Below, one piece after another: positions 1 to 41,954 of a stretch of DNA of 41,954 nucleotides. The position numbers and the translations under genes are program-made. This DNA is from a virus. Positions within the stretch are counted from its first letter, which is position 1. Each line of letters begins with the position of its first letter. The DNA lies in IMG/VR virus record IMGVR_UViG_3300030450_000681, positions 1 through 41,954 of that record, one strand, 5' to 3'. The notes below the pieces were generated by a model, which ran no database searches, was not told where the DNA came from, and saw only the letters and a list, made by a program, of their open reading frames with translations.

Positions 1-360
1 CACTTTACAGTATCTGATTCAGAATGGACAAATGGAAATGATGACAAGATGCTCGCCATGCTGTTCGCCAGCGTTGACGGCATCAGTAAGGTTGGTAGTT
101 ATAGTGGACCCGGTGGAGTAGTTACTATTACAACTGGTTTCCAGCCTAGATTTATCATGGTGAAGAAAGCGAATGATTTAGGTAGCTGGCATGTTTTCGA
201 CACAACCAGAGGCATGGGTTCAGGTAATGATCCAGTTTTAATGCTCAATAATAGTAACGCTCAAGTAACAGTTGATTATGTAACTCCAAGTTCTACAGGT
301 TGGTCAACAACATCTGGAAACTTATCAGAAGGTGATTACATTTATTATGCTCATGCCTAA
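1..360 (+). CDS. Tail fibre protein, C-terminal fragment (5' end outside window)
   Basis: An open frame runs from the first base (His-Phe-Thr-Val-Ser-Asp) to a stop at 358-360, with no start codon or ribosome binding site in the window, so this is the 3' end of a longer gene. The motifs NGNDDKMLAMLFASVDGISK, TGFQPRFIMVKKAN and the end GDYIYYAHA are of the kind repeated in marine phage tail fibres (DUF7483-type modules, from memory). The incomplete gene at the right edge (from 39886) carries matching modules such as FEPAWLLIKRS and ends inside one of them, so both pieces probably belong to one gene. Role: adhesion to the host surface at the distal tail. The partial status is certain; the family name is likely. 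Confidence 0.8.
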   Translation, partial: HFTVSDSEWTNGNDDKMLAMLFASVDGISKVGSYSGPGGVVTITTGFQPRFIMVKKANDLGSWHVFDTTRGMGSGNDPVLMLNNSNAQVTVDYVTPSSTGWSTTSGNLSEGDYIYYAHA

Positions 361-382
361 ATGGAAATCCCATCCATCTAGT

Positions 383-396
383 TTGCATAGGTGCAG
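383..396 (+). promoter_or_regulatory. YTGCA-N4-TGCAG palindrome, site A
   Basis: TTGCATAGGTGCAG lies in the 72-base gap between the fibre gene and the membrane-protein gene at 433, 37 bases before its ATG. It is one of seven good copies of the same inverted repeat, each just upstream of a gene. It is a candidate promoter for the phage RNA polymerase or a 5' leader hairpin. Confidence 0.55.
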
Positions 397-432
397 AGAA
401 TAGCTAGGCTTATATAGCAAGGAAAAATTTTT

Positions 433-633
433 ATGAGAAAAATTATTGATGCTATATCAATAGCGTCTTTTGCTATCTCCCTAACTATGGCTATAGGAGG
501 TGGTTACATTTATATGAAAAGAGTGGATTTTATGAATCAAATGATGCTGACTCTTCAGGATCAAATGATTGATGTTATTCAAAATCAAATAAAAATGCCA
601 AAGGTAACAGGGCCAGCATTGCCATTTAAGTAA
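433..633 (+). CDS. Small single-pass membrane protein
   Basis: A 66-residue protein with one hydrophobic helix at about residues 5-28, ending in a GGGYIYMKR turn, then an amphipathic stretch (residues 34-55, rich in Met, Gln and Ile) and a proline-rich end. The start is supported by an AAGGA element about 9 bases upstream. It overlaps the next gene in a TAATG junction, so the two are translationally coupled. I recall small proteins of this form as conserved unknowns in marine cyanophages but cannot verify that here. Its position after the tail fibres, where T7 keeps its holin gene 17.5, makes a lysis or membrane role possible; no function is proven. Confidence 0.75.
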   Translation: MRKIIDAISIASFAISLTMAIGGGYIYMKRVDFMNQMMLTLQDQMIDVIQNQIKMPKVTGPALPFK

Positions 634-1190
634 TGATTCAATTCAAGTCATTTAACGGCCTAACTTCTTTAGTTCTGGGCGGTGGTTTGATCGCTACGAA
701 TTTTATGAGTCTTAATTTATTGGCTCGCAAAGATTCGGGCATACCTGATATATCAAAACTTTCCAGTACCCCCTACAGTTCAATTCAAATTAGGAGCGAA
801 GTTAAACCCGATGGTGCAGAGGAGTGGATGTTTAATTCTAAGCAACACGATCCAAAGCTAATAACAACAATCACAGATGAATCTCAACCTACATTTAATG
901 GAAAAGTTAAAGAGAAATATATTCATAAACAATCTGTGGCTCAGTTCATTACATACCCGCAAGGCTCAGACGGAAAACTTACAGATAAACAAATTGAATG
1001 TATTGAAAAAATGGCACAAGGTAGAAGTAATGGACAACTGATTGCGGATAGCGCAAGCGTCCAGGTGACACCAGCCATAGCCAGCGTTCCAATCGTAGGG
1101 CCAGTATTAGCAGGAATATTTTTTGGTCAGGCTAGGAAACAGGTGGGCAGCCTTGCAAGCGAGGCGGCTGGTCAATGGAATGATTGCTAA
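633..1190 (+). CDS. Membrane-associated protein of unknown function
   Basis: A 185-residue protein with an N-terminal hydrophobic segment (about residues 9-30, which could be a signal anchor), a charged central region and a second hydrophobic segment rich in Ala, Ile, Val, Pro and Gly near residues 146-167. Two cysteines (about 123 and 185) could form a disulfide if the middle is periplasmic. It starts within the stop of the previous gene, and the next gene begins directly after its own stop, so three genes form one tight operon. I do not recognise the family. The topology and context would fit a late membrane or lysis-associated protein. Confidence 0.7.
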   Translation: MIQFKSFNGLTSLVLGGGLIATNFMSLNLLARKDSGIPDISKLSSTPYSSIQIRSEVKPDGAEEWMFNSKQHDPKLITTITDESQPTFNGKVKEKYIHKQSVAQFITYPQGSDGKLTDKQIECIEKMAQGRSNGQLIADSASVQVTPAIASVPIVGPVLAGIFFGQARKQVGSLASEAAGQWNDC

Positions 1191-1814
1191 GTGAAGATTG
1201 AAAAGATAGAAGTAGAGAAAGTTGGAATACCAAAAATAAATAGTCTTCCTACTACTCCTCAAATAACAAGAGAATTAAATGTAGAAAAGCCAGGGTTTGA
1301 TTTTATCTTTCCGTTCTTTGAACCGATGAGATATAACCCTGTAAAAATGCAAACTTTAAAAAAACCTCCTACCCCTACACCCCCTGACGACAATTCTAAA
1401 TCGCAAAAAAACAAGAAAGATAATGACTCGGATGTAAATACTGGATTGGTTGATTTAGGTGATGGAGAAATTGAATGTCCAGCTAAAGATCAACAGTATC
1501 GGTTAGGGGATATAAGAAATGCAAAGGCGAAAGAGAAGGTGATTGGATTTGAAGTAGTTGGTGATAAGTGCCTTGAGATATGGGGGCCAACTAATATTGC
1601 AGATAAATATCTACCAAGTCCTTCTGTCGCTGCAACAACATTTGGAATCACTTTAGTAGCTACCAGCGCAACTCTTTTGACTCCTATCTTGACCAAAGCA
1701 TTGAAGCCAATATTTAAAAAATTAATAGCTAAAGTTAAAAAAATGATTGGTAAAAAACAAAAAGTATTATCTACTTTTGAGCGTCGGAAGTTACAGAGAG
1801 ATCGGAAGAAATAG
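1191..1814 (+). CDS. Membrane protein with basic C-terminal tail, unknown function
   Basis: A 207-residue protein beginning with GTG immediately after the preceding stop. It has a soluble N-terminal half with a proline-rich linker (residues 59-66), two cysteines (96 and 127), one hydrophobic segment at about 146-171, and a strongly basic C-terminal tail of Lys and Arg. The long N-terminal part plus a positive inside tail suggests an N-out, C-in topology. The last 44 bases overlap, tail to tail, the 3' end of the minus-strand gene at 1771-2451. It is the third and last gene of the small membrane operon; the family is not recognised. Confidence 0.7.
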   Translation: MKIEKIEVEKVGIPKINSLPTTPQITRELNVEKPGFDFIFPFFEPMRYNPVKMQTLKKPPTPTPPDDNSKSQKNKKDNDSDVNTGLVDLGDGEIECPAKDQQYRLGDIRNAKAKEKVIGFEVVGDKCLEIWGPTNIADKYLPSPSVAATTFGITLVATSATLLTPILTKALKPIFKKLIAKVKKMIGKKQKVLSTFERRKLQRDRKK

Positions 1815-2451
1815 CATGAGTATGTTTCACATTAGGAGGAGAAACTACTTTTACATCTGCACAAATCTTTGCCATTTCTCCAGTAAAAATAATACCCTCC
1901 TTAATGTATTTTCCACAACTTGCTAATCTCGACATTTCATAATTTAACCGCTTTGAAGCTAGGGATGCTTCATATAATTCAACTTGTCTTTGCATCCCAA
2001 GCTTGCAAAGCTTCTGGTATCTGAAAGATAATGGAATACTGAATGTAGCGGTTATGCCGCCGTTCAAACTTGTATTAGACTCTTGCATCCCTGTTCTTAC
2101 TGACTCTGTTCTGATTATTTTAGTAGGCTCATCTGGTTCGCCGTCTCCAATAGGATTATTATCTGCATCAAAAGCACCCTCTATATCTTTAGTTGAATAG
2201 ATAGGTCTAGAATAATACGGCTGATAAGGCGACCCAAAGCTATTGGTATGACTAAGGAATGGCGATATATTTAATGTTGCTCCTTGACAAACTTGATTAG
2301 CTCCTAACTGGTACTGGAACTGCCTTGAGGGGACTATTTGTACGGCTTGATTAACAACAGAACCTGTAGATTGTGAGCTTGTATTAATACTTTGTGCGAA
2401 GGATTTAACAGGTAAAGTAATAAATAAAAGAGCTAAATAAAGATGCTTCAT
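1771..2451 (-). CDS. Secreted cysteine-containing protein, unknown function
   Basis: A 226-residue protein with a clear signal peptide (Met-Lys-His, hydrophobic core, Ser-Phe-Ala-Gln cleavage site near residue 19-20). The mature part has four cysteines (55, 149, 179, 197), suggesting two disulfides in the periplasm or outside the cell. An acidic loop around residues 95-107 (Asp-x-Asp-x-Asn then Asp-Gly) resembles a calcium-binding loop. Residues 128-200 form a Gly-Ile-Thr-Ala-Thr-Phe-Ser-Ile-Pro strand followed by long helices. I recall similar C-terminal blocks in marine cyanophage unknowns. It is the last gene of a four-gene minus-strand operon and starts in a 4-base overlap with the gene before it. 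Confidence 0.75.
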   Translation of the reverse strand: MKHLYLALLFITLPVKSFAQSINTSSQSTGSVVNQAVQIVPSRQFQYQLGANQVCQGATLNISPFLSHTNSFGSPYQPYYSRPIYSTKDIEGAFDADNNPIGDGEPDEPTKIIRTESVRTGMQESNTSLNGGITATFSIPLSFRYQKLCKLGMQRQVELYEASLASKRLNYEMSRLASCGKYIKEGIIFTGEMAKICADVKVVSPPNVKHTHAISSDLSVTSDAQK

Positions 2452-2885
2452 TGAAAAGTACTCGTACTATCTGAAATACTTTCTATGGTTTGCTCCTCAA
2501 TTATTTTTGTCATAGATTTTATGCCTGGTGTTTCTAGCGTTTCATAGTAACTAAAGGATGCACCTTCGCTAACTATTGAGTACTGAGGCTTAGTTGAGAG
2601 ATCTGGCATGACGTAAGTTGTAGCGACTCCTGATACAGTTCCTGGTGTTTTAACAAACCCTGAAGGTGCAATATTTGTTGTTGATGGTTTGACGTTGACC
2701 CCACCAACTGTCAGGCTATACCCTGTCCTGAATTCATAAATAGTCAAGTCACGATTGATCACACTTTTAGTTTCGGTGTGATTATTTAAAACTCCCTGCT
2801 GAAAATTTGGCACTATCTTTTCTGCCCTAACTTGTGGGGCAAAAATAATAAATAGAAGTGCAATCTTAGTCCACTTTGATTTCAT
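2448..2885 (-). CDS. Secreted protein, unknown function
   Basis: A 145-residue protein with a predicted signal peptide (Met-Lys-Ser-Lys, hydrophobic core, cleavage after Val-Arg-Ala near residue 21). The mature part has no cysteines and alternates short hydrophobic and Ser/Thr/Gly stretches, which looks like a beta-rich fold, and ends in Ser-Thr-Ser-Thr-Phe-Gln. The start lies 20 bases inside the upstream gene; the end overlaps the downstream gene by 4 bases. The tight chain of overlaps says that this and its two secreted neighbours are made together. No known lysis, spanin or adhesin motif is visible. Confidence 0.72.
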   Translation of the reverse strand: MKSKWTKIALLFIIFAPQVRAEKIVPNFQQGVLNNHTETKSVINRDLTIYEFRTGYSLTVGGVNVKPSTTNIAPSGFVKTPGTVSGVATTYVMPDLSTKPQYSIVSEGASFSYYETLETPGIKSMTKIIEEQTIESISDSTSTFQ

Positions 2886-3348
2886 TAATTATCTGTCCTA
2901 GTGCAACAGTATTTGCCCCTCCCGCAGTTATTGTGAGCGCTTGATCAGTAATAGTTGAGGCAAGGCTGCCCGCCGTCCCAGAGGCCGTCGTAATAATGTC
3001 TGAGAAATTGGGCGTGGTTCCTGTAGTAACTGCGCTAGTTGGAACTACATCGCCAGTAGTCAGCGAAGCACTGAAACTAAATGCGGCCCCTGGAACGTCT
3101 TGAGTTACAGCAATCGCACCTGGAACATAAAGACCTGAAGTTACAGTCCCTGCTGAAATTGTGTTAGCCGTCGTGCCATCCGTCGTGTCAATTCCGCTGC
3201 CCGAAATAGAATACGATGTACCAACACGTTTTGCATGGGTCGCTGCGGCTCCCACAGTAAGAGAAGATGATTTAGAAATCGTATGCTGAATATCAGCACT
3301 AACTGGTAATGGTGCAGCTAATAGGAAAAGAATTAGTAGTCGTTTCAT
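2866..3348 (-). CDS. Secreted Ser/Thr/Gly-rich beta protein, unknown function
   Basis: A 160-residue protein with a textbook signal peptide (Met-Lys-Arg-Leu-Leu, cleavage after Val-Ser-Ala near residue 18). The rest is rich in Thr, Ser, Gly and Ala, has no cysteine and has a repetitive strand-turn pattern such as TAGSLASTITDQALTITAGG, typical of an extended beta fold exported to the envelope. The gene overlaps the membrane-protein gene upstream by 4 bases (ATGA type). It may assemble with the other secreted proteins of the operon at the host surface; this is inference from co-transcription only. Confidence 0.72.
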   Translation of the reverse strand: MKRLLILFLLAAPLPVSADIQHTISKSSSLTVGAAATHAKRVGTSYSISGSGIDTTDGTTANTISAGTVTSGLYVPGAIAVTQDVPGAAFSFSASLTTGDVVPTSAVTTGTTPNFSDIITTASGTAGSLASTITDQALTITAGGANTVALGQIINEIKVD

Positions 3349-3800
3349 GTTGTCTCCAAGCGACCACTAACAGGGTCAATAGGTTTCTTTGTGATTGGAT
3401 CAATCTTTGGTTTGTCAGCCCGAATTTCAATGGGTTGAAGGATTCTTACAACAGTTTCTGCACAGTTGTAGCTACTTCCACTACCATTTTGACCTTCTCC
3501 GTTTTCCCTTTTCTTCTTTTTGCTCATACCTCCTATCGAAATACCATAAGAAGCAAGCAGGTTTCCTAATAATCCAGCGCTATATGTAGCGTCTATACGT
3601 TGTTCAGGTATCTCCATCCCAAACATTTTTGGGGGCAATTTTATGTACGCAAGAGAAATTATTGCCAAGCACCACAAGGTCAAACTCGCTCTCACGACAT
3701 TTGATATATAGAACATGATCATCTCCTGGTATTCAGGAGTATCGTCCTCTTCTTCAGCTTTGATTACTTCTTTTTCTTTTGGTGGGGCGGTTGTTGCCAT
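3345..3800 (-). CDS. Membrane protein, possible holin-like, first gene of secreted-protein operon
   Basis: A 151-residue protein: an acidic N-terminal tail (residues 1-25), a transmembrane helix at about 28-54, a second weaker segment rich in Gly, Leu and Ala at about 72-92, a Lys-rich patch (94-100) and a polar C-terminal tail. Two helices separated by a short loop and followed by a basic patch fit a small phage holin, but no family-specific motif is visible and the tail is longer than usual. It opens the minus-strand operon; the palindrome at 3811-3824 sits about 10 bases upstream of its ATG. T7 also keeps lysis genes next to the terminase genes. Function is inferred with low certainty; the gene itself is well supported. 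Confidence 0.7.
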   Translation of the reverse strand: MATTAPPKEKEVIKAEEEDDTPEYQEMIMFYISNVVRASLTLWCLAIISLAYIKLPPKMFGMEIPEQRIDATYSAGLLGNLLASYGISIGGMSKKKKRENGEGQNGSGSSYNCAETVVRILQPIEIRADKPKIDPITKKPIDPVSGRLETT

Positions 3801-3810
3801 GTGCGAAACT

Positions 3811-3824
3811 TTGCATCTATGCAG
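3811..3824. promoter_or_regulatory. YTGCA-N4-TGCAG palindrome, site B
   Basis: TTGCATCTATGCAG lies between the divergent starts of the minus-strand secreted-protein operon (ATG at 3800) and the small terminase gene (ATG at 3864). Being palindromic it could serve either direction; the plus reading matches the other copies best. Confidence 0.5.
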
Positions 3825-3863
3825 ACTTAGTTTAGTATCTAATTGTTAAGTAACAATCAAGTT

Positions 3864-4136
3864 ATGAAAAATGACGCTGAAAATTTAGCTGAACTTCAAA
3901 CTTTGACGATAGAAACAGTTATTGATCGTATAAAAAAAGGTAGTTACGACAAAGATGGAAACCCTCTTCCTGTATCAAATGATGACCTTAGATTAGCTGC
4001 TCAATTACTTAAGCAAAACAATATAACTGCCAACCTTGCAGAGGCAGATAACGAAAGATTAAAATCACAAATGGCTAAAAAATTAGATTTCTCTACAGTA
4101 AGGAAAAAGTTAGAGAATAATATTGCTAACGCCTGA
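3864..4136 (+). CDS. Terminase small subunit (T7 gp18-like)
   Basis: A 90-residue, mostly helical protein starting at ATG 3864; the frame extends to a TTG at 3843, but this adds no good start signal. The pattern ESx-type helix, short gap with Lys-Gly-Ser, then residues LRLAAQLLKQNNIT matches the signature seen in small terminase subunits of T7-like and other tailed phages, which recognise viral DNA and present it to the large subunit. The large terminase lies directly next to it but on the opposite strand, and the two genes end in an 11-base tail-to-tail overlap. Size and context fit well; the sequence signature is short, so confidence is moderate to good. Confidence 0.72.
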   Translation: MKNDAENLAELQTLTIETVIDRIKKGSYDKDGNPLPVSNDDLRLAAQLLKQNNITANLAEADNERLKSQMAKKLDFSTVRKKLENNIANA

Positions 4137-5940
4137 CACCACCGTAAGCACCTGAGCTTGGTTGTGGTTTAAATCCACATGCTAAATCATCTAAACTTGC
4201 ACCAGTTTCATCAAACCAAGCATCTCTAATTAAATCATCTAACTCTTCCTGACGTTCTCTTTTTTGTCTAACTTGATCTTGTGCAGCAGCTTCCGTAAAG
4301 AACTTAATTCCTAAACTAAGAGCATCAATTTTATCGTCGAATAACAAGCTCCCACGATCCGTCGTTATTCTGGACATTCCATAAAGCAAAGATCTTTGAT
4401 GGCCTGATTCTGGATCACGTTCAGCCGTTGCATAATCCTTTTTAATTACATCTGTGCTGACAACCATTCGATGTTGTTGAATTAACGGTGCGAGAGTATC
4501 AACAATACGTCTTTCCTTTTGGATGCTGACTCTAACTTCTTCTATTCCAACAGGATAAATTTTATTCATTACTGGCTGCAATAACGCTGTAAACATGCCA
4601 TCACCCATATTTGATTCAGCAACGACTTGAGTTACATTCCATTTTTTTGCAACTTTCGCTAATAGCTGTAAAACCTCAACTTCATATCCTCTAGTCGTAC
4701 CACCACTTTCTAAAACAAAGAAATTACCATTGAGTTCTGCTATGCAGGCCCAAGCTAATTCGTCGCTGCCTCGGCCGGAGGGGTCCACAGCGAGAACACA
4801 ACGCCACTCATCTTTCGTCGGTATCCACCCGTTAACAGCCGCAGGACGGTGGTAATAACGATCAGCACCCATTCCAACACAAATCAAATTCTGGATCCTT
4901 AGATCGGGGCTATTGCCCCATATAGCTATTTCAGGTAAAGCCTTCCCATCTAAATCCATCACAATCAAATCACTTAATCGGATTGGATAACGATCAAGAG
5001 TACTTAAACGACAATTCAACTGAAACTGCAATTGAACTGCTGATCTTGTCATCCTTGTTTCACGCTTTAGCAATTCCTCATGCCCAAAGCGTTCAGGATC
5101 AGTTGGGTTTCCAGCTACTTCTGGATTCTCTTCAACAGTCGATGCAATATCAGGTGCTAAAAATCCTTCATAACAATCCCATTGCTCAGAATCTTTTGGA
5201 TCAGGAAACCTCGCAGGCCAAAAACGAATAGCATAACTCCTCTCCCTCACTAGCTTTAGGTAAAGACTGGACTCCAAATGCGGAGTTCCTAGGTATCTAA
5301 TTTGCCTTGGAAAAATCTGTTTCTTTCCTCCCATCGTGTAATCCCTTTTGCCATTCGGATCAAACCCAGGATCATCTGGTTTAATGATTGCCTCTAATTC
5401 CGTTACCGCCTGCGCTAATCTTTCCTGCTTTAACGGTGTAATTGAATTATTTAAAGTCTCAATGTCATCAGGCAATGCCAAAGTACAACGCTTTCCAGTC
5501 AAACTTGGACTTAATATCCCAACTGTTCTAACACTTGGACTCTGATCAATAACAGCAGGCCCAACATCAAATGCTTTAAAACTTGATCTTCCATCTGGTC
5601 TTGGTTCTAAACATCTCAAAATATCAACATCCCTGATACATCTAGCCATAAATGTCGCTACCTCCTCTGCTTTCTCAGCAGTTGCAGCAGGAATCAAGAT
5701 CTTTTCAGTAAATGGATCATGCCTTAATCGCCACAAAGCATAAGCACCACTTTCAAATGATTTCCCCAAACCACGATACGCAGTTGTAATGCAACGATCT
5801 GGCCCATTCTCTAACCATTCCGCTACTGATAACTGCCTTAACGTCGGAGTATCAGCCAAACCCAATTCCCTTAACAAGTAACAAAGGAAATTTTTAAAAG
5901 GCCACAATTCTTCTGGTAATGGTTCCCAATTCATAAACAA
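4126..5940 (-). CDS. Terminase large subunit (T7 gp19-like DNA packaging ATPase-nuclease)
   Basis: A 604-residue motor protein that pumps DNA into the prohead and cuts concatemers. The ATPase domain shows Walker A as AYRGLGKS (residues 54-61) and Walker B as LALPDDIE (about 154-161). The nuclease domain shows VDPSGRGSDE (385-394, catalytic Asp386), AESNMGDGMF (441-450) and FDDKIDAL (534-541, acidic metal ligands). These match the T7 gp19 arrangement, and the length is close to the T7 protein. The gene is reversed relative to the small subunit and the virion genes. In T7 both lie on the same strand, so an inversion has occurred. Start chosen at ATG 5940; a second ATG two codons later is equally possible. 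Confidence 0.95.
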   Translation of the reverse strand: MFMNWEPLPEELWPFKNFLCYLLRELGLADTPTLRQLSVAEWLENGPDRCITTAYRGLGKSFESGAYALWRLRHDPFTEKILIPAATAEKAEEVATFMARCIRDVDILRCLEPRPDGRSSFKAFDVGPAVIDQSPSVRTVGILSPSLTGKRCTLALPDDIETLNNSITPLKQERLAQAVTELEAIIKPDDPGFDPNGKRDYTMGGKKQIFPRQIRYLGTPHLESSLYLKLVRERSYAIRFWPARFPDPKDSEQWDCYEGFLAPDIASTVEENPEVAGNPTDPERFGHEELLKRETRMTRSAVQLQFQLNCRLSTLDRYPIRLSDLIVMDLDGKALPEIAIWGNSPDLRIQNLICVGMGADRYYHRPAAVNGWIPTKDEWRCVLAVDPSGRGSDELAWACIAELNGNFFVLESGGTTRGYEVEVLQLLAKVAKKWNVTQVVAESNMGDGMFTALLQPVMNKIYPVGIEEVRVSIQKERRIVDTLAPLIQQHRMVVSTDVIKKDYATAERDPESGHQRSLLYGMSRITTDRGSLLFDDKIDALSLGIKFFTEAAAQDQVRQKRERQEELDDLIRDAWFDETGASLDDLACGFKPQPSSGAYGGVRR

Positions 5941-5975
5941 AGCCCCCCTATCTTTTTAGTGACAGAGAGGCTTTG

Positions 5976-5994
5976 CCAACAACCACCAACCAAA
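5976..5994 (+). promoter_or_regulatory. CA-rich leader element, copy before a plus-strand ATG
   Basis: The run CCAACAACCACCAACCAAA ends directly at an ATG (5995). Near-identical runs precede the starts of the ArdC gene, the 10976 gene and the integrase. Here it lies on the strand opposite to the annotated genes, which is why the plus-strand frame behind it deserves attention. Confidence 0.4.
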
Positions 5995-6189
5995 ATGGCT
6001 GGCAGGCTTTCCAGTACCACCTGGAATAGCATTTTCATTCTAACCCTCATCCACACTATCGTCCTCTTCCTCCTCTTTTACCTCTTCTTTAACTTCTTCA
6101 ACTTTTTTAGCAACAGTTCCGTCTTTTGCGGCCTTTGCTTTCTCATATTCAGCAACAGGTACATCACTCCCATATCTCTGAATACCTAA
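5995..6189 (+). CDS. Candidate antisense overlapping ORF, very hydrophobic (doubtful)
   Basis: A 64-residue frame starting at the ATG that follows the CA-rich leader. Residues about 11-35 and 37-55 are extremely rich in Phe, Leu and Ile, so if made the product would be a small two-segment membrane protein. It lies fully antisense to the acidic protein gene at 6040-6258, and the complement of a Glu/Lys/Val-rich gene naturally reads as Phe/Leu/Ser, so the hydrophobicity may be an artefact. The only positive evidence is the leader element that elsewhere precedes real genes. Confidence 0.22.
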   Translation: MAGRLSSTTWNSIFILTLIHTIVLFLLFYLFFNFFNFFSNSSVFCGLCFLIFSNRYITPISLNT

Positions 6190-6258
6190 CCTCATCCTTT
6201 CTTCATTTGATACATACATGGGTGCAATCCTTAGTTTCTGATACTCACTATATTTCAC
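6040..6258 (-). CDS. Small acidic-tailed protein, unknown function
   Basis: A 72-residue protein with an N-terminal half containing YSEYQKLRIAPMYVSNEERM and a C-terminal third made almost only of Glu, Lys, Val and Asp (residues 52-72), likely a charged helix. It overlaps the upstream winged-helix gene by 4 bases, so the two are coupled, and lies between that gene and the large terminase. Its 3' side carries a 6-base-pair hairpin (TTCCAG/CTGGAA, around 6009-6026). The family is not recognised; a packaging- or terminase-accessory role is possible from position only. Confidence 0.65.
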   Translation of the reverse strand: MKYSEYQKLRIAPMYVSNEERMRLGIQRYGSDVPVAEYEKAKAAKDGTVAKKVEEVKEEVKEEEEDDSVDEG

Positions 6259-6629
6259 AAATCGTTTATTGCCTCCTCAAATTGACTTTGTAAATATCCT
6301 CGCCTCTTTACTCCTCCCACACTCGCAAAATGTGGATTCAATAAAAAGTAAACATCCCCACTCCTTTTCTCCCTAACTCTTACAACTAACAACTCCTTCT
6401 TTAACCTTCCCAACGACATTACACATACAGAATCTTTTATGTTCAACTTCCTCGCCAATGCCCTGGCAGTTAACCTAACTCTCCCCGTCCTCCAGTTCAT
6501 TTCACTAATTAATCCCACATATACAGCCATATCCCTTAACTCCAATCTCCTCTCACTTATTAACCCAAATACATTCTCAAATTCTTCTTGGTGAAGCATA
6601 ACAAAATTCTCGAATCCATTAGACTGCAT
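6255..6629 (-). CDS. Winged-helix DNA-binding protein (RepL/regulator-like)
   Basis: A 124-residue protein. Residues about 30-45 form a helix, LTARALARKLNIKDS (53-67) and SLGRLKKELLVVRV (72-85) look like the two helices of a winged helix, and YFLLNPHFASVGG (94-106) matches the wing and the following tyrosine/Asn-Pro motif seen in RepL-like and related plasmid or phage winged-helix proteins. It is the first gene of the minus-strand block, transcribed away from the divergence region, with a sigma70-like promoter at 6722-6749. Position and fold fit an early regulator, possibly controlling lysogeny, or a DNA-terminus/origin-binding protein. Fold is likely, role is inferred. Confidence 0.68.
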   Translation of the reverse strand: MQSNGFENFVMLHQEEFENVFGLISERRLELRDMAVYVGLISEMNWRTGRVRLTARALARKLNIKDSVCVMSLGRLKKELLVVRVREKRSGDVYFLLNPHFASVGGVKRRGYLQSQFEEAINDL

Positions 6630-6675
6630 TAGTCAGACCTCCTTGCCTTCTGACAGTCCCCTAACCCTAGGGTCA

Positions 6676-6712
6676 CTCCTGATTGGTGTTTGCGAAACGG
6701 CCCAGTCAGGGG
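6676..6712. repeat. Stem-loop in regulator leader
   Basis: CCTGATTGG (6678-6686) pairs with CCAGTCAGG (6702-6710), with one G-T pair, and the loop contains a second small hairpin, GTTT-GCG-AAAC. Read on the minus strand it would begin only a few bases after the predicted start of transcription of the winged-helix gene. The arm CAGTCAGGGGA is also found in the terminator-like hairpin behind the capsid gene. Confidence 0.55.
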
Positions 6713-6721
6713 AGGGGATCT

Positions 6722-6749
6722 TATATATGTAAAGTGAATCATACATCAA
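6722..6749 (-). promoter_or_regulatory. Sigma70-like promoter for the minus-strand block
   Basis: On the minus strand TTGATG (6744-6749) and TATATA (6722-6727) are separated by 16 bases, a good match to bacterial -35 and -10 boxes. Transcription would start near 6714 and read through the stem-loop into the winged-helix gene. Confidence 0.5.
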
Positions 6750-6897
6750 CACACCTGCATTTCAACTGCTTTCACAATTACCTACTTCGACTTGCACTAT
6801 GATCTCTATACTGGTAACAATAAAAATGTAGGTTCGTCCCCACCTACTAACGCAGAATAAAACAATACAACTTAAACTCCTCACACACAAAAAATCT

Positions 6898-6935
6898 GAC
6901 TCAGGGTTCGCATAATTCCCTGGGTCTTTTTTTTT
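6898..6935. terminator. Bidirectional rho-independent terminator
   Basis: GACTCAGGG (6898-6906) and CCCTGGGTC (6918-6926) form a 9-bp stem with one G-T pair and an 11-base loop, followed by nine T on the plus strand. On the minus strand the stem is followed by AGATTTTTTG, so it can stop transcription from both sides. No annotated plus-strand gene ends just before it. Confidence 0.75.
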
Positions 6936-6990
6936 CATTTTTTACCTCGCATTTTTAGGTGGGTACCTCTACAGCGCTTGGCGCTCATAC

Positions 6991-7065
6991 CCCCATAGCC
7001 CCCTTTAAAAAATCATAGAAAAATAAAAAAAGATCAAAAGAATCAATAAAAAAATGGCTATGGGG
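6991..7065. repeat. Inverted repeat around AT-rich core, candidate origin
   Basis: CCCCATAGCC (6991-7000) and its exact complement GGCTATGGGG (7056-7065) enclose 55 bases that are almost entirely A and T after the first three C. The right arm runs on into GGGGTGGGGTGGGG. An AT-rich core between perfect arms within a divergence region resembles a replication origin or a DNA-unwinding element; it could also be the packaging terminus. Confidence 0.5.
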
Positions 7066-7236
7066 TGGGGTGGGGTATATCTATCTAGTGACTGATTGAA
7101 TTGACAGAAGATTAACAATCCGATGGGTGAAGGAAAGAATGATGTGAGGTGGTCAGGGTGAGGTGTGAAGGGGTGGAGAGAAGGTGAGAGAGAGTGATAA
7201 TTGTTGTAGATAGAGAGTTTGCCTTAATGCCTTCTA

Positions 7237-7265
7237 TTGCCATCTTTGAGACAATCTGCTATATA
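7237..7265 (+). promoter_or_regulatory. Early sigma70-type promoter
   Basis: TTGCCA (7237-7242) and TATATA (7260-7265) are separated by 17 bases, with TG one base before the -10 box (extended -10). This is the best host-type promoter seen in the window and lies directly before the early gene cluster, as expected for genes read by host polymerase before the phage polymerase is made. Confidence 0.65.
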
Positions 7266-7277
7266 TAAATAACTGCA

Positions 7278-7291
7278 ATACACCAATGCAG
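7278..7291 (+). promoter_or_regulatory. Weak copy of the TGCAG palindrome, site C
   Basis: ATACACCAATGCAG keeps the right arm; a full CTGCA left arm occurs at 7273-7277 but with a 9-base spacer instead of 4. It lies between the early promoter and the ArdC start. Degenerate, so it may not be functional. Confidence 0.25.
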
Positions 7292-7313
7292 AACAACAAC
7301 CACCAACAACCAA
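7292..7313 (+). promoter_or_regulatory. CA-rich leader before ArdC
   Basis: AACAACAACCACC followed by AACAACCAA, ten bases before the ATG at 7323. No Shine-Dalgarno sequence is present between it and the start. The same element precedes the genes at 10976 and 11320. Confidence 0.5.
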
Positions 7314-7322
7314 TTAAGTCTT

Positions 7323-8267
7323 ATGGCTACTAAAGAAAGAACTAAGAAGGCAGCAAAACCAACACCAGAAGAAAAGCTATGTGGGGAATTAATTGAGTTA
7401 ATGGAAAAGGGAAAGAATCCCTGGAGAAAAGAATGGTTAAGTAAGAATGACGGAAGGCATCAGAATTTAATTACAGGTAATTTTTACCATGGTGGAAATG
7501 TGGCATTGCTTGAGATGTACGCAATGGCAAGGGACTATGAAGAAGCCTTGTGGTTAGGTGCTAATCAGGGAATCAAGGCTGGTCTAAGAATTAAGAAAGG
7601 AAGTAAGGCTGTTTATATAACTAGACCACAGTTGAACGCTAAGGAAGTAGAAGACAAGAACGGAAAGCCAAAGCTAGACAATGATGGCAATCCTGTTATT
7701 GCTGCATGGACTAGTTATAAGGCTTGTGCAGTATTTCATGTTTCCTGCTTTGAAGGTGAAGGGTTAGAGGAAATGAAGAAGAAAGCACTAGGAGAAGAAC
7801 AAGTAAGGAATGAAGAGCCTAAGCGCTTAGAGGACTGCGAAAATGCTGCTAAGGCATATCACAAGCAAGAAGAGCTTGAGACTGTCTGGATTGGTTCTAG
7901 AGCGTGTTACAAGCCCTCTAGAGATCAGATCAACATACCTGAAAGAAGATTGTTTGATAACTCAGAAGCTTTATATGCAACTTGGTTTCATGAAATGGTT
8001 CATTCAACTGGACATGAATCAAGGCTTAATAGATTAAAGGCTGCAAGCTTTGGAAGTAGTGAATATGCAAAGGAGGAATTAGTCGCAGAACTTGGCGCTT
8101 TTCTTATATGTCATAGGTTGCAGATTAGTTCTAATACAACTAACCATGCTGCTTATTTAAACAGTTGGATTAGTTCACTTAGACAAGACCCTAAATATCT
8201 ATTTAAAGCACTAGGAAAGGCTACAAGCGCAGTAAATAGAATCTTAGGAAGTGAGGTTACTAAATAA
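7323..8267 (+). CDS. ardC: ArdC-like antirestriction protein with metallopeptidase domain
   Basis: A 314-residue protein of two domains. The N-terminal half (about residues 15-150) matches the ArdC N-terminal single-strand-DNA-binding domain, including NPWRKEW near 32-38, a gap, TGNFYHGGN (51-59) and a WTSYKACAVFHVSCF core (129-143). The C-terminal half is a zincin-type metallopeptidase with HEMVHSTGH (223-231) followed by EELVAELGA (251-259), supplying the usual His ligands and the extra Glu. ArdC proteins protect incoming DNA from host restriction. Being the first gene after the early promoter fits entry-phase defence. It lacks a Shine-Dalgarno element and instead follows a CA-rich leader. 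Confidence 0.88.
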   Translation: MATKERTKKAAKPTPEEKLCGELIELMEKGKNPWRKEWLSKNDGRHQNLITGNFYHGGNVALLEMYAMARDYEEALWLGANQGIKAGLRIKKGSKAVYITRPQLNAKEVEDKNGKPKLDNDGNPVIAAWTSYKACAVFHVSCFEGEGLEEMKKKALGEEQVRNEEPKRLEDCENAAKAYHKQEELETVWIGSRACYKPSRDQINIPERRLFDNSEALYATWFHEMVHSTGHESRLNRLKAASFGSSEYAKEELVAELGAFLICHRLQISSNTTNHAAYLNSWISSLRQDPKYLFKALGKATSAVNRILGSEVTK

Positions 8268-8358
8268 TAATTAATCTATCCCTGAAGCCTTCTTAAATAG
8301 TGGGCTTCATGGATGGCTTAAATGTCATCTATTAAACAACCATCAACCGAGGTAAATT

Positions 8359-8538
8359 ATGCCTATCAACCATGATGATGAATTTCATGCACCTATTAAT
8401 TATGGGAATCGTTTCCCTGAAGATTGGTCTTTTAATGATCTTGACGATGATCTAGTAGAAATTGAAGTTCATTGTGGGGAATATATTCCTGACTCAAATG
8501 AATTAATGGCTGATTCTTTAGAAGTAGGAGGCCTTTAA
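8359..8538 (+). CDS. Very acidic 59-residue early protein, possible DNA mimic
   Basis: A short gene with 16 Asp/Glu and one Arg among 59 residues, ending in a block DLVEIEVHCGEY (about 31-42) shared with the next gene. The start follows ACCGAGGTAAATT, a plausible binding site behind a short CA-rich run, and the gene ends two bases before the next ATG, with AGGAGG in its last codons serving that gene. Highly acidic tiny proteins next to an antirestriction gene recall DNA mimics such as T7 Ocr; no sequence similarity to Ocr is claimed. Function unknown. Confidence 0.6.
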   Translation: MPINHDDEFHAPINYGNRFPEDWSFNDLDDDLVEIEVHCGEYIPDSNELMADSLEVGGL

Positions 8539-8539
8539 A

Positions 8540-8755
8540 ATGCCTAATGAATTAAACAAAAATGGTGAATACTATCAAGGCTATTTAATGCCTGAAAAGT
8601 TCTCAAGATGGCTAGATTCTTGCCCTCTTAACTGGCAAATGGTCAGCATTGGAAAGGATAGAGGAACTTATATGTTTTTTGTTGAAGATGATTTAGACAA
8701 AGACTTAGTAGAGATGAAAGTTAACTGTGGTGAATATGTAGAGAATGATAAATAA
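8540..8755 (+). CDS. Small early protein, paralogue of the preceding gene
   Basis: A 71-residue protein whose C-terminal part, DLDKDLVEMKVNCGEY (about 51-66), closely repeats the end of the upstream acidic protein, so the two probably arose by duplication. It has a strong ribosome binding site (AGGAGG, about 9 bases upstream). The N-terminal part, with Trp24 and Trp32 and the sequence YMFFVEDD, is unlike the neighbour. Part of the early operon; function unknown. Confidence 0.65.
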   Translation: MPNELNKNGEYYQGYLMPEKFSRWLDSCPLNWQMVSIGKDRGTYMFFVEDDLDKDLVEMKVNCGEYVENDK

Positions 8756-8926
8756 ATGGTACATCATCCAATACAAAATGTTTATTATCCAATTAGAACT
8801 AATTGGGTTAATAAAATAAATAACACTACTAAAGAAAAGATTTATCTAGCTCAAAAGAGAATAGATGAACTCACTAAACTTATTAACTATTGGAAAACAA
8901 ACAATGTTAAAAACAATGCCAATTAA
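8756..8926 (+). CDS. Small protein, unknown function
   Basis: A 56-residue frame starting directly at the stop of the previous gene (TAA then ATG). It has an aromatic N-terminus (HHPIQNVYYPIRTNW) and then a helical stretch KIYLAQKRIDELTKLINYWK at residues 26-45 with a coiled-coil-like spacing of hydrophobic residues. No own ribosome binding site beyond coupling. Its end overlaps the next gene in another frame. Family not recognised. Confidence 0.5.
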   Translation: MVHHPIQNVYYPIRTNWVNKINNTTKEKIYLAQKRIDELTKLINYWKTNNVKNNAN

Positions 8927-9152
8927 GTCTACCAAAAAAATCATTTGCAAGCATGGAAATTGCAACGTAATTGAACTATTTAAACCAGTTCATAGGTACT
9001 CTCGTTGCGGCTCTAGTGGCAAATTATTGAAATGTCCAAATTGTGAATCAACTAAACTTGTTTTTAATTTGGCATGGCCTTCTCTTACATGTCAGTCATG
9101 CAAATTATCTATTGATAAGTATGACTACATGATTGAAAACGAGGTTGATTAA
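8904..9152 (+). CDS. Small zinc-ribbon-like protein
   Basis: Contains paired cysteines: Cys-Lys-His-Gly-Asn-Cys, then Cys-Gly, then CPNC, then Cys-Gln-Ser-Cys near the C-terminus, consistent with one or two zinc ribbons and nucleic-acid or protein binding. The frame is open from an ATG at 8865, but that would overlap the upstream gene by 62 bases; ATG 8904 is chosen and ATG 8916 is also possible. None of them has a clear ribosome binding site. Role unknown; early expression is likely from position. Confidence 0.55.
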   Translation: MLKTMPIKSTKKIICKHGNCNVIELFKPVHRYSRCGSSGKLLKCPNCESTKLVFNLAWPSLTCQSCKLSIDKYDYMIENEVD

Positions 9153-9156
9153 AACA

Positions 9157-9294
9157 ATGAAAAACAATCAACTTAGGATAGAAGAAATTAACTTACCTGA
9201 TCCTGATAAAGCCGCTATTTATGCGGCTCAGGAGGACGCATGGTTTCATCATCTAACTGACCAATTCCCAGAACCATTAAAGGAGGAAAACTAA
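9157..9294 (+). CDS. Short acidic protein, unknown function
   Basis: A 45-residue frame with an acidic composition and the central segment LPDPDKAAIYAAQEDAWFHH. It starts 5 bases after the preceding stop and ends in a TAATG overlap with the next gene, with the AAAGGAGG that serves that gene inside its last codons. Regular tiling inside the operon supports it as real. Not recognised. Confidence 0.5.
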   Translation: MKNNQLRIEEINLPDPDKAAIYAAQEDAWFHHLTDQFPEPLKEEN

Positions 9295-9587
9295 TGTCAT
9301 TCAAACCAACTGAACAAGCTGATCCTGCACAATTTAAAAACATGCAGGACTTTAATAAAGCTTTTAAAAAAAGAGAAGATGCTTTTTTTGCTATGAAAAA
9401 TGCTCTTGAATCTTATGAGGTTGATGATGATTTTTCAAAAGCAATGTCAAAAGCTCAAATATTAGTTGATCTTGCAAAAAACATATTAGATAAACATGAA
9501 ATTGTGTTTGATTCTGTAGAGGAAATTTATACTACAGAACAGAAACTAAGAGATTTAGATCAAAGCTTTAAAAAGGAGGTCAAATGA
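9294..9587 (+). CDS. Helical early protein, unknown function
   Basis: A 97-residue, charged, mostly helical protein with heptad-like spacing of hydrophobic residues (about 18-65). It has a strong ribosome binding site (AAGGAGG, 6 bases before the ATG). It overlaps the previous gene by one base and the next by four. Likely a small early protein; it has no catalytic motif. Confidence 0.65.
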   Translation: MSFKPTEQADPAQFKNMQDFNKAFKKREDAFFAMKNALESYEVDDDFSKAMSKAQILVDLAKNILDKHEIVFDSVEEIYTTEQKLRDLDQSFKKEVK

Positions 9588-9868
9588 CTAAAGATAAAAT
9601 AGATTTTGATGATCTTGGTTACGAGTTAGCGAGGGCTAGGCAACTATCTCAAGGGGATAGATTAAATGTCATGGAATCATTAGCTACTTTTGCACAAAGG
9701 CTGGGTAGCTTAACGAAAGAAATAAAGACAGTGTTTAAATTAATTCATCAATTAAAAGAGAATCAGGAAACGATAGCGAAAGCGCTTAATCATGTCTTGA
9801 TTCATGCTGAAAATAAAGAGTTGTGGATTGAAATTTCTAAGGAGGAGGAAGATGAACAGAGTCTTTAA
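9584..9868 (+). CDS. Helical early protein, unknown function
   Basis: A 94-residue protein, almost all helix, with a central segment LGSLTKEIKTVFKLIHQLKE (about 44-63) that could form a coiled coil and an acidic C-terminal tail (SKEEEDEQSL). AAGGAGG precedes the ATG. Coupled to genes on both sides by short overlaps. Not recognised. Confidence 0.65.
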   Translation: MTKDKIDFDDLGYELARARQLSQGDRLNVMESLATFAQRLGSLTKEIKTVFKLIHQLKENQETIAKALNHVLIHAENKELWIEISKEEEDEQSL

Positions 9869-10004
9869 ATCTGACGCTGAAATTGATCTCAATAGGTGTG
9901 CAAATGCCTTAGAAAAGCTGGTTAAATTAATGGAATCCAGTCAAAAACGAGGTCTAGCAACGAAACCTAAAAGCAAACCAAAAGCAAAGGAGGTTAAAAA
10001 ATGA
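9852..10004 (+). CDS. Small basic protein, unknown function
   Basis: A 50-residue protein with an N-terminal helix and a Lys/Pro-rich basic tail (KPKSKPKAKEVKK), suggesting contact with nucleic acid or an acidic partner. The start at ATG 9852 is chosen because AAGGAGGAGG lies directly upstream; the frame is open further left but without a start signal. It overlaps the previous gene by 17 bases and the next by four. Confidence 0.6.
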   Translation: MNRVFKSDAEIDLNRCANALEKLVKLMESSQKRGLATKPKSKPKAKEVKK

Positions 10005-10348
10005 TTGATACTCACAAGTTTGCAATGTTTTTAAGTGAGTTTCGCAAGAGTAGTAGGCAAATTTCTACTACACAGGTGGAGGCGTTCTTATTGGTTGCTT
10101 CAGGTGTTGACAACGTGAGCGATTTACAACAAGCAATGTTTCTTAATGATGGAAGTCCATTTCCTAGATCAAGTGCTGGTCGAATTGTTAATTACTTAAG
10201 TGGTAGAGGCCGTTACTCAGAAGGGAAGTGGATTAATCAAGGAGGTGAGCCATTGATTAAAAGAAGAGAACATCCACATAAACAAGGCTATCAATTGATA
10301 CTTACTGATGTAGGAAAAGAGCTAATTGGCAATTATTTGTGTAACTAG
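10001..10348 (+). CDS. Winged-helix DNA-binding protein (MarR-like)
   Basis: A 115-residue protein: a helix with VEAFLLVASG (about 26-35), a second helix with SDLQQAMFLNDG, the probable recognition helix SSAGRIVNYLSGRGRY (57-72) and a wing GYQLILTDVGKEL (96-108) ending in the MarR-like TDVGKEL motif. It has a strong AGGAGG site. It is the last gene of the first early operon. MarR-like proteins bind palindromic operators as dimers; candidate targets lie immediately downstream at 10394 and 10609. Role in phage or lysogeny control is inferred. Confidence 0.68.
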   Translation: MIDTHKFAMFLSEFRKSSRQISTTQVEAFLLVASGVDNVSDLQQAMFLNDGSPFPRSSAGRIVNYLSGRGRYSEGKWINQGGEPLIKRREHPHKQGYQLILTDVGKELIGNYLCN

Positions 10349-10358
10349 ATACAGTAGT

Positions 10359-10372
10359 ATGTACATGTGCAG
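10359..10372 (+). promoter_or_regulatory. YTGCA-N4-TGCAG palindrome, site D
   Basis: ATGTACATGTGCAG, with one mismatch in the left arm, lies in the gap between the two winged-helix genes. It is followed by ATGCATTG, which adds a further half site. Confidence 0.45.
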
Positions 10373-10393
10373 ATGCATTGTAATAACGTTCTT

Positions 10394-10413
10394 GTCTCCT
10401 AGTGATAGGCGAC
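10394..10413. promoter_or_regulatory. Candidate operator 1
   Basis: GTCTCCTAGTGATAGGCGAC is a 20-base inverted repeat with one mismatched pair. Its core, CTCCTA-N4-TAGGMG, recurs at 10609 and 15094. A symmetric site upstream of a winged-helix gene fits an autoregulatory operator. Confidence 0.5.
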
Positions 10414-10608
10414 GCACTTAGGAATAAACGAACTTCGCAAACAACTGAATGTCAACAGAGCTTTTATTGAGCGTTACCATACCTCTTGAAAGTGGCTACA
10501 AAGAGTTTAATCTCTTCGCCTCATATGGTTTTCAAAAAGTTTTCAAAAAATTAAGCAATGGACACAAGGAACAAAAGCAGGTTAAATTTGATCTGCAAAG
10601 CTGCATAT

Positions 10609-10624
10609 CTCCTAGGGGTAGGAG
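10609..10624. promoter_or_regulatory. Candidate operator 2
   Basis: CTCCTAGGGGTAGGAG is a perfect 6-bp inverted repeat with a 4-base spacer, 12 bases before the start of the MarR-like gene. It contains the AGGAGG that would act as the ribosome binding site, so a bound repressor or an RNA hairpin here could also affect translation. Confidence 0.55.
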
Positions 10625-10636
10625 GCACTACAACGG

Positions 10637-10954
10637 ATGGATTTATTTGAACTGGAGAAGGGTCTTGAAGCCTTTGCCACTATTAATCCAACAGGGATGC
10701 CACTTCATCACGTCCAGGTATTTATCTTTGTTTGTCAGAACGAGGGATGCACCTATTCAGAGATAGAAGAGGCGTTAAACCTGACTAATTCAACAGTGAG
10801 CAGAACTATTAATGCTTTAGGCGAAATTCATAGAAAAGGATATAAAGGCTTTGAATTATTAGAGGTTCAACCTGACCCAGAAGAAGGCCGACGCTTTTGT
10901 GTTTGGCTAAAACCTAAAGGCAAAGCATTAAAACGCCAGCTAGACAAAATTTAA
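10637..10954 (+). CDS. MarR-like winged-helix regulator
   Basis: A 105-residue protein. Residues 23-35 form a helix (PLHHVQVFIFVCQ), TYSEIEEALNLTNSTVSRTI (39-58) is a clear helix-turn-helix with the recognition helix at 49-62, and EGRRFCVWLKPKGKALKRQL (83-102) is the wing and the last helix, as in MarR proteins. Small MarR-like regulators occur in T7-like marine phages. Two copies of a palindromic site flank its upstream region, pointing to autoregulation. It lies two genes before the integrase, consistent with control of lysogeny. AGGAGG is 12 bases upstream, a little long. Fold confident, role inferred. Confidence 0.75.
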   Translation: MDLFELEKGLEAFATINPTGMPLHHVQVFIFVCQNEGCTYSEIEEALNLTNSTVSRTINALGEIHRKGYKGFELLEVQPDPEEGRRFCVWLKPKGKALKRQLDKI

Positions 10955-10975
10955 ACAACAACCACCCAAACCATT
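10954..10975 (+). promoter_or_regulatory. CA-rich leader before gene 10976
   Basis: AACAACAACCACCCAAACC directly precedes the ATG after ATT. There is no Shine-Dalgarno sequence in the 22-base gap. Confidence 0.5.
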
Positions 10976-11293
10976 ATGGACACCAGAATTGATTTCATTC
11001 GTGAAAGATGCCCACAGTTAGAAAAACTATGGGAAAAATACGAGAAGTATCACCGACAGTTCAATACGTTTAGTGCGTCTTCCAATTATTTTGATTTTTG
11101 CGTTGATGATCCTTTTATTAAAGATACAGAAGAAGTTATTTTTGAATGCTATGAAGAAGGGGTAAAAATTATTTATCTTTTCGATGAAAAATTTAGAGAA
11201 GATCATTCAATGACGCATGAAGAGTGCCTTAAGTACTTAGATCAATTACCAAAAGCCTGGTACAACTGCACTAAGAACGAGTCTTACAAGTAA
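10976..11293 (+). CDS. Unknown protein upstream of integrase
   Basis: A 105-residue acidic protein with many aromatic residues (Tyr and Phe in NYFDFCVDDPFIKDTEEVIF, about 37-56) and four cysteines. No known motif. It lies between the MarR-like gene and the integrase, with CA-rich leaders on both sides, and is probably co-transcribed with the integrase. A role as excisionase is possible from position, but it is longer and more acidic than usual for that role. Confidence 0.62.
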   Translation: MDTRIDFIRERCPQLEKLWEKYEKYHRQFNTFSASSNYFDFCVDDPFIKDTEEVIFECYEEGVKIIYLFDEKFREDHSMTHEECLKYLDQLPKAWYNCTKNESYK

Positions 11294-11319
11294 ACAACAA
11301 CCACCAACCAAACTGAATC
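11293..11319 (+). promoter_or_regulatory. CA-rich leader before integrase
   Basis: AACAACAACCACCAACCAAA followed by CTGAATC and the integrase ATG at 11320. No Shine-Dalgarno sequence. It is the most complete copy of the leader element. Confidence 0.55.
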
Positions 11320-12327
11320 ATGCTAGGAACTATCCGCAAAGCCCAGAAGGGCTATATCGTTGATGTCACTATCAATGGCGCTAGAAGAAAAACAAGTTGC
11401 AAGACAAAACAAGATGCACTTGCAAAACAAAAAGAATTTAACGAGTTATTTAAAAAGAAAGCTCAAAGAAAATCACCAGTAAAACTGCATATAACTTTAG
11501 GTGAAGCGCAGAAGTTAGCAGAACGAACAGTATGGAAAGACCTTGCTTCAATTAAGACTTGTATTGGTGGAAGTAATGAAATTATTAGATTTTTTGGCGA
11601 GGATTTTTTATTAAAAGATATAGATGCAACTCAGTGGAATGATTTCAGAGAAGATCAATTATCTGAGGACAGACAACCGACAACAGTTAATAAGAAAACG
11701 ACTTATTTAAAAGGGATGATTGGCGCTGCCATTACCTTTGGTCATTTAAAAGAATATCCAGTATTGCCACCAAACTTAAAAGATGTAAAAAGACCTAAGA
11801 GAGTATTTTCAGAAGAGGAAGAGGCTTTCTTTATTAAATACTGGACTGATTGCGGCTATATACAGTTGGCTGATCTATTCAAGTGGTCATTAGATATGTG
11901 TACGAGGTGGGGAGAATCTATGAGAGTAAAAGTTAAGCATGTAAATTTAAAAACCAAGGAAATTCTTATTTATAAATCAAAGAATGGAGATCCAAGAACT
12001 ATACCTATGACTAAACGAGCGTATGAAACAATTAAGCCTTGGGTAGAAGGTAAAAGAAAGGATGATTATGTATGGAGAGATGAGATTACTTACAACATTT
12101 TAAGAAGATTAATTAAAGAAGTTAAAAGAGAAATGGACTTGCAAGAGGATAAGCGATTGACTTGGCATTGCACTAGACATACTTGTGCCACAAAGATGGC
12201 AAAAGCTGGCGTTCCTCTATTAGAAATAAAACAATTTGGAGGATGGAGAAGTATTGCAGCAGTGCAAGTTTATTTACATACAAATACTATGGCTTTAAGT
12301 CGTTGCGTTGAGGCTCTTGAAAGTTAA
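11320..12327 (+). CDS. int: Tyrosine recombinase (phage integrase)
   Basis: A 335-residue site-specific recombinase. The N-terminal part (1-60) resembles an arm-binding domain, and residues about 60-155 a core-binding SAM-like domain. The catalytic domain has Arg196 in CTRWGE, a Lys in YKSKNG (219-221), His283 and Arg286 in WHCTRHT, Trp309 in GGWRS and the nucleophile Tyr318 in VYLHTNT, so the active site is complete. It ends with no gap at the 3' end of an antisense tRNA-Leu sequence, the normal arrangement for integration into a tRNA gene. A temperate or pseudolysogenic life style is therefore possible, as suggested for other marine T7-like phages with integrases. Confidence 0.93.
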   Translation: MLGTIRKAQKGYIVDVTINGARRKTSCKTKQDALAKQKEFNELFKKKAQRKSPVKLHITLGEAQKLAERTVWKDLASIKTCIGGSNEIIRFFGEDFLLKDIDATQWNDFREDQLSEDRQPTTVNKKTTYLKGMIGAAITFGHLKEYPVLPPNLKDVKRPKRVFSEEEEAFFIKYWTDCGYIQLADLFKWSLDMCTRWGESMRVKVKHVNLKTKEILIYKSKNGDPRTIPMTKRAYETIKPWVEGKRKDDYVWRDEITYNILRRLIKEVKREMDLQEDKRLTWHCTRHTCATKMAKAGVPLLEIKQFGGWRSIAAVQVYLHTNTMALSRCVEALES

Positions 12328-12413
12328 TACCAGCGACGAGACTTGAACTCGTACGACCATTGCTGATCTCAGGATTTTAAGTCCTGTGTGTCTACCAATT
12401 CCACCACGCTGGC
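12328..12413 (-). tRNA. tRNA-Leu (anticodon TAA), complete
   Basis: Read on the minus strand, the 86 bases fold fully. The acceptor stem is GCCAGCG/CGCTGGT (first pair G-U) with discriminator A. The D arm contains TGGTGGAATTGGTAGACACA, the anticodon stem is CAGGA/TCCTG with loop CTTAAAA (anticodon TAA), the variable arm is GATC/GGTC, and the T arm is ACGAG/CTCGT with loop TTCAAGT. CCA is not encoded. There is no group I intron, unlike many cyanobacterial tRNA-Leu(UAA) genes. All arms are intact, so the RNA could be functional and read UUA codons, common in this AT-rich genome, as well as forming part of attP. Confidence 0.92.
12328..12413. other. Probable phage attachment site (attP) within tRNA-Leu sequence
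   Basis: The integrase stop codon touches the 3' end of the tRNA-Leu sequence. Integrases of this class recombine within tRNA genes, and a marine T7-like cyanophage with an integrase was reported to carry a short match to a host tRNA-Leu gene. The exact crossover core cannot be set without the host sequence; here the identity with the host could cover the whole tRNA gene. Confidence 0.65.
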
Positions 12414-12461
12414 AAGTGGTTTTTACAATCCTATAACCCTAGGTGAAACTTGCCCACAATC

Positions 12462-12665
12462 ATGCGTCTACCAAGACCAAATTTTTGCACTTTTTACTCC
12501 ATGATCTACAATCAAAATAATGAAAGCCCTTTAGTGCCAGTCAGTGTTCTTGATGAAACCACCAGACTTAAAATCCGTTGGCGACCATTCCACCAGTGCA
12601 AAGTAGTTCCAAAACCTAGTGTTTCAGCGAAAGATAAGGGCAATACACAGGTAGAGAGTAAATAG
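12462..12665 (+). CDS. Short protein before RNA polymerase, unknown function
   Basis: A 67-residue frame from ATG 12462, whose stop is followed immediately by the GTG of the RNA polymerase gene, suggesting coupling. The frame is open from a TTG at 12450, and a further ATG lies at 12501; an AGGTGA element about 16 bases upstream is a weak support for 12462. The C-terminal half is basic and proline-containing (TRLKIRWRPFHQCKVVPKP). Not recognised; it may be a real small gene or only the leader of the polymerase message. Confidence 0.45.
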   Translation: MRLPRPNFCTFYSMIYNQNNESPLVPVSVLDETTRLKIRWRPFHQCKVVPKPSVSAKDKGNTQVESK

Positions 12666-15083
12666 GTGGAAAAGGAGGTAAAAAAGGAGGAATACGACGC
12701 AAACTTTCCATCCACTGAAACCATTTCGCTTCAGAAAAAACGTGAGGCCAGGGAGAAAGAAAATGCTAAATGGAAAGCAATTAATGACCGAGCAAAATTA
12801 AAAGCTCAGGGCAATGAAAGTGTTACTGAGTATGGAAGAGTTTTATTTAATGAGAACGCTGAAAAAATATCAATTGGCTTAGGAATATTATTAGAAGATC
12901 TTCTAGAAAATCCACATAAACCTGGGCCACATTTTGCTGCATGGCCTTTGCTTTTACATGTAACAAATAGAGGGCCAAGAACTATATCTTCAATTGCTTT
13001 AAGTGTGGTGCTAGACACCATTAGCGGTAGACCTTATGAAAATGATTTAGCTAAAGGGATAGGCCGAGCATTAGAGGATGAGTTAAGAGCAGGAAAAATA
13101 GAGAAAATGAACCCTCACTTGATGCGTTTAATCAAGAAAAAGAAGGGGCCAAAAGCTTTAAGTAACAAAAGAATATTGCAGCAGCTACGGATTGAGGATG
13201 AACGTTGGACAACAATTCAGCAGAAAGAGGTCGGAGGTTTATTACTTCAGGTCATTGTTGCTCATACAAATCTGATTGAGATCTTGCCTTTAAGTAACAA
13301 GGGAAAGATCAAAACGATTGTTGATGCAACAGAAGCAACGCAGGAAATTATCAAAAGGAACCCACCAAGACCAACACCAATAAGAAGGCTGCCTTTATTA
13401 ATCAAGCCTGAACCTTGTTGGAGAATGTATAGACCACTAGATAATAAACCTTTCATCAGGTCAAAGAATGACATTAGTTACATCACCAATGAAGATTTAA
13501 AGGTAATTAAAAAGCCAGTCCATCACCTAGAGGGACAAGCGCTAGAAATCGACAAAAGGATGGTGGATGATATGAGAACTGCGTGGGACTGCAATATTCG
13601 TGGGTTATTTCCAGTCCAACGTGACCCCAAAGAAGAGCCTGTACCACCAACAGAACACATAGGATCAGAGGCATATAAAAATTATGTAAAAGAGAGATGG
13701 GCAGCACAAAAAGATCGCAACAATGGTGCAGGGATTAGAAATAAAATTGAACAAGACATAAGGGAATTAGAAGAGGTCGCAGGACGTACTGTTTACAACC
13801 AATATTTCGCAGATCAAAGAGGAAGAATCTACACATTGAATAAACTTGCAACACATCAAGGGCCAGATTGGTCTAAGGCTTGTATTAATTTTGCTAAGGG
13901 TAAACGCTGTAGTGAAGAGGGCTTTTCGTGGTTATTAAAGGCAGCAGCAGGACACTATGGAATCAATGATATTTGGCTAGGACGATATGTATGGGGGGAA
14001 GAACATCTTAAAGAGATGTGTGCGGTAGCTGAAGCGCCGTTAGACCATCTTGAGTTATGGAGAGATGCAAAAGATAAGTGGCAATATCTACAACTGTGCA
14101 GGGCTATTAAAGAACAGATCGACAATCCAAATAGTATTTCTAAATGTCCAATCAGATTAGATCAATGCTGTAGTGGCGTTGGAATCTCAAGCATGTTGAC
14201 TGGAGATCATAGATTGGCGACTTGGACAAATTGTATTGGTGATAGAAAAAGCGATTTATATCAAGTCATTGCTGATCAAGTTCATTTAGCAGTTGCTAAA
14301 GATCTACAGACCAGCCCAACAAATAAAAAACATGCAGAACTTTGGCTTGATTATGGAATAGATAGATCGTTAATGAAACTTCCTTGTATGACTGCGATTT
14401 ATGGGGCGCAATACTTGGGATTAGTAGATTATTTAGTTATGAAATTAGAAGAGAAAGCACCAGACAAAATGGTTTATGACTGGCAACATCATTACCTTTC
14501 TCCTGCTGGTTACTTGGCTAAAAAAATAAAACTGTCATTAGATCTTAATTTAGGAACAAGTTTCGACTTGGACAGGTGGTTAAAGTTAGTTGCTAAACAA
14601 CTTTTAGAACAGAACAGGAAGATTAAATGGACATCTCCTATTGGCTGGCCTATTGAATTAGGTGATGAGATTGACCAAAGAAAGAGCGTTCACTCGTTAA
14701 CAAGAGGCAAAAGGAAATGGACACCTTGGAACGAATACGAAAATAAAGATCTTTTCTCTGCTCGTATTACTAGGCGCTCAATTATGGCGAACACCATCAC
14801 TAGCTTTGATGCTGCGATATGCCTCAAAGTAGTCTCCACATGTAGAGAATTAAATATGCAAATCCTTACAAATCATGACTGTTTTGCAACCATCCCAACT
14901 GACGCTGAGATGTTACATAAGATGCTTTTGAAACAGCTTAATGATACATTTCAAACGCACTGGCTAAAAAGAATGAGGAAAGAAATGTTGATTAATACTG
15001 GGGTTAAGAGTATTCCATACCCACCAGTACAGAAAACCATTTCGTGTCTAAGACCTGGAGAGAACCCATACGCTTATTCCTAG
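12666..15083 (+). CDS. Phage single-subunit DNA-directed RNA polymerase (T7 gp1-like)
   Basis: An 805-residue T7-type RNA polymerase, somewhat shorter than T7 gp1 (883). Visible motifs: GRALEDELRAGKI in the N-terminal domain, DQRGRIY (from Asp383), DQCCSG with the first catalytic Asp499, KLPCMTAIYGAQ with Lys571 and Tyr579 in the same 8-residue spacing as T7 Lys631 and Tyr639, and HDCFATIP with the second catalytic Asp738. All catalytic residues are present. It transcribes middle and late genes from its own promoters; the repeated palindrome described here is a candidate. Start is GTG directly after the upstream stop; strong AGGAGG runs lie inside the first codons, but no later start is near. 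Confidence 0.96.
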   Translation: MEKEVKKEEYDANFPSTETISLQKKREAREKENAKWKAINDRAKLKAQGNESVTEYGRVLFNENAEKISIGLGILLEDLLENPHKPGPHFAAWPLLLHVTNRGPRTISSIALSVVLDTISGRPYENDLAKGIGRALEDELRAGKIEKMNPHLMRLIKKKKGPKALSNKRILQQLRIEDERWTTIQQKEVGGLLLQVIVAHTNLIEILPLSNKGKIKTIVDATEATQEIIKRNPPRPTPIRRLPLLIKPEPCWRMYRPLDNKPFIRSKNDISYITNEDLKVIKKPVHHLEGQALEIDKRMVDDMRTAWDCNIRGLFPVQRDPKEEPVPPTEHIGSEAYKNYVKERWAAQKDRNNGAGIRNKIEQDIRELEEVAGRTVYNQYFADQRGRIYTLNKLATHQGPDWSKACINFAKGKRCSEEGFSWLLKAAAGHYGINDIWLGRYVWGEEHLKEMCAVAEAPLDHLELWRDAKDKWQYLQLCRAIKEQIDNPNSISKCPIRLDQCCSGVGISSMLTGDHRLATWTNCIGDRKSDLYQVIADQVHLAVAKDLQTSPTNKKHAELWLDYGIDRSLMKLPCMTAIYGAQYLGLVDYLVMKLEEKAPDKMVYDWQHHYLSPAGYLAKKIKLSLDLNLGTSFDLDRWLKLVAKQLLEQNRKIKWTSPIGWPIELGDEIDQRKSVHSLTRGKRKWTPWNEYENKDLFSARITRRSIMANTITSFDAAICLKVVSTCRELNMQILTNHDCFATIPTDAEMLHKMLLKQLNDTFQTHWLKRMRKEMLINTGVKSIPYPPVQKTISCLRPGENPYAYS

Positions 15084-15093
15084 GGGCTTGCGT

Positions 15094-15109
15094 CTCCTGA
15101 TCCTAGGAG
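15094..15109. promoter_or_regulatory. Candidate operator 3
   Basis: CTCCTGATCCTAGGAG has the same 16-base format as the sites at 10396 and 10609 (CTCCTR-N4-TAGGAG) and lies between the RNA polymerase and SSB genes. A half site, CCTAGGGG, lies just upstream at 15079. Confidence 0.5.
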
Positions 15110-15124
15110 TTATGGTTAGAACCT

Positions 15125-15138
15125 CTGCATACATACAT
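15125..15138 (+). promoter_or_regulatory. Weak half copy of the TGCAG palindrome, site E
   Basis: CTGCATACATACAT keeps the left arm (CTGCA) but not the right. It stands 5 bases before the SSB ATG, as other copies stand close before starts. Low confidence as a functional site. Confidence 0.25.
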
Positions 15139-15143
15139 AACAG

Positions 15144-15791
15144 ATGCCTCAATCTTCAGTGACTCCAAAAGGAGAGTCAGTTTTCGCCTGTGTATTAGGA
15201 GAACCGAGAGAGAACAAATTCACTCCTGGTCAAAGAGAATGGACAATGGGTATTCGTTTTAAACCTGAAGAATGTAAGTACCTTCAAAAACAAGTCGATG
15301 ATTTTGTCGCTGAATCTCATGGCAAAAAGAAGTTAGCGGCACATGGTCTTCCTTATGAACCTGAATCATTCACTAATGAGCAAGGGGAATTACAGCTAAC
15401 TGGGTATGTGAAATTTAAGTTCAAAAGAAAAGAAAAGAATAAGCATGGGGACTTATTGGGTGCGCCTAAAGTAGAAGATGCAAACTTAAGAACTTGGCCT
15501 GAAGATAAATTGATCGGCAATGGCAGCATTGTTAGAGTTGCCTACAGGATTTTTCCTTATAACCAAGGTGGTTTAGGTGTTGGTCTATTTCTTATAGGCG
15601 TTCAGGTCTTAAAGCACGTTGAATATGATCCTGACGCAAACATCTTTAGCGTTGATGAAGAATATGCAGAAACTACATCTGAATTTGAGGCGGTAGGCAC
15701 ACCATCTTCATTGAATGTTGATGCTACAAATGCACAAGATCAAATCGCAAAAGCAGCAGCAAACTTGAATCAAGAAGGTCTTCCATTTTGA
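15144..15791 (+). CDS. Single-stranded DNA-binding protein (T7 gp2.5-like)
   Basis: A 215-residue protein with an OB-fold-like pattern: GESVFACVLGEPRENKFTPG near the N-terminus, a long beta-rich core with LTGYVKFKFKRK (about 94-105) and IVRVAYRIFPYNQGGLGVGL (about 132-151), followed by an acidic, disordered C-terminal tail ending in Gly-Leu-Pro-Phe. An acidic tail with final Phe is the feature through which T7 gp2.5 contacts its replisome. It lies first in the replication module, as in T7, and overlaps the next gene. No Shine-Dalgarno sequence is visible; the operator-like palindrome and a palindrome half site precede it. Confidence 0.82.
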   Translation: MPQSSVTPKGESVFACVLGEPRENKFTPGQREWTMGIRFKPEECKYLQKQVDDFVAESHGKKKLAAHGLPYEPESFTNEQGELQLTGYVKFKFKRKEKNKHGDLLGAPKVEDANLRTWPEDKLIGNGSIVRVAYRIFPYNQGGLGVGLFLIGVQVLKHVEYDPDANIFSVDEEYAETTSEFEAVGTPSSLNVDATNAQDQIAKAAANLNQEGLPF

Positions 15792-16162
15792 TTAAAGATA
15801 AAGTTGCAGAATTTACTTTTTATGTTCCTTTAAAGAGTAAAGAAAGACCTCGCTTTGGTGTGAAAAATGGTAAGCCTATGCCTCCATATATGTCCAAAGA
15901 ATATAAACAATGGCAGGCAGATTTAAAGGCACAAATGAGGGAGTGGTGGACTGCACCTCCCTTAGAAAGGGTTAAACAAGTTACCCTCCATTTCGGTGGC
16001 CCTGCAAGACATGACGGCGATAACTTATGTGGCGCTGTCTTAGATGCTGGCAAAGGTATTATTTGGTCTGATGACCGAGTAAGCATCATGCCTCATGGCG
16101 TTTGGATATGGAGCAAAACTAAACCTAAAGACTCGTACATTCATTTACAGGTAACTTACTAA
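15788..16162 (+). CDS. rusA: RusA-type Holliday junction resolvase
   Basis: A 124-residue endonuclease starting with TTG that overlaps the SSB stop. The family signature is clear: KERPRFG (18-24) and a Tyr-rich helix near the N-terminus, then ARHDGDNLCGAVLDA with acidic residues 76 and 78, and IIWSDDRV with acidic residues 95-96, corresponding to the three catalytic Asp of RusA (70, 72, 91). It resolves branched DNA and would debranch replicating or concatemeric DNA before packaging. In T7 the same position is held by the unrelated endonuclease I (gp3), so this is a functional replacement. Confidence 0.85.
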   Translation: MIKDKVAEFTFYVPLKSKERPRFGVKNGKPMPPYMSKEYKQWQADLKAQMREWWTAPPLERVKQVTLHFGGPARHDGDNLCGAVLDAGKGIIWSDDRVSIMPHGVWIWSKTKPKDSYIHLQVTY

Positions 16163-16728
16163 TGCAATGCCCAAAATGTAGAAAAACAAATACCAAAGTA
16201 ATGGAAACTCGTAAACACGCAGAGTGTGATATGAGGGTCAGAATGTGCTTGGACTGTAGTTTTAAGTTCTCAACAATGGAACGTGTTTGCGTGTCTGTTG
16301 GTGAGCCTTTCGGAGTCTGTGAAGTAAGTCCAGTTCAACCAAACAAGGTTAAAAGAACAAGAGTCGCAGCACTTCCTTCAGGTGAAAAATATGTAGCCAA
16401 GGAGGACGCTGAAGTTTTAGATGGCATCGCTATAGATGTTCGACCATTGATCTGTAAATGGTGGAATGAAAGTAGATGGCTTAAGCAAAAGAGCAAAGCT
16501 GTTTGGTCAAGAGATGCTTTTACTTTGAGTGTTCAACGGTTATATGGATTGCCTTCTTACTTGCAAGAGGAATTGGCTAAGGCTGGCATTGAACATGGTT
16601 GGCAAGCTTTAAAACTTAGCTATATCAACCATGCTCCTGAAGAAACACCTAGCCCAGGAGGAGGTTTAGCTCCTAAAGATCCAGCTATGAATGAGGCAGT
16701 GAGGGAATGGCGAAACAAAGCAAGCTAA
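16162..16728 (+). CDS. Zinc-ribbon protein, possible replication initiator
   Basis: A 188-residue protein. The N-terminus is a zinc ribbon like that of NrdR (Cys3, Cys6, Cys29, Cys32, with METRKHAECDMRVRMC between). The C-terminal half (about 90-170) contains CKWWNESRWLKQKSKAVWSR and AKAGIEHGWQALKLSYI; similar Trp-rich and GWQxL endings occur in phage replication proteins. It lies where T7 has primase-helicase gp4, so it might also be a relic or functional stand-in for its zinc-binding domain. Overlaps on both sides tie it to the replication operon. Zinc binding is well supported, the replication role is inferred. Confidence 0.65.
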   Translation: MQCPKCRKTNTKVMETRKHAECDMRVRMCLDCSFKFSTMERVCVSVGEPFGVCEVSPVQPNKVKRTRVAALPSGEKYVAKEDAEVLDGIAIDVRPLICKWWNESRWLKQKSKAVWSRDAFTLSVQRLYGLPSYLQEELAKAGIEHGWQALKLSYINHAPEETPSPGGGLAPKDPAMNEAVREWRNKAS

Positions 16729-17153
16729 CCATCCAAACATTCTTAGCAGCATCCGAGATGATAGCTGCACACTTAAGAATTAAAGAAGCTGATCGGTGGT
16801 CGGCTCAAATATCTCAACTAAAGTTTGTCTCTTTTTCTCAAGCCTACCCAGAGGTAAGTCAAGAACAATTTTTATGGGCTTCTGAGCAGTTTGTTCAGAC
16901 AACAACTAATAAAGATTTCCTGCGCTATCCCACTTGGGATGAGTTAATGACATTTCTTTACAGGATTGAGAACGGAAAGCCTAATAGAAGTTGGGGATTC
17001 AAAGAAAACCTGCCTCAAATGTGTCAACCTGTCCCAAATCAATTGGCCCTAATGCCACCTAAGCCAGCATCCAATTATGAACCACCAGATAAAGAAAACA
17101 AACAGGCTTACAAAACTTTTAAAGCTAACCGAACGCTCAAAGGAGGGAATTGA
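16707..17153 (+). CDS. Possible helicase-loader-like replication protein
   Basis: A 148-residue protein: a helical domain with EADRWSAQISQLKF (about 27-40), SQEQFLWASEQFVQ, then KDFLRYPTWDELMTFLYRIE (about 73-92) and a proline-rich, poorly ordered C-terminal half. The order Trp-helix, second helix, then Phe-x-x-x-Pro before a helix with two aromatic residues resembles the layout of lambda P-type helicase loaders, but the similarity is only of pattern. It follows the zinc-ribbon protein with a 22-base overlap, the usual initiator-loader order in phages that borrow the host helicase. Function is a hypothesis. Confidence 0.55.
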   Translation: MAKQSKLTIQTFLAASEMIAAHLRIKEADRWSAQISQLKFVSFSQAYPEVSQEQFLWASEQFVQTTTNKDFLRYPTWDELMTFLYRIENGKPNRSWGFKENLPQMCQPVPNQLALMPPKPASNYEPPDKENKQAYKTFKANRTLKGGN

Positions 17154-17374
17154 TGGACAAGTTAATCGACGATTCCCAGTTAATAAGAATTTTAGAACGT
17201 GGGCTTCTCAGTGGGAAATGGTCTATCGCTCAATTCAATAAAGGGAAGACTAATGGGAGGATACCAAGCGATAAATTTTTAAAAGAACATCCAGAATTTA
17301 ACGACTTTAACTTTAGAGATCTAAAAACATTTAATGAACAACATGGGAAAAACAATTCCAGCTACCTTTCGTGA
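17150..17374 (+). CDS. Small protein, unknown function
   Basis: A 74-residue protein with a short N-terminal helix (LIDDSQLIRILERGLLSGKW) and a polar remainder. A strong AAAGGAGGG site precedes the ATG, which overlaps the previous stop. The next gene begins inside its last 40 bases. Conserved tiling in the replication operon supports expression; family not recognised. Confidence 0.6.
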   Translation: MMDKLIDDSQLIRILERGLLSGKWSIAQFNKGKTNGRIPSDKFLKEHPEFNDFNFRDLKTFNEQHGKNNSSYLS

Positions 17375-17552
17375 TCCTTTCTTAGGTGATCACAAACTTT
17401 TTCGTGTGCGATATAACTCGCCAAAGATGAGAAATGGAAGTGCTGAGATCTTAGTCACAGCAGGTAACGCAGCCGACGCAAAAAGAAAAGCAGTTGCCCA
17501 ACTTTCTAAAGAGCATCCTAATATAAGAGTCATTGTTGTAGGAGAAAGATGA
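17334..17552 (+). CDS. Small beta-alpha protein, unknown function
   Basis: A 72-residue protein; ATG 17343 is an alternative start three codons in. The sequence KLFRVRYNSPKMRNGSAEIL is strand-like, and AGNAADAKRKAVAQLSKEHP (about 43-62) is a helix before a final strand RVIVVGE, a compact alpha-beta fold. It overlaps the upstream gene and ends just before the exonuclease gene with GGAGAAAG serving as that gene's binding site. No known function. Confidence 0.6.
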   Translation: MNNMGKTIPATFRDPFLGDHKLFRVRYNSPKMRNGSAEILVTAGNAADAKRKAVAQLSKEHPNIRVIVVGER

Positions 17553-17553
17553 T

Positions 17554-18300
17554 ATGAAGATGGCATTAATTGATGCAGAATTATTCTCTATTAAAGCTGC
17601 ATTTGCAACAGAAAATTATACATTATGGGACCCAGAAAACCACCCTGATACATGGCATTACACCATTGATTATCAAGAAGCTTTAGCTAACTTTACCGAC
17701 CAACTACACACTATTAATGATCTATTACCTGAGTATGGATTAGTACTTTGTTGGGGTCAGGGTAAAAGCTTTCGTTATGACGTTTGGGATACCTACAAAA
17801 GTGATCGAAAAAAGAAATTAAGATCAATTCCAGCAGGGTACGCAGAGTTTAAAAAGAAACTGCAAGAGAAATTTCCTTCTGCTGCTTTAGAAGGAATTGA
17901 AGGTGATGATGTTATGGGTGTTTTGTATTGTCCAAATGATGTGATTGTTTCTGAAGATAAGGACATGTTGACTATCCCTGGGCTACATCTCAGAGGTGGA
18001 GAGTTAGTAGAAGTTACAAAATATGCAGCCGATCATGCTTTTTTTACTCAATGTTTATCTGGAGATGCAACAGATTCTTATCCTGGCTTAAAAAAATGTG
18101 GGAAAGTAGGTGCTAGTAAAATACTTGCTAAATGTAAAAATGAAAATGATATGTGGCACAGCGTTTTAGCCGCTTATGAGAAGGCAGGATTTGATGAAAG
18201 ATTTGCTTTAAGTCAAGCAAGATGCGCTCGAATATTAAGGCAAGGAGAATACAACTTAAAAACTAATACTCCCCTAATTTGGAATCCACCGATAAACTGA
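17554..18300 (+). CDS. 5'-3' exonuclease (T7 gp6-like, FEN family)
   Basis: A 248-residue nuclease. Family features: ALIDAELF with the first acidic ligand near the N-terminus, YDVWDTYKSDRKKK with the Arg/Lys of the arch (about 74-87), EGIEGDDVMGV (about 114-124) and VSEDKDMLT (about 131-139) as metal-binding clusters, then SGDATDSYPGLKKCGKVGASKIL (about 167-189), written here as family H3TH motif, which binds duplex DNA. T7 gp6 removes RNA primers and degrades host DNA for reuse. It ends the replication module, in the same order as in T7, although the polymerase that normally precedes it is missing. Confidence 0.9.
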   Translation: MKMALIDAELFSIKAAFATENYTLWDPENHPDTWHYTIDYQEALANFTDQLHTINDLLPEYGLVLCWGQGKSFRYDVWDTYKSDRKKKLRSIPAGYAEFKKKLQEKFPSAALEGIEGDDVMGVLYCPNDVIVSEDKDMLTIPGLHLRGGELVEVTKYAADHAFFTQCLSGDATDSYPGLKKCGKVGASKILAKCKNENDMWHSVLAAYEKAGFDERFALSQARCARILRQGEYNLKTNTPLIWNPPIN

Positions 18301-18307
18301 TAATGTT

Positions 18308-18321
18308 CTGCATAGTTGCAG
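18308..18321 (+). promoter_or_regulatory. YTGCA-N4-TGCAG palindrome, site F
   Basis: CTGCATAGTTGCAG lies directly after the exonuclease stop and directly before a GTG start at 18322, at the change from replication to virion genes. The flank TGTT before CTGCA is shared with site G at the capsid gene. Confidence 0.6.
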
Positions 18322-18507
18322 GTGTTTGAGCCTCTTGTTACTGAAACTTTAATCAAGAAATTAGAGGATACTTTTCCAAGTAATCCTCTTAGGTCTATGA
18401 CCCATCGAGAACTTGATGTGATGATCGGACAGCAAGAGGTGATTGCCTATTTAAAGATGCTTCTTGAAGAGCAGAAAACTGATGAAGTTAACTTGGAGGT
18501 GATCTAA
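18322..18507 (+). CDS. Small helical protein before tail genes, unknown function
   Basis: A frame of 61 residues from GTG 18322; a TTG two codons earlier lies inside the palindrome and is less likely. No Shine-Dalgarno sequence is present. The protein is helical and acidic, with SNPLRSMTHRELDVMIGQQE in the centre and a helix LKMLLEEQK. The last codons contain GGAGG that serves the next gene. It is the first gene of the late module; function unknown. Confidence 0.55.
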   Translation: MFEPLVTETLIKKLEDTFPSNPLRSMTHRELDVMIGQQEVIAYLKMLLEEQKTDEVNLEVI

Positions 18508-18915
18508 ATGTGCATGGGTGGAGGCAGTGCAGCCACAATCGAAGTTCCTCAAACCGATGCTTATGACGCTCAGGCTGATTTGCAGATTGCCGCTATGCAG
18601 CAGACGCAAAACAGTACGGCGATGCTTAAGCAGGGTGAATTGAATTCTGCATTGGCAGCACAACAACAAGTATTAACAGAAGCAAGAGATTTTAAAATAG
18701 AGCAAGCGAACGATGTAAGAGCCAATGCTGCAAGGATGGCTAACTTAATAGGCGCACCACCACCTGAGAAGACAGCACAAGCACCTGTTGTTGGAAGAGA
18801 TAGAGATCAAAGCCAAGGGAAACCAAAGGGAAGGAATAGCTTAAAAGTAAGAAGAAAATCAAAAGCTACCCAGGGCAAAGGCGCTGGCTTAAACACCAAC
18901 CTCACCACTTATTAA
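18508..18915 (+). CDS. gp7.3/gp6.7-like tail-associated virion protein, copy 1
   Basis: A 135-residue protein starting Met-Cys-Met-Gly, with a Gln/Ala-rich helix (20-75) and a basic tail GRNSLKVRRKSKATQGKG and Asn near the end. From memory, T7 gp7.3 has a VEVPQ segment and ends in KKSLSVARSSGGGINI, and T7 gp6.7 starts Met-Cys-Phe; this protein shows IEVPQ, a Leu-Lys-Val tail and the Met-Cys start. Those T7 proteins are small virion or tail components ejected at infection. It is the first of three tandem genes of the same form before the portal gene, again as in T7. Strong GGAGGTG site. Confidence 0.65.
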   Translation: MCMGGGSAATIEVPQTDAYDAQADLQIAAMQQTQNSTAMLKQGELNSALAAQQQVLTEARDFKIEQANDVRANAARMANLIGAPPPEKTAQAPVVGRDRDQSQGKPKGRNSLKVRRKSKATQGKGAGLNTNLTTY

Positions 18916-18919
18916 GACC

Positions 18920-19324
18920 ATGTGTTTCGGATCTGTTAAAACTCCAGAGATTAAATACGTTGGCCCTAGCCAAGAAACTTTGGATGCTAATCAAGCAAAA
19001 ATTGATAATTACATAACTCAATCACAAGCTACAAATGACGCATTTCAAGCGTCTTTACAAACTCAAATAGACAACGCAAACACAGCAGCAAAAACAATGG
19101 CAGATCAACTAGCGGCTGACCGAGCAGCAGCACAAGCACAGTTAGCGAACATGCCAATCAACAAACCCACTTATTCAGTTACAACAACTCAAAGTGATCC
19201 TGTAAATGCACAGGTAACAGAAGCAATTAAGAAGAAAAAGAAAGATGACAACAAAGGAACATTGAAAGTTGCTCAAGGTGGTACTGCCAATACAGCAGGA
19301 TCAACACTCAACTTGGGGGTATAG
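18920..19324 (+). CDS. gp6.7/gp7.3-like virion protein, copy 2
   Basis: A 134-residue protein starting Met-Cys-Phe-Gly-Ser-Val-Lys-Thr-Pro, which resembles the start of T7 gp6.7 as I remember it. Residues 20-85 form an Ala/Gln-rich helix; the end has KGTLKVAQGGTANTAG and a final Leu-Asn-Leu-Gly-Val, the same Leu-Lys-Val and Asn-Leu pattern as its neighbours. It starts 4 bases after the previous gene. Probably a small virion protein placed at the tail or portal; function by analogy only. Confidence 0.62.
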   Translation: MCFGSVKTPEIKYVGPSQETLDANQAKIDNYITQSQATNDAFQASLQTQIDNANTAAKTMADQLAADRAAAQAQLANMPINKPTYSVTTTQSDPVNAQVTEAIKKKKKDDNKGTLKVAQGGTANTAGSTLNLGV

Positions 19325-19327
19325 ATC

Positions 19328-19795
19328 ATGTGCATGGGTAGAAAGAAAAAAGCAAAAGCAGCAGCAGCCCAAGCTGAAGCCGATGCGTTAGCAGCAAAGA
19401 ATCAAGCAATAGTTAATGCACAAAATGAACAATTAGCTCTTGAACAGGCTAATCAACAAACACAACTCACTAACTTTCAGACGGCCCAAGAAACTATTGT
19501 TGCTCAACAGAATCAAGCACAAGCTAATTTCGCAGCAGCCAGAGCATCTCAACAAGCAAGCTACGCAGCAGAGAAAGCTAGGATTGAACAACAAAACAGA
19601 GTCAATCAATCTGTTAGTCAGTCTTTGCAGGTGTTAGCGACAAGAGATAAAAAGAAAAAGAAAGTGCCGATGGCTGGTAAAGATCCATCAAGAAAAGGAG
19701 AAGGTAATCAAGCTAGATATAACTCACCTACTAAAGATCTACGAGTCGGCTTCTCCGAAAGAGAAGGCGGTGTAGGTGTCAACCTCGGAGGTTAA
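19328..19795 (+). CDS. gp6.7/gp7.3-like virion protein, copy 3
   Basis: A 155-residue protein starting Met-Cys-Met-Gly-Arg-Lys-Lys, with a long Ala/Gln-rich helix (8-100), a basic stretch KKKKKVPMAGKDPSRKG and the end DLRVGFSEREGGVGVNLGG. The Met-Cys start, the Ala/Gln helix, the Leu-Arg-Val and the terminal Asn-Leu-Gly match copies 1 and 2, so the three are paralogues. It is followed immediately by the portal gene. Likely tail or core component. Confidence 0.62.
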   Translation: MCMGRKKKAKAAAAQAEADALAAKNQAIVNAQNEQLALEQANQQTQLTNFQTAQETIVAQQNQAQANFAAARASQQASYAAEKARIEQQNRVNQSVSQSLQVLATRDKKKKKVPMAGKDPSRKGEGNQARYNSPTKDLRVGFSEREGGVGVNLGG

Positions 19796-21439
19796 ATGAA
19801 ACTACGAACAGGCAATTGCGCTGCCACATATAAAGCGCTCGAATCAGAACGCAATGCACAAGTCGAGATAGGTGACACTTGCTCAAGCTTGACTCTTACA
19901 TATCTTTCAAGAGATAACGATGGCTTTGGTCAAAGAGATAATTCCATCCAAAGAAACCCTTGGAATGGAGTAGGCCAGAAAGGTGTGCAGACAATTGTTG
20001 CGAAGCTACTTTTGAGCTTGCTACCTCCAACGGAACAGATATTTAGATTGACGATTGATGAAATAAAAATGGCAACGCAACAACAACAACTGTTGCAAGC
20101 AGGCGCACCACCAGAGGAACTAGCGAAACAAAAAACTGAATTTGATTTAGCCTTAGCAAGATTAGAAAGAGTTGTATTGAATGATGTTGAAACTTCTAAT
20201 GACCGACTAGCTATTCAAGAGGCATTAACTCATTTAGTGGTTTATGGAAATGCTCTCATTTATATAGAAGAAGATGGGTTGAAATGTTTTCCGATGAGGA
20301 AATATGTTTTAAAGAGAGATGCTATTGGCAACCCACTTGAATGTGTGATCTGTGAAAAGATTGGTTATCAAGCTTTGCCAGAAGCAGTTAAGCAAATGCT
20401 TGTTGATGAAGATGGTGAAGTTAAAGGATTAATCCCAGGGGAAGATGCTCCTGATTATCAAAAAAATATTGAAGTTTATACACATGTTTATTGGGAAACT
20501 AATAAAGTCCATTGGTATCAAGAAGTTAAAGGGGTAGAGGTAGAAGGACAAAGAGGATCAGCACCATTAGATGAGAGTCCATTTTTGCCATTAAGGATGT
20601 ATCGAATTGATGGTGAAAGTTATTCGCCTTCTTATATAGAAGCTGTATGTCTAGCTGATTTAAGAACAGCAGAAGCATTAAGTCAGGCAATCACAGAAGG
20701 TGCATTGATCGCAGCACAGACTAAACACCTTGTTAAGCCTAGTAGTGTTGTTAATCCTAAGAAGCTGGCAGAGGCGGCGAATGGTGCATACCTAGCTGGT
20801 AATCCTGATGATGTCTTTACGATCAGAACTGAGAAAGGAAATGACATGCAGGTGGCTCTTCAGAGCTTGGCAACAGTAGAAGCAAGGCTTTCAAAAAGTT
20901 TTATGCTTCATTCTCCAAGAGATGCAGAGAGGGTTACTGCGGAAGAGAACAGAATTTTGATCAACGAAATTGAAGCCTCGTTGGGGTCTGTATTTTCAAT
21001 ACTTTCACAAGAACTTGTACGTCCATACATTGCAAGAAAGCTTGTATTACTAACAAGAAGAGGCAAGCTTCCAACTCTACCTAATGACCTTGTTAAGCCA
21101 GTCATATCAGTTGGTTTAAGAGCATTAGGCAGATCAAATGATCTTGAAAAGACTGCAAGATTTATGCAAATACTTCAACAAACAATTGGCCCTGAAGGAA
21201 TAGGTACGTTTGTTGACACTAGCGAATTGATTAGAAGGCTTGCATCATCTATGGGCATGGAGTTAAACGGTCTTATTAAGACTGAAGAACAGATTGCACA
21301 AGAGCAACAACAGGCACAACAACAAGCAATGATGCAACAAGCAATGCAGTCGGGCATGGCTGACCCTCAAAAGTTGGCTAATGCTGCTGCTACGAGTCAA
21401 GAAATGGCTCAACCTCAACCTACTGAAGAACAACAATGA
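19796..21439 (+). CDS. Portal (head-tail connector) protein, T7 gp8-like
   Basis: A 547-residue protein matching the T7 connector in length and order of motifs. The N-terminal region has ESERNAQVEIGDTCSSLTLTY-type sequence, then GQRDNSIQRNPWNGVGQKGV (about 44-63), LLLSLLPPTEQIFRL, and YGNALIYIEEDG (about 143-154), typical of podovirus connectors. The C-terminus is a Gln/Ala-rich helical tail (about 505-547). A dodecamer of this protein forms the ring through which DNA is packaged and to which the tail binds. Start follows the previous stop after one base; the end overlaps the scaffold gene by 4 bases. Confidence 0.94.
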   Translation: MKLRTGNCAATYKALESERNAQVEIGDTCSSLTLTYLSRDNDGFGQRDNSIQRNPWNGVGQKGVQTIVAKLLLSLLPPTEQIFRLTIDEIKMATQQQQLLQAGAPPEELAKQKTEFDLALARLERVVLNDVETSNDRLAIQEALTHLVVYGNALIYIEEDGLKCFPMRKYVLKRDAIGNPLECVICEKIGYQALPEAVKQMLVDEDGEVKGLIPGEDAPDYQKNIEVYTHVYWETNKVHWYQEVKGVEVEGQRGSAPLDESPFLPLRMYRIDGESYSPSYIEAVCLADLRTAEALSQAITEGALIAAQTKHLVKPSSVVNPKKLAEAANGAYLAGNPDDVFTIRTEKGNDMQVALQSLATVEARLSKSFMLHSPRDAERVTAEENRILINEIEASLGSVFSILSQELVRPYIARKLVLLTRRGKLPTLPNDLVKPVISVGLRALGRSNDLEKTARFMQILQQTIGPEGIGTFVDTSELIRRLASSMGMELNGLIKTEEQIAQEQQQAQQQAMMQQAMQSGMADPQKLANAAATSQEMAQPQPTEEQQ

Positions 21440-22341
21440 CCACCACACCAGGCCCAGATTTAAAAGAAATGCTCGGCCCAGGGCAAGAAGATTTACTTGA
21501 CGATTTTGTTAAAGAAGTCGAAGAGGAACAAGCTGCTCTTAATCAAACTGAGACACAAGAACAACCTGAAACTGATGAAGAATTAATTGGTGGAAAGTTT
21601 AAATCTCAGGATGATTTATTAAAGGCTTATCAAGAAGCTGAGAGAAAACTAAGTGAAGGCAAGCAGGAAACAGAACAAACTGAAACCCCTGATAATTGGC
21701 CTGAAAAGCCTGAAGATTACACAAGGGAAGTAGGAGTCGAATTCTATGGAGAAGCCGTAACTGATTCGCTAGAAGCAGCAGGTGTTAACCCTGTGGAGAT
21801 GTCTAGTAAGTTTTGGTCAGGACAAAATGTAGATGCAGAAGTCAATGCCCTTGTAGAAAAAGGTGGATTACCTAGGCCAGTCATAGAAAGATTTTTGAAA
21901 GGGGCTAAAGCAGAATCACCACAGCCACAACAGACAACACAAAAAACAGGTGATGCTGATTACTCGAACATTGTTAACACAGTAGGGGGTGCAGAAGATT
22001 ACAAGGCTATGACTGATTGGATGACTAGCAATCTATCCGAATCAGAACTGACATCATTTAATAATGCTGTTGATGCTGGTCAGAGTTACGCACAAAAACT
22101 TCAAACAGTAACAGCAATGAAGGCTAGATATGATCTAAAGAATGGAGGTGGTGAACCTAAATTAATACAAGGTGGTAGTGCTACAGCTACAGATACTTTC
22201 GATTCAAAAGATCAAGCTGTTGCTGCTATAAGTGCAATGGATAAAGCAACAGGCAGAAGAAAATATGACGTAGATCCTAAGTACAGAAAGTGGGTTGAGA
22301 CAACAATGAATAGATCTAATCAATCCATATTTGACAGTTAA
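21436..22341 (+). CDS. Scaffolding (capsid assembly) protein, T7 gp9-like
   Basis: A 301-residue, strongly acidic protein with helical charged stretches: DLLDDFVKEVEEEQAAL near the N-terminus, GGKFKSQDDLLKAYQEAERK (about 52-71), a middle with NWPEKPEDYTREVG, and a C-terminal helix-rich end. The GGKFKS...LLKAYQELE motif is common in podovirus scaffolds. It guides capsid assembly and is then lost. It lies between portal and capsid, coupled to the portal by an ATGA overlap. Confidence 0.88.
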   Translation: MTTTPGPDLKEMLGPGQEDLLDDFVKEVEEEQAALNQTETQEQPETDEELIGGKFKSQDDLLKAYQEAERKLSEGKQETEQTETPDNWPEKPEDYTREVGVEFYGEAVTDSLEAAGVNPVEMSSKFWSGQNVDAEVNALVEKGGLPRPVIERFLKGAKAESPQPQQTTQKTGDADYSNIVNTVGGAEDYKAMTDWMTSNLSESELTSFNNAVDAGQSYAQKLQTVTAMKARYDLKNGGGEPKLIQGGSATATDTFDSKDQAVAAISAMDKATGRRKYDVDPKYRKWVETTMNRSNQSIFDS

Positions 22342-22366
22342 CGCTATTATTTTTATATGAGTTGTT

Positions 22367-22380
22367 CTGCACTTGTGCAG
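22367..22380 (+). promoter_or_regulatory. YTGCA-N4-TGCAG palindrome, site G
   Basis: CTGCACTTGTGCAG is a perfect 5-bp inverted repeat in the gap before the capsid gene, 76 bases upstream of its ATG. In T7 the strongest phage promoter (phi10) lies at this place. Confidence 0.65.
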
Positions 22381-22455
22381 TTGATTAAGCCTCTTGCGGG
22401 AGATAACTTAATTAAACAAACAAAGAAAGACACTCACCTATAAAAAAATAGTCCA

Positions 22456-23463
22456 ATGGCTAATGCCAGTTTAGACCGTTTAGGTCAAATTAAAGGCGCT
22501 AATGCTGTAGACGCTCTCTTTCTCAAACTGGGAATTAGTGAGCTTCTTTCAGCCTTCGAGCGCAATTGTGTATTCAAAGGTAAAGTAAAAGAACGCTCCA
22601 TATCGGGCGGCAAATCAGCAGCCTTCCCCGTAAGTGGTAGAGCTAGTGCGGCTTATCATGTTCCAGGCGCTCCTATATTAGGGGCAACAAATAGCCCTGG
22701 TGATAGAAACGAACAGGTCATTAATTTAGATGGTTTATTAATAGCTGACCAGGTCATCTATGATTTGGACAGATTAATGAATTACTATGAAGACCGTAGT
22801 GATATCACCAATCAGCTAGGTTTAGCCCTTGCTTATGAGTGGGATAAGAGAGCCGCTAGAGTTCTCTATGCAGCAGCTAAGACCACAACAGAGCCATTAG
22901 CTAAAACAATTAACGCTAATCGCACAGGTCATAGCGCAACGCTTTCAGCAGGCTACGCAGCAGCAACTAAGAACGCCAAAGGCGACGAACTAATTGAAAA
23001 GATTAGTTCTATCAAAGTTGAGATGCAAAAGGCTGATGTTCCAACAGAGAACTTAGCTTGCGTTGTTGGCCCTGACGAATACGATTATCTACTTGACTCC
23101 ACTAGAGCAATTAACACTGATTTCAACAGTGGTGGCGGGGAGAATGGATCATTCGCTGGTGGTCGTGTCTTGCGTGTTAAGGGCATAGATGTTCACATGT
23201 CAAACCATGTAACGCAAGCCGCTTATACAAACGGCACTTACGACAAGAACACTGCTTATCAGCAGAACTTGACTAAGAACAAAGCGATCATCTTCCACAA
23301 AGATGCAATTGGTGTATTGACATTGAAGAGTCCATCACTTCAGGTAACTGGTGAAGGTTCATCTTTCAATGTTATGTACCAGTCTTCATTGCTTGTTGCT
23401 CGTATGGCAATTGGTATGAATGTTCTTCGTGCTGAGTGTGCAGGTGTAGTCGAAATCCCATAA
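22456..23463 (+). CDS. Major capsid protein, T7 gp10-like
   Basis: A 335-residue capsid protein, close to T7 gp10A (345). Features of the HK97-fold podovirus capsid family: LFLKLGISELLSAFERNCVFKG near the N-terminus (written in part here), SGGKSAAFPVSGRASAAYHV (about 50-69), PGD with DGLLIADQVIYDLDRLMNYY (about 94-113) and a C-terminal VMYQSSLLVARMAIGMNVLR (about 306-325). No good Shine-Dalgarno sequence precedes the ATG; the upstream gap holds the strong palindrome site G. A terminator-like hairpin follows the gene, as Tphi follows gene 10 in T7. Confidence 0.95.
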   Translation: MANASLDRLGQIKGANAVDALFLKLGISELLSAFERNCVFKGKVKERSISGGKSAAFPVSGRASAAYHVPGAPILGATNSPGDRNEQVINLDGLLIADQVIYDLDRLMNYYEDRSDITNQLGLALAYEWDKRAARVLYAAAKTTTEPLAKTINANRTGHSATLSAGYAAATKNAKGDELIEKISSIKVEMQKADVPTENLACVVGPDEYDYLLDSTRAINTDFNSGGGENGSFAGGRVLRVKGIDVHMSNHVTQAAYTNGTYDKNTAYQQNLTKNKAIIFHKDAIGVLTLKSPSLQVTGEGSSFNVMYQSSLLVARMAIGMNVLRAECAGVVEIP

Positions 23464-23487
23464 TTTATTACTGGGAGGGAGTTAATT

Positions 23488-23519
23488 TCCCCTGATTTTG
23501 TTCAGTCAGGGGACTTTCT
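23488..23519 (+). terminator. Terminator-like hairpin after the capsid gene
   Basis: TCCCCTGA (23488-23495) and TCAGGGGA (23506-23513) form a perfect 8-bp stem with a 10-base loop, followed by CTTTCTT, a weak T-rich run. It would reduce, not fully block, transcription past the capsid gene, as T7 Tphi does. Confidence 0.6.
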
Positions 23520-23530
23520 TACGAATAACC

Positions 23531-23557
23531 GATAAGATAAAGATTGCATGTGTGCAG
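23531..23557 (+). promoter_or_regulatory. YTGCA-N4-TGCAG palindrome with upstream extension, site H
   Basis: GATAAGATAAAG followed by ATTGCATGTGTGCAG is identical at 24 of 27 positions to the sequence before the tail-fibre gene (37287-37313). The palindrome (23544-23557) ends 9 bases before the ATG of the tail tube gene. With its flanks it forms a 10-bp hairpin (AAAGATTGCA/TGCAGTCTTT) and a following T run, so it could also act as a terminator. Confidence 0.65.
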
Positions 23558-23566
23558 TCTTTTTTT

Positions 23567-24226
23567 ATGGGCTTAGATAAACAGTCACAAGCACCAGGCC
23601 GAACCACTCTTTTAGAAGCTGTAAACATTTGTCTACAGAACATTGGTGAGCAACCTGTTAATAGTTTGGAGACACAACAAATCAATGAAGCTGCACAGGC
23701 TGAGACAACTATTCTTGAGTTTTTTAAAGAAGGTCAAACAAGAGGATGGAGTTGGAACACCGAGCTTGCATTTGAGTTTTCCAAAGATACAAATAATCAA
23801 ATAGTTCTTCCTGCCAATATTGCTTCTTTCGCTACTGATGAATATGAGTGGGACGGAAGATTTGTGATGAGAGGGCAAAAGGTATATGACAGAGAGAAAA
23901 GAACATACACAATTCCTGATGATGTATTAACAACACTCAAAGCAGATATTATTTCTTACTTGCCTTGGGATGAATGTCCAGAGATCTATAACCGATGGAC
24001 AACGATTCGATCAGCCAGAGTATTTAGTGATCGAGTATTAGCTGATGATTCGATATTTAAGTACACCGCAATGGATGAGCAAGCAGCCCTAGTTGAACTG
24101 CAAAGAGTAGAACTAGATCAAGCACAAGCCAACGCCTTAACTGGTGGCCCTGGTCTATTGCCTGGTAGGACTTTCTCTCCTGGCTTTGGATTATTAGGCA
24201 GAACAAGGGGGTACGTAGATGGCTAA
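23567..24226 (+). CDS. Tail tubular protein A, T7 gp11-like
   Basis: A 219-residue protein from ATG 23567; the frame is open from 23498, but that region contains the hairpins, so the later ATG is chosen. T7 gp11 is 196 residues. Family features: TTLLEAVNICLQNIGEQPVN (about 13-32), RGWSWNTELAFEF and LPANIASFATDEYEWDGRFV, followed by LPWDECPEIYNRWTTIRSAR (about 135-154), typical of the tail tube A (gatekeeper) family. It forms the ring below the portal. There is no Shine-Dalgarno sequence; the palindrome H lies directly upstream. Confidence 0.92.
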   Translation: MGLDKQSQAPGRTTLLEAVNICLQNIGEQPVNSLETQQINEAAQAETTILEFFKEGQTRGWSWNTELAFEFSKDTNNQIVLPANIASFATDEYEWDGRFVMRGQKVYDREKRTYTIPDDVLTTLKADIISYLPWDECPEIYNRWTTIRSARVFSDRVLADDSIFKYTAMDEQAALVELQRVELDQAQANALTGGPGLLPGRTFSPGFGLLGRTRGYVDG

Positions 24227-26723
24227 TCTCGCCTCTTATACAATCCCGAATTTAATTCAGGGAACATCACTACAACCTGACGCTCAAAGAGATCCCACTC
24301 AGGGAGAAAAACAAGTTAATGGGATGAGTTCTCTTGCCGAGGGACTTAGAAAAAGAGAAGGAACTAAATGTATTAAGAAGGTTTCAACTTCTACATTTGG
24401 CGATGTTTTCTTTCATCAAATCCTGCGTGACTCTGGTGAAAAATATTTAGTAGTTATTGGAAAAACAGCAATAAAAGTTTTTGACTTAGATGGAAATGAA
24501 AAGACAGTTAACGCAGCTACTAATGCTTATAACTATTTAAACTCTGTAGTCAGCGCCAAGACAGATATAAGAGCAGCGACTATTGCCGACTTTACTTTCA
24601 TTAGTAATACAAAGGCTGTTCCTGCAATGACCAGTGATACGGCTCCTTCTACTGCTCGGCCTGCTGCTCACGAATGTTTGATCTGGGTGAAGGCAGCAAA
24701 TTACGGGCAGAAATATGAGGTCAATGTTAACGGAACATTAGCGACTGTTGAGACTGCTGTAGCTCCTGTTGTTGTTAGTGGAAGTACAACAACTGAACAC
24801 AGAATTGATACAGCGACTATTGCTACAAATATCATCTCTGGTTTATCTGGTGTCTCTGGTGTCACCTTTGTCAGGAGTGGAAGTGTTATTCACGCAAAGT
24901 CAGCTAATGCCATAACTGTTTCAGCCAAGTGTGCTAGAGCAAACGCTGATCTAACTGCAATCACTAACTCTGTTCAGGTGTTTACAGAGCTACCAACGAT
25001 TGCACCAGAGGGTTATCAAATAGAAATCGTAGGAGATCCAGGGAATAACTTTGACAATTACCACATTGAATTTGTTCCAAGATCAGGAACATTCGGAGAA
25101 GGATCATGGCAAGAGTGCGTCAGCCCTGGAGAGAAATATAAGATTGATGATTCGACAATGCCTCAAGTTTTGGTGCGTTTAGCTAACGGTCAATTCTATT
25201 TTGGCCCTGCTGATGGAAGTACTCAGAGTGGAACAAAGATTCCAAAATGGGGAGAAAGAACATGTGGTGATTCAACTAGCGCACCTAATCCAAGTTTTAT
25301 TGGCTATCCCATTCAAGATGTATTTATTTATAAGGGAAGATTAGGAATACTAGCTGATGAATATATTGTTTTAAGTAGAGCAAAAGAGTTCTTTAGTTTC
25401 TATCCAGAGACAGTAACTACTGTATTAGATTCTGACCCGATTGATATTCAGGCAAGTAACAATAAAGTGTCAATCCTTAGATATGCCATACCATATCAGG
25501 ATGAATTGATTGTATTTTCTGACCAAATTCAATTTAGATTTAATGCAGCAGAAACAATACTTACACCTAAAAGTGCAGTTATATCTGTACTAACTCAGTA
25601 TGAAATAGACATTCAATGTAGACCTGTTCCCGTAGCTGGCACGATTATCTTCTGTCAAACAAACGGTCAATGGAGTCAGTTTAGAGAGTTTAGTGTCAAG
25701 GGCGCTGGTTCTGCTTTAGTTGCTGATGCGTCTGATTTAACTAGCTATGTCAGTAGCTATATTCCATCTGATGTTTATAAATTAACAACTAACGATACAG
25801 GTAATACTTGGTTCGCTTTGTCTGACAAGTCAGGCTATCAGAAGAGAATTTATGTTTATAAATACTTCTATAGAAACCAAGGGCAGGGAACAGAACGAGC
25901 GCAAAGCAGTTGGTCGTACTGGGAGATGTCAGGAGTGACAAAGATTCTTCAAATCCTTTGCGTTGAGGAAGTTATTTATTTATTAGCGGAATATGGCAAT
26001 GATGTTTGGCTTGAGAAAGTAGCAGTATCAGATCGCCTTAGTGATGTAACACCAAGCCCATATCCGTTCCTATTAGATAGACAGATTTCAACTACAACTG
26101 AAACACCAGCAGCATTAAGAGTTAGTGCAGGAACTTATGACGCAATAACTAAAAAGACTACATGGACACTCAGTTATACAATCACATCCAAGACAGAAGC
26201 ATGGTCAGGATATGCAACAACAAATATTGGAGGTGTGTATTTAGGTTCAGCTACAAGCGGTAATCAAATTGTTGCTGATGGTGATTGGTCTGGTGCGCCT
26301 GTTTATTTTGGTGAGCCTTATGACTTTGTTTATAGATTTACCAAGTTCAAACTTTATAAAGAAATAGGAGGTGGAAAAGCTGCAAGTAATACACAAAGAT
26401 CACAGATAAGACATGCAAAGATTCGATACCACGAAAGCTATTACTTTGAAATACATGTCATGGCTGAACGTAGAGATACAGCAATTTATAAATATGACGA
26501 CACAACATTAAGAGTAAGAAATTCAACTTTAGGAAGCGCTCTTCCTTCTGGAGGATATGGAGAAGATGAAGATAGATACCATGAAGGAGTATTCAGAATC
26601 CCTATAAATTCCAAAGGCGAAAATTGTATTGTCGAGATTCATAATGACACAATTCACCCTTGCAAATTTAGTACATGTGAATGGGTTGGATTATTAACAA
26701 GTCAAGCTAGAGGTGTTCAATGA
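24219..26723 (+). CDS. Tail tubular protein B, T7 gp12-like
   Basis: An 834-residue nozzle protein, close to T7 gp12 (794). Features: NLIQGTSLQPDAQRDPTQGE (about 11-30, the conserved N-terminal GxSQQPxxxRxxxQ-type signature), KREGTKCI, VLRLANGQFYFGP-type segments, and GYPIQDVFIYKGRLGILADE (about 364-383), a highly conserved block of this family. It forms the tail nozzle that contacts the fibres. It overlaps the tube A gene by 8 bases and the next gene by 4. Confidence 0.93.
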   Translation: MANLASYTIPNLIQGTSLQPDAQRDPTQGEKQVNGMSSLAEGLRKREGTKCIKKVSTSTFGDVFFHQILRDSGEKYLVVIGKTAIKVFDLDGNEKTVNAATNAYNYLNSVVSAKTDIRAATIADFTFISNTKAVPAMTSDTAPSTARPAAHECLIWVKAANYGQKYEVNVNGTLATVETAVAPVVVSGSTTTEHRIDTATIATNIISGLSGVSGVTFVRSGSVIHAKSANAITVSAKCARANADLTAITNSVQVFTELPTIAPEGYQIEIVGDPGNNFDNYHIEFVPRSGTFGEGSWQECVSPGEKYKIDDSTMPQVLVRLANGQFYFGPADGSTQSGTKIPKWGERTCGDSTSAPNPSFIGYPIQDVFIYKGRLGILADEYIVLSRAKEFFSFYPETVTTVLDSDPIDIQASNNKVSILRYAIPYQDELIVFSDQIQFRFNAAETILTPKSAVISVLTQYEIDIQCRPVPVAGTIIFCQTNGQWSQFREFSVKGAGSALVADASDLTSYVSSYIPSDVYKLTTNDTGNTWFALSDKSGYQKRIYVYKYFYRNQGQGTERAQSSWSYWEMSGVTKILQILCVEEVIYLLAEYGNDVWLEKVAVSDRLSDVTPSPYPFLLDRQISTTTETPAALRVSAGTYDAITKKTTWTLSYTITSKTEAWSGYATTNIGGVYLGSATSGNQIVADGDWSGAPVYFGEPYDFVYRFTKFKLYKEIGGGKAASNTQRSQIRHAKIRYHESYYFEIHVMAERRDTAIYKYDDTTLRVRNSTLGSALPSGGYGEDEDRYHEGVFRIPINSKGENCIVEIHNDTIHPCKFSTCEWVGLLTSQARGVQ

Positions 26724-27166
26724 AGTGGGCTGTGGCGACTCCTGCAAGAGTGGAGTACATAAGTAATAATGTAAGAAAGCAGGATGAAATCGAAGTGCAT
26801 TATAGTCATGGTGTTACTGGCAAAGAAGCTGTGATTGGAAGTTGGAAGGAAAGTGAAATTTGTCATTGCATAGATGGAGATGATGGTTTGCCTGTAGGAA
26901 TATGTGGTGTAAATGAATCTTTAATTTGGTTATTAGGAACAGATGATTTATTTGCAACTTCTAGTCATCGAAGACAATTCATTCGTGGAGGTCGGAAATG
27001 GGTTGATGGATTAATTGATGATGGCAATGACTTCCTACATAACTGGGCAATGCACTCTAATCAAATAACTATTCGATGGTTAAAGCATTTAGGTTTCACT
27101 GTTGATGTACCAAAGCCAATGGGTGCAAGCGCTCAATTATTTAGCCACTTCTGGAGGAAAGCGTAA
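26720..27166 (+). CDS. Internal virion protein, T7 gp13-like (DUF2833)
   Basis: A 148-residue protein, near the size of T7 gp13 (138). It shows the family pattern: ESLIWLLGTDDLFATSSHRR (about 70-89), FIRGGRKWVDG, and a C-terminal NQITIRWLKHLGFTVDVPKP (about 113-132), which resembles the end of a GNAT acetyltransferase fold, but no catalytic role is established for the family. Needed for assembly of the internal core in T7. ATGA overlap with the tail tube gene, TAATG overlap with the next. Confidence 0.82.
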   Translation: MKWAVATPARVEYISNNVRKQDEIEVHYSHGVTGKEAVIGSWKESEICHCIDGDDGLPVGICGVNESLIWLLGTDDLFATSSHRRQFIRGGRKWVDGLIDDGNDFLHNWAMHSNQITIRWLKHLGFTVDVPKPMGASAQLFSHFWRKA

Positions 27167-27978
27167 TGGATCCAGCAACCATGCTAGGTCTAGGCCAAAT
27201 GGGTCTAGGCGTATTTCAATCAATCGCAGGGTATAAAGCCCAGAAACAGGACTACTTAAACAAGAAAGCTTTTCAAAGTGCTAATAACGAATTTGCTGCT
27301 TGGCAGGCTGGCTTTAATTCAAAGATTAGAGATGCAAATCAACAACATAATTATTGGAAAGAAACGGTTAATCACAACAGTCAGCTTTCCTATGTCAATG
27401 CACTTAGAAATGTTGAGCTAACAAAATCAATCAGACAAGCAGAAGTTGTTGAGCAAACAAGAGCAGCAGCAGGCGCAAGTTATATCAGCGACAGCGAAGC
27501 AATAAGCCAACAGTTTGCAGAAGTATCAATGCAAGATGCTGTTGCAACTAAGCAATATAGATGGAGAGCTTTACAAGCAAGAGCGTCAGTTCAGGCAATG
27601 GGCGCAGAGGGTAATTCAGTTGATCGAATAGTGAATGACTATTCAAGACAACAGGGAGATTATGAAGCGCTACAGCAGATCAATGAAGGGCTTAGAACAA
27701 ATCAATACAACAGAACACAAGCGGCACAAGTTGCTCAATATATAAGTCGTTGGAATAGCCAACAGTTCTATGAAGAGCAGCCTTATATAGATCCAATACC
27801 ACCATTTGCACCATTGCCAACATTGATTACTCCTAGTGGCCCAACCATGACAGGTGGAGGCCCATCAATGGGTGCAGCAATCCTTAATGCTGGCTCTGCT
27901 GTTCTGGGTGGAGTTGGTACTTACTACGACATGCAAAACAAAGCAGCAACTTTAAAAGCCCTAAAAGGTAACAACTAA
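27166..27978 (+). CDS. Internal virion protein B, T7 gp14-like
   Basis: A 270-residue, helix-rich protein. The N-terminus MDPATMLGLGQMGLGVFQSI looks like a hydrophobic membrane-inserting segment, as in T7 gp14 (196 residues), which forms a pore in the outer membrane during ejection. Then follows a long Gln/Ala-rich coiled coil (about 20-200) and a Pro/Gly-rich C-terminal part ending in GTYYDMQNKAATLKALKG. Position between gp13-like and gp15-like genes and size support the call. GGAGG lies before the start. Confidence 0.85.
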   Translation: MDPATMLGLGQMGLGVFQSIAGYKAQKQDYLNKKAFQSANNEFAAWQAGFNSKIRDANQQHNYWKETVNHNSQLSYVNALRNVELTKSIRQAEVVEQTRAAAGASYISDSEAISQQFAEVSMQDAVATKQYRWRALQARASVQAMGAEGNSVDRIVNDYSRQQGDYEALQQINEGLRTNQYNRTQAAQVAQYISRWNSQQFYEEQPYIDPIPPFAPLPTLITPSGPTMTGGGPSMGAAILNAGSAVLGGVGTYYDMQNKAATLKALKGNN

Positions 27979-30776
27979 TGGCTACTGAAAAACAACTCCC
28001 TTTCGGACAAATAACACCAGTTGCAAAGCCTTTAGGTGCTTTCGTTAATCCTGCACAAAAGCAAACAGCAGGGGCCGCCAAGCCATCATTGATTGGTAGT
28101 GTTCCACAGATAGCTACTTTGCAAAGAGGAAGTCAAGGAAACGTACAAGGATATAACCAGTTTCAACAATTAGCAGATGCACTAGGGCCATTCACTCAAA
28201 ACTTAGTGAAAGCAGGGGCGGCGGTATATGAAAATTATGCAAGAACAAATATGGAGATAGGCAGGAAAAATACTCCTGAATATTTACAAGCTCGTAATCA
28301 ATTAGAACAGGCAAAACTCAGTCTGCAAGAACAACAAGAGAAAGGTGCTGCTGACTCCGAATCCGCTATTGATGTATTAAGGAAAACTGATCCTGATGCA
28401 GCCGCATTGTTAGAGGTAACAAATCCTTGGAGATTGACTGGACGTAGAAAGTTTTTATCTCAAATGATGGCAGCCGAAATTGATAATAAGTATGAGGATT
28501 TTATAGCCAATAATCAGCTTGAATTATCAAAGCTACCAACAGATCATCCACAAATAGCTAAGATTCAACATTCAATTATTACTCAATTACAAGATAAATA
28601 TGGGCTAACTGGTGATGAACCTGAGTATGCACGTTATGTAATAGGAGCAGAAAATAAAGCTAGAGATTCTTTTAGAGATACGCATGAAACTATTTACCAT
28701 GAAGCACTAGATATAAGTACAGTCGAAACTGCTGTTGCGTCATTTAATAAAGAGTTAAATAGCAAGCTTAAAGGTGGATTACAAACATACATAACTGACC
28801 CTGAGAATGGACAAATAACTCAAGGGGAAGTCATTACACAAGGGCATGAGCAGTTTTCATACTTGTTAGGTCAACACATGACGGCTCATTTAGATGACAA
28901 GTTAAAGCTGTTAGGAGGAAAGAGAAGACAAAAAGCTTTAAAGAAAATTTATGAAGAAGTCGTAGCGTTTTATTCAAATGATGAGCTTGCTATCAATGCA
29001 ATCAAACAAATAAGAAGTGGAAGTCAATTAGACGAATTTGATAAAAGACCATATCTATTTGAAACAATGCCTTTTGCATTACTTGAGATGCAAAATGAAG
29101 GTTTAGAAGAACAAACTAAAGCAATTGAATTACAGGAAAAAGTAAAAGAAGATGCGTTAGATAATCTTTGGTATGCAGAAGGTGGCCCAGGCCAACAGAG
29201 ACCAGGAACAGAAGATTACAAAAAAAGTCTTACTGCATTTTATGAAAGTGCAAAATCAATAAATTATAGAAATGTAGACGAATATATTGTTGATAGGAAT
29301 AAAGATTTTTCTGGATTAGTAGGCTTATTACAAGCACCAAGTAAAGAAGAAATTAGTGAATTTAAAGAAGAACTAAGAACCCTTGAGCCAGAGGTCTTTG
29401 AAGGAGGGAGAAGAGATCTTTTTGAAAGAATTAAAAAGTTTGCATTGCCAATGAATGATGGAGGTAAATTAGAACGTGAGTTAATAAATTTAGTTAATGA
29501 CAGACAAAAGTATTTATCTAAAAATCCACCATCTTTAAATCAGGTTATTAATCAAAGATTGCCTGAAATAATGGATTCAAAAATAAAACCACCAAATTTA
29601 GGGAGAGGTGGTGTTTTTGGAAGTTATATGGACGCAATTAACGCAACAGGTAACACAAAAGCAATCAAATTTAGCAATCAAGTTAAAAGGGGAGTATCAA
29701 AAGTATTTAAGCAAAAACAAAAAGAGTGGTTTAAAGAAACTGGGCAAACATATATGCCTGAATCAGTTGCAATTGATTTAGTTAATGACTCGTTTGACGA
29801 GTTCATTGATTCAGATCAATATACAAAAATTTATGACGCAGCAACGAAACAACCTGAGAAAGAAGAAGCAGTAAAGATAGATCCAAAACAAATCAAAAAA
29901 GACTCAAAAAATCAACCAGTAGGAATGGTTGGTTCAGAGAATGTTCCTGATCGTGTCGTTAAAAGATATAGAGAACGTGCCGTCTTAAATGCTACTTGGC
30001 TCTATAACGAATTGAAGAACCTGAACGAGGGAAAAGAGCTTAGTCCTCAATTAAAACAGTTTGCGGAAAGAGCTAAAACTTCACCAGAGCGTTATCTACT
30101 AGAGCAGCTTAGATTTTATAGAGGGCCAAATGATGAATATACTTTTGATCCTGATGGCTCGGTAAGGAAATATTTAGAAGGCTTAGTCAATAATAAAAAA
30201 TCAACTGATCAAGCATCGTTGACTTATTTCAACAAAGCAATGGCTAGTGCTATTTCACCAGGGCCAGGTGATTGGATGCTCAATATGTTGTTTGGTGGCC
30301 CAGTCAATGCAGAGCCTATGCCAACTGCTGCTGGATTAACAACAGGAGATAACAACCAAAGATTTCAAGCTGCTGTTGAACTAGCCACAAAATTAGGTGC
30401 TAAATATCCTGAAGTTGTTGCTGCTCAATTTGCACAAGAATCTGATTTTGGTAGAGATCCTAGCGGTACAAATAACTTTTTTGGCCTAAAGGCTTTACCA
30501 GGAACAAAAGGTAGTTTGGTTAATACAGAAGAAGATGATGCTAGTGGCAAATCAAAGAAAGTTAAGGCTAATTTTATTAACTTTGATACTCAAGAAAAAT
30601 CCTTTAAATATTTAATAGATAAGTGGTATAAGGACTATAAACATTTTACAGGAGTAGAATCAGGTAAGAGCGTTAAAGAAGTAACAAACTTATTGCAACA
30701 ACAAGGATATGCTACTGATCCTAATTATGCAAAACACCTACAAACTCTTGTCCAAGAGTATTCTATCGGAGGTTAA
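27978..30776 (+). CDS. Internal virion protein C, gp15-like, with C-terminal GH73-type muramidase domain
   Basis: A 932-residue ejection protein (T7 gp15 has 747). Residues 1-780 are helical and charged, as in gp15, and would form the inner core and ejection channel. Residues about 790-930 match the glucosaminidase (GH73-like) fold: NQRFQAAVELATKLGAKYPE, VVAAQFAQESDFGRDPSGTN (Glu821 as the likely acid), NNFFGLKALPGTKG, a Thr-Glu-Glu segment, FINFDTQEKSFKYLIDKWYK, and YATDPNYAKHLQTLVQEY at the end. This would open peptidoglycan during DNA entry. In T7 the wall-cutting domain is an unrelated transglycosylase at the start of gp16. Confidence 0.87.
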   Translation: MATEKQLPFGQITPVAKPLGAFVNPAQKQTAGAAKPSLIGSVPQIATLQRGSQGNVQGYNQFQQLADALGPFTQNLVKAGAAVYENYARTNMEIGRKNTPEYLQARNQLEQAKLSLQEQQEKGAADSESAIDVLRKTDPDAAALLEVTNPWRLTGRRKFLSQMMAAEIDNKYEDFIANNQLELSKLPTDHPQIAKIQHSIITQLQDKYGLTGDEPEYARYVIGAENKARDSFRDTHETIYHEALDISTVETAVASFNKELNSKLKGGLQTYITDPENGQITQGEVITQGHEQFSYLLGQHMTAHLDDKLKLLGGKRRQKALKKIYEEVVAFYSNDELAINAIKQIRSGSQLDEFDKRPYLFETMPFALLEMQNEGLEEQTKAIELQEKVKEDALDNLWYAEGGPGQQRPGTEDYKKSLTAFYESAKSINYRNVDEYIVDRNKDFSGLVGLLQAPSKEEISEFKEELRTLEPEVFEGGRRDLFERIKKFALPMNDGGKLERELINLVNDRQKYLSKNPPSLNQVINQRLPEIMDSKIKPPNLGRGGVFGSYMDAINATGNTKAIKFSNQVKRGVSKVFKQKQKEWFKETGQTYMPESVAIDLVNDSFDEFIDSDQYTKIYDAATKQPEKEEAVKIDPKQIKKDSKNQPVGMVGSENVPDRVVKRYRERAVLNATWLYNELKNLNEGKELSPQLKQFAERAKTSPERYLLEQLRFYRGPNDEYTFDPDGSVRKYLEGLVNNKKSTDQASLTYFNKAMASAISPGPGDWMLNMLFGGPVNAEPMPTAAGLTTGDNNQRFQAAVELATKLGAKYPEVVAAQFAQESDFGRDPSGTNNFFGLKALPGTKGSLVNTEEDDASGKSKKVKANFINFDTQEKSFKYLIDKWYKDYKHFTGVESGKSVKEVTNLLQQQGYATDPNYAKHLQTLVQEYSIGG

Positions 30777-30778
30777 TC

Positions 30779-33700
30779 ATGTCACTATTTAATCTAAAAC
30801 CATTCGAGAAAGAAGAGCTTCAAGATATGAAGCCTGCTGAAATAGATTTTGCAGAAAGAAGAGAGAAATCAATAGAAAGAGCAGAGGAAGATGCTGGTGT
30901 ATTGAAGCCGTTAGTTCAGTTCTATAACGTAGGAACCTCGCCTGACATGAACTTAGGCGCAGGACTGGGAGGCGTTGTTAATGGAGTTAGTAAACTTACC
31001 AACTCACTAGGAGATGTTTTATTTAAAAACGAAAGACATGCAGGAACATGGCGTGGTAATCCCGTTGTCTCATTGATGGAAGGATTATTGGTTGAGGGTG
31101 AATTAGAGAGAAGAGGGGATCAAGTAGATACTTCTGATGCTTGGCTGATCTCTGACGAGGCAAGACGATCATTCAGGAAGCCAATGATAGATGGAAAGAA
31201 AGGCGTACTGGTGCAAGGTAAGGATCAAGGCATTACTCCTGCTGATGATTTTGGCTTGATGATGTCAGGTGAAGTAGCAGGAGAAGCTATTGGTATTTAC
31301 CTTGGATATGGAATTTTAAAGAACCTAAAGAGAACAGCTTTCTTTGCTCATAATGCAAGGAGATTTAGAAATACCAAGTTAGCCAAAGACCTTGCTGTTA
31401 CAGCACAAAGAACAGACAGGGTAGGGAAGTTAACTAGGGCAGGAATTAAAGGAACTACCTTTACAGCAGAGGCAGGCTTTGAACAGTTCTGGGCTAGTCC
31501 TTTTCTTGACCATGACAACGATAATTTCTTAGGTGTATTTCCTGAAAGCGATTTTTTTCAGTTATTAGGGCAACAAGAAGAGGGTGATAATTATCTAACA
31601 AAATTCGGAAAAAGTATTCCAGCTAATACGTTTGCGGTACTACCTGTTCTTGGTTTTTCAGCAGCAGTCAAGCCATTAAGAAAAGCCATGCTTAGTGGCA
31701 ATTTTGATTGGGTACAGGAACTTGGCAGAGCAGAGCTTGACCCATACCTACCTCATATCAATACCACTGATTATTTAGCTTTACCTGAATACAAGAAAGG
31801 TGGTTCATTAGTTCCTTCTGAAGCTGGCCCAATTACTCCAGCCGAGAAAGGTGGGGCAATGGTTCAAACCCCTGGTGGCCCTATCACTAAATACGATTCA
31901 GCTATCAGTAGAAGCCTTGACGAACAAACCCAAATTAATCAAGTCAAAGAGCAGAGAGAACGGCTAAAAAATATGGGCTTAACTGAGGTTGGAGATGGAA
32001 ACCAACTTGAATTATCAGTTGGCAAAGTTGTAGAACCAGAAGTCAAACTTGCCATAGATGCAATAAGAAAACAAAGACATGCACTTATTAAACAAGCAGC
32101 AGAAACAGGAGAAGATCTATCAAAAGAATTTGATGAATTAGATATAAAACAACAACAAGTTTTAGATCAAGGATTAGGGGGTAAAAGTGGTGAAGATCTT
32201 ATGGGTGCAAGACCTGGAATACAGCTAGAGCTACCTGATCCAAGACCAGAAGTAGACACTTATCTCGCAAACTTAGATGAGCTTAGTGATGATCAGTTAA
32301 GGACTTTATTTAACGATGTTTCTGAACCTTCTAGGAGACAACAACAACTAGACAACCTAAAGGCTGAATCTGACAAAGTTGCTGCTATTGAAGCGAAATT
32401 AGCTGAGATACAAGAGAAGATAGATCTTGGTGCAGATAAGGGCGGATATACACCCGTAGGAGGAAAACGACAACTAAACAAAGTCCAAAAAGAATTAGAA
32501 ATAGCACAGCAAAACCTAGACAGATTAAAGGAATCAAATCAAACTAGCCGTCCATTAGTAGGTGATCAACTTAAATTAGTTTTAGATGAAGGTGTTGCAC
32601 CAGATACACCAGCATCAAAAGGTGATTGGTCTGATAAGGACTTTGATTTTCAAAGAAGAGCCTTTGACGATGAAAAAGGTTTAAATCGTTTTATTGCAGC
32701 GCTTGATCGTGCATTTGGGCATGAATGGATAGATCAGCCAGTAGAAAGAATTGGAGATATGTTGAATGTTTTAAATCTTGGAAAAGTATTAACTGAAGAG
32801 AGTGTCAAAAAAGCAGGAAGAGATATAAGTGCTTTAACACCATTAGCAAGACAACTCCTTGAGAAAGCAAGAGAACTAAAGAAAAAAGGAATCAAGATTA
32901 AGCCTGAACCAAAGACAAAGATACAACCACCAAGTCCAGAACAAGTCACCTATTACAGAGAGCTTTTGTCTGAGCTTGGCAGAGATGATTTGAGATCAAT
33001 TGCTTCTCCATCTAACAGTCCTGAAGTTGCTGCAATTGTTAAACAAAGAACAGGTCGAAGAGTTTGGTCAGCCAAAAAACAAGACATCATCAATGCTTTT
33101 GTTGAGTATTACGAGAAATCAGGGAGATTTATAAAACTAGAACAACAGAAACAGCTTAGTTTGAAACTTGGCGATACACGTTCTACAACACCGCTAACAA
33201 GATTAGTTGATGATGATGGAACGGTAAGTGTTCAACCAACTGGTGAATACATCCCAAGAGGAATGGGTGCTGATGCAAGAGAAGCAATGAAGGCAGACAT
33301 CTTAAAAATTGCTATTGAAAATGGAGAGATACAAGCACCTAAAACACCATTACCAGAATCACCAATAACTAACTTCAATCAAGGTTCATTTATTGATGAT
33401 TTGTTAACTGATGAATCAGGTCAAATGGCATTGCTATATGCAACTGACCAACTACCTACATATAAAGCAAGCGGCAAGAATCAAGGCGCACTTATAGAAG
33501 AAATGAGATTGAGATATGAATATCTACTAAAAGATGAGTTTGGTAAGAAAGCAGTTAGAGATGCGAAGTTGGCTTATGAAGGATGGGACACAATGACATG
33601 GGAACAAAAGAAAGCACGACTTGGTGGAGGAAATGTATTTGATCCAGAGCTAGAAATTAAACAACCAAGAGAGCCAAATGTTTATAAAGATTCAACTGAA

Positions 33701-33955
33701 TTTAAGGCTGAACTAAAAGCCACGCCTCCACGCAAACCAAATACTTATAGTCAGGTCTGGACTCCTGAAGGGCCAGTATCCAAGGAGGTGGCAAGCAAAC
33801 CCAAACCACCAGAGGTAAAAAAAGCAGAGAAAAAAGTTGACACTACTCGCACTAAAGAGATCAACTCAAACAGCAAACAAAGAAAACTTGATCTCGCTGC
33901 TCTTCGCAAACAGCGTGAAGACTTACTAAACAATTCCAAGGGAGCTAACTGCTAA
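30779..33955 (+). CDS. Large internal virion protein 1, gp16 region
   Basis: A 1058-residue protein. The N-terminus is acidic and helical; residues about 160-240 include GEVAGEAIGIYLGYGILKNL, a hydrophobic segment that could insert in membranes; about 370-640 are Gln/Glu-rich coiled coils; and RSIASPSNSPEVAAIVKQRT followed by WSAKKQDIINAFVEYYEK near 740-780 resembles a SAP- or Rho-N-like DNA-binding module. There is no transglycosylase motif like that of T7 gp16. Position after the gp15-like gene and size imply an ejected core protein. Good GGAGG site; it ends in a one-base overlap with the next gene. Confidence 0.75.
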   Translation: MSLFNLKPFEKEELQDMKPAEIDFAERREKSIERAEEDAGVLKPLVQFYNVGTSPDMNLGAGLGGVVNGVSKLTNSLGDVLFKNERHAGTWRGNPVVSLMEGLLVEGELERRGDQVDTSDAWLISDEARRSFRKPMIDGKKGVLVQGKDQGITPADDFGLMMSGEVAGEAIGIYLGYGILKNLKRTAFFAHNARRFRNTKLAKDLAVTAQRTDRVGKLTRAGIKGTTFTAEAGFEQFWASPFLDHDNDNFLGVFPESDFFQLLGQQEEGDNYLTKFGKSIPANTFAVLPVLGFSAAVKPLRKAMLSGNFDWVQELGRAELDPYLPHINTTDYLALPEYKKGGSLVPSEAGPITPAEKGGAMVQTPGGPITKYDSAISRSLDEQTQINQVKEQRERLKNMGLTEVGDGNQLELSVGKVVEPEVKLAIDAIRKQRHALIKQAAETGEDLSKEFDELDIKQQQVLDQGLGGKSGEDLMGARPGIQLELPDPRPEVDTYLANLDELSDDQLRTLFNDVSEPSRRQQQLDNLKAESDKVAAIEAKLAEIQEKIDLGADKGGYTPVGGKRQLNKVQKELEIAQQNLDRLKESNQTSRPLVGDQLKLVLDEGVAPDTPASKGDWSDKDFDFQRRAFDDEKGLNRFIAALDRAFGHEWIDQPVERIGDMLNVLNLGKVLTEESVKKAGRDISALTPLARQLLEKARELKKKGIKIKPEPKTKIQPPSPEQVTYYRELLSELGRDDLRSIASPSNSPEVAAIVKQRTGRRVWSAKKQDIINAFVEYYEKSGRFIKLEQQKQLSLKLGDTRSTTPLTRLVDDDGTVSVQPTGEYIPRGMGADAREAMKADILKIAIENGEIQAPKTPLPESPITNFNQGSFIDDLLTDESGQMALLYATDQLPTYKASGKNQGALIEEMRLRYEYLLKDEFGKKAVRDAKLAYEGWDTMTWEQKKARLGGGNVFDPELEIKQPREPNVYKDSTEFKAELKATPPRKPNTYSQVWTPEGPVSKEVASKPKPPEVKKAEKKVDTTRTKEINSNSKQRKLDLAALRKQREDLLNNSKGANC

Positions 33956-36900
33956 TGACTGATTGCAACAACATCAACAATAACCTTGATGCGATTGACG
34001 CAGAGATCAAACGCTTAGAGGCACTAGAAGCTAAAGAATTAGCTGAACTTCAATCAATCAAAAGCAAAGGCACGACTAAAGGAGTCAAGCGAACGCTTAA
34101 AGATTTTGAAGGAAATGATATGACGATTAATAGTAAGGATTATTGGGAACAAGTAGAGAAAGACAATATTGCTAGGGGAGGTGATGACATCCAAAACCTA
34201 GTAAAAGAGGGCTTTACGAAAGATATAAAGCCGAAAGGTTCTACAGGCAGCATGATTAATTATGGTCAAATTCCACCAACAGAAAAGAACCTTGCAGGCT
34301 TGTTAGAGGTCTTAGGACTAAAGAGAACACAGACAGAAAAGGGCGTTGAATTAATGCGTCCATTTACGCAACAAGCAGCATCACAAGCAGCTATTTCTCT
34401 TGCAAAAACAGAGGGTGGAAATCCTGTTGCTTTAGGGAAGATGTTAAAAAATAAGCTTAGAGGAATAGATCAATTACCAGTCAATGTCTATACAGCAGCG
34501 AGATTAAGAAGAGAAACATCAATGGCATACGCTGATGCTTTAGATGAAATTGCCGAGTTAATTCAGATCGGTGGAGTTACACCACAGAAGATGGGAGAAG
34601 TTGCAAATATTGGAAAATGGGCGCATTTCTTTGAACAAATAGATGCACAAGCTAGAAGGAAACTTGGACAAGCATTTAAAAGCCTTCAATTTAATGATGG
34701 CTCGGAAAGTATAAGAATGTTAGATCTTGAGAAAGATATTGCTGCTCTGACTTGGGATGATGTAAGTGGAGGCAGTTTACTTGCTCAGGTTGCTGAACAT
34801 ATTGCAAAAGGAGATGTTCAAAAATTAAAAGAACTTGCAAGAGCAAAACGCCTTGGTGGTCTTTTAGATGCGCCTGTTAATAGACCTGAGTTTTGGGCTG
34901 AATTTCACATAATGAATCAGTACAGGAAAGATGGATTATTTAGCGCAATTGGTTCTTGGGCAATACGAAACCCTGCCTCAACAGCAGTTTCTTTCGCTTA
35001 TGGCATGACAGATATTGTTGAGGGTGCATTGCGTGTTGGCATCAAGGATGAACTAAAAGCGTTTGGCATGGGTGCTAGAGCCGTTTTAGATGCACAGTCA
35101 CAAGCATTTATGAACGCTAGAGATGCCTTCTTCCAAGGACAAGCAAGAATGGGAGGAAGGAATGTAAAAGAAATATCTCCAGAAATTCTTTCAGAAAACA
35201 AAGCTTTTGTAGAAGGTTCTTTTGATAAAAGCTACCACCTTGTTTTTGGTGAAAATGGCTTAAACCCATTCAAAGGAAAAGCTGGTATCCATACAAAAGC
35301 AATCGCTTTAAATAATTTAATGAGTGCTTCATGGCGAAAAGTTTTAGGAGATGTTGTTGAAAAACAAGCTGCTAAAAGAGGTATCGAAAATGTTTCAACA
35401 GGATATTTGCCAAGTTTTAGAGCTTTAAACGCTTTTGATGAATGGCTAAGGACAACTTCTTTTGCATGGAAAACTAAGCATGAAGCGGCTCTCAGATCAT
35501 TAGATGAAGGGAATGAACTTGTAAGAAATGGAATATTAGACGCTAAAGATCTTGATCAATTTGTTATTCAAAACTCAGAAGAACTTACAGAAAATGCTGT
35601 ATTTAATGGAAAGATGAGTGATGATGATTTAATCAAACTTAGAAGAGAAATAGGAGTACCGTTAGGAGAGAATATGGATAATCCGACATTAAGATTAAAG
35701 ATGTTTAATGATCTTAATGGAGTACCAAATTTAAACGATGAGTTTGGAAAATTAGGAAAAGAAAGAACTGATGATGTTACTTTTACAAAGCAAAGAAAAG
35801 ATCCATTCAATGTTGGAATTTCAATAGCTCGTCAACAGCCAGCAGTAGAATTTATGCTTCCTGTTTGGCGTGTTTTATCTAATGGTTTCATATGGGGATT
35901 AAAAGCTGATTTTCATGCAAACTTAATAAAGCTAGGTATTGATGAAATAAGAGCAAAAGGAGGTGACATAACACCAGCAGTACTAAGACAACAAAGAGCT
36001 AATACTATCGTTGCTACAGGGTTTATGGGTGCTAGTTATGCCTTATGGCAGATGGGAATATTAAAAGGTGGATTATCCTTTAACAAGGAAGAAAGAGACA
36101 GAAGGATAACAAATAAAGAAAAACCTTATTCTATAAACGGTTTTGAATTGTCTAGTTCAGTAAAAGGCGTTGATTTTATGGACATGATGTTTTTAAACAT
36201 TGATGTCTTACAGGCACACCATGAGGGTTTAATTGATACTCCAAATCTAAGTGAATGGTTAATGAAAATAGGAGCAGCTTATAAGACAGCATTAACTAAT
36301 AAAGCTGGCATGTATCAGATAATTAATTTTGGAAATCTGCTTAATAGTGAAACTCAACGAATGGATGCAGCTAAATTCTTTGCTCAAAGTAGTAACGGTT
36401 TATTTCCACTCGGCCCTTCTGGAATATTAGGTAATTTTTCAAGAGGTTTTAGAGATCCTAATGAGCAAGTTGTACTCAGAAGATTTCCTTCAGCAGAAGA
36501 ATTAAGAGCAATGGAAACCGATGAACTTTATATAATGCTTGCACCAGTTATTAACGGATTACAGCAATTTGCAGAACAATCTAATAAGAATGTTCCTGTA
36601 ATGAATCAAATATTTAAAGCACCAACAATTAATAGAGATTGGAAATGGCAAAAAGTAGAAAGACCTTTGGGATTACCTGTAGATCAAGCAACACCATTTA
36701 TGCCAATAAAAAGACCAAAAGATCCTCTATATGACTGGGAAGCATTGCATGGTTTTGGAATGAAACCACGCCCTAATTATCAAGTTGCTGGTATCACAAT
36801 GTTGAACGATGAAGAATATATGTATAGAGAACACATGGGAACAGTTGTTGCTGAACAGCCTGCTTACAACGTCATAGGGCCAAAATCACAAACAATTATG

Positions 36901-37257
36901 GGTGATATTGATAAGTATGTGCAGGGTAGGAATTTAATTGATGCGTTAAGAAAATTAAGCACAGATTTTGAATATAACCAAAGACTTAATCAGGCATACA
37001 CTCCAAGCTTGACCGCCCCAAATAATAAAAACAAAACACTAGGAGGAAGAACACAAGGCATTGGTAATGAAATATCAAAAGAGATTTACGAACCCTATAA
37101 CGCAATTGTTAGTTACTACGACAAGCTTGGAATCTTACACATGTATAACAATTCACCAAGTTTTAAAAAGAGGTATGACGCAATGATTGATGAACGTGAT
37201 AGGAAGATTCAATTGTTTATTGAGCAAGAAACCTCGCTAGGAGTAGGCCGTCAATAA
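33955..37257 (+). CDS. Large internal virion protein 2, gp16 region
   Basis: An 1100-residue protein with a coiled-coil N-terminus (about 5-45), a long helical region and segments such as WAIRNPASTAVSFAYGMTD (about 343-361) and TIVATGFMGASYALWQMGIL (about 683-702), the latter hydrophobic enough for membrane contact. The block NPASTAV...GMTDIVEGAL and LPVWRVLSNGFIWGLKADFH are of the type seen in very large core proteins of podoviruses. Together with the preceding gene it takes the place of the single T7 gp16 (1318 residues). Role in ejection by position; no enzyme motif found. Confidence 0.73.
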   Translation: MTDCNNINNNLDAIDAEIKRLEALEAKELAELQSIKSKGTTKGVKRTLKDFEGNDMTINSKDYWEQVEKDNIARGGDDIQNLVKEGFTKDIKPKGSTGSMINYGQIPPTEKNLAGLLEVLGLKRTQTEKGVELMRPFTQQAASQAAISLAKTEGGNPVALGKMLKNKLRGIDQLPVNVYTAARLRRETSMAYADALDEIAELIQIGGVTPQKMGEVANIGKWAHFFEQIDAQARRKLGQAFKSLQFNDGSESIRMLDLEKDIAALTWDDVSGGSLLAQVAEHIAKGDVQKLKELARAKRLGGLLDAPVNRPEFWAEFHIMNQYRKDGLFSAIGSWAIRNPASTAVSFAYGMTDIVEGALRVGIKDELKAFGMGARAVLDAQSQAFMNARDAFFQGQARMGGRNVKEISPEILSENKAFVEGSFDKSYHLVFGENGLNPFKGKAGIHTKAIALNNLMSASWRKVLGDVVEKQAAKRGIENVSTGYLPSFRALNAFDEWLRTTSFAWKTKHEAALRSLDEGNELVRNGILDAKDLDQFVIQNSEELTENAVFNGKMSDDDLIKLRREIGVPLGENMDNPTLRLKMFNDLNGVPNLNDEFGKLGKERTDDVTFTKQRKDPFNVGISIARQQPAVEFMLPVWRVLSNGFIWGLKADFHANLIKLGIDEIRAKGGDITPAVLRQQRANTIVATGFMGASYALWQMGILKGGLSFNKEERDRRITNKEKPYSINGFELSSSVKGVDFMDMMFLNIDVLQAHHEGLIDTPNLSEWLMKIGAAYKTALTNKAGMYQIINFGNLLNSETQRMDAAKFFAQSSNGLFPLGPSGILGNFSRGFRDPNEQVVLRRFPSAEELRAMETDELYIMLAPVINGLQQFAEQSNKNVPVMNQIFKAPTINRDWKWQKVERPLGLPVDQATPFMPIKRPKDPLYDWEALHGFGMKPRPNYQVAGITMLNDEEYMYREHMGTVVAEQPAYNVIGPKSQTIMGDIDKYVQGRNLIDALRKLSTDFEYNQRLNQAYTPSLTAPNNKNKTLGGRTQGIGNEISKEIYEPYNAIVSYYDKLGILHMYNNSPSFKKRYDAMIDERDRKIQLFIEQETSLGVGRQ

Positions 37258-37286
37258 CAATAAACGTGCCATTAAGCCTGAAATCG

Positions 37287-37313
37287 GATAACATAAAGAC
37301 TGCATCTGTGCAG
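37287..37313 (+). promoter_or_regulatory. YTGCA-N4-TGCAG palindrome with upstream extension, site I
   Basis: GATAACATAAAG followed by ACTGCATCTGTGCAG; 24 of 27 positions match the element before the tail tube gene (23531-23557). The palindrome CTGCATCTGTGCAG (37300-37313) is perfect in its 5-bp arms and ends 4 bases before the GTG of the tail fibre gene. The conservation of the upstream 12 bases argues for a promoter and not only a hairpin. Confidence 0.7.
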
Positions 37314-37317
37314 ATGA

Positions 37318-39042
37318 GTGGCTCTTTCCTATAACGAATTTACTAGCGTCGGCACAACTGCGTGTAATCTCAGTTGGTCTTTCCTTCTGAGAGCGCATGT
37401 CAAGGTATATAAAAATAGAGATCGACTAGCAGATACAGGAACACTCCTGTCTGAGACTACCCATTACACATGGACAGGTGCTAGTCAGATAACACTTGCT
37501 ACTGCTATTACTTCAGGTGAAGTAGTAACAATTGAAAGGCAGACTCCAGGTTCAGCACAATTATCACCTTGGACTGATGGATCAAATTTAACGGCAGAAG
37601 CATTAAATAATGCAGACTTGCAGAACTTATATGTCGTACAAGAACAATCAGATAGTAATGACCTAGGAGCAACTAAAGCTATTGCTGCAACGACTGCTGC
37701 TAATACTGCAACTACAACTGCTAATAACGCAACCACCACTGCTAACTCAGCAACCACTACAGCTAACTCAGCGACTACAACTGCTAATTCAGCAGTAACC
37801 ACAGCAAACGCAGCAGAGACTAAGGCTGATGCAGCAGTATCAACAGCCAATACTGCCAGTACTAATGCTTCAGCAGCAGTTACTACAGCCAATACTGCAA
37901 GCACAAATGCTACTAACGCTGTAACAACTGCTAACGCTGCAAGCTCAACTGCTAATACTGCAAGCACAAATGCTTCAAGTGCGGTTACAACTGCTAACTC
38001 AGCAACTACTACAGCCAATACTGCTAATACCACTGCCACTACAGCGTTAAATAACTCAAGAGAATCAGACGGTTCTGGTGGTTATACAACAGCTATTTCA
38101 AAAGCAAATACGGCTGTAACGACTGCAAACACTGCAAGCACAAATGCTTCTAATGCAGTCACAACAGCTAACTCTGCAACCACCACAGCAAATGCAGCTA
38201 CTACAACTGCAAACTCAGCTAGTGCAACTGCCACCTCTGCTCAAAACGCTGTATCTGCTGCTGTTCTTTATTCTCCTGTTACAAATGTTTCTTCTATTCC
38301 TGGTAGCCCCAGTGATGGAGATTACATAGAAGTTGCTGATAGTACAGGTATTGAATCATTTAGTCCTTTAGCGTCTTTACCTTCTGGGTTTACTGGTGAT
38401 GCTGGATTAACAGTCAGACTTAAATACACAACTTCAGGAACAACTTGGAATTATCTTTCTTACTTTGCGAATGATTCAGAAGATAGATATTTAGGAGTTT
38501 ATGGAAAACATGTTCCTACTCAAGAAACTTATATAGTTAAGGTTGTTGCTAAGACTGCTGCACATAAAGAGCAAGGTAATGGTTCTTCTAATGGCTACAC
38601 GATAGGAGGAATACAATCACCTCATCTTGAATTAATCCCTGGAAATACTTATAGATTTGACCAAGCTGATTCGAGCAATAGTGGACACCCAATAGCTTTT
38701 TATAAGAAAAGGGATAAAGCTGGTGGTGCTTATACAACAGGAGTTACATCAACAGGAACCCCAGGAAGTTCAGGTGCATATACACAAATAACAATTAGTG
38801 ATGATACCCCTGGTTACTTGCATTACCAATGCCAGAACCACGCCTACATGGGCGGGTCGATTAATGCGAACACCGCTTCAGGTGGTGGGGCTATTAACGA
38901 TTGGCTGTATGAAAATGCTCAAACTGTGAGCGAGTCATACACCATCACCTCAAACAAAAATGCTATGGCCGTTGGGCCAGTCGCTATTGGAAGTTCAGTG
39001 ACTATCACTATTCCAAACAACTCTGTCCTTCTCATTCATTAA
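37318..39042 (+). CDS. Tail fibre, T7 gp17-like N-terminus with cupredoxin-like C-terminal domain
   Basis: A 574-residue fibre starting with GTG. Residues 1-115 match the T7 gp17 tail-attachment domain (LSYNEFTSVGTTACNLSWSF, the strand HVKVYKNRDRL, and IERQTPGSAQL). Residues about 120-310 are a repetitive shaft of Thr/Ala/Asn heptads (TTANSAT type). Residues about 430-520 form a cupredoxin-like domain: NTYRFDQADSSNSGHPIAFY with His457, then HYQCQNHAYMGG with Cys505, His508 and Met511, spaced as in the amicyanin copper site. It binds the nozzle and reaches for the host. No Shine-Dalgarno sequence; palindrome I ends 4 bases before the start. Confidence 0.88.
   Translation: MALSYNEFTSVGTTACNLSWSFLLRAHVKVYKNRDRLADTGTLLSETTHYTWTGASQITLATAITSGEVVTIERQTPGSAQLSPWTDGSNLTAEALNNADLQNLYVVQEQSDSNDLGATKAIAATTAANTATTTANNATTTANSATTTANSATTTANSAVTTANAAETKADAAVSTANTASTNASAAVTTANTASTNATNAVTTANAASSTANTASTNASSAVTTANSATTTANTANTTATTALNNSRESDGSGGYTTAISKANTAVTTANTASTNASNAVTTANSATTTANAATTTANSASATATSAQNAVSAAVLYSPVTNVSSIPGSPSDGDYIEVADSTGIESFSPLASLPSGFTGDAGLTVRLKYTTSGTTWNYLSYFANDSEDRYLGVYGKHVPTQETYIVKVVAKTAAHKEQGNGSSNGYTIGGIQSPHLELIPGNTYRFDQADSSNSGHPIAFYKKRDKAGGAYTTGVTSTGTPGSSGAYTQITISDDTPGYLHYQCQNHAYMGGSINANTASGGGAINDWLYENAQTVSESYTITSNKNAMAVGPVAIGSSVTITIPNNSVLLIH
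37680..38250 (+). repeat. Tandem heptad repeat region in the tail fibre gene
   Basis: About 190 codons are built from imperfect 21-base units coding Thr-Thr-Ala-Asn-Ser-Ala-Thr or Thr-Ala-Ser-Thr-Asn-Ala-Ser, interrupted once by NNSRESDGSGGYTTAISKAN (about residues 243-262). The repeats make a trimeric coiled or beta shaft and also make the DNA prone to length change by recombination. Confidence 0.85.
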
Positions 39043-39045
39043 GTC

Positions 39046-39849
39046 ATGGCTTACGGCAAAATCAAAGTTGATACAATTACTTGGGATAACTCAGGTACAG
39101 ACACAGACATTACTGTTTCTACTATTCCAACAGCAGCACAATTAGCAGCTAAAGCACCACTGGCCTCTCCAACATTTACTGGTACACCGACTGTTCCAGG
39201 TTATGCACCACTCGCTAGTCCAGCACTAACAGGAACAGCAACGGCTGTGAATATCACCTTGTCGGGGAATTTAGTTGTAAATGGTACGACTACTACGATA
39301 GACAGCACAAACACGACTATATCGGACAATCTAATTGAATTAAATAGCGGAGCTTCTAGTAACGCTAATGATTCTGGAATAATTATTGAACGTGGTTCTA
39401 CTGGTGATAATGCAATTTTTGCTTGGGATGAAAGTGCAGATAAATTTATCGTTGGAACAACAACTGGTACTGCTAGTTCTACGGGAGATATAACAATTAC
39501 AGCAGGTACGCTGGTTACTGGAACAGTAGAAGATTCAAAGGGTGAATTAAGAACTATACCTCAACTTTCTAAATCTTCAGCCCATACAATAGTAGCCGCT
39601 GATGCAGGTCAACATTCAATTAATAGTAGTGGTGGTTGGGTAATAAACACGAGTACAGGTTTCACAGCAGGCCAAGCAATTACGTTGATAAACAATAGTG
39701 GTTCTGATCAAACTATTACGTCTACAGGTGTAACCCTTTACAACTCTGCTGATGGAAGTACTCCTACAAAAATAGCGACAAGAGGGATGGCTACTGTTAT
39801 TTGCACAGCCTCTAATGTCTACTACATCTCAGGTGCAGGACTTTCCTGA
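39046..39849 (+). CDS. Tail fibre or structural protein with PLASPxFTGTPT repeats
   Basis: A 267-residue protein starting 3 bases after the previous gene. It contains KAPLASPTFTGTPTVPGYAP and APLASPALTGTATA (about 35-67), the short repeat found in many phage fibres, then NGTTTTIDSTNTTISDNLIE (about 79-98), a block common in marine phage structural proteins. The C-terminal third is a beta-rich head domain (TGFTAGQAITLINNSGSDQT). Likely a second fibre or fibre-tip component that assembles with the gp17-like protein. Confidence 0.75.
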   Translation: MAYGKIKVDTITWDNSGTDTDITVSTIPTAAQLAAKAPLASPTFTGTPTVPGYAPLASPALTGTATAVNITLSGNLVVNGTTTTIDSTNTTISDNLIELNSGASSNANDSGIIIERGSTGDNAIFAWDESADKFIVGTTTGTASSTGDITITAGTLVTGTVEDSKGELRTIPQLSKSSAHTIVAADAGQHSINSSGGWVINTSTGFTAGQAITLINNSGSDQTITSTGVTLYNSADGSTPTKIATRGMATVICTASNVYYISGAGLS

Positions 39850-39885
39850 TATGTACCTACTAATTATTAAATAAGGAGATTAATT

Positions 39886-41954
39886 ATGACACCAATTCAA
39901 CACTTAATGCTTGGCGTAGGTGCATCAAAGAAGACGTATCTGGACGATGTGTTTAGCACACAGATTTATAATGGAAACGGTGGTACTCAAACAATTACTA
40001 ATGGTATTGATTTAAGTAGCGAAGGTGGTGCAATTCTTACTAAACGTAGAGATAGCTCAACAGGTAATGGTCCTTGGTTTAGTGACACTGTAAGAGGTAT
40101 AAATAAATATATATCTACATCTGATAGTGGTACAGGAGGCGACAGTTCTTCTAGTATCAGTGCTGTTAGCTCAACAGGATATTCGTTAGGTTCTTTTTCT
40201 GGTTGGAACAATTCAGCAGGGAACTACGCCTCATGGTCATTCCGCAAGGCACCTGGGTTCTTTGATGTTGTTACCTACACGGGAAACGGTACGGGTGGTA
40301 GGACTATAAGTCATTCGTTGGGGAGTGTTCCTGGCTGCATAATAATTAAATGTACGTCTGCTTCAAAAGATTGGCAGGTAGGTCATAGAGGAACAAAAGA
40401 TACTGATCCTTGGAATTGGACGTTGAAATTGAACTCTACTAGTGCAGCAGCCGAAGAAACTGGAGGTTGGAATGATACCGCCCCTACTTCTAGTGTGTTT
40501 TCACTAGGTACAAATCATACTTGTAATTTAAACGGTGAAACCTATGTAGCCTACGTATTCGCAGGAGGTGAGTCCATTGCTGCGACGGCAAGAAGTGTTT
40601 CATTTGACGGAAATAACGACACCCTCAGTATTGGTACACATGCTGATTTCGCAATGGGAACAGGAGATTTGACTTTTGAAGGTTGGTTTAAAAAGGATGC
40701 TGTAGGTACTTCTAAAACAATTTATCATGGTACTACTGGAGGAAATGCAAGTAGAATATCTATATCTATTGAGCATGATTATGATCAACTTAGAGTATAT
40801 GTAGATAATGCCGCAAAAGACTGTACAACTTCAATTACAAGTGGTCAATGGTATCATTTTGCATGGACTCGTCAGGGGACAACCAGTAGATTATTTCTAA
40901 ATGGTATTCAAGAACTGTCATGGACAGATAGTATAGATTATGCTGCCCCATCATCGGGGAGCGTTCATATAGGAAGTAATGGGGGTGGTTCATATTTTGA
41001 CGGTGACATTTCTAATTTCCGTATTGTCAAAGGAACAGCAGTTTATACATCATCATTCAGACCACCAACTGAACCATTAACGAATATAACTAACACCAAG
41101 CTTCTGTGCTGTAACAATAGTTCTGTTACTGGTGCAACCGTAACCCCTGGTACTATCAGCCAATGGAATCCAACAGCATCAACCGATTCGCCATTCGATG
41201 ACCCTGCTGCATTTACCTTTGGAGCCAGTAAGGAAGGGATAATTAAGTGCGGTAGTTATGTTGGAAATGGTAATGATGGTGCTGCTGATGGCAATGTGAA
41301 CGGGCCTAAGATTACGCTAGGATTTGAACCCGCATGGTTACTTATAAAACGTAGTACTGCTACTGAAGATTGGCAGATTTACGATTGCATGAGAGGTATT
41401 CCATCTAATACAGGTACAAAGAAATTAGCTCCTAATAATTCTGATGCAGAAAGTGGTGATTTAAATTATCTTCGTTTATCAGCAGACGGTTTTCAACTCG
41501 CAACTGCTAATCAACAAATTAATGCTGATGGAGACACGTACATCTACATGGCAATCCGCCGTCCAGATGGATACGTTGGCAAGCCTCCCGAACTTGGTAC
41601 GGATGTATTCGCTATGGATACGGGTAATGCTACTGCAAGTACTGATCCAGCTTTTGATAGTGGATTCCCAGTTGACTTTGCTTTCTTAACATCACCTGCA
41701 TCAAGTAGTCAGCGGTTAGTTGGTGCAAGATTGATGCAAGGAAAATATCTAAGAACAGATGCTAGTGATGCACAAGCTAATGCAGGTCATTTTACTAACG
41801 ACAGTAATGAAGGTTGGAAGAATTGGAGTAATGGTACTGGAGAACAGGCATGGATGTTTAAACGCGGCACTGGTTTTGATGTGGTGGCATTTAAAGGGAA
41901 TTTAGTAAAGCATTCTATACCGCATAACCTCGGAAAAACTCCAGAGATGATGTG
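39886..41954 (+). CDS. Tail fibre/adhesin with LamG-like domain, incomplete at window edge
   Basis: The frame is open for 689 codons from ATG 39886 (AAGGAG site 8 bases upstream) to the edge. Residues about 125-230 form one DUF7483-like module (TISHSLGSVPGCIIIKCTSA and GETYVAYVFAGG), about 235-395 a LamG/concanavalin-like jelly roll (SVSFDGNNDTLSIGTHADFA, ITSGQWYHFAWTR, FDGDISNFRIVKG), and from 440 on a second and third DUF7483-like module (FEPAWLLIKRS, IPHNLGKTPEMM). It breaks off inside the third module; the fragment at positions 1-360 looks like its end. Host-recognition protein; the adhesive domains are typical of marine phage fibres. Confidence 0.82.
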   Translation, partial: MTPIQHLMLGVGASKKTYLDDVFSTQIYNGNGGTQTITNGIDLSSEGGAILTKRRDSSTGNGPWFSDTVRGINKYISTSDSGTGGDSSSSISAVSSTGYSLGSFSGWNNSAGNYASWSFRKAPGFFDVVTYTGNGTGGRTISHSLGSVPGCIIIKCTSASKDWQVGHRGTKDTDPWNWTLKLNSTSAAAEETGGWNDTAPTSSVFSLGTNHTCNLNGETYVAYVFAGGESIAATARSVSFDGNNDTLSIGTHADFAMGTGDLTFEGWFKKDAVGTSKTIYHGTTGGNASRISISIEHDYDQLRVYVDNAAKDCTTSITSGQWYHFAWTRQGTTSRLFLNGIQELSWTDSIDYAAPSSGSVHIGSNGGGSYFDGDISNFRIVKGTAVYTSSFRPPTEPLTNITNTKLLCCNNSSVTGATVTPGTISQWNPTASTDSPFDDPAAFTFGASKEGIIKCGSYVGNGNDGAADGNVNGPKITLGFEPAWLLIKRSTATEDWQIYDCMRGIPSNTGTKKLAPNNSDAESGDLNYLRLSADGFQLATANQQINADGDTYIYMAIRRPDGYVGKPPELGTDVFAMDTGNATASTDPAFDSGFPVDFAFLTSPASSSQRLVGARLMQGKYLRTDASDAQANAGHFTNDSNEGWKNWSNGTGEQAWMFKRGTGFDVVAFKGNLVKHSIPHNLGKTPEMM

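Follow-up and report, generated by a model that had tools for sequence, protein, structure and literature searches.

A palindrome of the form YTGCA-N4-TGCAG recurs upstream of genes throughout the window, by which we mean the whole 41,954-bp virus record that was analyzed, and in related records the positions of these sites are kept while their sequence changes. The reading that we find best supported, and consider probable, is that the phage's own single-subunit RNA polymerase uses these palindromes as its family of promoters.

The proteins of the window match T7-like (Autographiviridae) families, including RNA polymerase, SSB, exonuclease, portal, capsid, tail tubes and terminase, and the relatives point to a cyanobacterial host. 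Among 50,697 phage records, the top-listed match of the polymerase was that of Synechococcus phage S-SRP02 (44%), and no near DNA match was found there to the first 25 kb of the window, the part searched. A pattern-based scan of IMG/VR yielded six close polymerase relatives (86-90%), and across relatives polymerase identity spans 31-90%. Gene models at unannotated loci are greedy longest-ORF calls. The first-pass annotation had stated that the phage codes for its own polymerase, which is correct, and this enzyme would be the cognate reader of the element. It is given here with two rival candidates, the first of which is coded before the integrase.

12666..15083, + strand: single-subunit phage RNA polymerase, proposed reader of the dyad (PHROG 414, E 3.8e-103)
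10637..10954, + strand: MarR-family regulator, rival candidate reader (PF12802, 29.9 bits against a cut-off of 27)
6255..6629, - strand: possible second MarR-like protein, rival candidate reader (PF12802, E 0.022, below the cut-off)

An NrdR-like protein is also present (16162-16728), and its match above the cut-off covers the Zn-ribbon domain only.

Over the whole window, exact copies of YTGCA-N4-TGCAG stand at six places (383, 3811, 18308, 22367, 23544 and 37300). The resulting 9 strand matches compare with a mean of 0.36 and a maximum of 4 in shuffled sequence, and none of 100 shuffles reached 9, and the palindrome noticed earlier is real; the core TGCA-N4-TGCA was found 9 times against 1.43 expected. 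All six exact copies lie in non-coding DNA, which makes up 5.7% of the window (binomial 3.6e-8) after two start codons were shifted by homology. The 23544 copy is counted as non-coding because it lies upstream of the homology-supported ATG at 23565, although a mechanical ORF from TTG 23498 crosses it. The earlier observation that strong copies avoid genes therefore stands for the exact copies, and looser TGCA-N4-TGCA copies do occur within ORFs (10593, 12254 and 37610). Seven good copies had been counted, of which six are exact and one, at 10359, has two mismatches, the same number as in the copies at 7278 and 15125 that had been called weak from the start. The exact and weak copies, and two sequences adjoining them, are as follows.

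383..396, + strand: dyad TTGCATAGGTGCAG, 36 nt before ORF 433-633; a like site in relative G012
3811..3824, no strand assigned: dyad TTGCATCTATGCAG, between divergent genes; like sites in relatives G001, G002 and G012
18308..18321, + strand: dyad CTGCATAGTTGCAG, directly 3' of the exonuclease gene and abutting the GTG of ORF 18322-18507; position like that of T7 phi6.5
22367..22380, + strand: dyad CTGCACTTGTGCAG, 75 nt before the major capsid gene; position like that of T7 phi10
23544..23557, + strand: dyad TTGCATGTGTGCAG, 7 nt before the tail tube A start at 23565 and 30 nt after a terminator-like hairpin
37300..37313, + strand: dyad CTGCATCTGTGCAG, 4 nt before the tail fibre start (GTG 37318); position like that of T7 phi17
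10359..10372, + strand: weak copy ATGTACATGTGCAG, 76 nt before ORF 10449; TGCAG kept in four close relatives
7278..7291, + strand: weak copy ATACACCAATGCAG, before an ArdC-like gene; TGCAG kept in G001 and G002
15125..15138, + strand: weak copy CTGCATACATACAT, immediately upstream of the SSB gene (15144); position like that of T7 phi2.5
23531..23543, + strand: upstream element GATAAGATAAAGA of the tail tube A site, common to the tail fibre site
37287..37299, + strand: upstream element GATAACATAAAGA, 5' of the tail fibre dyad

The copies had been described as lying in gaps upstream of genes, which is right for the six exact ones as far as their non-coding location goes, but some of the context labels were wrong. 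The 18308 copy, thought to precede late tail genes, follows the exonuclease gene and abuts an ORF of 61 aa that starts with GTG. The 3811 copy, assigned to a terminase/secreted operon, lies between divergent genes, 10 nt before a minus-strand gene ending at 3800 and 18 nt before a plus-strand ORF at 3843 (3843/3864 on the + strand), and terL (4126-5940) is on the minus strand.

To compare upstream sequences within the window, 17 regions were chosen by hand, mainly upstream of late genes. Of the ungapped stretches shared between regions, the four that ranked highest were all the dyad with its flanks, linking tail tube with tail fibre (GATAASATAAAGAYTGCATSTGTGCAG), the post-exonuclease site with capsid, 3811 with tail tube, and 383 with 3811; the dyad accounts for 9 of the best 16 of 18 shared stretches, and within these 17 regions nothing else was seen to be shared to a comparable degree ahead of late genes. 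An automatic comparison of greedy intergenic stretches, keeping at most the best 14 pairs, ranked the 18308/22367 pair first and, after it, a CAACAACCACCAAC leader found at early genes, and the 23544 site was not among these pairs. De novo EM on upstream regions gave weak, uninformative motifs and did not recover the element among the results listed, a result against an easy motif.

Conservation was evaluated in 22 related records, which are not independent of one another. The pattern YTGCANNNNTGCAR gave 91 forward matches in them compared with 0 for the reversed control. Three of the 22 had no match, and some matches are intragenic, for example one that freshwater relatives repeatedly show within their acetyltransferase gene. 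A motif search over the genome and its relatives had been proposed as a check, and it revealed no equal density of exact copies within genes, and positions that recur in the relatives. Loci were scored over a search range set for each gene, leaving out scores below 7 of 10 and protein matches starting after residue 25. Among the loci so scored, the capsid element stands 72-76 nt before its gene in 81 of 85, the tail tube A element 4-8 nt before its gene in all 31, and the post-exonuclease element -1 to 2 nt from the exonuclease gene in all 46. Phage S-SRP02 has exact dyads too, one of them 75 nt upstream of capsid. The SSB element is found 5 or 8 nt before its gene in 28 of 33 loci and is weak (18 of the 33 score only 7), and the 20 scored loci of the tail fibre element are also weaker. 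Related sequences occur before MarR or RNAP in relatives as well. When 67 distinct sites from five gene classes were aligned, a set that includes some loci outside the TGCA clade, the best kept positions were T10 (65 sites), C4 (64), A5 (63), A13 (62), and G11 and T2 (61 each). Position 3 (G in 55, C in 8) and position 12 (C in 49, G in 9) are less well kept, N4 is variable, and of the outermost positions the distal one is better kept (C at position 1 in 61 sites compared with G at position 14 in 49).

In some distant relatives, changed elements of the same 5-4-5 size (CTACR-N4-YGTAG, TTACA-N4-TGTAA) stand at corresponding places. In record S37C6, CTACR-N4-YGTAG occurs at 5 places (reversed control 0), upstream of tail fibre, tail tube and SSB. 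G016 carries TTACA-N4-TGTAA-like sites, many of them intergenic (control 1), and its TACA-form dyad is exact upstream of RNAP and again about 200 nt upstream of MarR. In S31C1, CNACR-N4-YGTAR sites lie at gene starts, but the pattern is no commoner than its control (5 strand matches against 6 for the reversed sequence), so the case for these sites is one of position. Both TGCA-type places scored in G013 are inside ORFs. A scan of five-letter half-sites at gaps of 0-12 ranked the TGCA element register first in the window and in G001, G002, G006, G011, G012, G014, G017, G018, SRP02 and S38C3, and the TACA form first in G016 and G015; the element came second in S37C6, and was not at the top in G004, G005, G007, G008, G009, G010, G013 or S31C1.

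The places at which the dyads are found resemble those of promoters in T7. The T7 annotation has phi2.5 before SSB, phi6.5 after the exonuclease block, phi10 before capsid and phi17 before tail fibre, with terminator Tphi after capsid and no phage promoter before tail tube A; in the window, dyads occupy the post-exonuclease, capsid and tail fibre places and, as a weak copy, the SSB place. The same intergenic comparison applied to T7 recovers its true promoters. Applied to phages HTVC019P and HTVC021P (best nine pairs each), it finds a T7-like asymmetric ...CACTWTTAG, before SSB and tail fibre in the former and before tail fibre in the latter. These positions thus carry polymerase promoters in T7 and probably also in HTVC019P and HTVC021P. 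By analogy of position, the element of the window would act like a T7-family promoter. The claim of a phage promoter family is partly supported, by the T7-like positions, by a site placed after a terminator-like hairpin, by the rank of the dyad among the stretches shared upstream of late genes and by relatives that keep the positions while the sequence changes, but dyad symmetry together with the covariation described below fits a dimeric regulator equally. The two predicted hairpins near late dyads are these.

23488..23513, + strand: hairpin resembling an intrinsic terminator, between the capsid gene and the 23544 dyad
22381..22415, + strand: capsid leader hairpin downstream of the dyad; similar sequence in relatives

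We infer polymerase binding, the start site and the strength of the element as follows. The polymerase, made early, would bind the 14-bp element upstream of SSB, of the block that follows the exonuclease gene, of the capsid, tail tube and tail fibre genes, and of the small flanking operons. Transcription would start no more than a few bases away from the gene-proximal half (TGCAG), and likeness to the Syn5 promoter suggests a start at or just after that half. Leaders would then be very short (0-8 nt) at several genes and ∼75 nt at capsid; in T7, the leaders at phi1.5, 1.6, 4.3 and 4.7 are 11-13 nt. The sites before tail tube A and tail fibre have, in addition, a TA..AT element that lies 5' of the core.

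The tail tube A sites of the relatives were also compared among themselves. From 238 loci, 111 were distinct, 46 remained without near-identical sequences, and 40 were retained after six low scorers (L292, L195, L092, L258, L093 and L262) were left out by the matrix. L292 and L195, though low-scoring, end in CGTAG/CGTAA. In the 40 sites, the gene-proximal YGYAR is fixed and the left half is loose, with G(-3) and A(-1) in 40/40 on the proximal side and T(-12), opposite the fixed A, in 18/40 on the distal side, a contrast that matrix selection partly inflates; a TA..AT element lies 5' of the core. At the relatives' tail-tube sites the element appears asymmetric and directional, again with some inflation by the matrix; in the window's lineage it is nearly symmetric. 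In the window's lineage the two halves may have become the 5-4-5 dyad, and at tail tube A of distant relatives the proximal half is fixed with the distal half looser. Pair 3-12 was Watson-Crick in 28 of the 40 sites compared with 18.2 after shuffling (p given as 0.000 from 2000 shuffles), and pair 5-10 covaried weakly (p 0.019); the shuffles ignore kinship in both cases.

Several observations stand against the promoter reading. A monomeric polymerase would not be expected to read a dyad-symmetric promoter, and the covariation, seen at two of the five pair positions, suits a dimeric regulator equally well. The better kept distal end in the 67 sites, the records in which the half-site scan did not put the element on top and the EM result also weigh against it. 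The dyad might instead be an operator for a dimeric phage regulator. The likeliest candidates are the MarR-family protein at 10637-10954 and the second MarR-like one at 6255-6629, and the regulator would repress or activate overlapping or adjoining phage promoters in the control of lysis/lysogeny or timing. We regard this as possible though rather doubtful. The dyad is near-perfect, its half-sites are 9 bp apart centre to centre, and pairs 3-12 and 5-10 covary across lineages in the 40 tail-tube sites. A MarR_2 match is present in 19 of the 22 related records at E<=1, in 8 of them over the cut-off, and several relatives have a second weak one; no complete relative without MarR was found, the matchless records G027, G028 and G030 (29.6-35.3 kb) being possible fragments. 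The region that we take, from the fold, to be the MarR recognition helix differs between the TGCA and TACA clades, as does the polymerase. We considered clade differences as a test of which protein the site tracks and rejected it, since both MarR and polymerase change with phylogeny. In the window, CTGCAAAGCTGCAT stands 30 nt before the MarR ATG, and the G016 dyads before RNAP and upstream of MarR, together with the related sequences there in other relatives, suit a regulator too. The hypothesis that MarR binds sites flanking a phage polymerase promoter is reported in the LUZ100 paper (PMC10134795), which cites Boeckman 2022. However, the window's exact copies are at late, structural and flanking operons, with none between 3825 and 18307, the region of MarR, integrase and polymerase, which holds CTGCAAAGCTGCAT and the weak copies. 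HTVC019P and HTVC021P also code for a regulator beside the integrase, yet have an asymmetric T7-like motif at the same positions. Finally, in the 17 regions compared no other upstream sequence was seen to be shared as well among the window's late genes, and a promoter must exist.

A paired element could also act in RNA, as a hairpin at the 5' end of late mRNAs serving stability, processing or translation, and the pairing data make this very unlikely. The six window copies keep five pairs, the outer one being C-G or U-G on the + strand, and a strong hairpin is predicted at 23540-23570 (-9.1 kcal/mol, z -3.57). Against this, the 67 sites of five gene classes show no covariation above shuffles and keep all five pairs in only 29; in the 40 tail-tube sites, all pairs are kept in 13, pair 2-13 is unpaired in 22, and the excess of compensatory changes is confined to two of the five pair positions rather than running throughout the stem. 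At capsid and tail fibre, two of five stretches folded, the dyad is not the predicted fold. The capsid leader hairpin, for its part, is not significant alone (z 0.25 for a 101-nt stretch). We also considered a terminator stem. In the two stretches scanned, only 23539-23562 (+) and 37313-37300 (-) are dyads followed by T runs, so a terminator role is not general.

Upstream of the tail tube and tail fibre dyads stand TANNAT-like hexamers, so host sigma-70 promoters were considered, whose start site the palindrome would cover or immediately follow. We regard this as highly improbable. None of 8 sigma-70-like sites in two scanned stretches is at the four late dyads (383 and 3811 lie outside these stretches), such sites number 6 in 17500-24500 compared with 14.3 expected, and the dyads at 383 and 3811 have no hexamer at the same spacing.

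The promoter and operator functions might be combined, with the dyad used twice, as polymerase promoter and as a site for a MarR-type dimer, and with late messages leaderless or nearly so. We think this unlikely, but double use would explain a palindromic promoter for a monomeric polymerase and half-sites that change together between lineages, and one repressor could then silence the whole late programme at once. As a polymerase promoter or possibly an operator, the element provides a testable sequence for a T7-like cyanophage lineage represented here almost wholly by metagenomes. Its sites mark out the genes predicted to form separate late units, and several late messages would be almost without a leader. 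The relatives would also offer a natural series of polymerase-promoter pairs, in which specificity may have changed and sites stayed in place.

No description of the motif was found in the literature searched, in which coverage of subscription journals is thin, and the text of the S-SRP02 genome paper has 0 occurrences of 'promoter', 'palindrom' or 'motif'. P-SSP7 pMarR, a dimeric wHTH protein, is said to bind palindromic repeats (PMC9692554, in part). As with operators of the MarR family, the site is palindromic and the phages code for a MarR homologue; as a difference, the window's exact dyads are away from early/immunity genes, and the portion of PMC9692554 examined gives no consensus operator for comparison. 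LUZ100, according to the sections of PMC10134795 consulted, has a partly T7-like, phage-specific promoter motif of 17 bp, with promoters before polymerase, SSB and capsid. It is likewise a temperate-like T7 relative with MarR and integrase, and shares promoter places at SSB, capsid and polymerase. That no known T7-type consensus matches had been stated at the outset and holds as far as seen, the nearest piece being the ...CGTAA/+1 end of the Syn5 promoter. According to PMC3950665, the promoter of the Syn5 RNA polymerase is a 15-bp element ending in ...CGTAA directly before +1. Both elements are short and the gene-proximal half in relatives ends similarly, in ...CGTAR, although the window's sequence is not that of Syn5. 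A Syn5-like promoter was tried as a candidate. The Syn5 element (<=3 mismatches) occurs twice in Syn5 (4929 and 44797), not before capsid/tail genes, so the link is one of resemblance. The promoters of T7 differ from the window's element in that no sequence match was seen, the core in the window is a 14-bp dyad, and the window has an extra copy before tail tube A; the two systems have in common the four positions, the terminator after capsid and a phage-coded single-subunit polymerase, which in the window would likewise be the cognate reader.

In three related phages (L068, L060 and L073), the major capsid gene is split by a group I intron (Rfam RF00028), and the capsid gene of the window itself is continuous, without an intron. 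The intron positions, from Rfam, are:

L068, 7483-7709, group I intron (RF00028) in the major capsid gene
L060, 2731-2957, group I intron (RF00028) in the major capsid gene
L073, 519-735, group I intron (RF00028) in the major capsid gene

A similar additional stretch of ∼250 nt shows up in the match of four others (L058, L059, L072 and L074). Repeats were also found in the tail fibre gene:

Window 37659-38261, direct repeats within the tail fibre gene, spaced at multiples of 21 nt

A tRNA gene adjoins the end of the integrase gene, and is possibly the attachment site:

Window 12327-12414, minus strand, tRNA-Leu(taa) gene

Several early genes are preceded, at a short distance, by a CAACAACCACC leader (window 5977, 7294, 10956 and 11295), with a variant near 8335, and the leader is also present in relatives. 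In freshwater relatives (e.g., G005 and G009), a long inverted repeat, TTCCACCCCTGCAGAG...TCTGCACAGGTGGGGTGGAA, lies upstream of the RNA polymerase gene and ends at the polymerase start; a weaker form was observed in the window near 12580-12679, and its GGTGGAA arm contains the GTG start of the polymerase. CCTAGG palindromes were located in the window at 6666, 10611, 12438, 15079 and 15102, and further at 5288, 21871 and 37662. Several of these lie upstream of the MarR-family regulator and SSB genes and are conserved in relatives, and the palindromes might constitute a second operator family.

No DNA polymerase was seen among the window ORFs scanned, which were part of the full set; for comparison, cyanopodoviruses without a DNA polymerase gene are reported (PMC9860041).

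Two Pelagibacter phages carry a T7-like promoter candidate resembling AGTAAAGTTTCACTTTTAG, and P-SSP7 carries a repeated motif in intergenic DNA:

HTVC019P (L139), 7343, 17068 and 31032, AGTAAAGTTTCACTTTTAG-like promoter candidate
HTVC021P (L140), 17729, 31922 and 42668, AGTAAAGTTTCACTTTTAG-like promoter candidate
P-SSP7 (L138), 1814, 5974 and 40308, AACYTATCCACT motif

The P-SSP7 motif presumably resembles a DnaA box.

Follow-up and report, generated by a model that had tools for sequence, protein, structure and literature searches.

A T7-like podovirus lineage with a three-gene cassette in the place of its primase-helicase and a probable dependence on the host replisome

The replisome of T7 is the textbook example of a minimal, self-contained phage replisome. 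Phages of the lambda O/P and SPP1 G38P/G39P type have no polymerase of their own, and in them the gene after a small initiator gene encodes a loader and overlaps or abuts it. Among cyanopodoviruses, the T7-like MPP-C phages P-SCSP1 and P-SCSP2 lack a DNA polymerase gene and have been proposed to use host Pol III, while primase-helicase is kept and counts among their nine core genes (Cai et al. 2022, PMC9860041). A further lineage is represented by the cultured Synechococcus phage S-SRP02 (MW822601), grown in the laboratory on Synechococcus SR-C1, and the uncultured Stopalavirus S38-C3 (AP013548). In the S-SRP02 paper a 246-aa exonuclease is labelled 'DNA polymerase I' and 'DNA polymerase' is placed in a tree, and the missing replisome is not discussed in the searched passages of that source (PMC8790148).

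The DNA analysed here, IMG/VR record IMGVR_UViG_3300030450_000681 (41,954 nt, hereafter the window), is a linear contig cut within a fibre gene. Homology and synteny, in both the replication module and the structural genes, place it in the S-SRP02-like lineage, to which identity is 45% in the RNA polymerase, 47-49% in the exonuclease and 80% in the capsid, with matching gene order. As part of the explanation that we consider the best overall, it rather likely represents almost the whole genome of a T7-like podovirus, temperate in appearance, from the S-SRP02/Stopalavirus lineage, and its host, judging from the relationship to S-SRP02, is probably a cyanobacterium. The MPP-C phages are a different lineage, with capsid identity to the window of only 35-38%. 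The features considered are as follows.

6630..7322, no strand: conserved non-coding stretch in which the GC skew switches abruptly near 7040; speculatively, a candidate origin or divergent promoter region
12666..15083, + strand: T7 gp1-like single-subunit RNA polymerase (RNAP), next to the module on its upstream side (phrog_414, E 4e-103; PF00940, E 5e-45)
15144..15791, + strand: gp2.5-like ssDNA-binding protein, SSB (phrog_112, E 1e-12; PF21265 below cut-off)
15788..16162, + strand: Holliday-junction resolvase of the RusA type, replacing gp3 endonuclease I (PF05866, E 5e-9; phrog_140, E 2e-12)
16162..16728, + strand: cassette gene 1, zinc-ribbon protein, ZnR (PF22811, NrdR-type ribbon, E 9e-7)
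16707..17153, + strand: cassette gene 2, g16707, a 148-aa three-helix protein without a Pfam, PHROG or NCBIfam family
17150..17374, + strand: cassette gene 3, g17150, a 74-aa protein with the motif ILERGLL.G.WSI..FN...NFRD
17334..17552, + strand: variable 72-aa ORF outside the conserved cassette, with BLAST matches only in the closest relatives
17554..18300, + strand: gp6-like 5'-3' exonuclease (phrog_107, E 2e-45; PF02739, E 1e-10)

The module (15144-18300) thus runs from the SSB through RusA, ZnR, the 148-aa protein and two small ORFs to the exonuclease, and adjoining genes overlap by 1-41 nt or sit 1 nt apart. A sequence-only reading of this DNA had described the SSB and exonuclease as kept in T7 order, which holds, since RNAP, SSB and exonuclease follow one another in order and the gene boundaries were given correctly. 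Its placing of a RusA resolvase where gp3 would stand is borne out by the PF05866 match and by the lack of any match to gp3 endonuclease I (PF05367) in six frames of the window; PF05367 is present in outgroup phages and also in one cassette-bearing phage, L055. Six-frame searches of the window likewise gave no match to gp4 primase-helicase (PF03796 DnaB_C, PF13155 Toprim) or gp5 family-A DNA polymerase (PF00476), and PHROG scans of its main ORFs found no polymerase, primase or helicase. All four Pfam searches gave matches in outgroup phages or control genomes, so that the reported absence of gp4 and gp5 stands. The exonuclease aligns with residues 3-210 of 889 in PolI models, i.e., it is a homologue of the PolI N-terminal domain, and it carries no polymerase domain. 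The S-SRP02 'DNA polymerase I' is of the same kind, containing only 5'-3' exonuclease domains in its 246 aa and no PF00476. The statement that the window holds no other large unassigned ORF was right in substance; a 1058-aa ORF (30779-33955) has no PHROG match, and its position and synteny with S-SRP02 mark it as an internal virion protein.

The same gene set recurs in relatives. S-SRP02 and S38-C3 have the module RNAP-SSB-RusA-ZnR-g16707-g17150-exonuclease without PolA or gp4. In the early region, S-SRP02 carries a beta-clamp-like gene where the window has ArdC. S31-C1 (Nohivirus) and S37-C6 (Oinezvirus) share with the window the backbone, the SSB-RusA-zinc ribbon order, the gp6-like exonuclease and the lack of PolA, but have gp4 (Toprim plus DnaB_C) in the cassette slot. 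Close relatives form two exclusive classes, 128 loci with gp4 and 143 with the 148-aa protein, with none carrying both. The ZnR C-terminal domain accompanies the 148-aa protein in 142 of the 143 loci and the 74-aa protein does so in all of them, while neither occurs in any of the 128 gp4 loci; the full cassette is therefore present in 142/143 loci and never beside gp4. The cassette genes do stand in place of gp4, as had been suggested, for they occupy the very slot that it fills in sister phages. In the RNAP tree, the 31 cassette-bearing entries form one clade (99) beside a gp4 clade (92), and the absence of the replisome is a trait of the clade. The exonuclease tree is messier and requires three changes of the cassette label, so that the number of swaps may lie anywhere from one to three. 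About 80 related phage records (18 + 37 + 25) are all without PolA, which 8 of 10 distant gp4-bearing phages keep; from this it follows that PolA was probably lost first and gp4 displaced afterwards. In a search for hosts, relatives turned up on only two MAG contigs, one from Cyanobium and one from 'Sphingomonadaceae', and both have the appearance of phage sequence binned along with the MAG.

The 148-aa protein, whose gene overlaps that of ZnR by 22 nt, is predicted by AF2 (pLDDT 88, pTM 0.81) to be a plain three-helix bundle with a tail. After the bundle comes the motif [F/Y]-x-R-Y-P-T-W-x-E-L, and the acidic residues D29, E49, E60 and E88 are conserved. In all six relatives tabulated it is better conserved than RNAP, SSB, RusA, ZnR and exonuclease, reaching 58% in L055 against 27% for RNAP, the pattern to be expected if its partner is a conserved host protein. 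It had been described as laid out like a helicase loader, and by eye the likeness to G39P and lambda P, namely a three-helix layout with an [F/Y]-P motif, is there; profile comparison and PDB folds did not bear it out. None of 46 members matched Pfam, including Inhibitor_G39P, and column shuffles did as well as or better than the true alignment by hhalign in 38 of 150 cases for SPP1 G39P (9 sequences) and in 138 of 150 for lambda P (a profile of only 3 sequences). No PDB match was obtained by sequence or by fold. The weak BFVD fold matches that carry names are the G39P N-terminal region, replisome organizers and a putative helicase, those to G39P and replisome organizers having E 0.7-5 and TM 0.33-0.44. 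Layout and these fold matches hint weakly at homology to helicase loaders, which sequence profiles do not support, and by analogy the protein may recruit or load host DnaB.

ZnR combines an NrdR-type zinc ribbon (aa 1-40) with a helical C-terminal domain bearing the invariant pattern WW...R...W...GW..L, in which G146, W147 and L150 are invariant across 47 sequences (alignment A6). The AF2 model (pLDDT 83) shows the ribbon followed by helices at 94-112, 117-125 and 132-145. Of the earlier description as a zinc-ribbon protein with a GWQxL-type end, the ribbon is confirmed by PF22811 and the end is not, as about 38 residues follow GWQxL. In PDB searches by sequence and by fold, NrdR ribbon chains were the only match. 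ZnR is nevertheless no member of the NrdR family, since the ATP-cone domain is absent and the match to TIGR00244, well under the cut-off, covers only positions 1-45 of its 147. A match to phrog_678, 'replication initiation O-like', appears in 8 of 47 members (best E 0.0016); it was given little weight because ZnR falls at profile positions 202-284, whereas lambda O itself covers only 4-216. Comparison of the C-terminal domain with that of lambda O was no better than chance (hhalign, 188/200 shuffles as good), and Pfam and the AF2 model place a zinc ribbon at the N-terminus of ZnR where lambda O has a winged helix. By analogy, ZnR is a candidate origin-binding or organiser protein.

On balance, we think it probable that the three-gene cassette recruits host DnaB and Pol III and that the host replisome is used. 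The phage is transcribed by an RNA polymerase of its own and also keeps SSB, resolvase and gp6 exonuclease; ZnR, by analogy, would bind the phage origin, or ssDNA that the RNA polymerase of the phage has opened, and the 148-aa protein would deliver host DnaB to that site. DNA would then be synthesized by host DnaG, Pol III and clamp, while recombination, the removal of primers and the processing of concatemers would fall to SSB, exonuclease and RusA. That the host replisome is borrowed, as the sequence-only reading had proposed, is the most economical account of a genome without gp4 and gp5. S-SRP02 is cultured, complete and circular with the same gene set, so that these genes together with host functions are enough for growth. 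Pol III is pointed to by a beta-clamp-like protein in 11 of 31 polymerase-less relatives (PDB profile matches nearly all beta clamps, best E 2e-4), which all PolA phages tested lack. Such a gene is missing from the window, and this counts against host-replisome use. The cassette resembles the lambda and SPP1 systems in gene arrangement and differs in several respects: sequence profiles show no similarity, the phage has its own RNA polymerase, and lambda-type iterons were not found in the module, where repeats are only short, scattered and chance-like. A hairpin in the conserved intergenic region was not significant (z -1.4). As a site for the phage origin, the stretch separating TerL from the early genes is the first candidate.

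An unlikely alternative is that the cassette is a regulatory or host-takeover module, with replisome entry only through RNAP-made R-loops or PriA restart, or with synthesis by host PolI. Priming by RNA polymerase is the established T7 way of initiation, and the ribbon matches NrdR in PF22811, in part of TIGR00244 and in the PDB chains, ZnR being annotated 'transcriptional regulator NrdR'. Host PolI is among the options given for MPP-C (Cai et al., PMC9860041). Against a regulator stand the missing ATP-cone and the strict exclusivity with primase-helicase over about 270 loci, not expected of a pure regulator. It is less probable still that the cassette is catalytically active itself, as a divergent phage primase or a substitute for the primase-helicase, the ribbon acting as primase zinc domain and the 148-aa protein as the catalytic part, so that the polymerase alone is borrowed. 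The position is exactly that of gp4, the conserved acidic residues would suit such a role, and a free-standing zinc ribbon already lies upstream of gp4 in S31-C1 and S37-C6; yet 188, 148 and 74 aa are small for a helicase, P-loop, Toprim and primase profiles all lack matches, a plain three-helix bundle is modelled, and in S31-C1 a primase zinc domain is part of gp4 (weak PF08273 match), which makes the separate NrdR-type ribbon distinct from it. That polymerase and helicase are present but missed, in the gap, through divergence or because the genome is defective or a satellite, is largely refuted and very improbable: the contig is linear and cut, and profiles can never exclude a very divergent enzyme, but a relative (G012) spans the fibre-gene junction with flanking genes only about 1.6 kb apart, too close for a polymerase to fit between them so far as relatives can tell, the complete genomes of S-SRP02, a cultured phage, and S38-C3 also lack both, and gp4 and PolA are easily detected where present.

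A T7-like phage with its own RNA polymerase that borrows the host replisome had been thought unusual, a view overtaken by the polymerase-less MPP-C phages published in 2022 (PMC9860041), although these have primase-helicase. Polymerase-less cyanopodoviruses are thus already known, and it is the loss of gp4 as well, with the cassette instead, that sets the lineage of the window apart. More tentatively, and with somewhat less confidence than in host-replisome use itself, we suggest that a transferable three-gene cassette, composed of an NrdR-type zinc-ribbon organiser, a 148-aa non-AAA+ helical recruiter and a 74-aa partner, none with a known initiator or loader homologue, may hijack host DnaB and Pol III and may have displaced the primase-helicase in a widespread T7-like clade. 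The 'DNA polymerase I' annotation used in the published S-SRP02 tree is corrected here, and DNA polymerase serves poorly as a marker gene for cyanopodoviruses. Related phages stand at three apparent stages, with polymerase and primase-helicase, with primase-helicase alone, and with neither but the cassette instead, and this series, with S-SRP02 as a cultured member, provides natural material on how a phage comes to exchange the replisome that it encodes for that of its host.

The absence of a DNA polymerase, a primase-helicase (gp4) and the T7 endonuclease I (gp3) from the window, as proposed in the sequence-only reading, is borne out by Pfam profile searches, and for the polymerase and gp4 also by related phages. 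PF00476, PF03796, PF13155 and PF05367 found no match in a six-frame search of the window, and the ORF positions reported earlier were confirmed on it. The record is linear and ends inside a fibre gene. G012, a related phage record that matches the window at 85–98% identity in most structural and packaging proteins, crosses the cut junction, and since only ~1.6 kb there separates g433 from the fibre genes, a 2-kb polymerase gene is unexpected in the gap. The complete genomes of the cultured Synechococcus phage S-SRP02 and the uncultured Stopalavirus S38-C3 likewise lack polymerase and gp4 genes. The S-SRP02 'DNA polymerase I' (L002:22389-23129) was rejected as a polymerase, as it is a 246-aa gp6-like 5'-3' exonuclease only; the published S-SRP02 tree used 'DNA polymerase' as one of its three marker genes (PMC8790148).

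The replication module (15144-18300) is one compact block, with gene overlaps of 1–41 nt and one lone 1-nt gap. Its SSB, RusA, NrdR-type zinc ribbon and gp6-like exonuclease were all matched by PHROGs or Pfam; g16707, encoding a 148-aa protein, and two small ORFs had no match in these family searches. The remainder of the window is an ordinary T7-like genome: the RNA polymerase gene is preceded by an integrase, a tRNA-Leu and a MarR-type regulator, and the structural genes follow it. Features outside the module are as follows:

1771-3800, minus strand: four-gene block (PHROGs 848, 650, 564, 2714), also in S37-C6
6255-6629, minus strand: gene adjoining TerL, with counterparts matching the O-like PHROG 678
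6630-7322: ~690-bp non-coding region with strong conservation in two relatives
7323-8267: ArdC-type anti-restriction protein (ArdcN + MPTase-PolyVal), opening the rightward early region
12327-12414, minus strand: full-length tRNA-Leu(UAA) (ARAGORN), abutting the integrase stop

The S37-C6 counterparts of the four-gene block are annotated as gp161/gp165-like. The tRNA-Leu(UAA) is likely the att site, which would point to a phage that is temperate or integrates. The non-coding region is a candidate replication origin or divergent promoter: it contains an AT-rich core, the inverted repeat CCCCATAGCC / GGCTATGGGG, a sharp GC-skew switch near 7040, and the cumulative-skew minimum of the window. For the neighbouring 6255-6629 gene, the homologues or positional counterparts from S-SRP02 and S37-C6 align with the winged-helix N-terminus of PHROG 678 (E 0.002 and 5e-8), so its product may bind the origin or act as a regulator.

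Relatives of g16707 and of the zinc-ribbon protein (ZnR) were collected from IMG/VR, GTDB and GenBank, and the order RNAP-SSB-RusA-ZnR-g16707-g17150-exonuclease is near-constant among them. No PolA was found in 18 + 37 related phage records; two additional records with PolA matches are whole MAG assemblies, and these matches were taken as chromosomal. PolA is likewise missing from the sister phages S31-C1 and S37-C6, but these carry gp4 (Toprim + DnaB_C), flanked by a small free-standing zinc-ribbon ORF and the exonuclease, and their gp4 proteins, used as queries, retrieved many further gp4 phages. Among loci with matches, g16707 occurs in 143, gp4 in 128 and both in none, these being counts of loci rather than independent lineages (82 and 119 after collapsing identical matched DNA). 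The ZnR C-domain, g16707 and g17150 co-occur as a cassette in 142 of the 143 g16707 loci and in no gp4 locus. PolA is present in 0/25 close gp4 records versus 8/10 distant ones. In the RNAP tree, the 31 cassette rows form a single clade (99) adjacent to the gp4 clade (92), while L055, another cassette-bearing record, falls outside with a very long branch of its own. The tree of the exonuclease is not as orderly. The likeliest course is that PolA was lost first, and that the cassette displaced gp4 afterwards.

Two phage contigs of this lineage were also noted in MAGs, L127 (JAIXOF010000111.1) in a Cyanobium MAG and L128 (RFPL01000019.1) in a 'Sphingomonadaceae' MAG. The latter placement is probably a binning error, and so, probably, are the 'bacterial' best matches of S-SRP02.

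L055, a podovirus with a divergent backbone, shares with the window 27% identity in RNAP and 42% in portal, but 58% in g16707, and the cassette probably moves between phage backbones. RusA is replaced beside its cassette:

L055:8964-9425: T7 endonuclease I in the gp3 slot (PF05367, E 7e-23)

Thus, the gp4/cassette and gp3/RusA exchanges are independent. In six tabulated relatives, conservation is higher in g16707 than in RNAP, SSB, RusA, ZnR or the exonuclease, as would suit a protein that binds a conserved partner in the host.

The suggestion that the g16707 protein is laid out like a helicase loader is weakly supported. Its AF2 model (pLDDT 88, pTM 0.81) has helices at 9–22, 33–46 and 52–65, with an F-x-R-Y-P-T-W-x-E-L motif C-terminal to the third. 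The layout resembles G39P and the middle of lambda P by eye, and the named BFVD fold matches, all weak, are the G39P N-terminal part, five replisome organizers and one putative helicase; profile comparison with G39P and lambda P was negative, and the model matched no PDB fold. ZnR combines an NrdR-type ribbon, without the ATP-cone of NrdR, with a helical domain that has invariant W100, W101, R105, W115, G146, W147 and L150. Comparison of its C-domain did not establish a likeness to lambda O.

T7-like cyanopodoviruses without DNA polymerase (MPP-C) are already known, and their authors propose that a divergent polymerase, or else PolI or Pol III of the host, makes their DNA (PMC9860041). MPP-C keep the primase-helicase, whereas the window lacks both. 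We found no description of this joint loss, or of the cassette, in the literature searched, subscription journals being outside its scope.

A protein of ~230 aa, encoded by 11/31 polymerase-less records of both gp4 and cassette types and by no PolA-bearing phage tested, resembles the beta clamp: nearly all its PDB matches are beta sliding clamps (best E 2e-4), and it ends in ...LLMPVQIR. DnaN proteins have a similar C-terminal motif. The gene lies in the early region, at the place held by ArdC in the window:

L002:10903-11607: beta-clamp-like gene; relatives in L025, L096, L102, L103, L106, L201, L211 and L277

This distribution favours host Pol III over PolI. A phage growing without a polymerase, primase or helicase of its own must use those of its host. 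The gp4-bearing sisters would load their own gp4; cassette phages would need host DnaB to be loaded, for which the cassette is the obvious candidate, and any division of roles among its proteins is guesswork based on the order and sizes of the genes.
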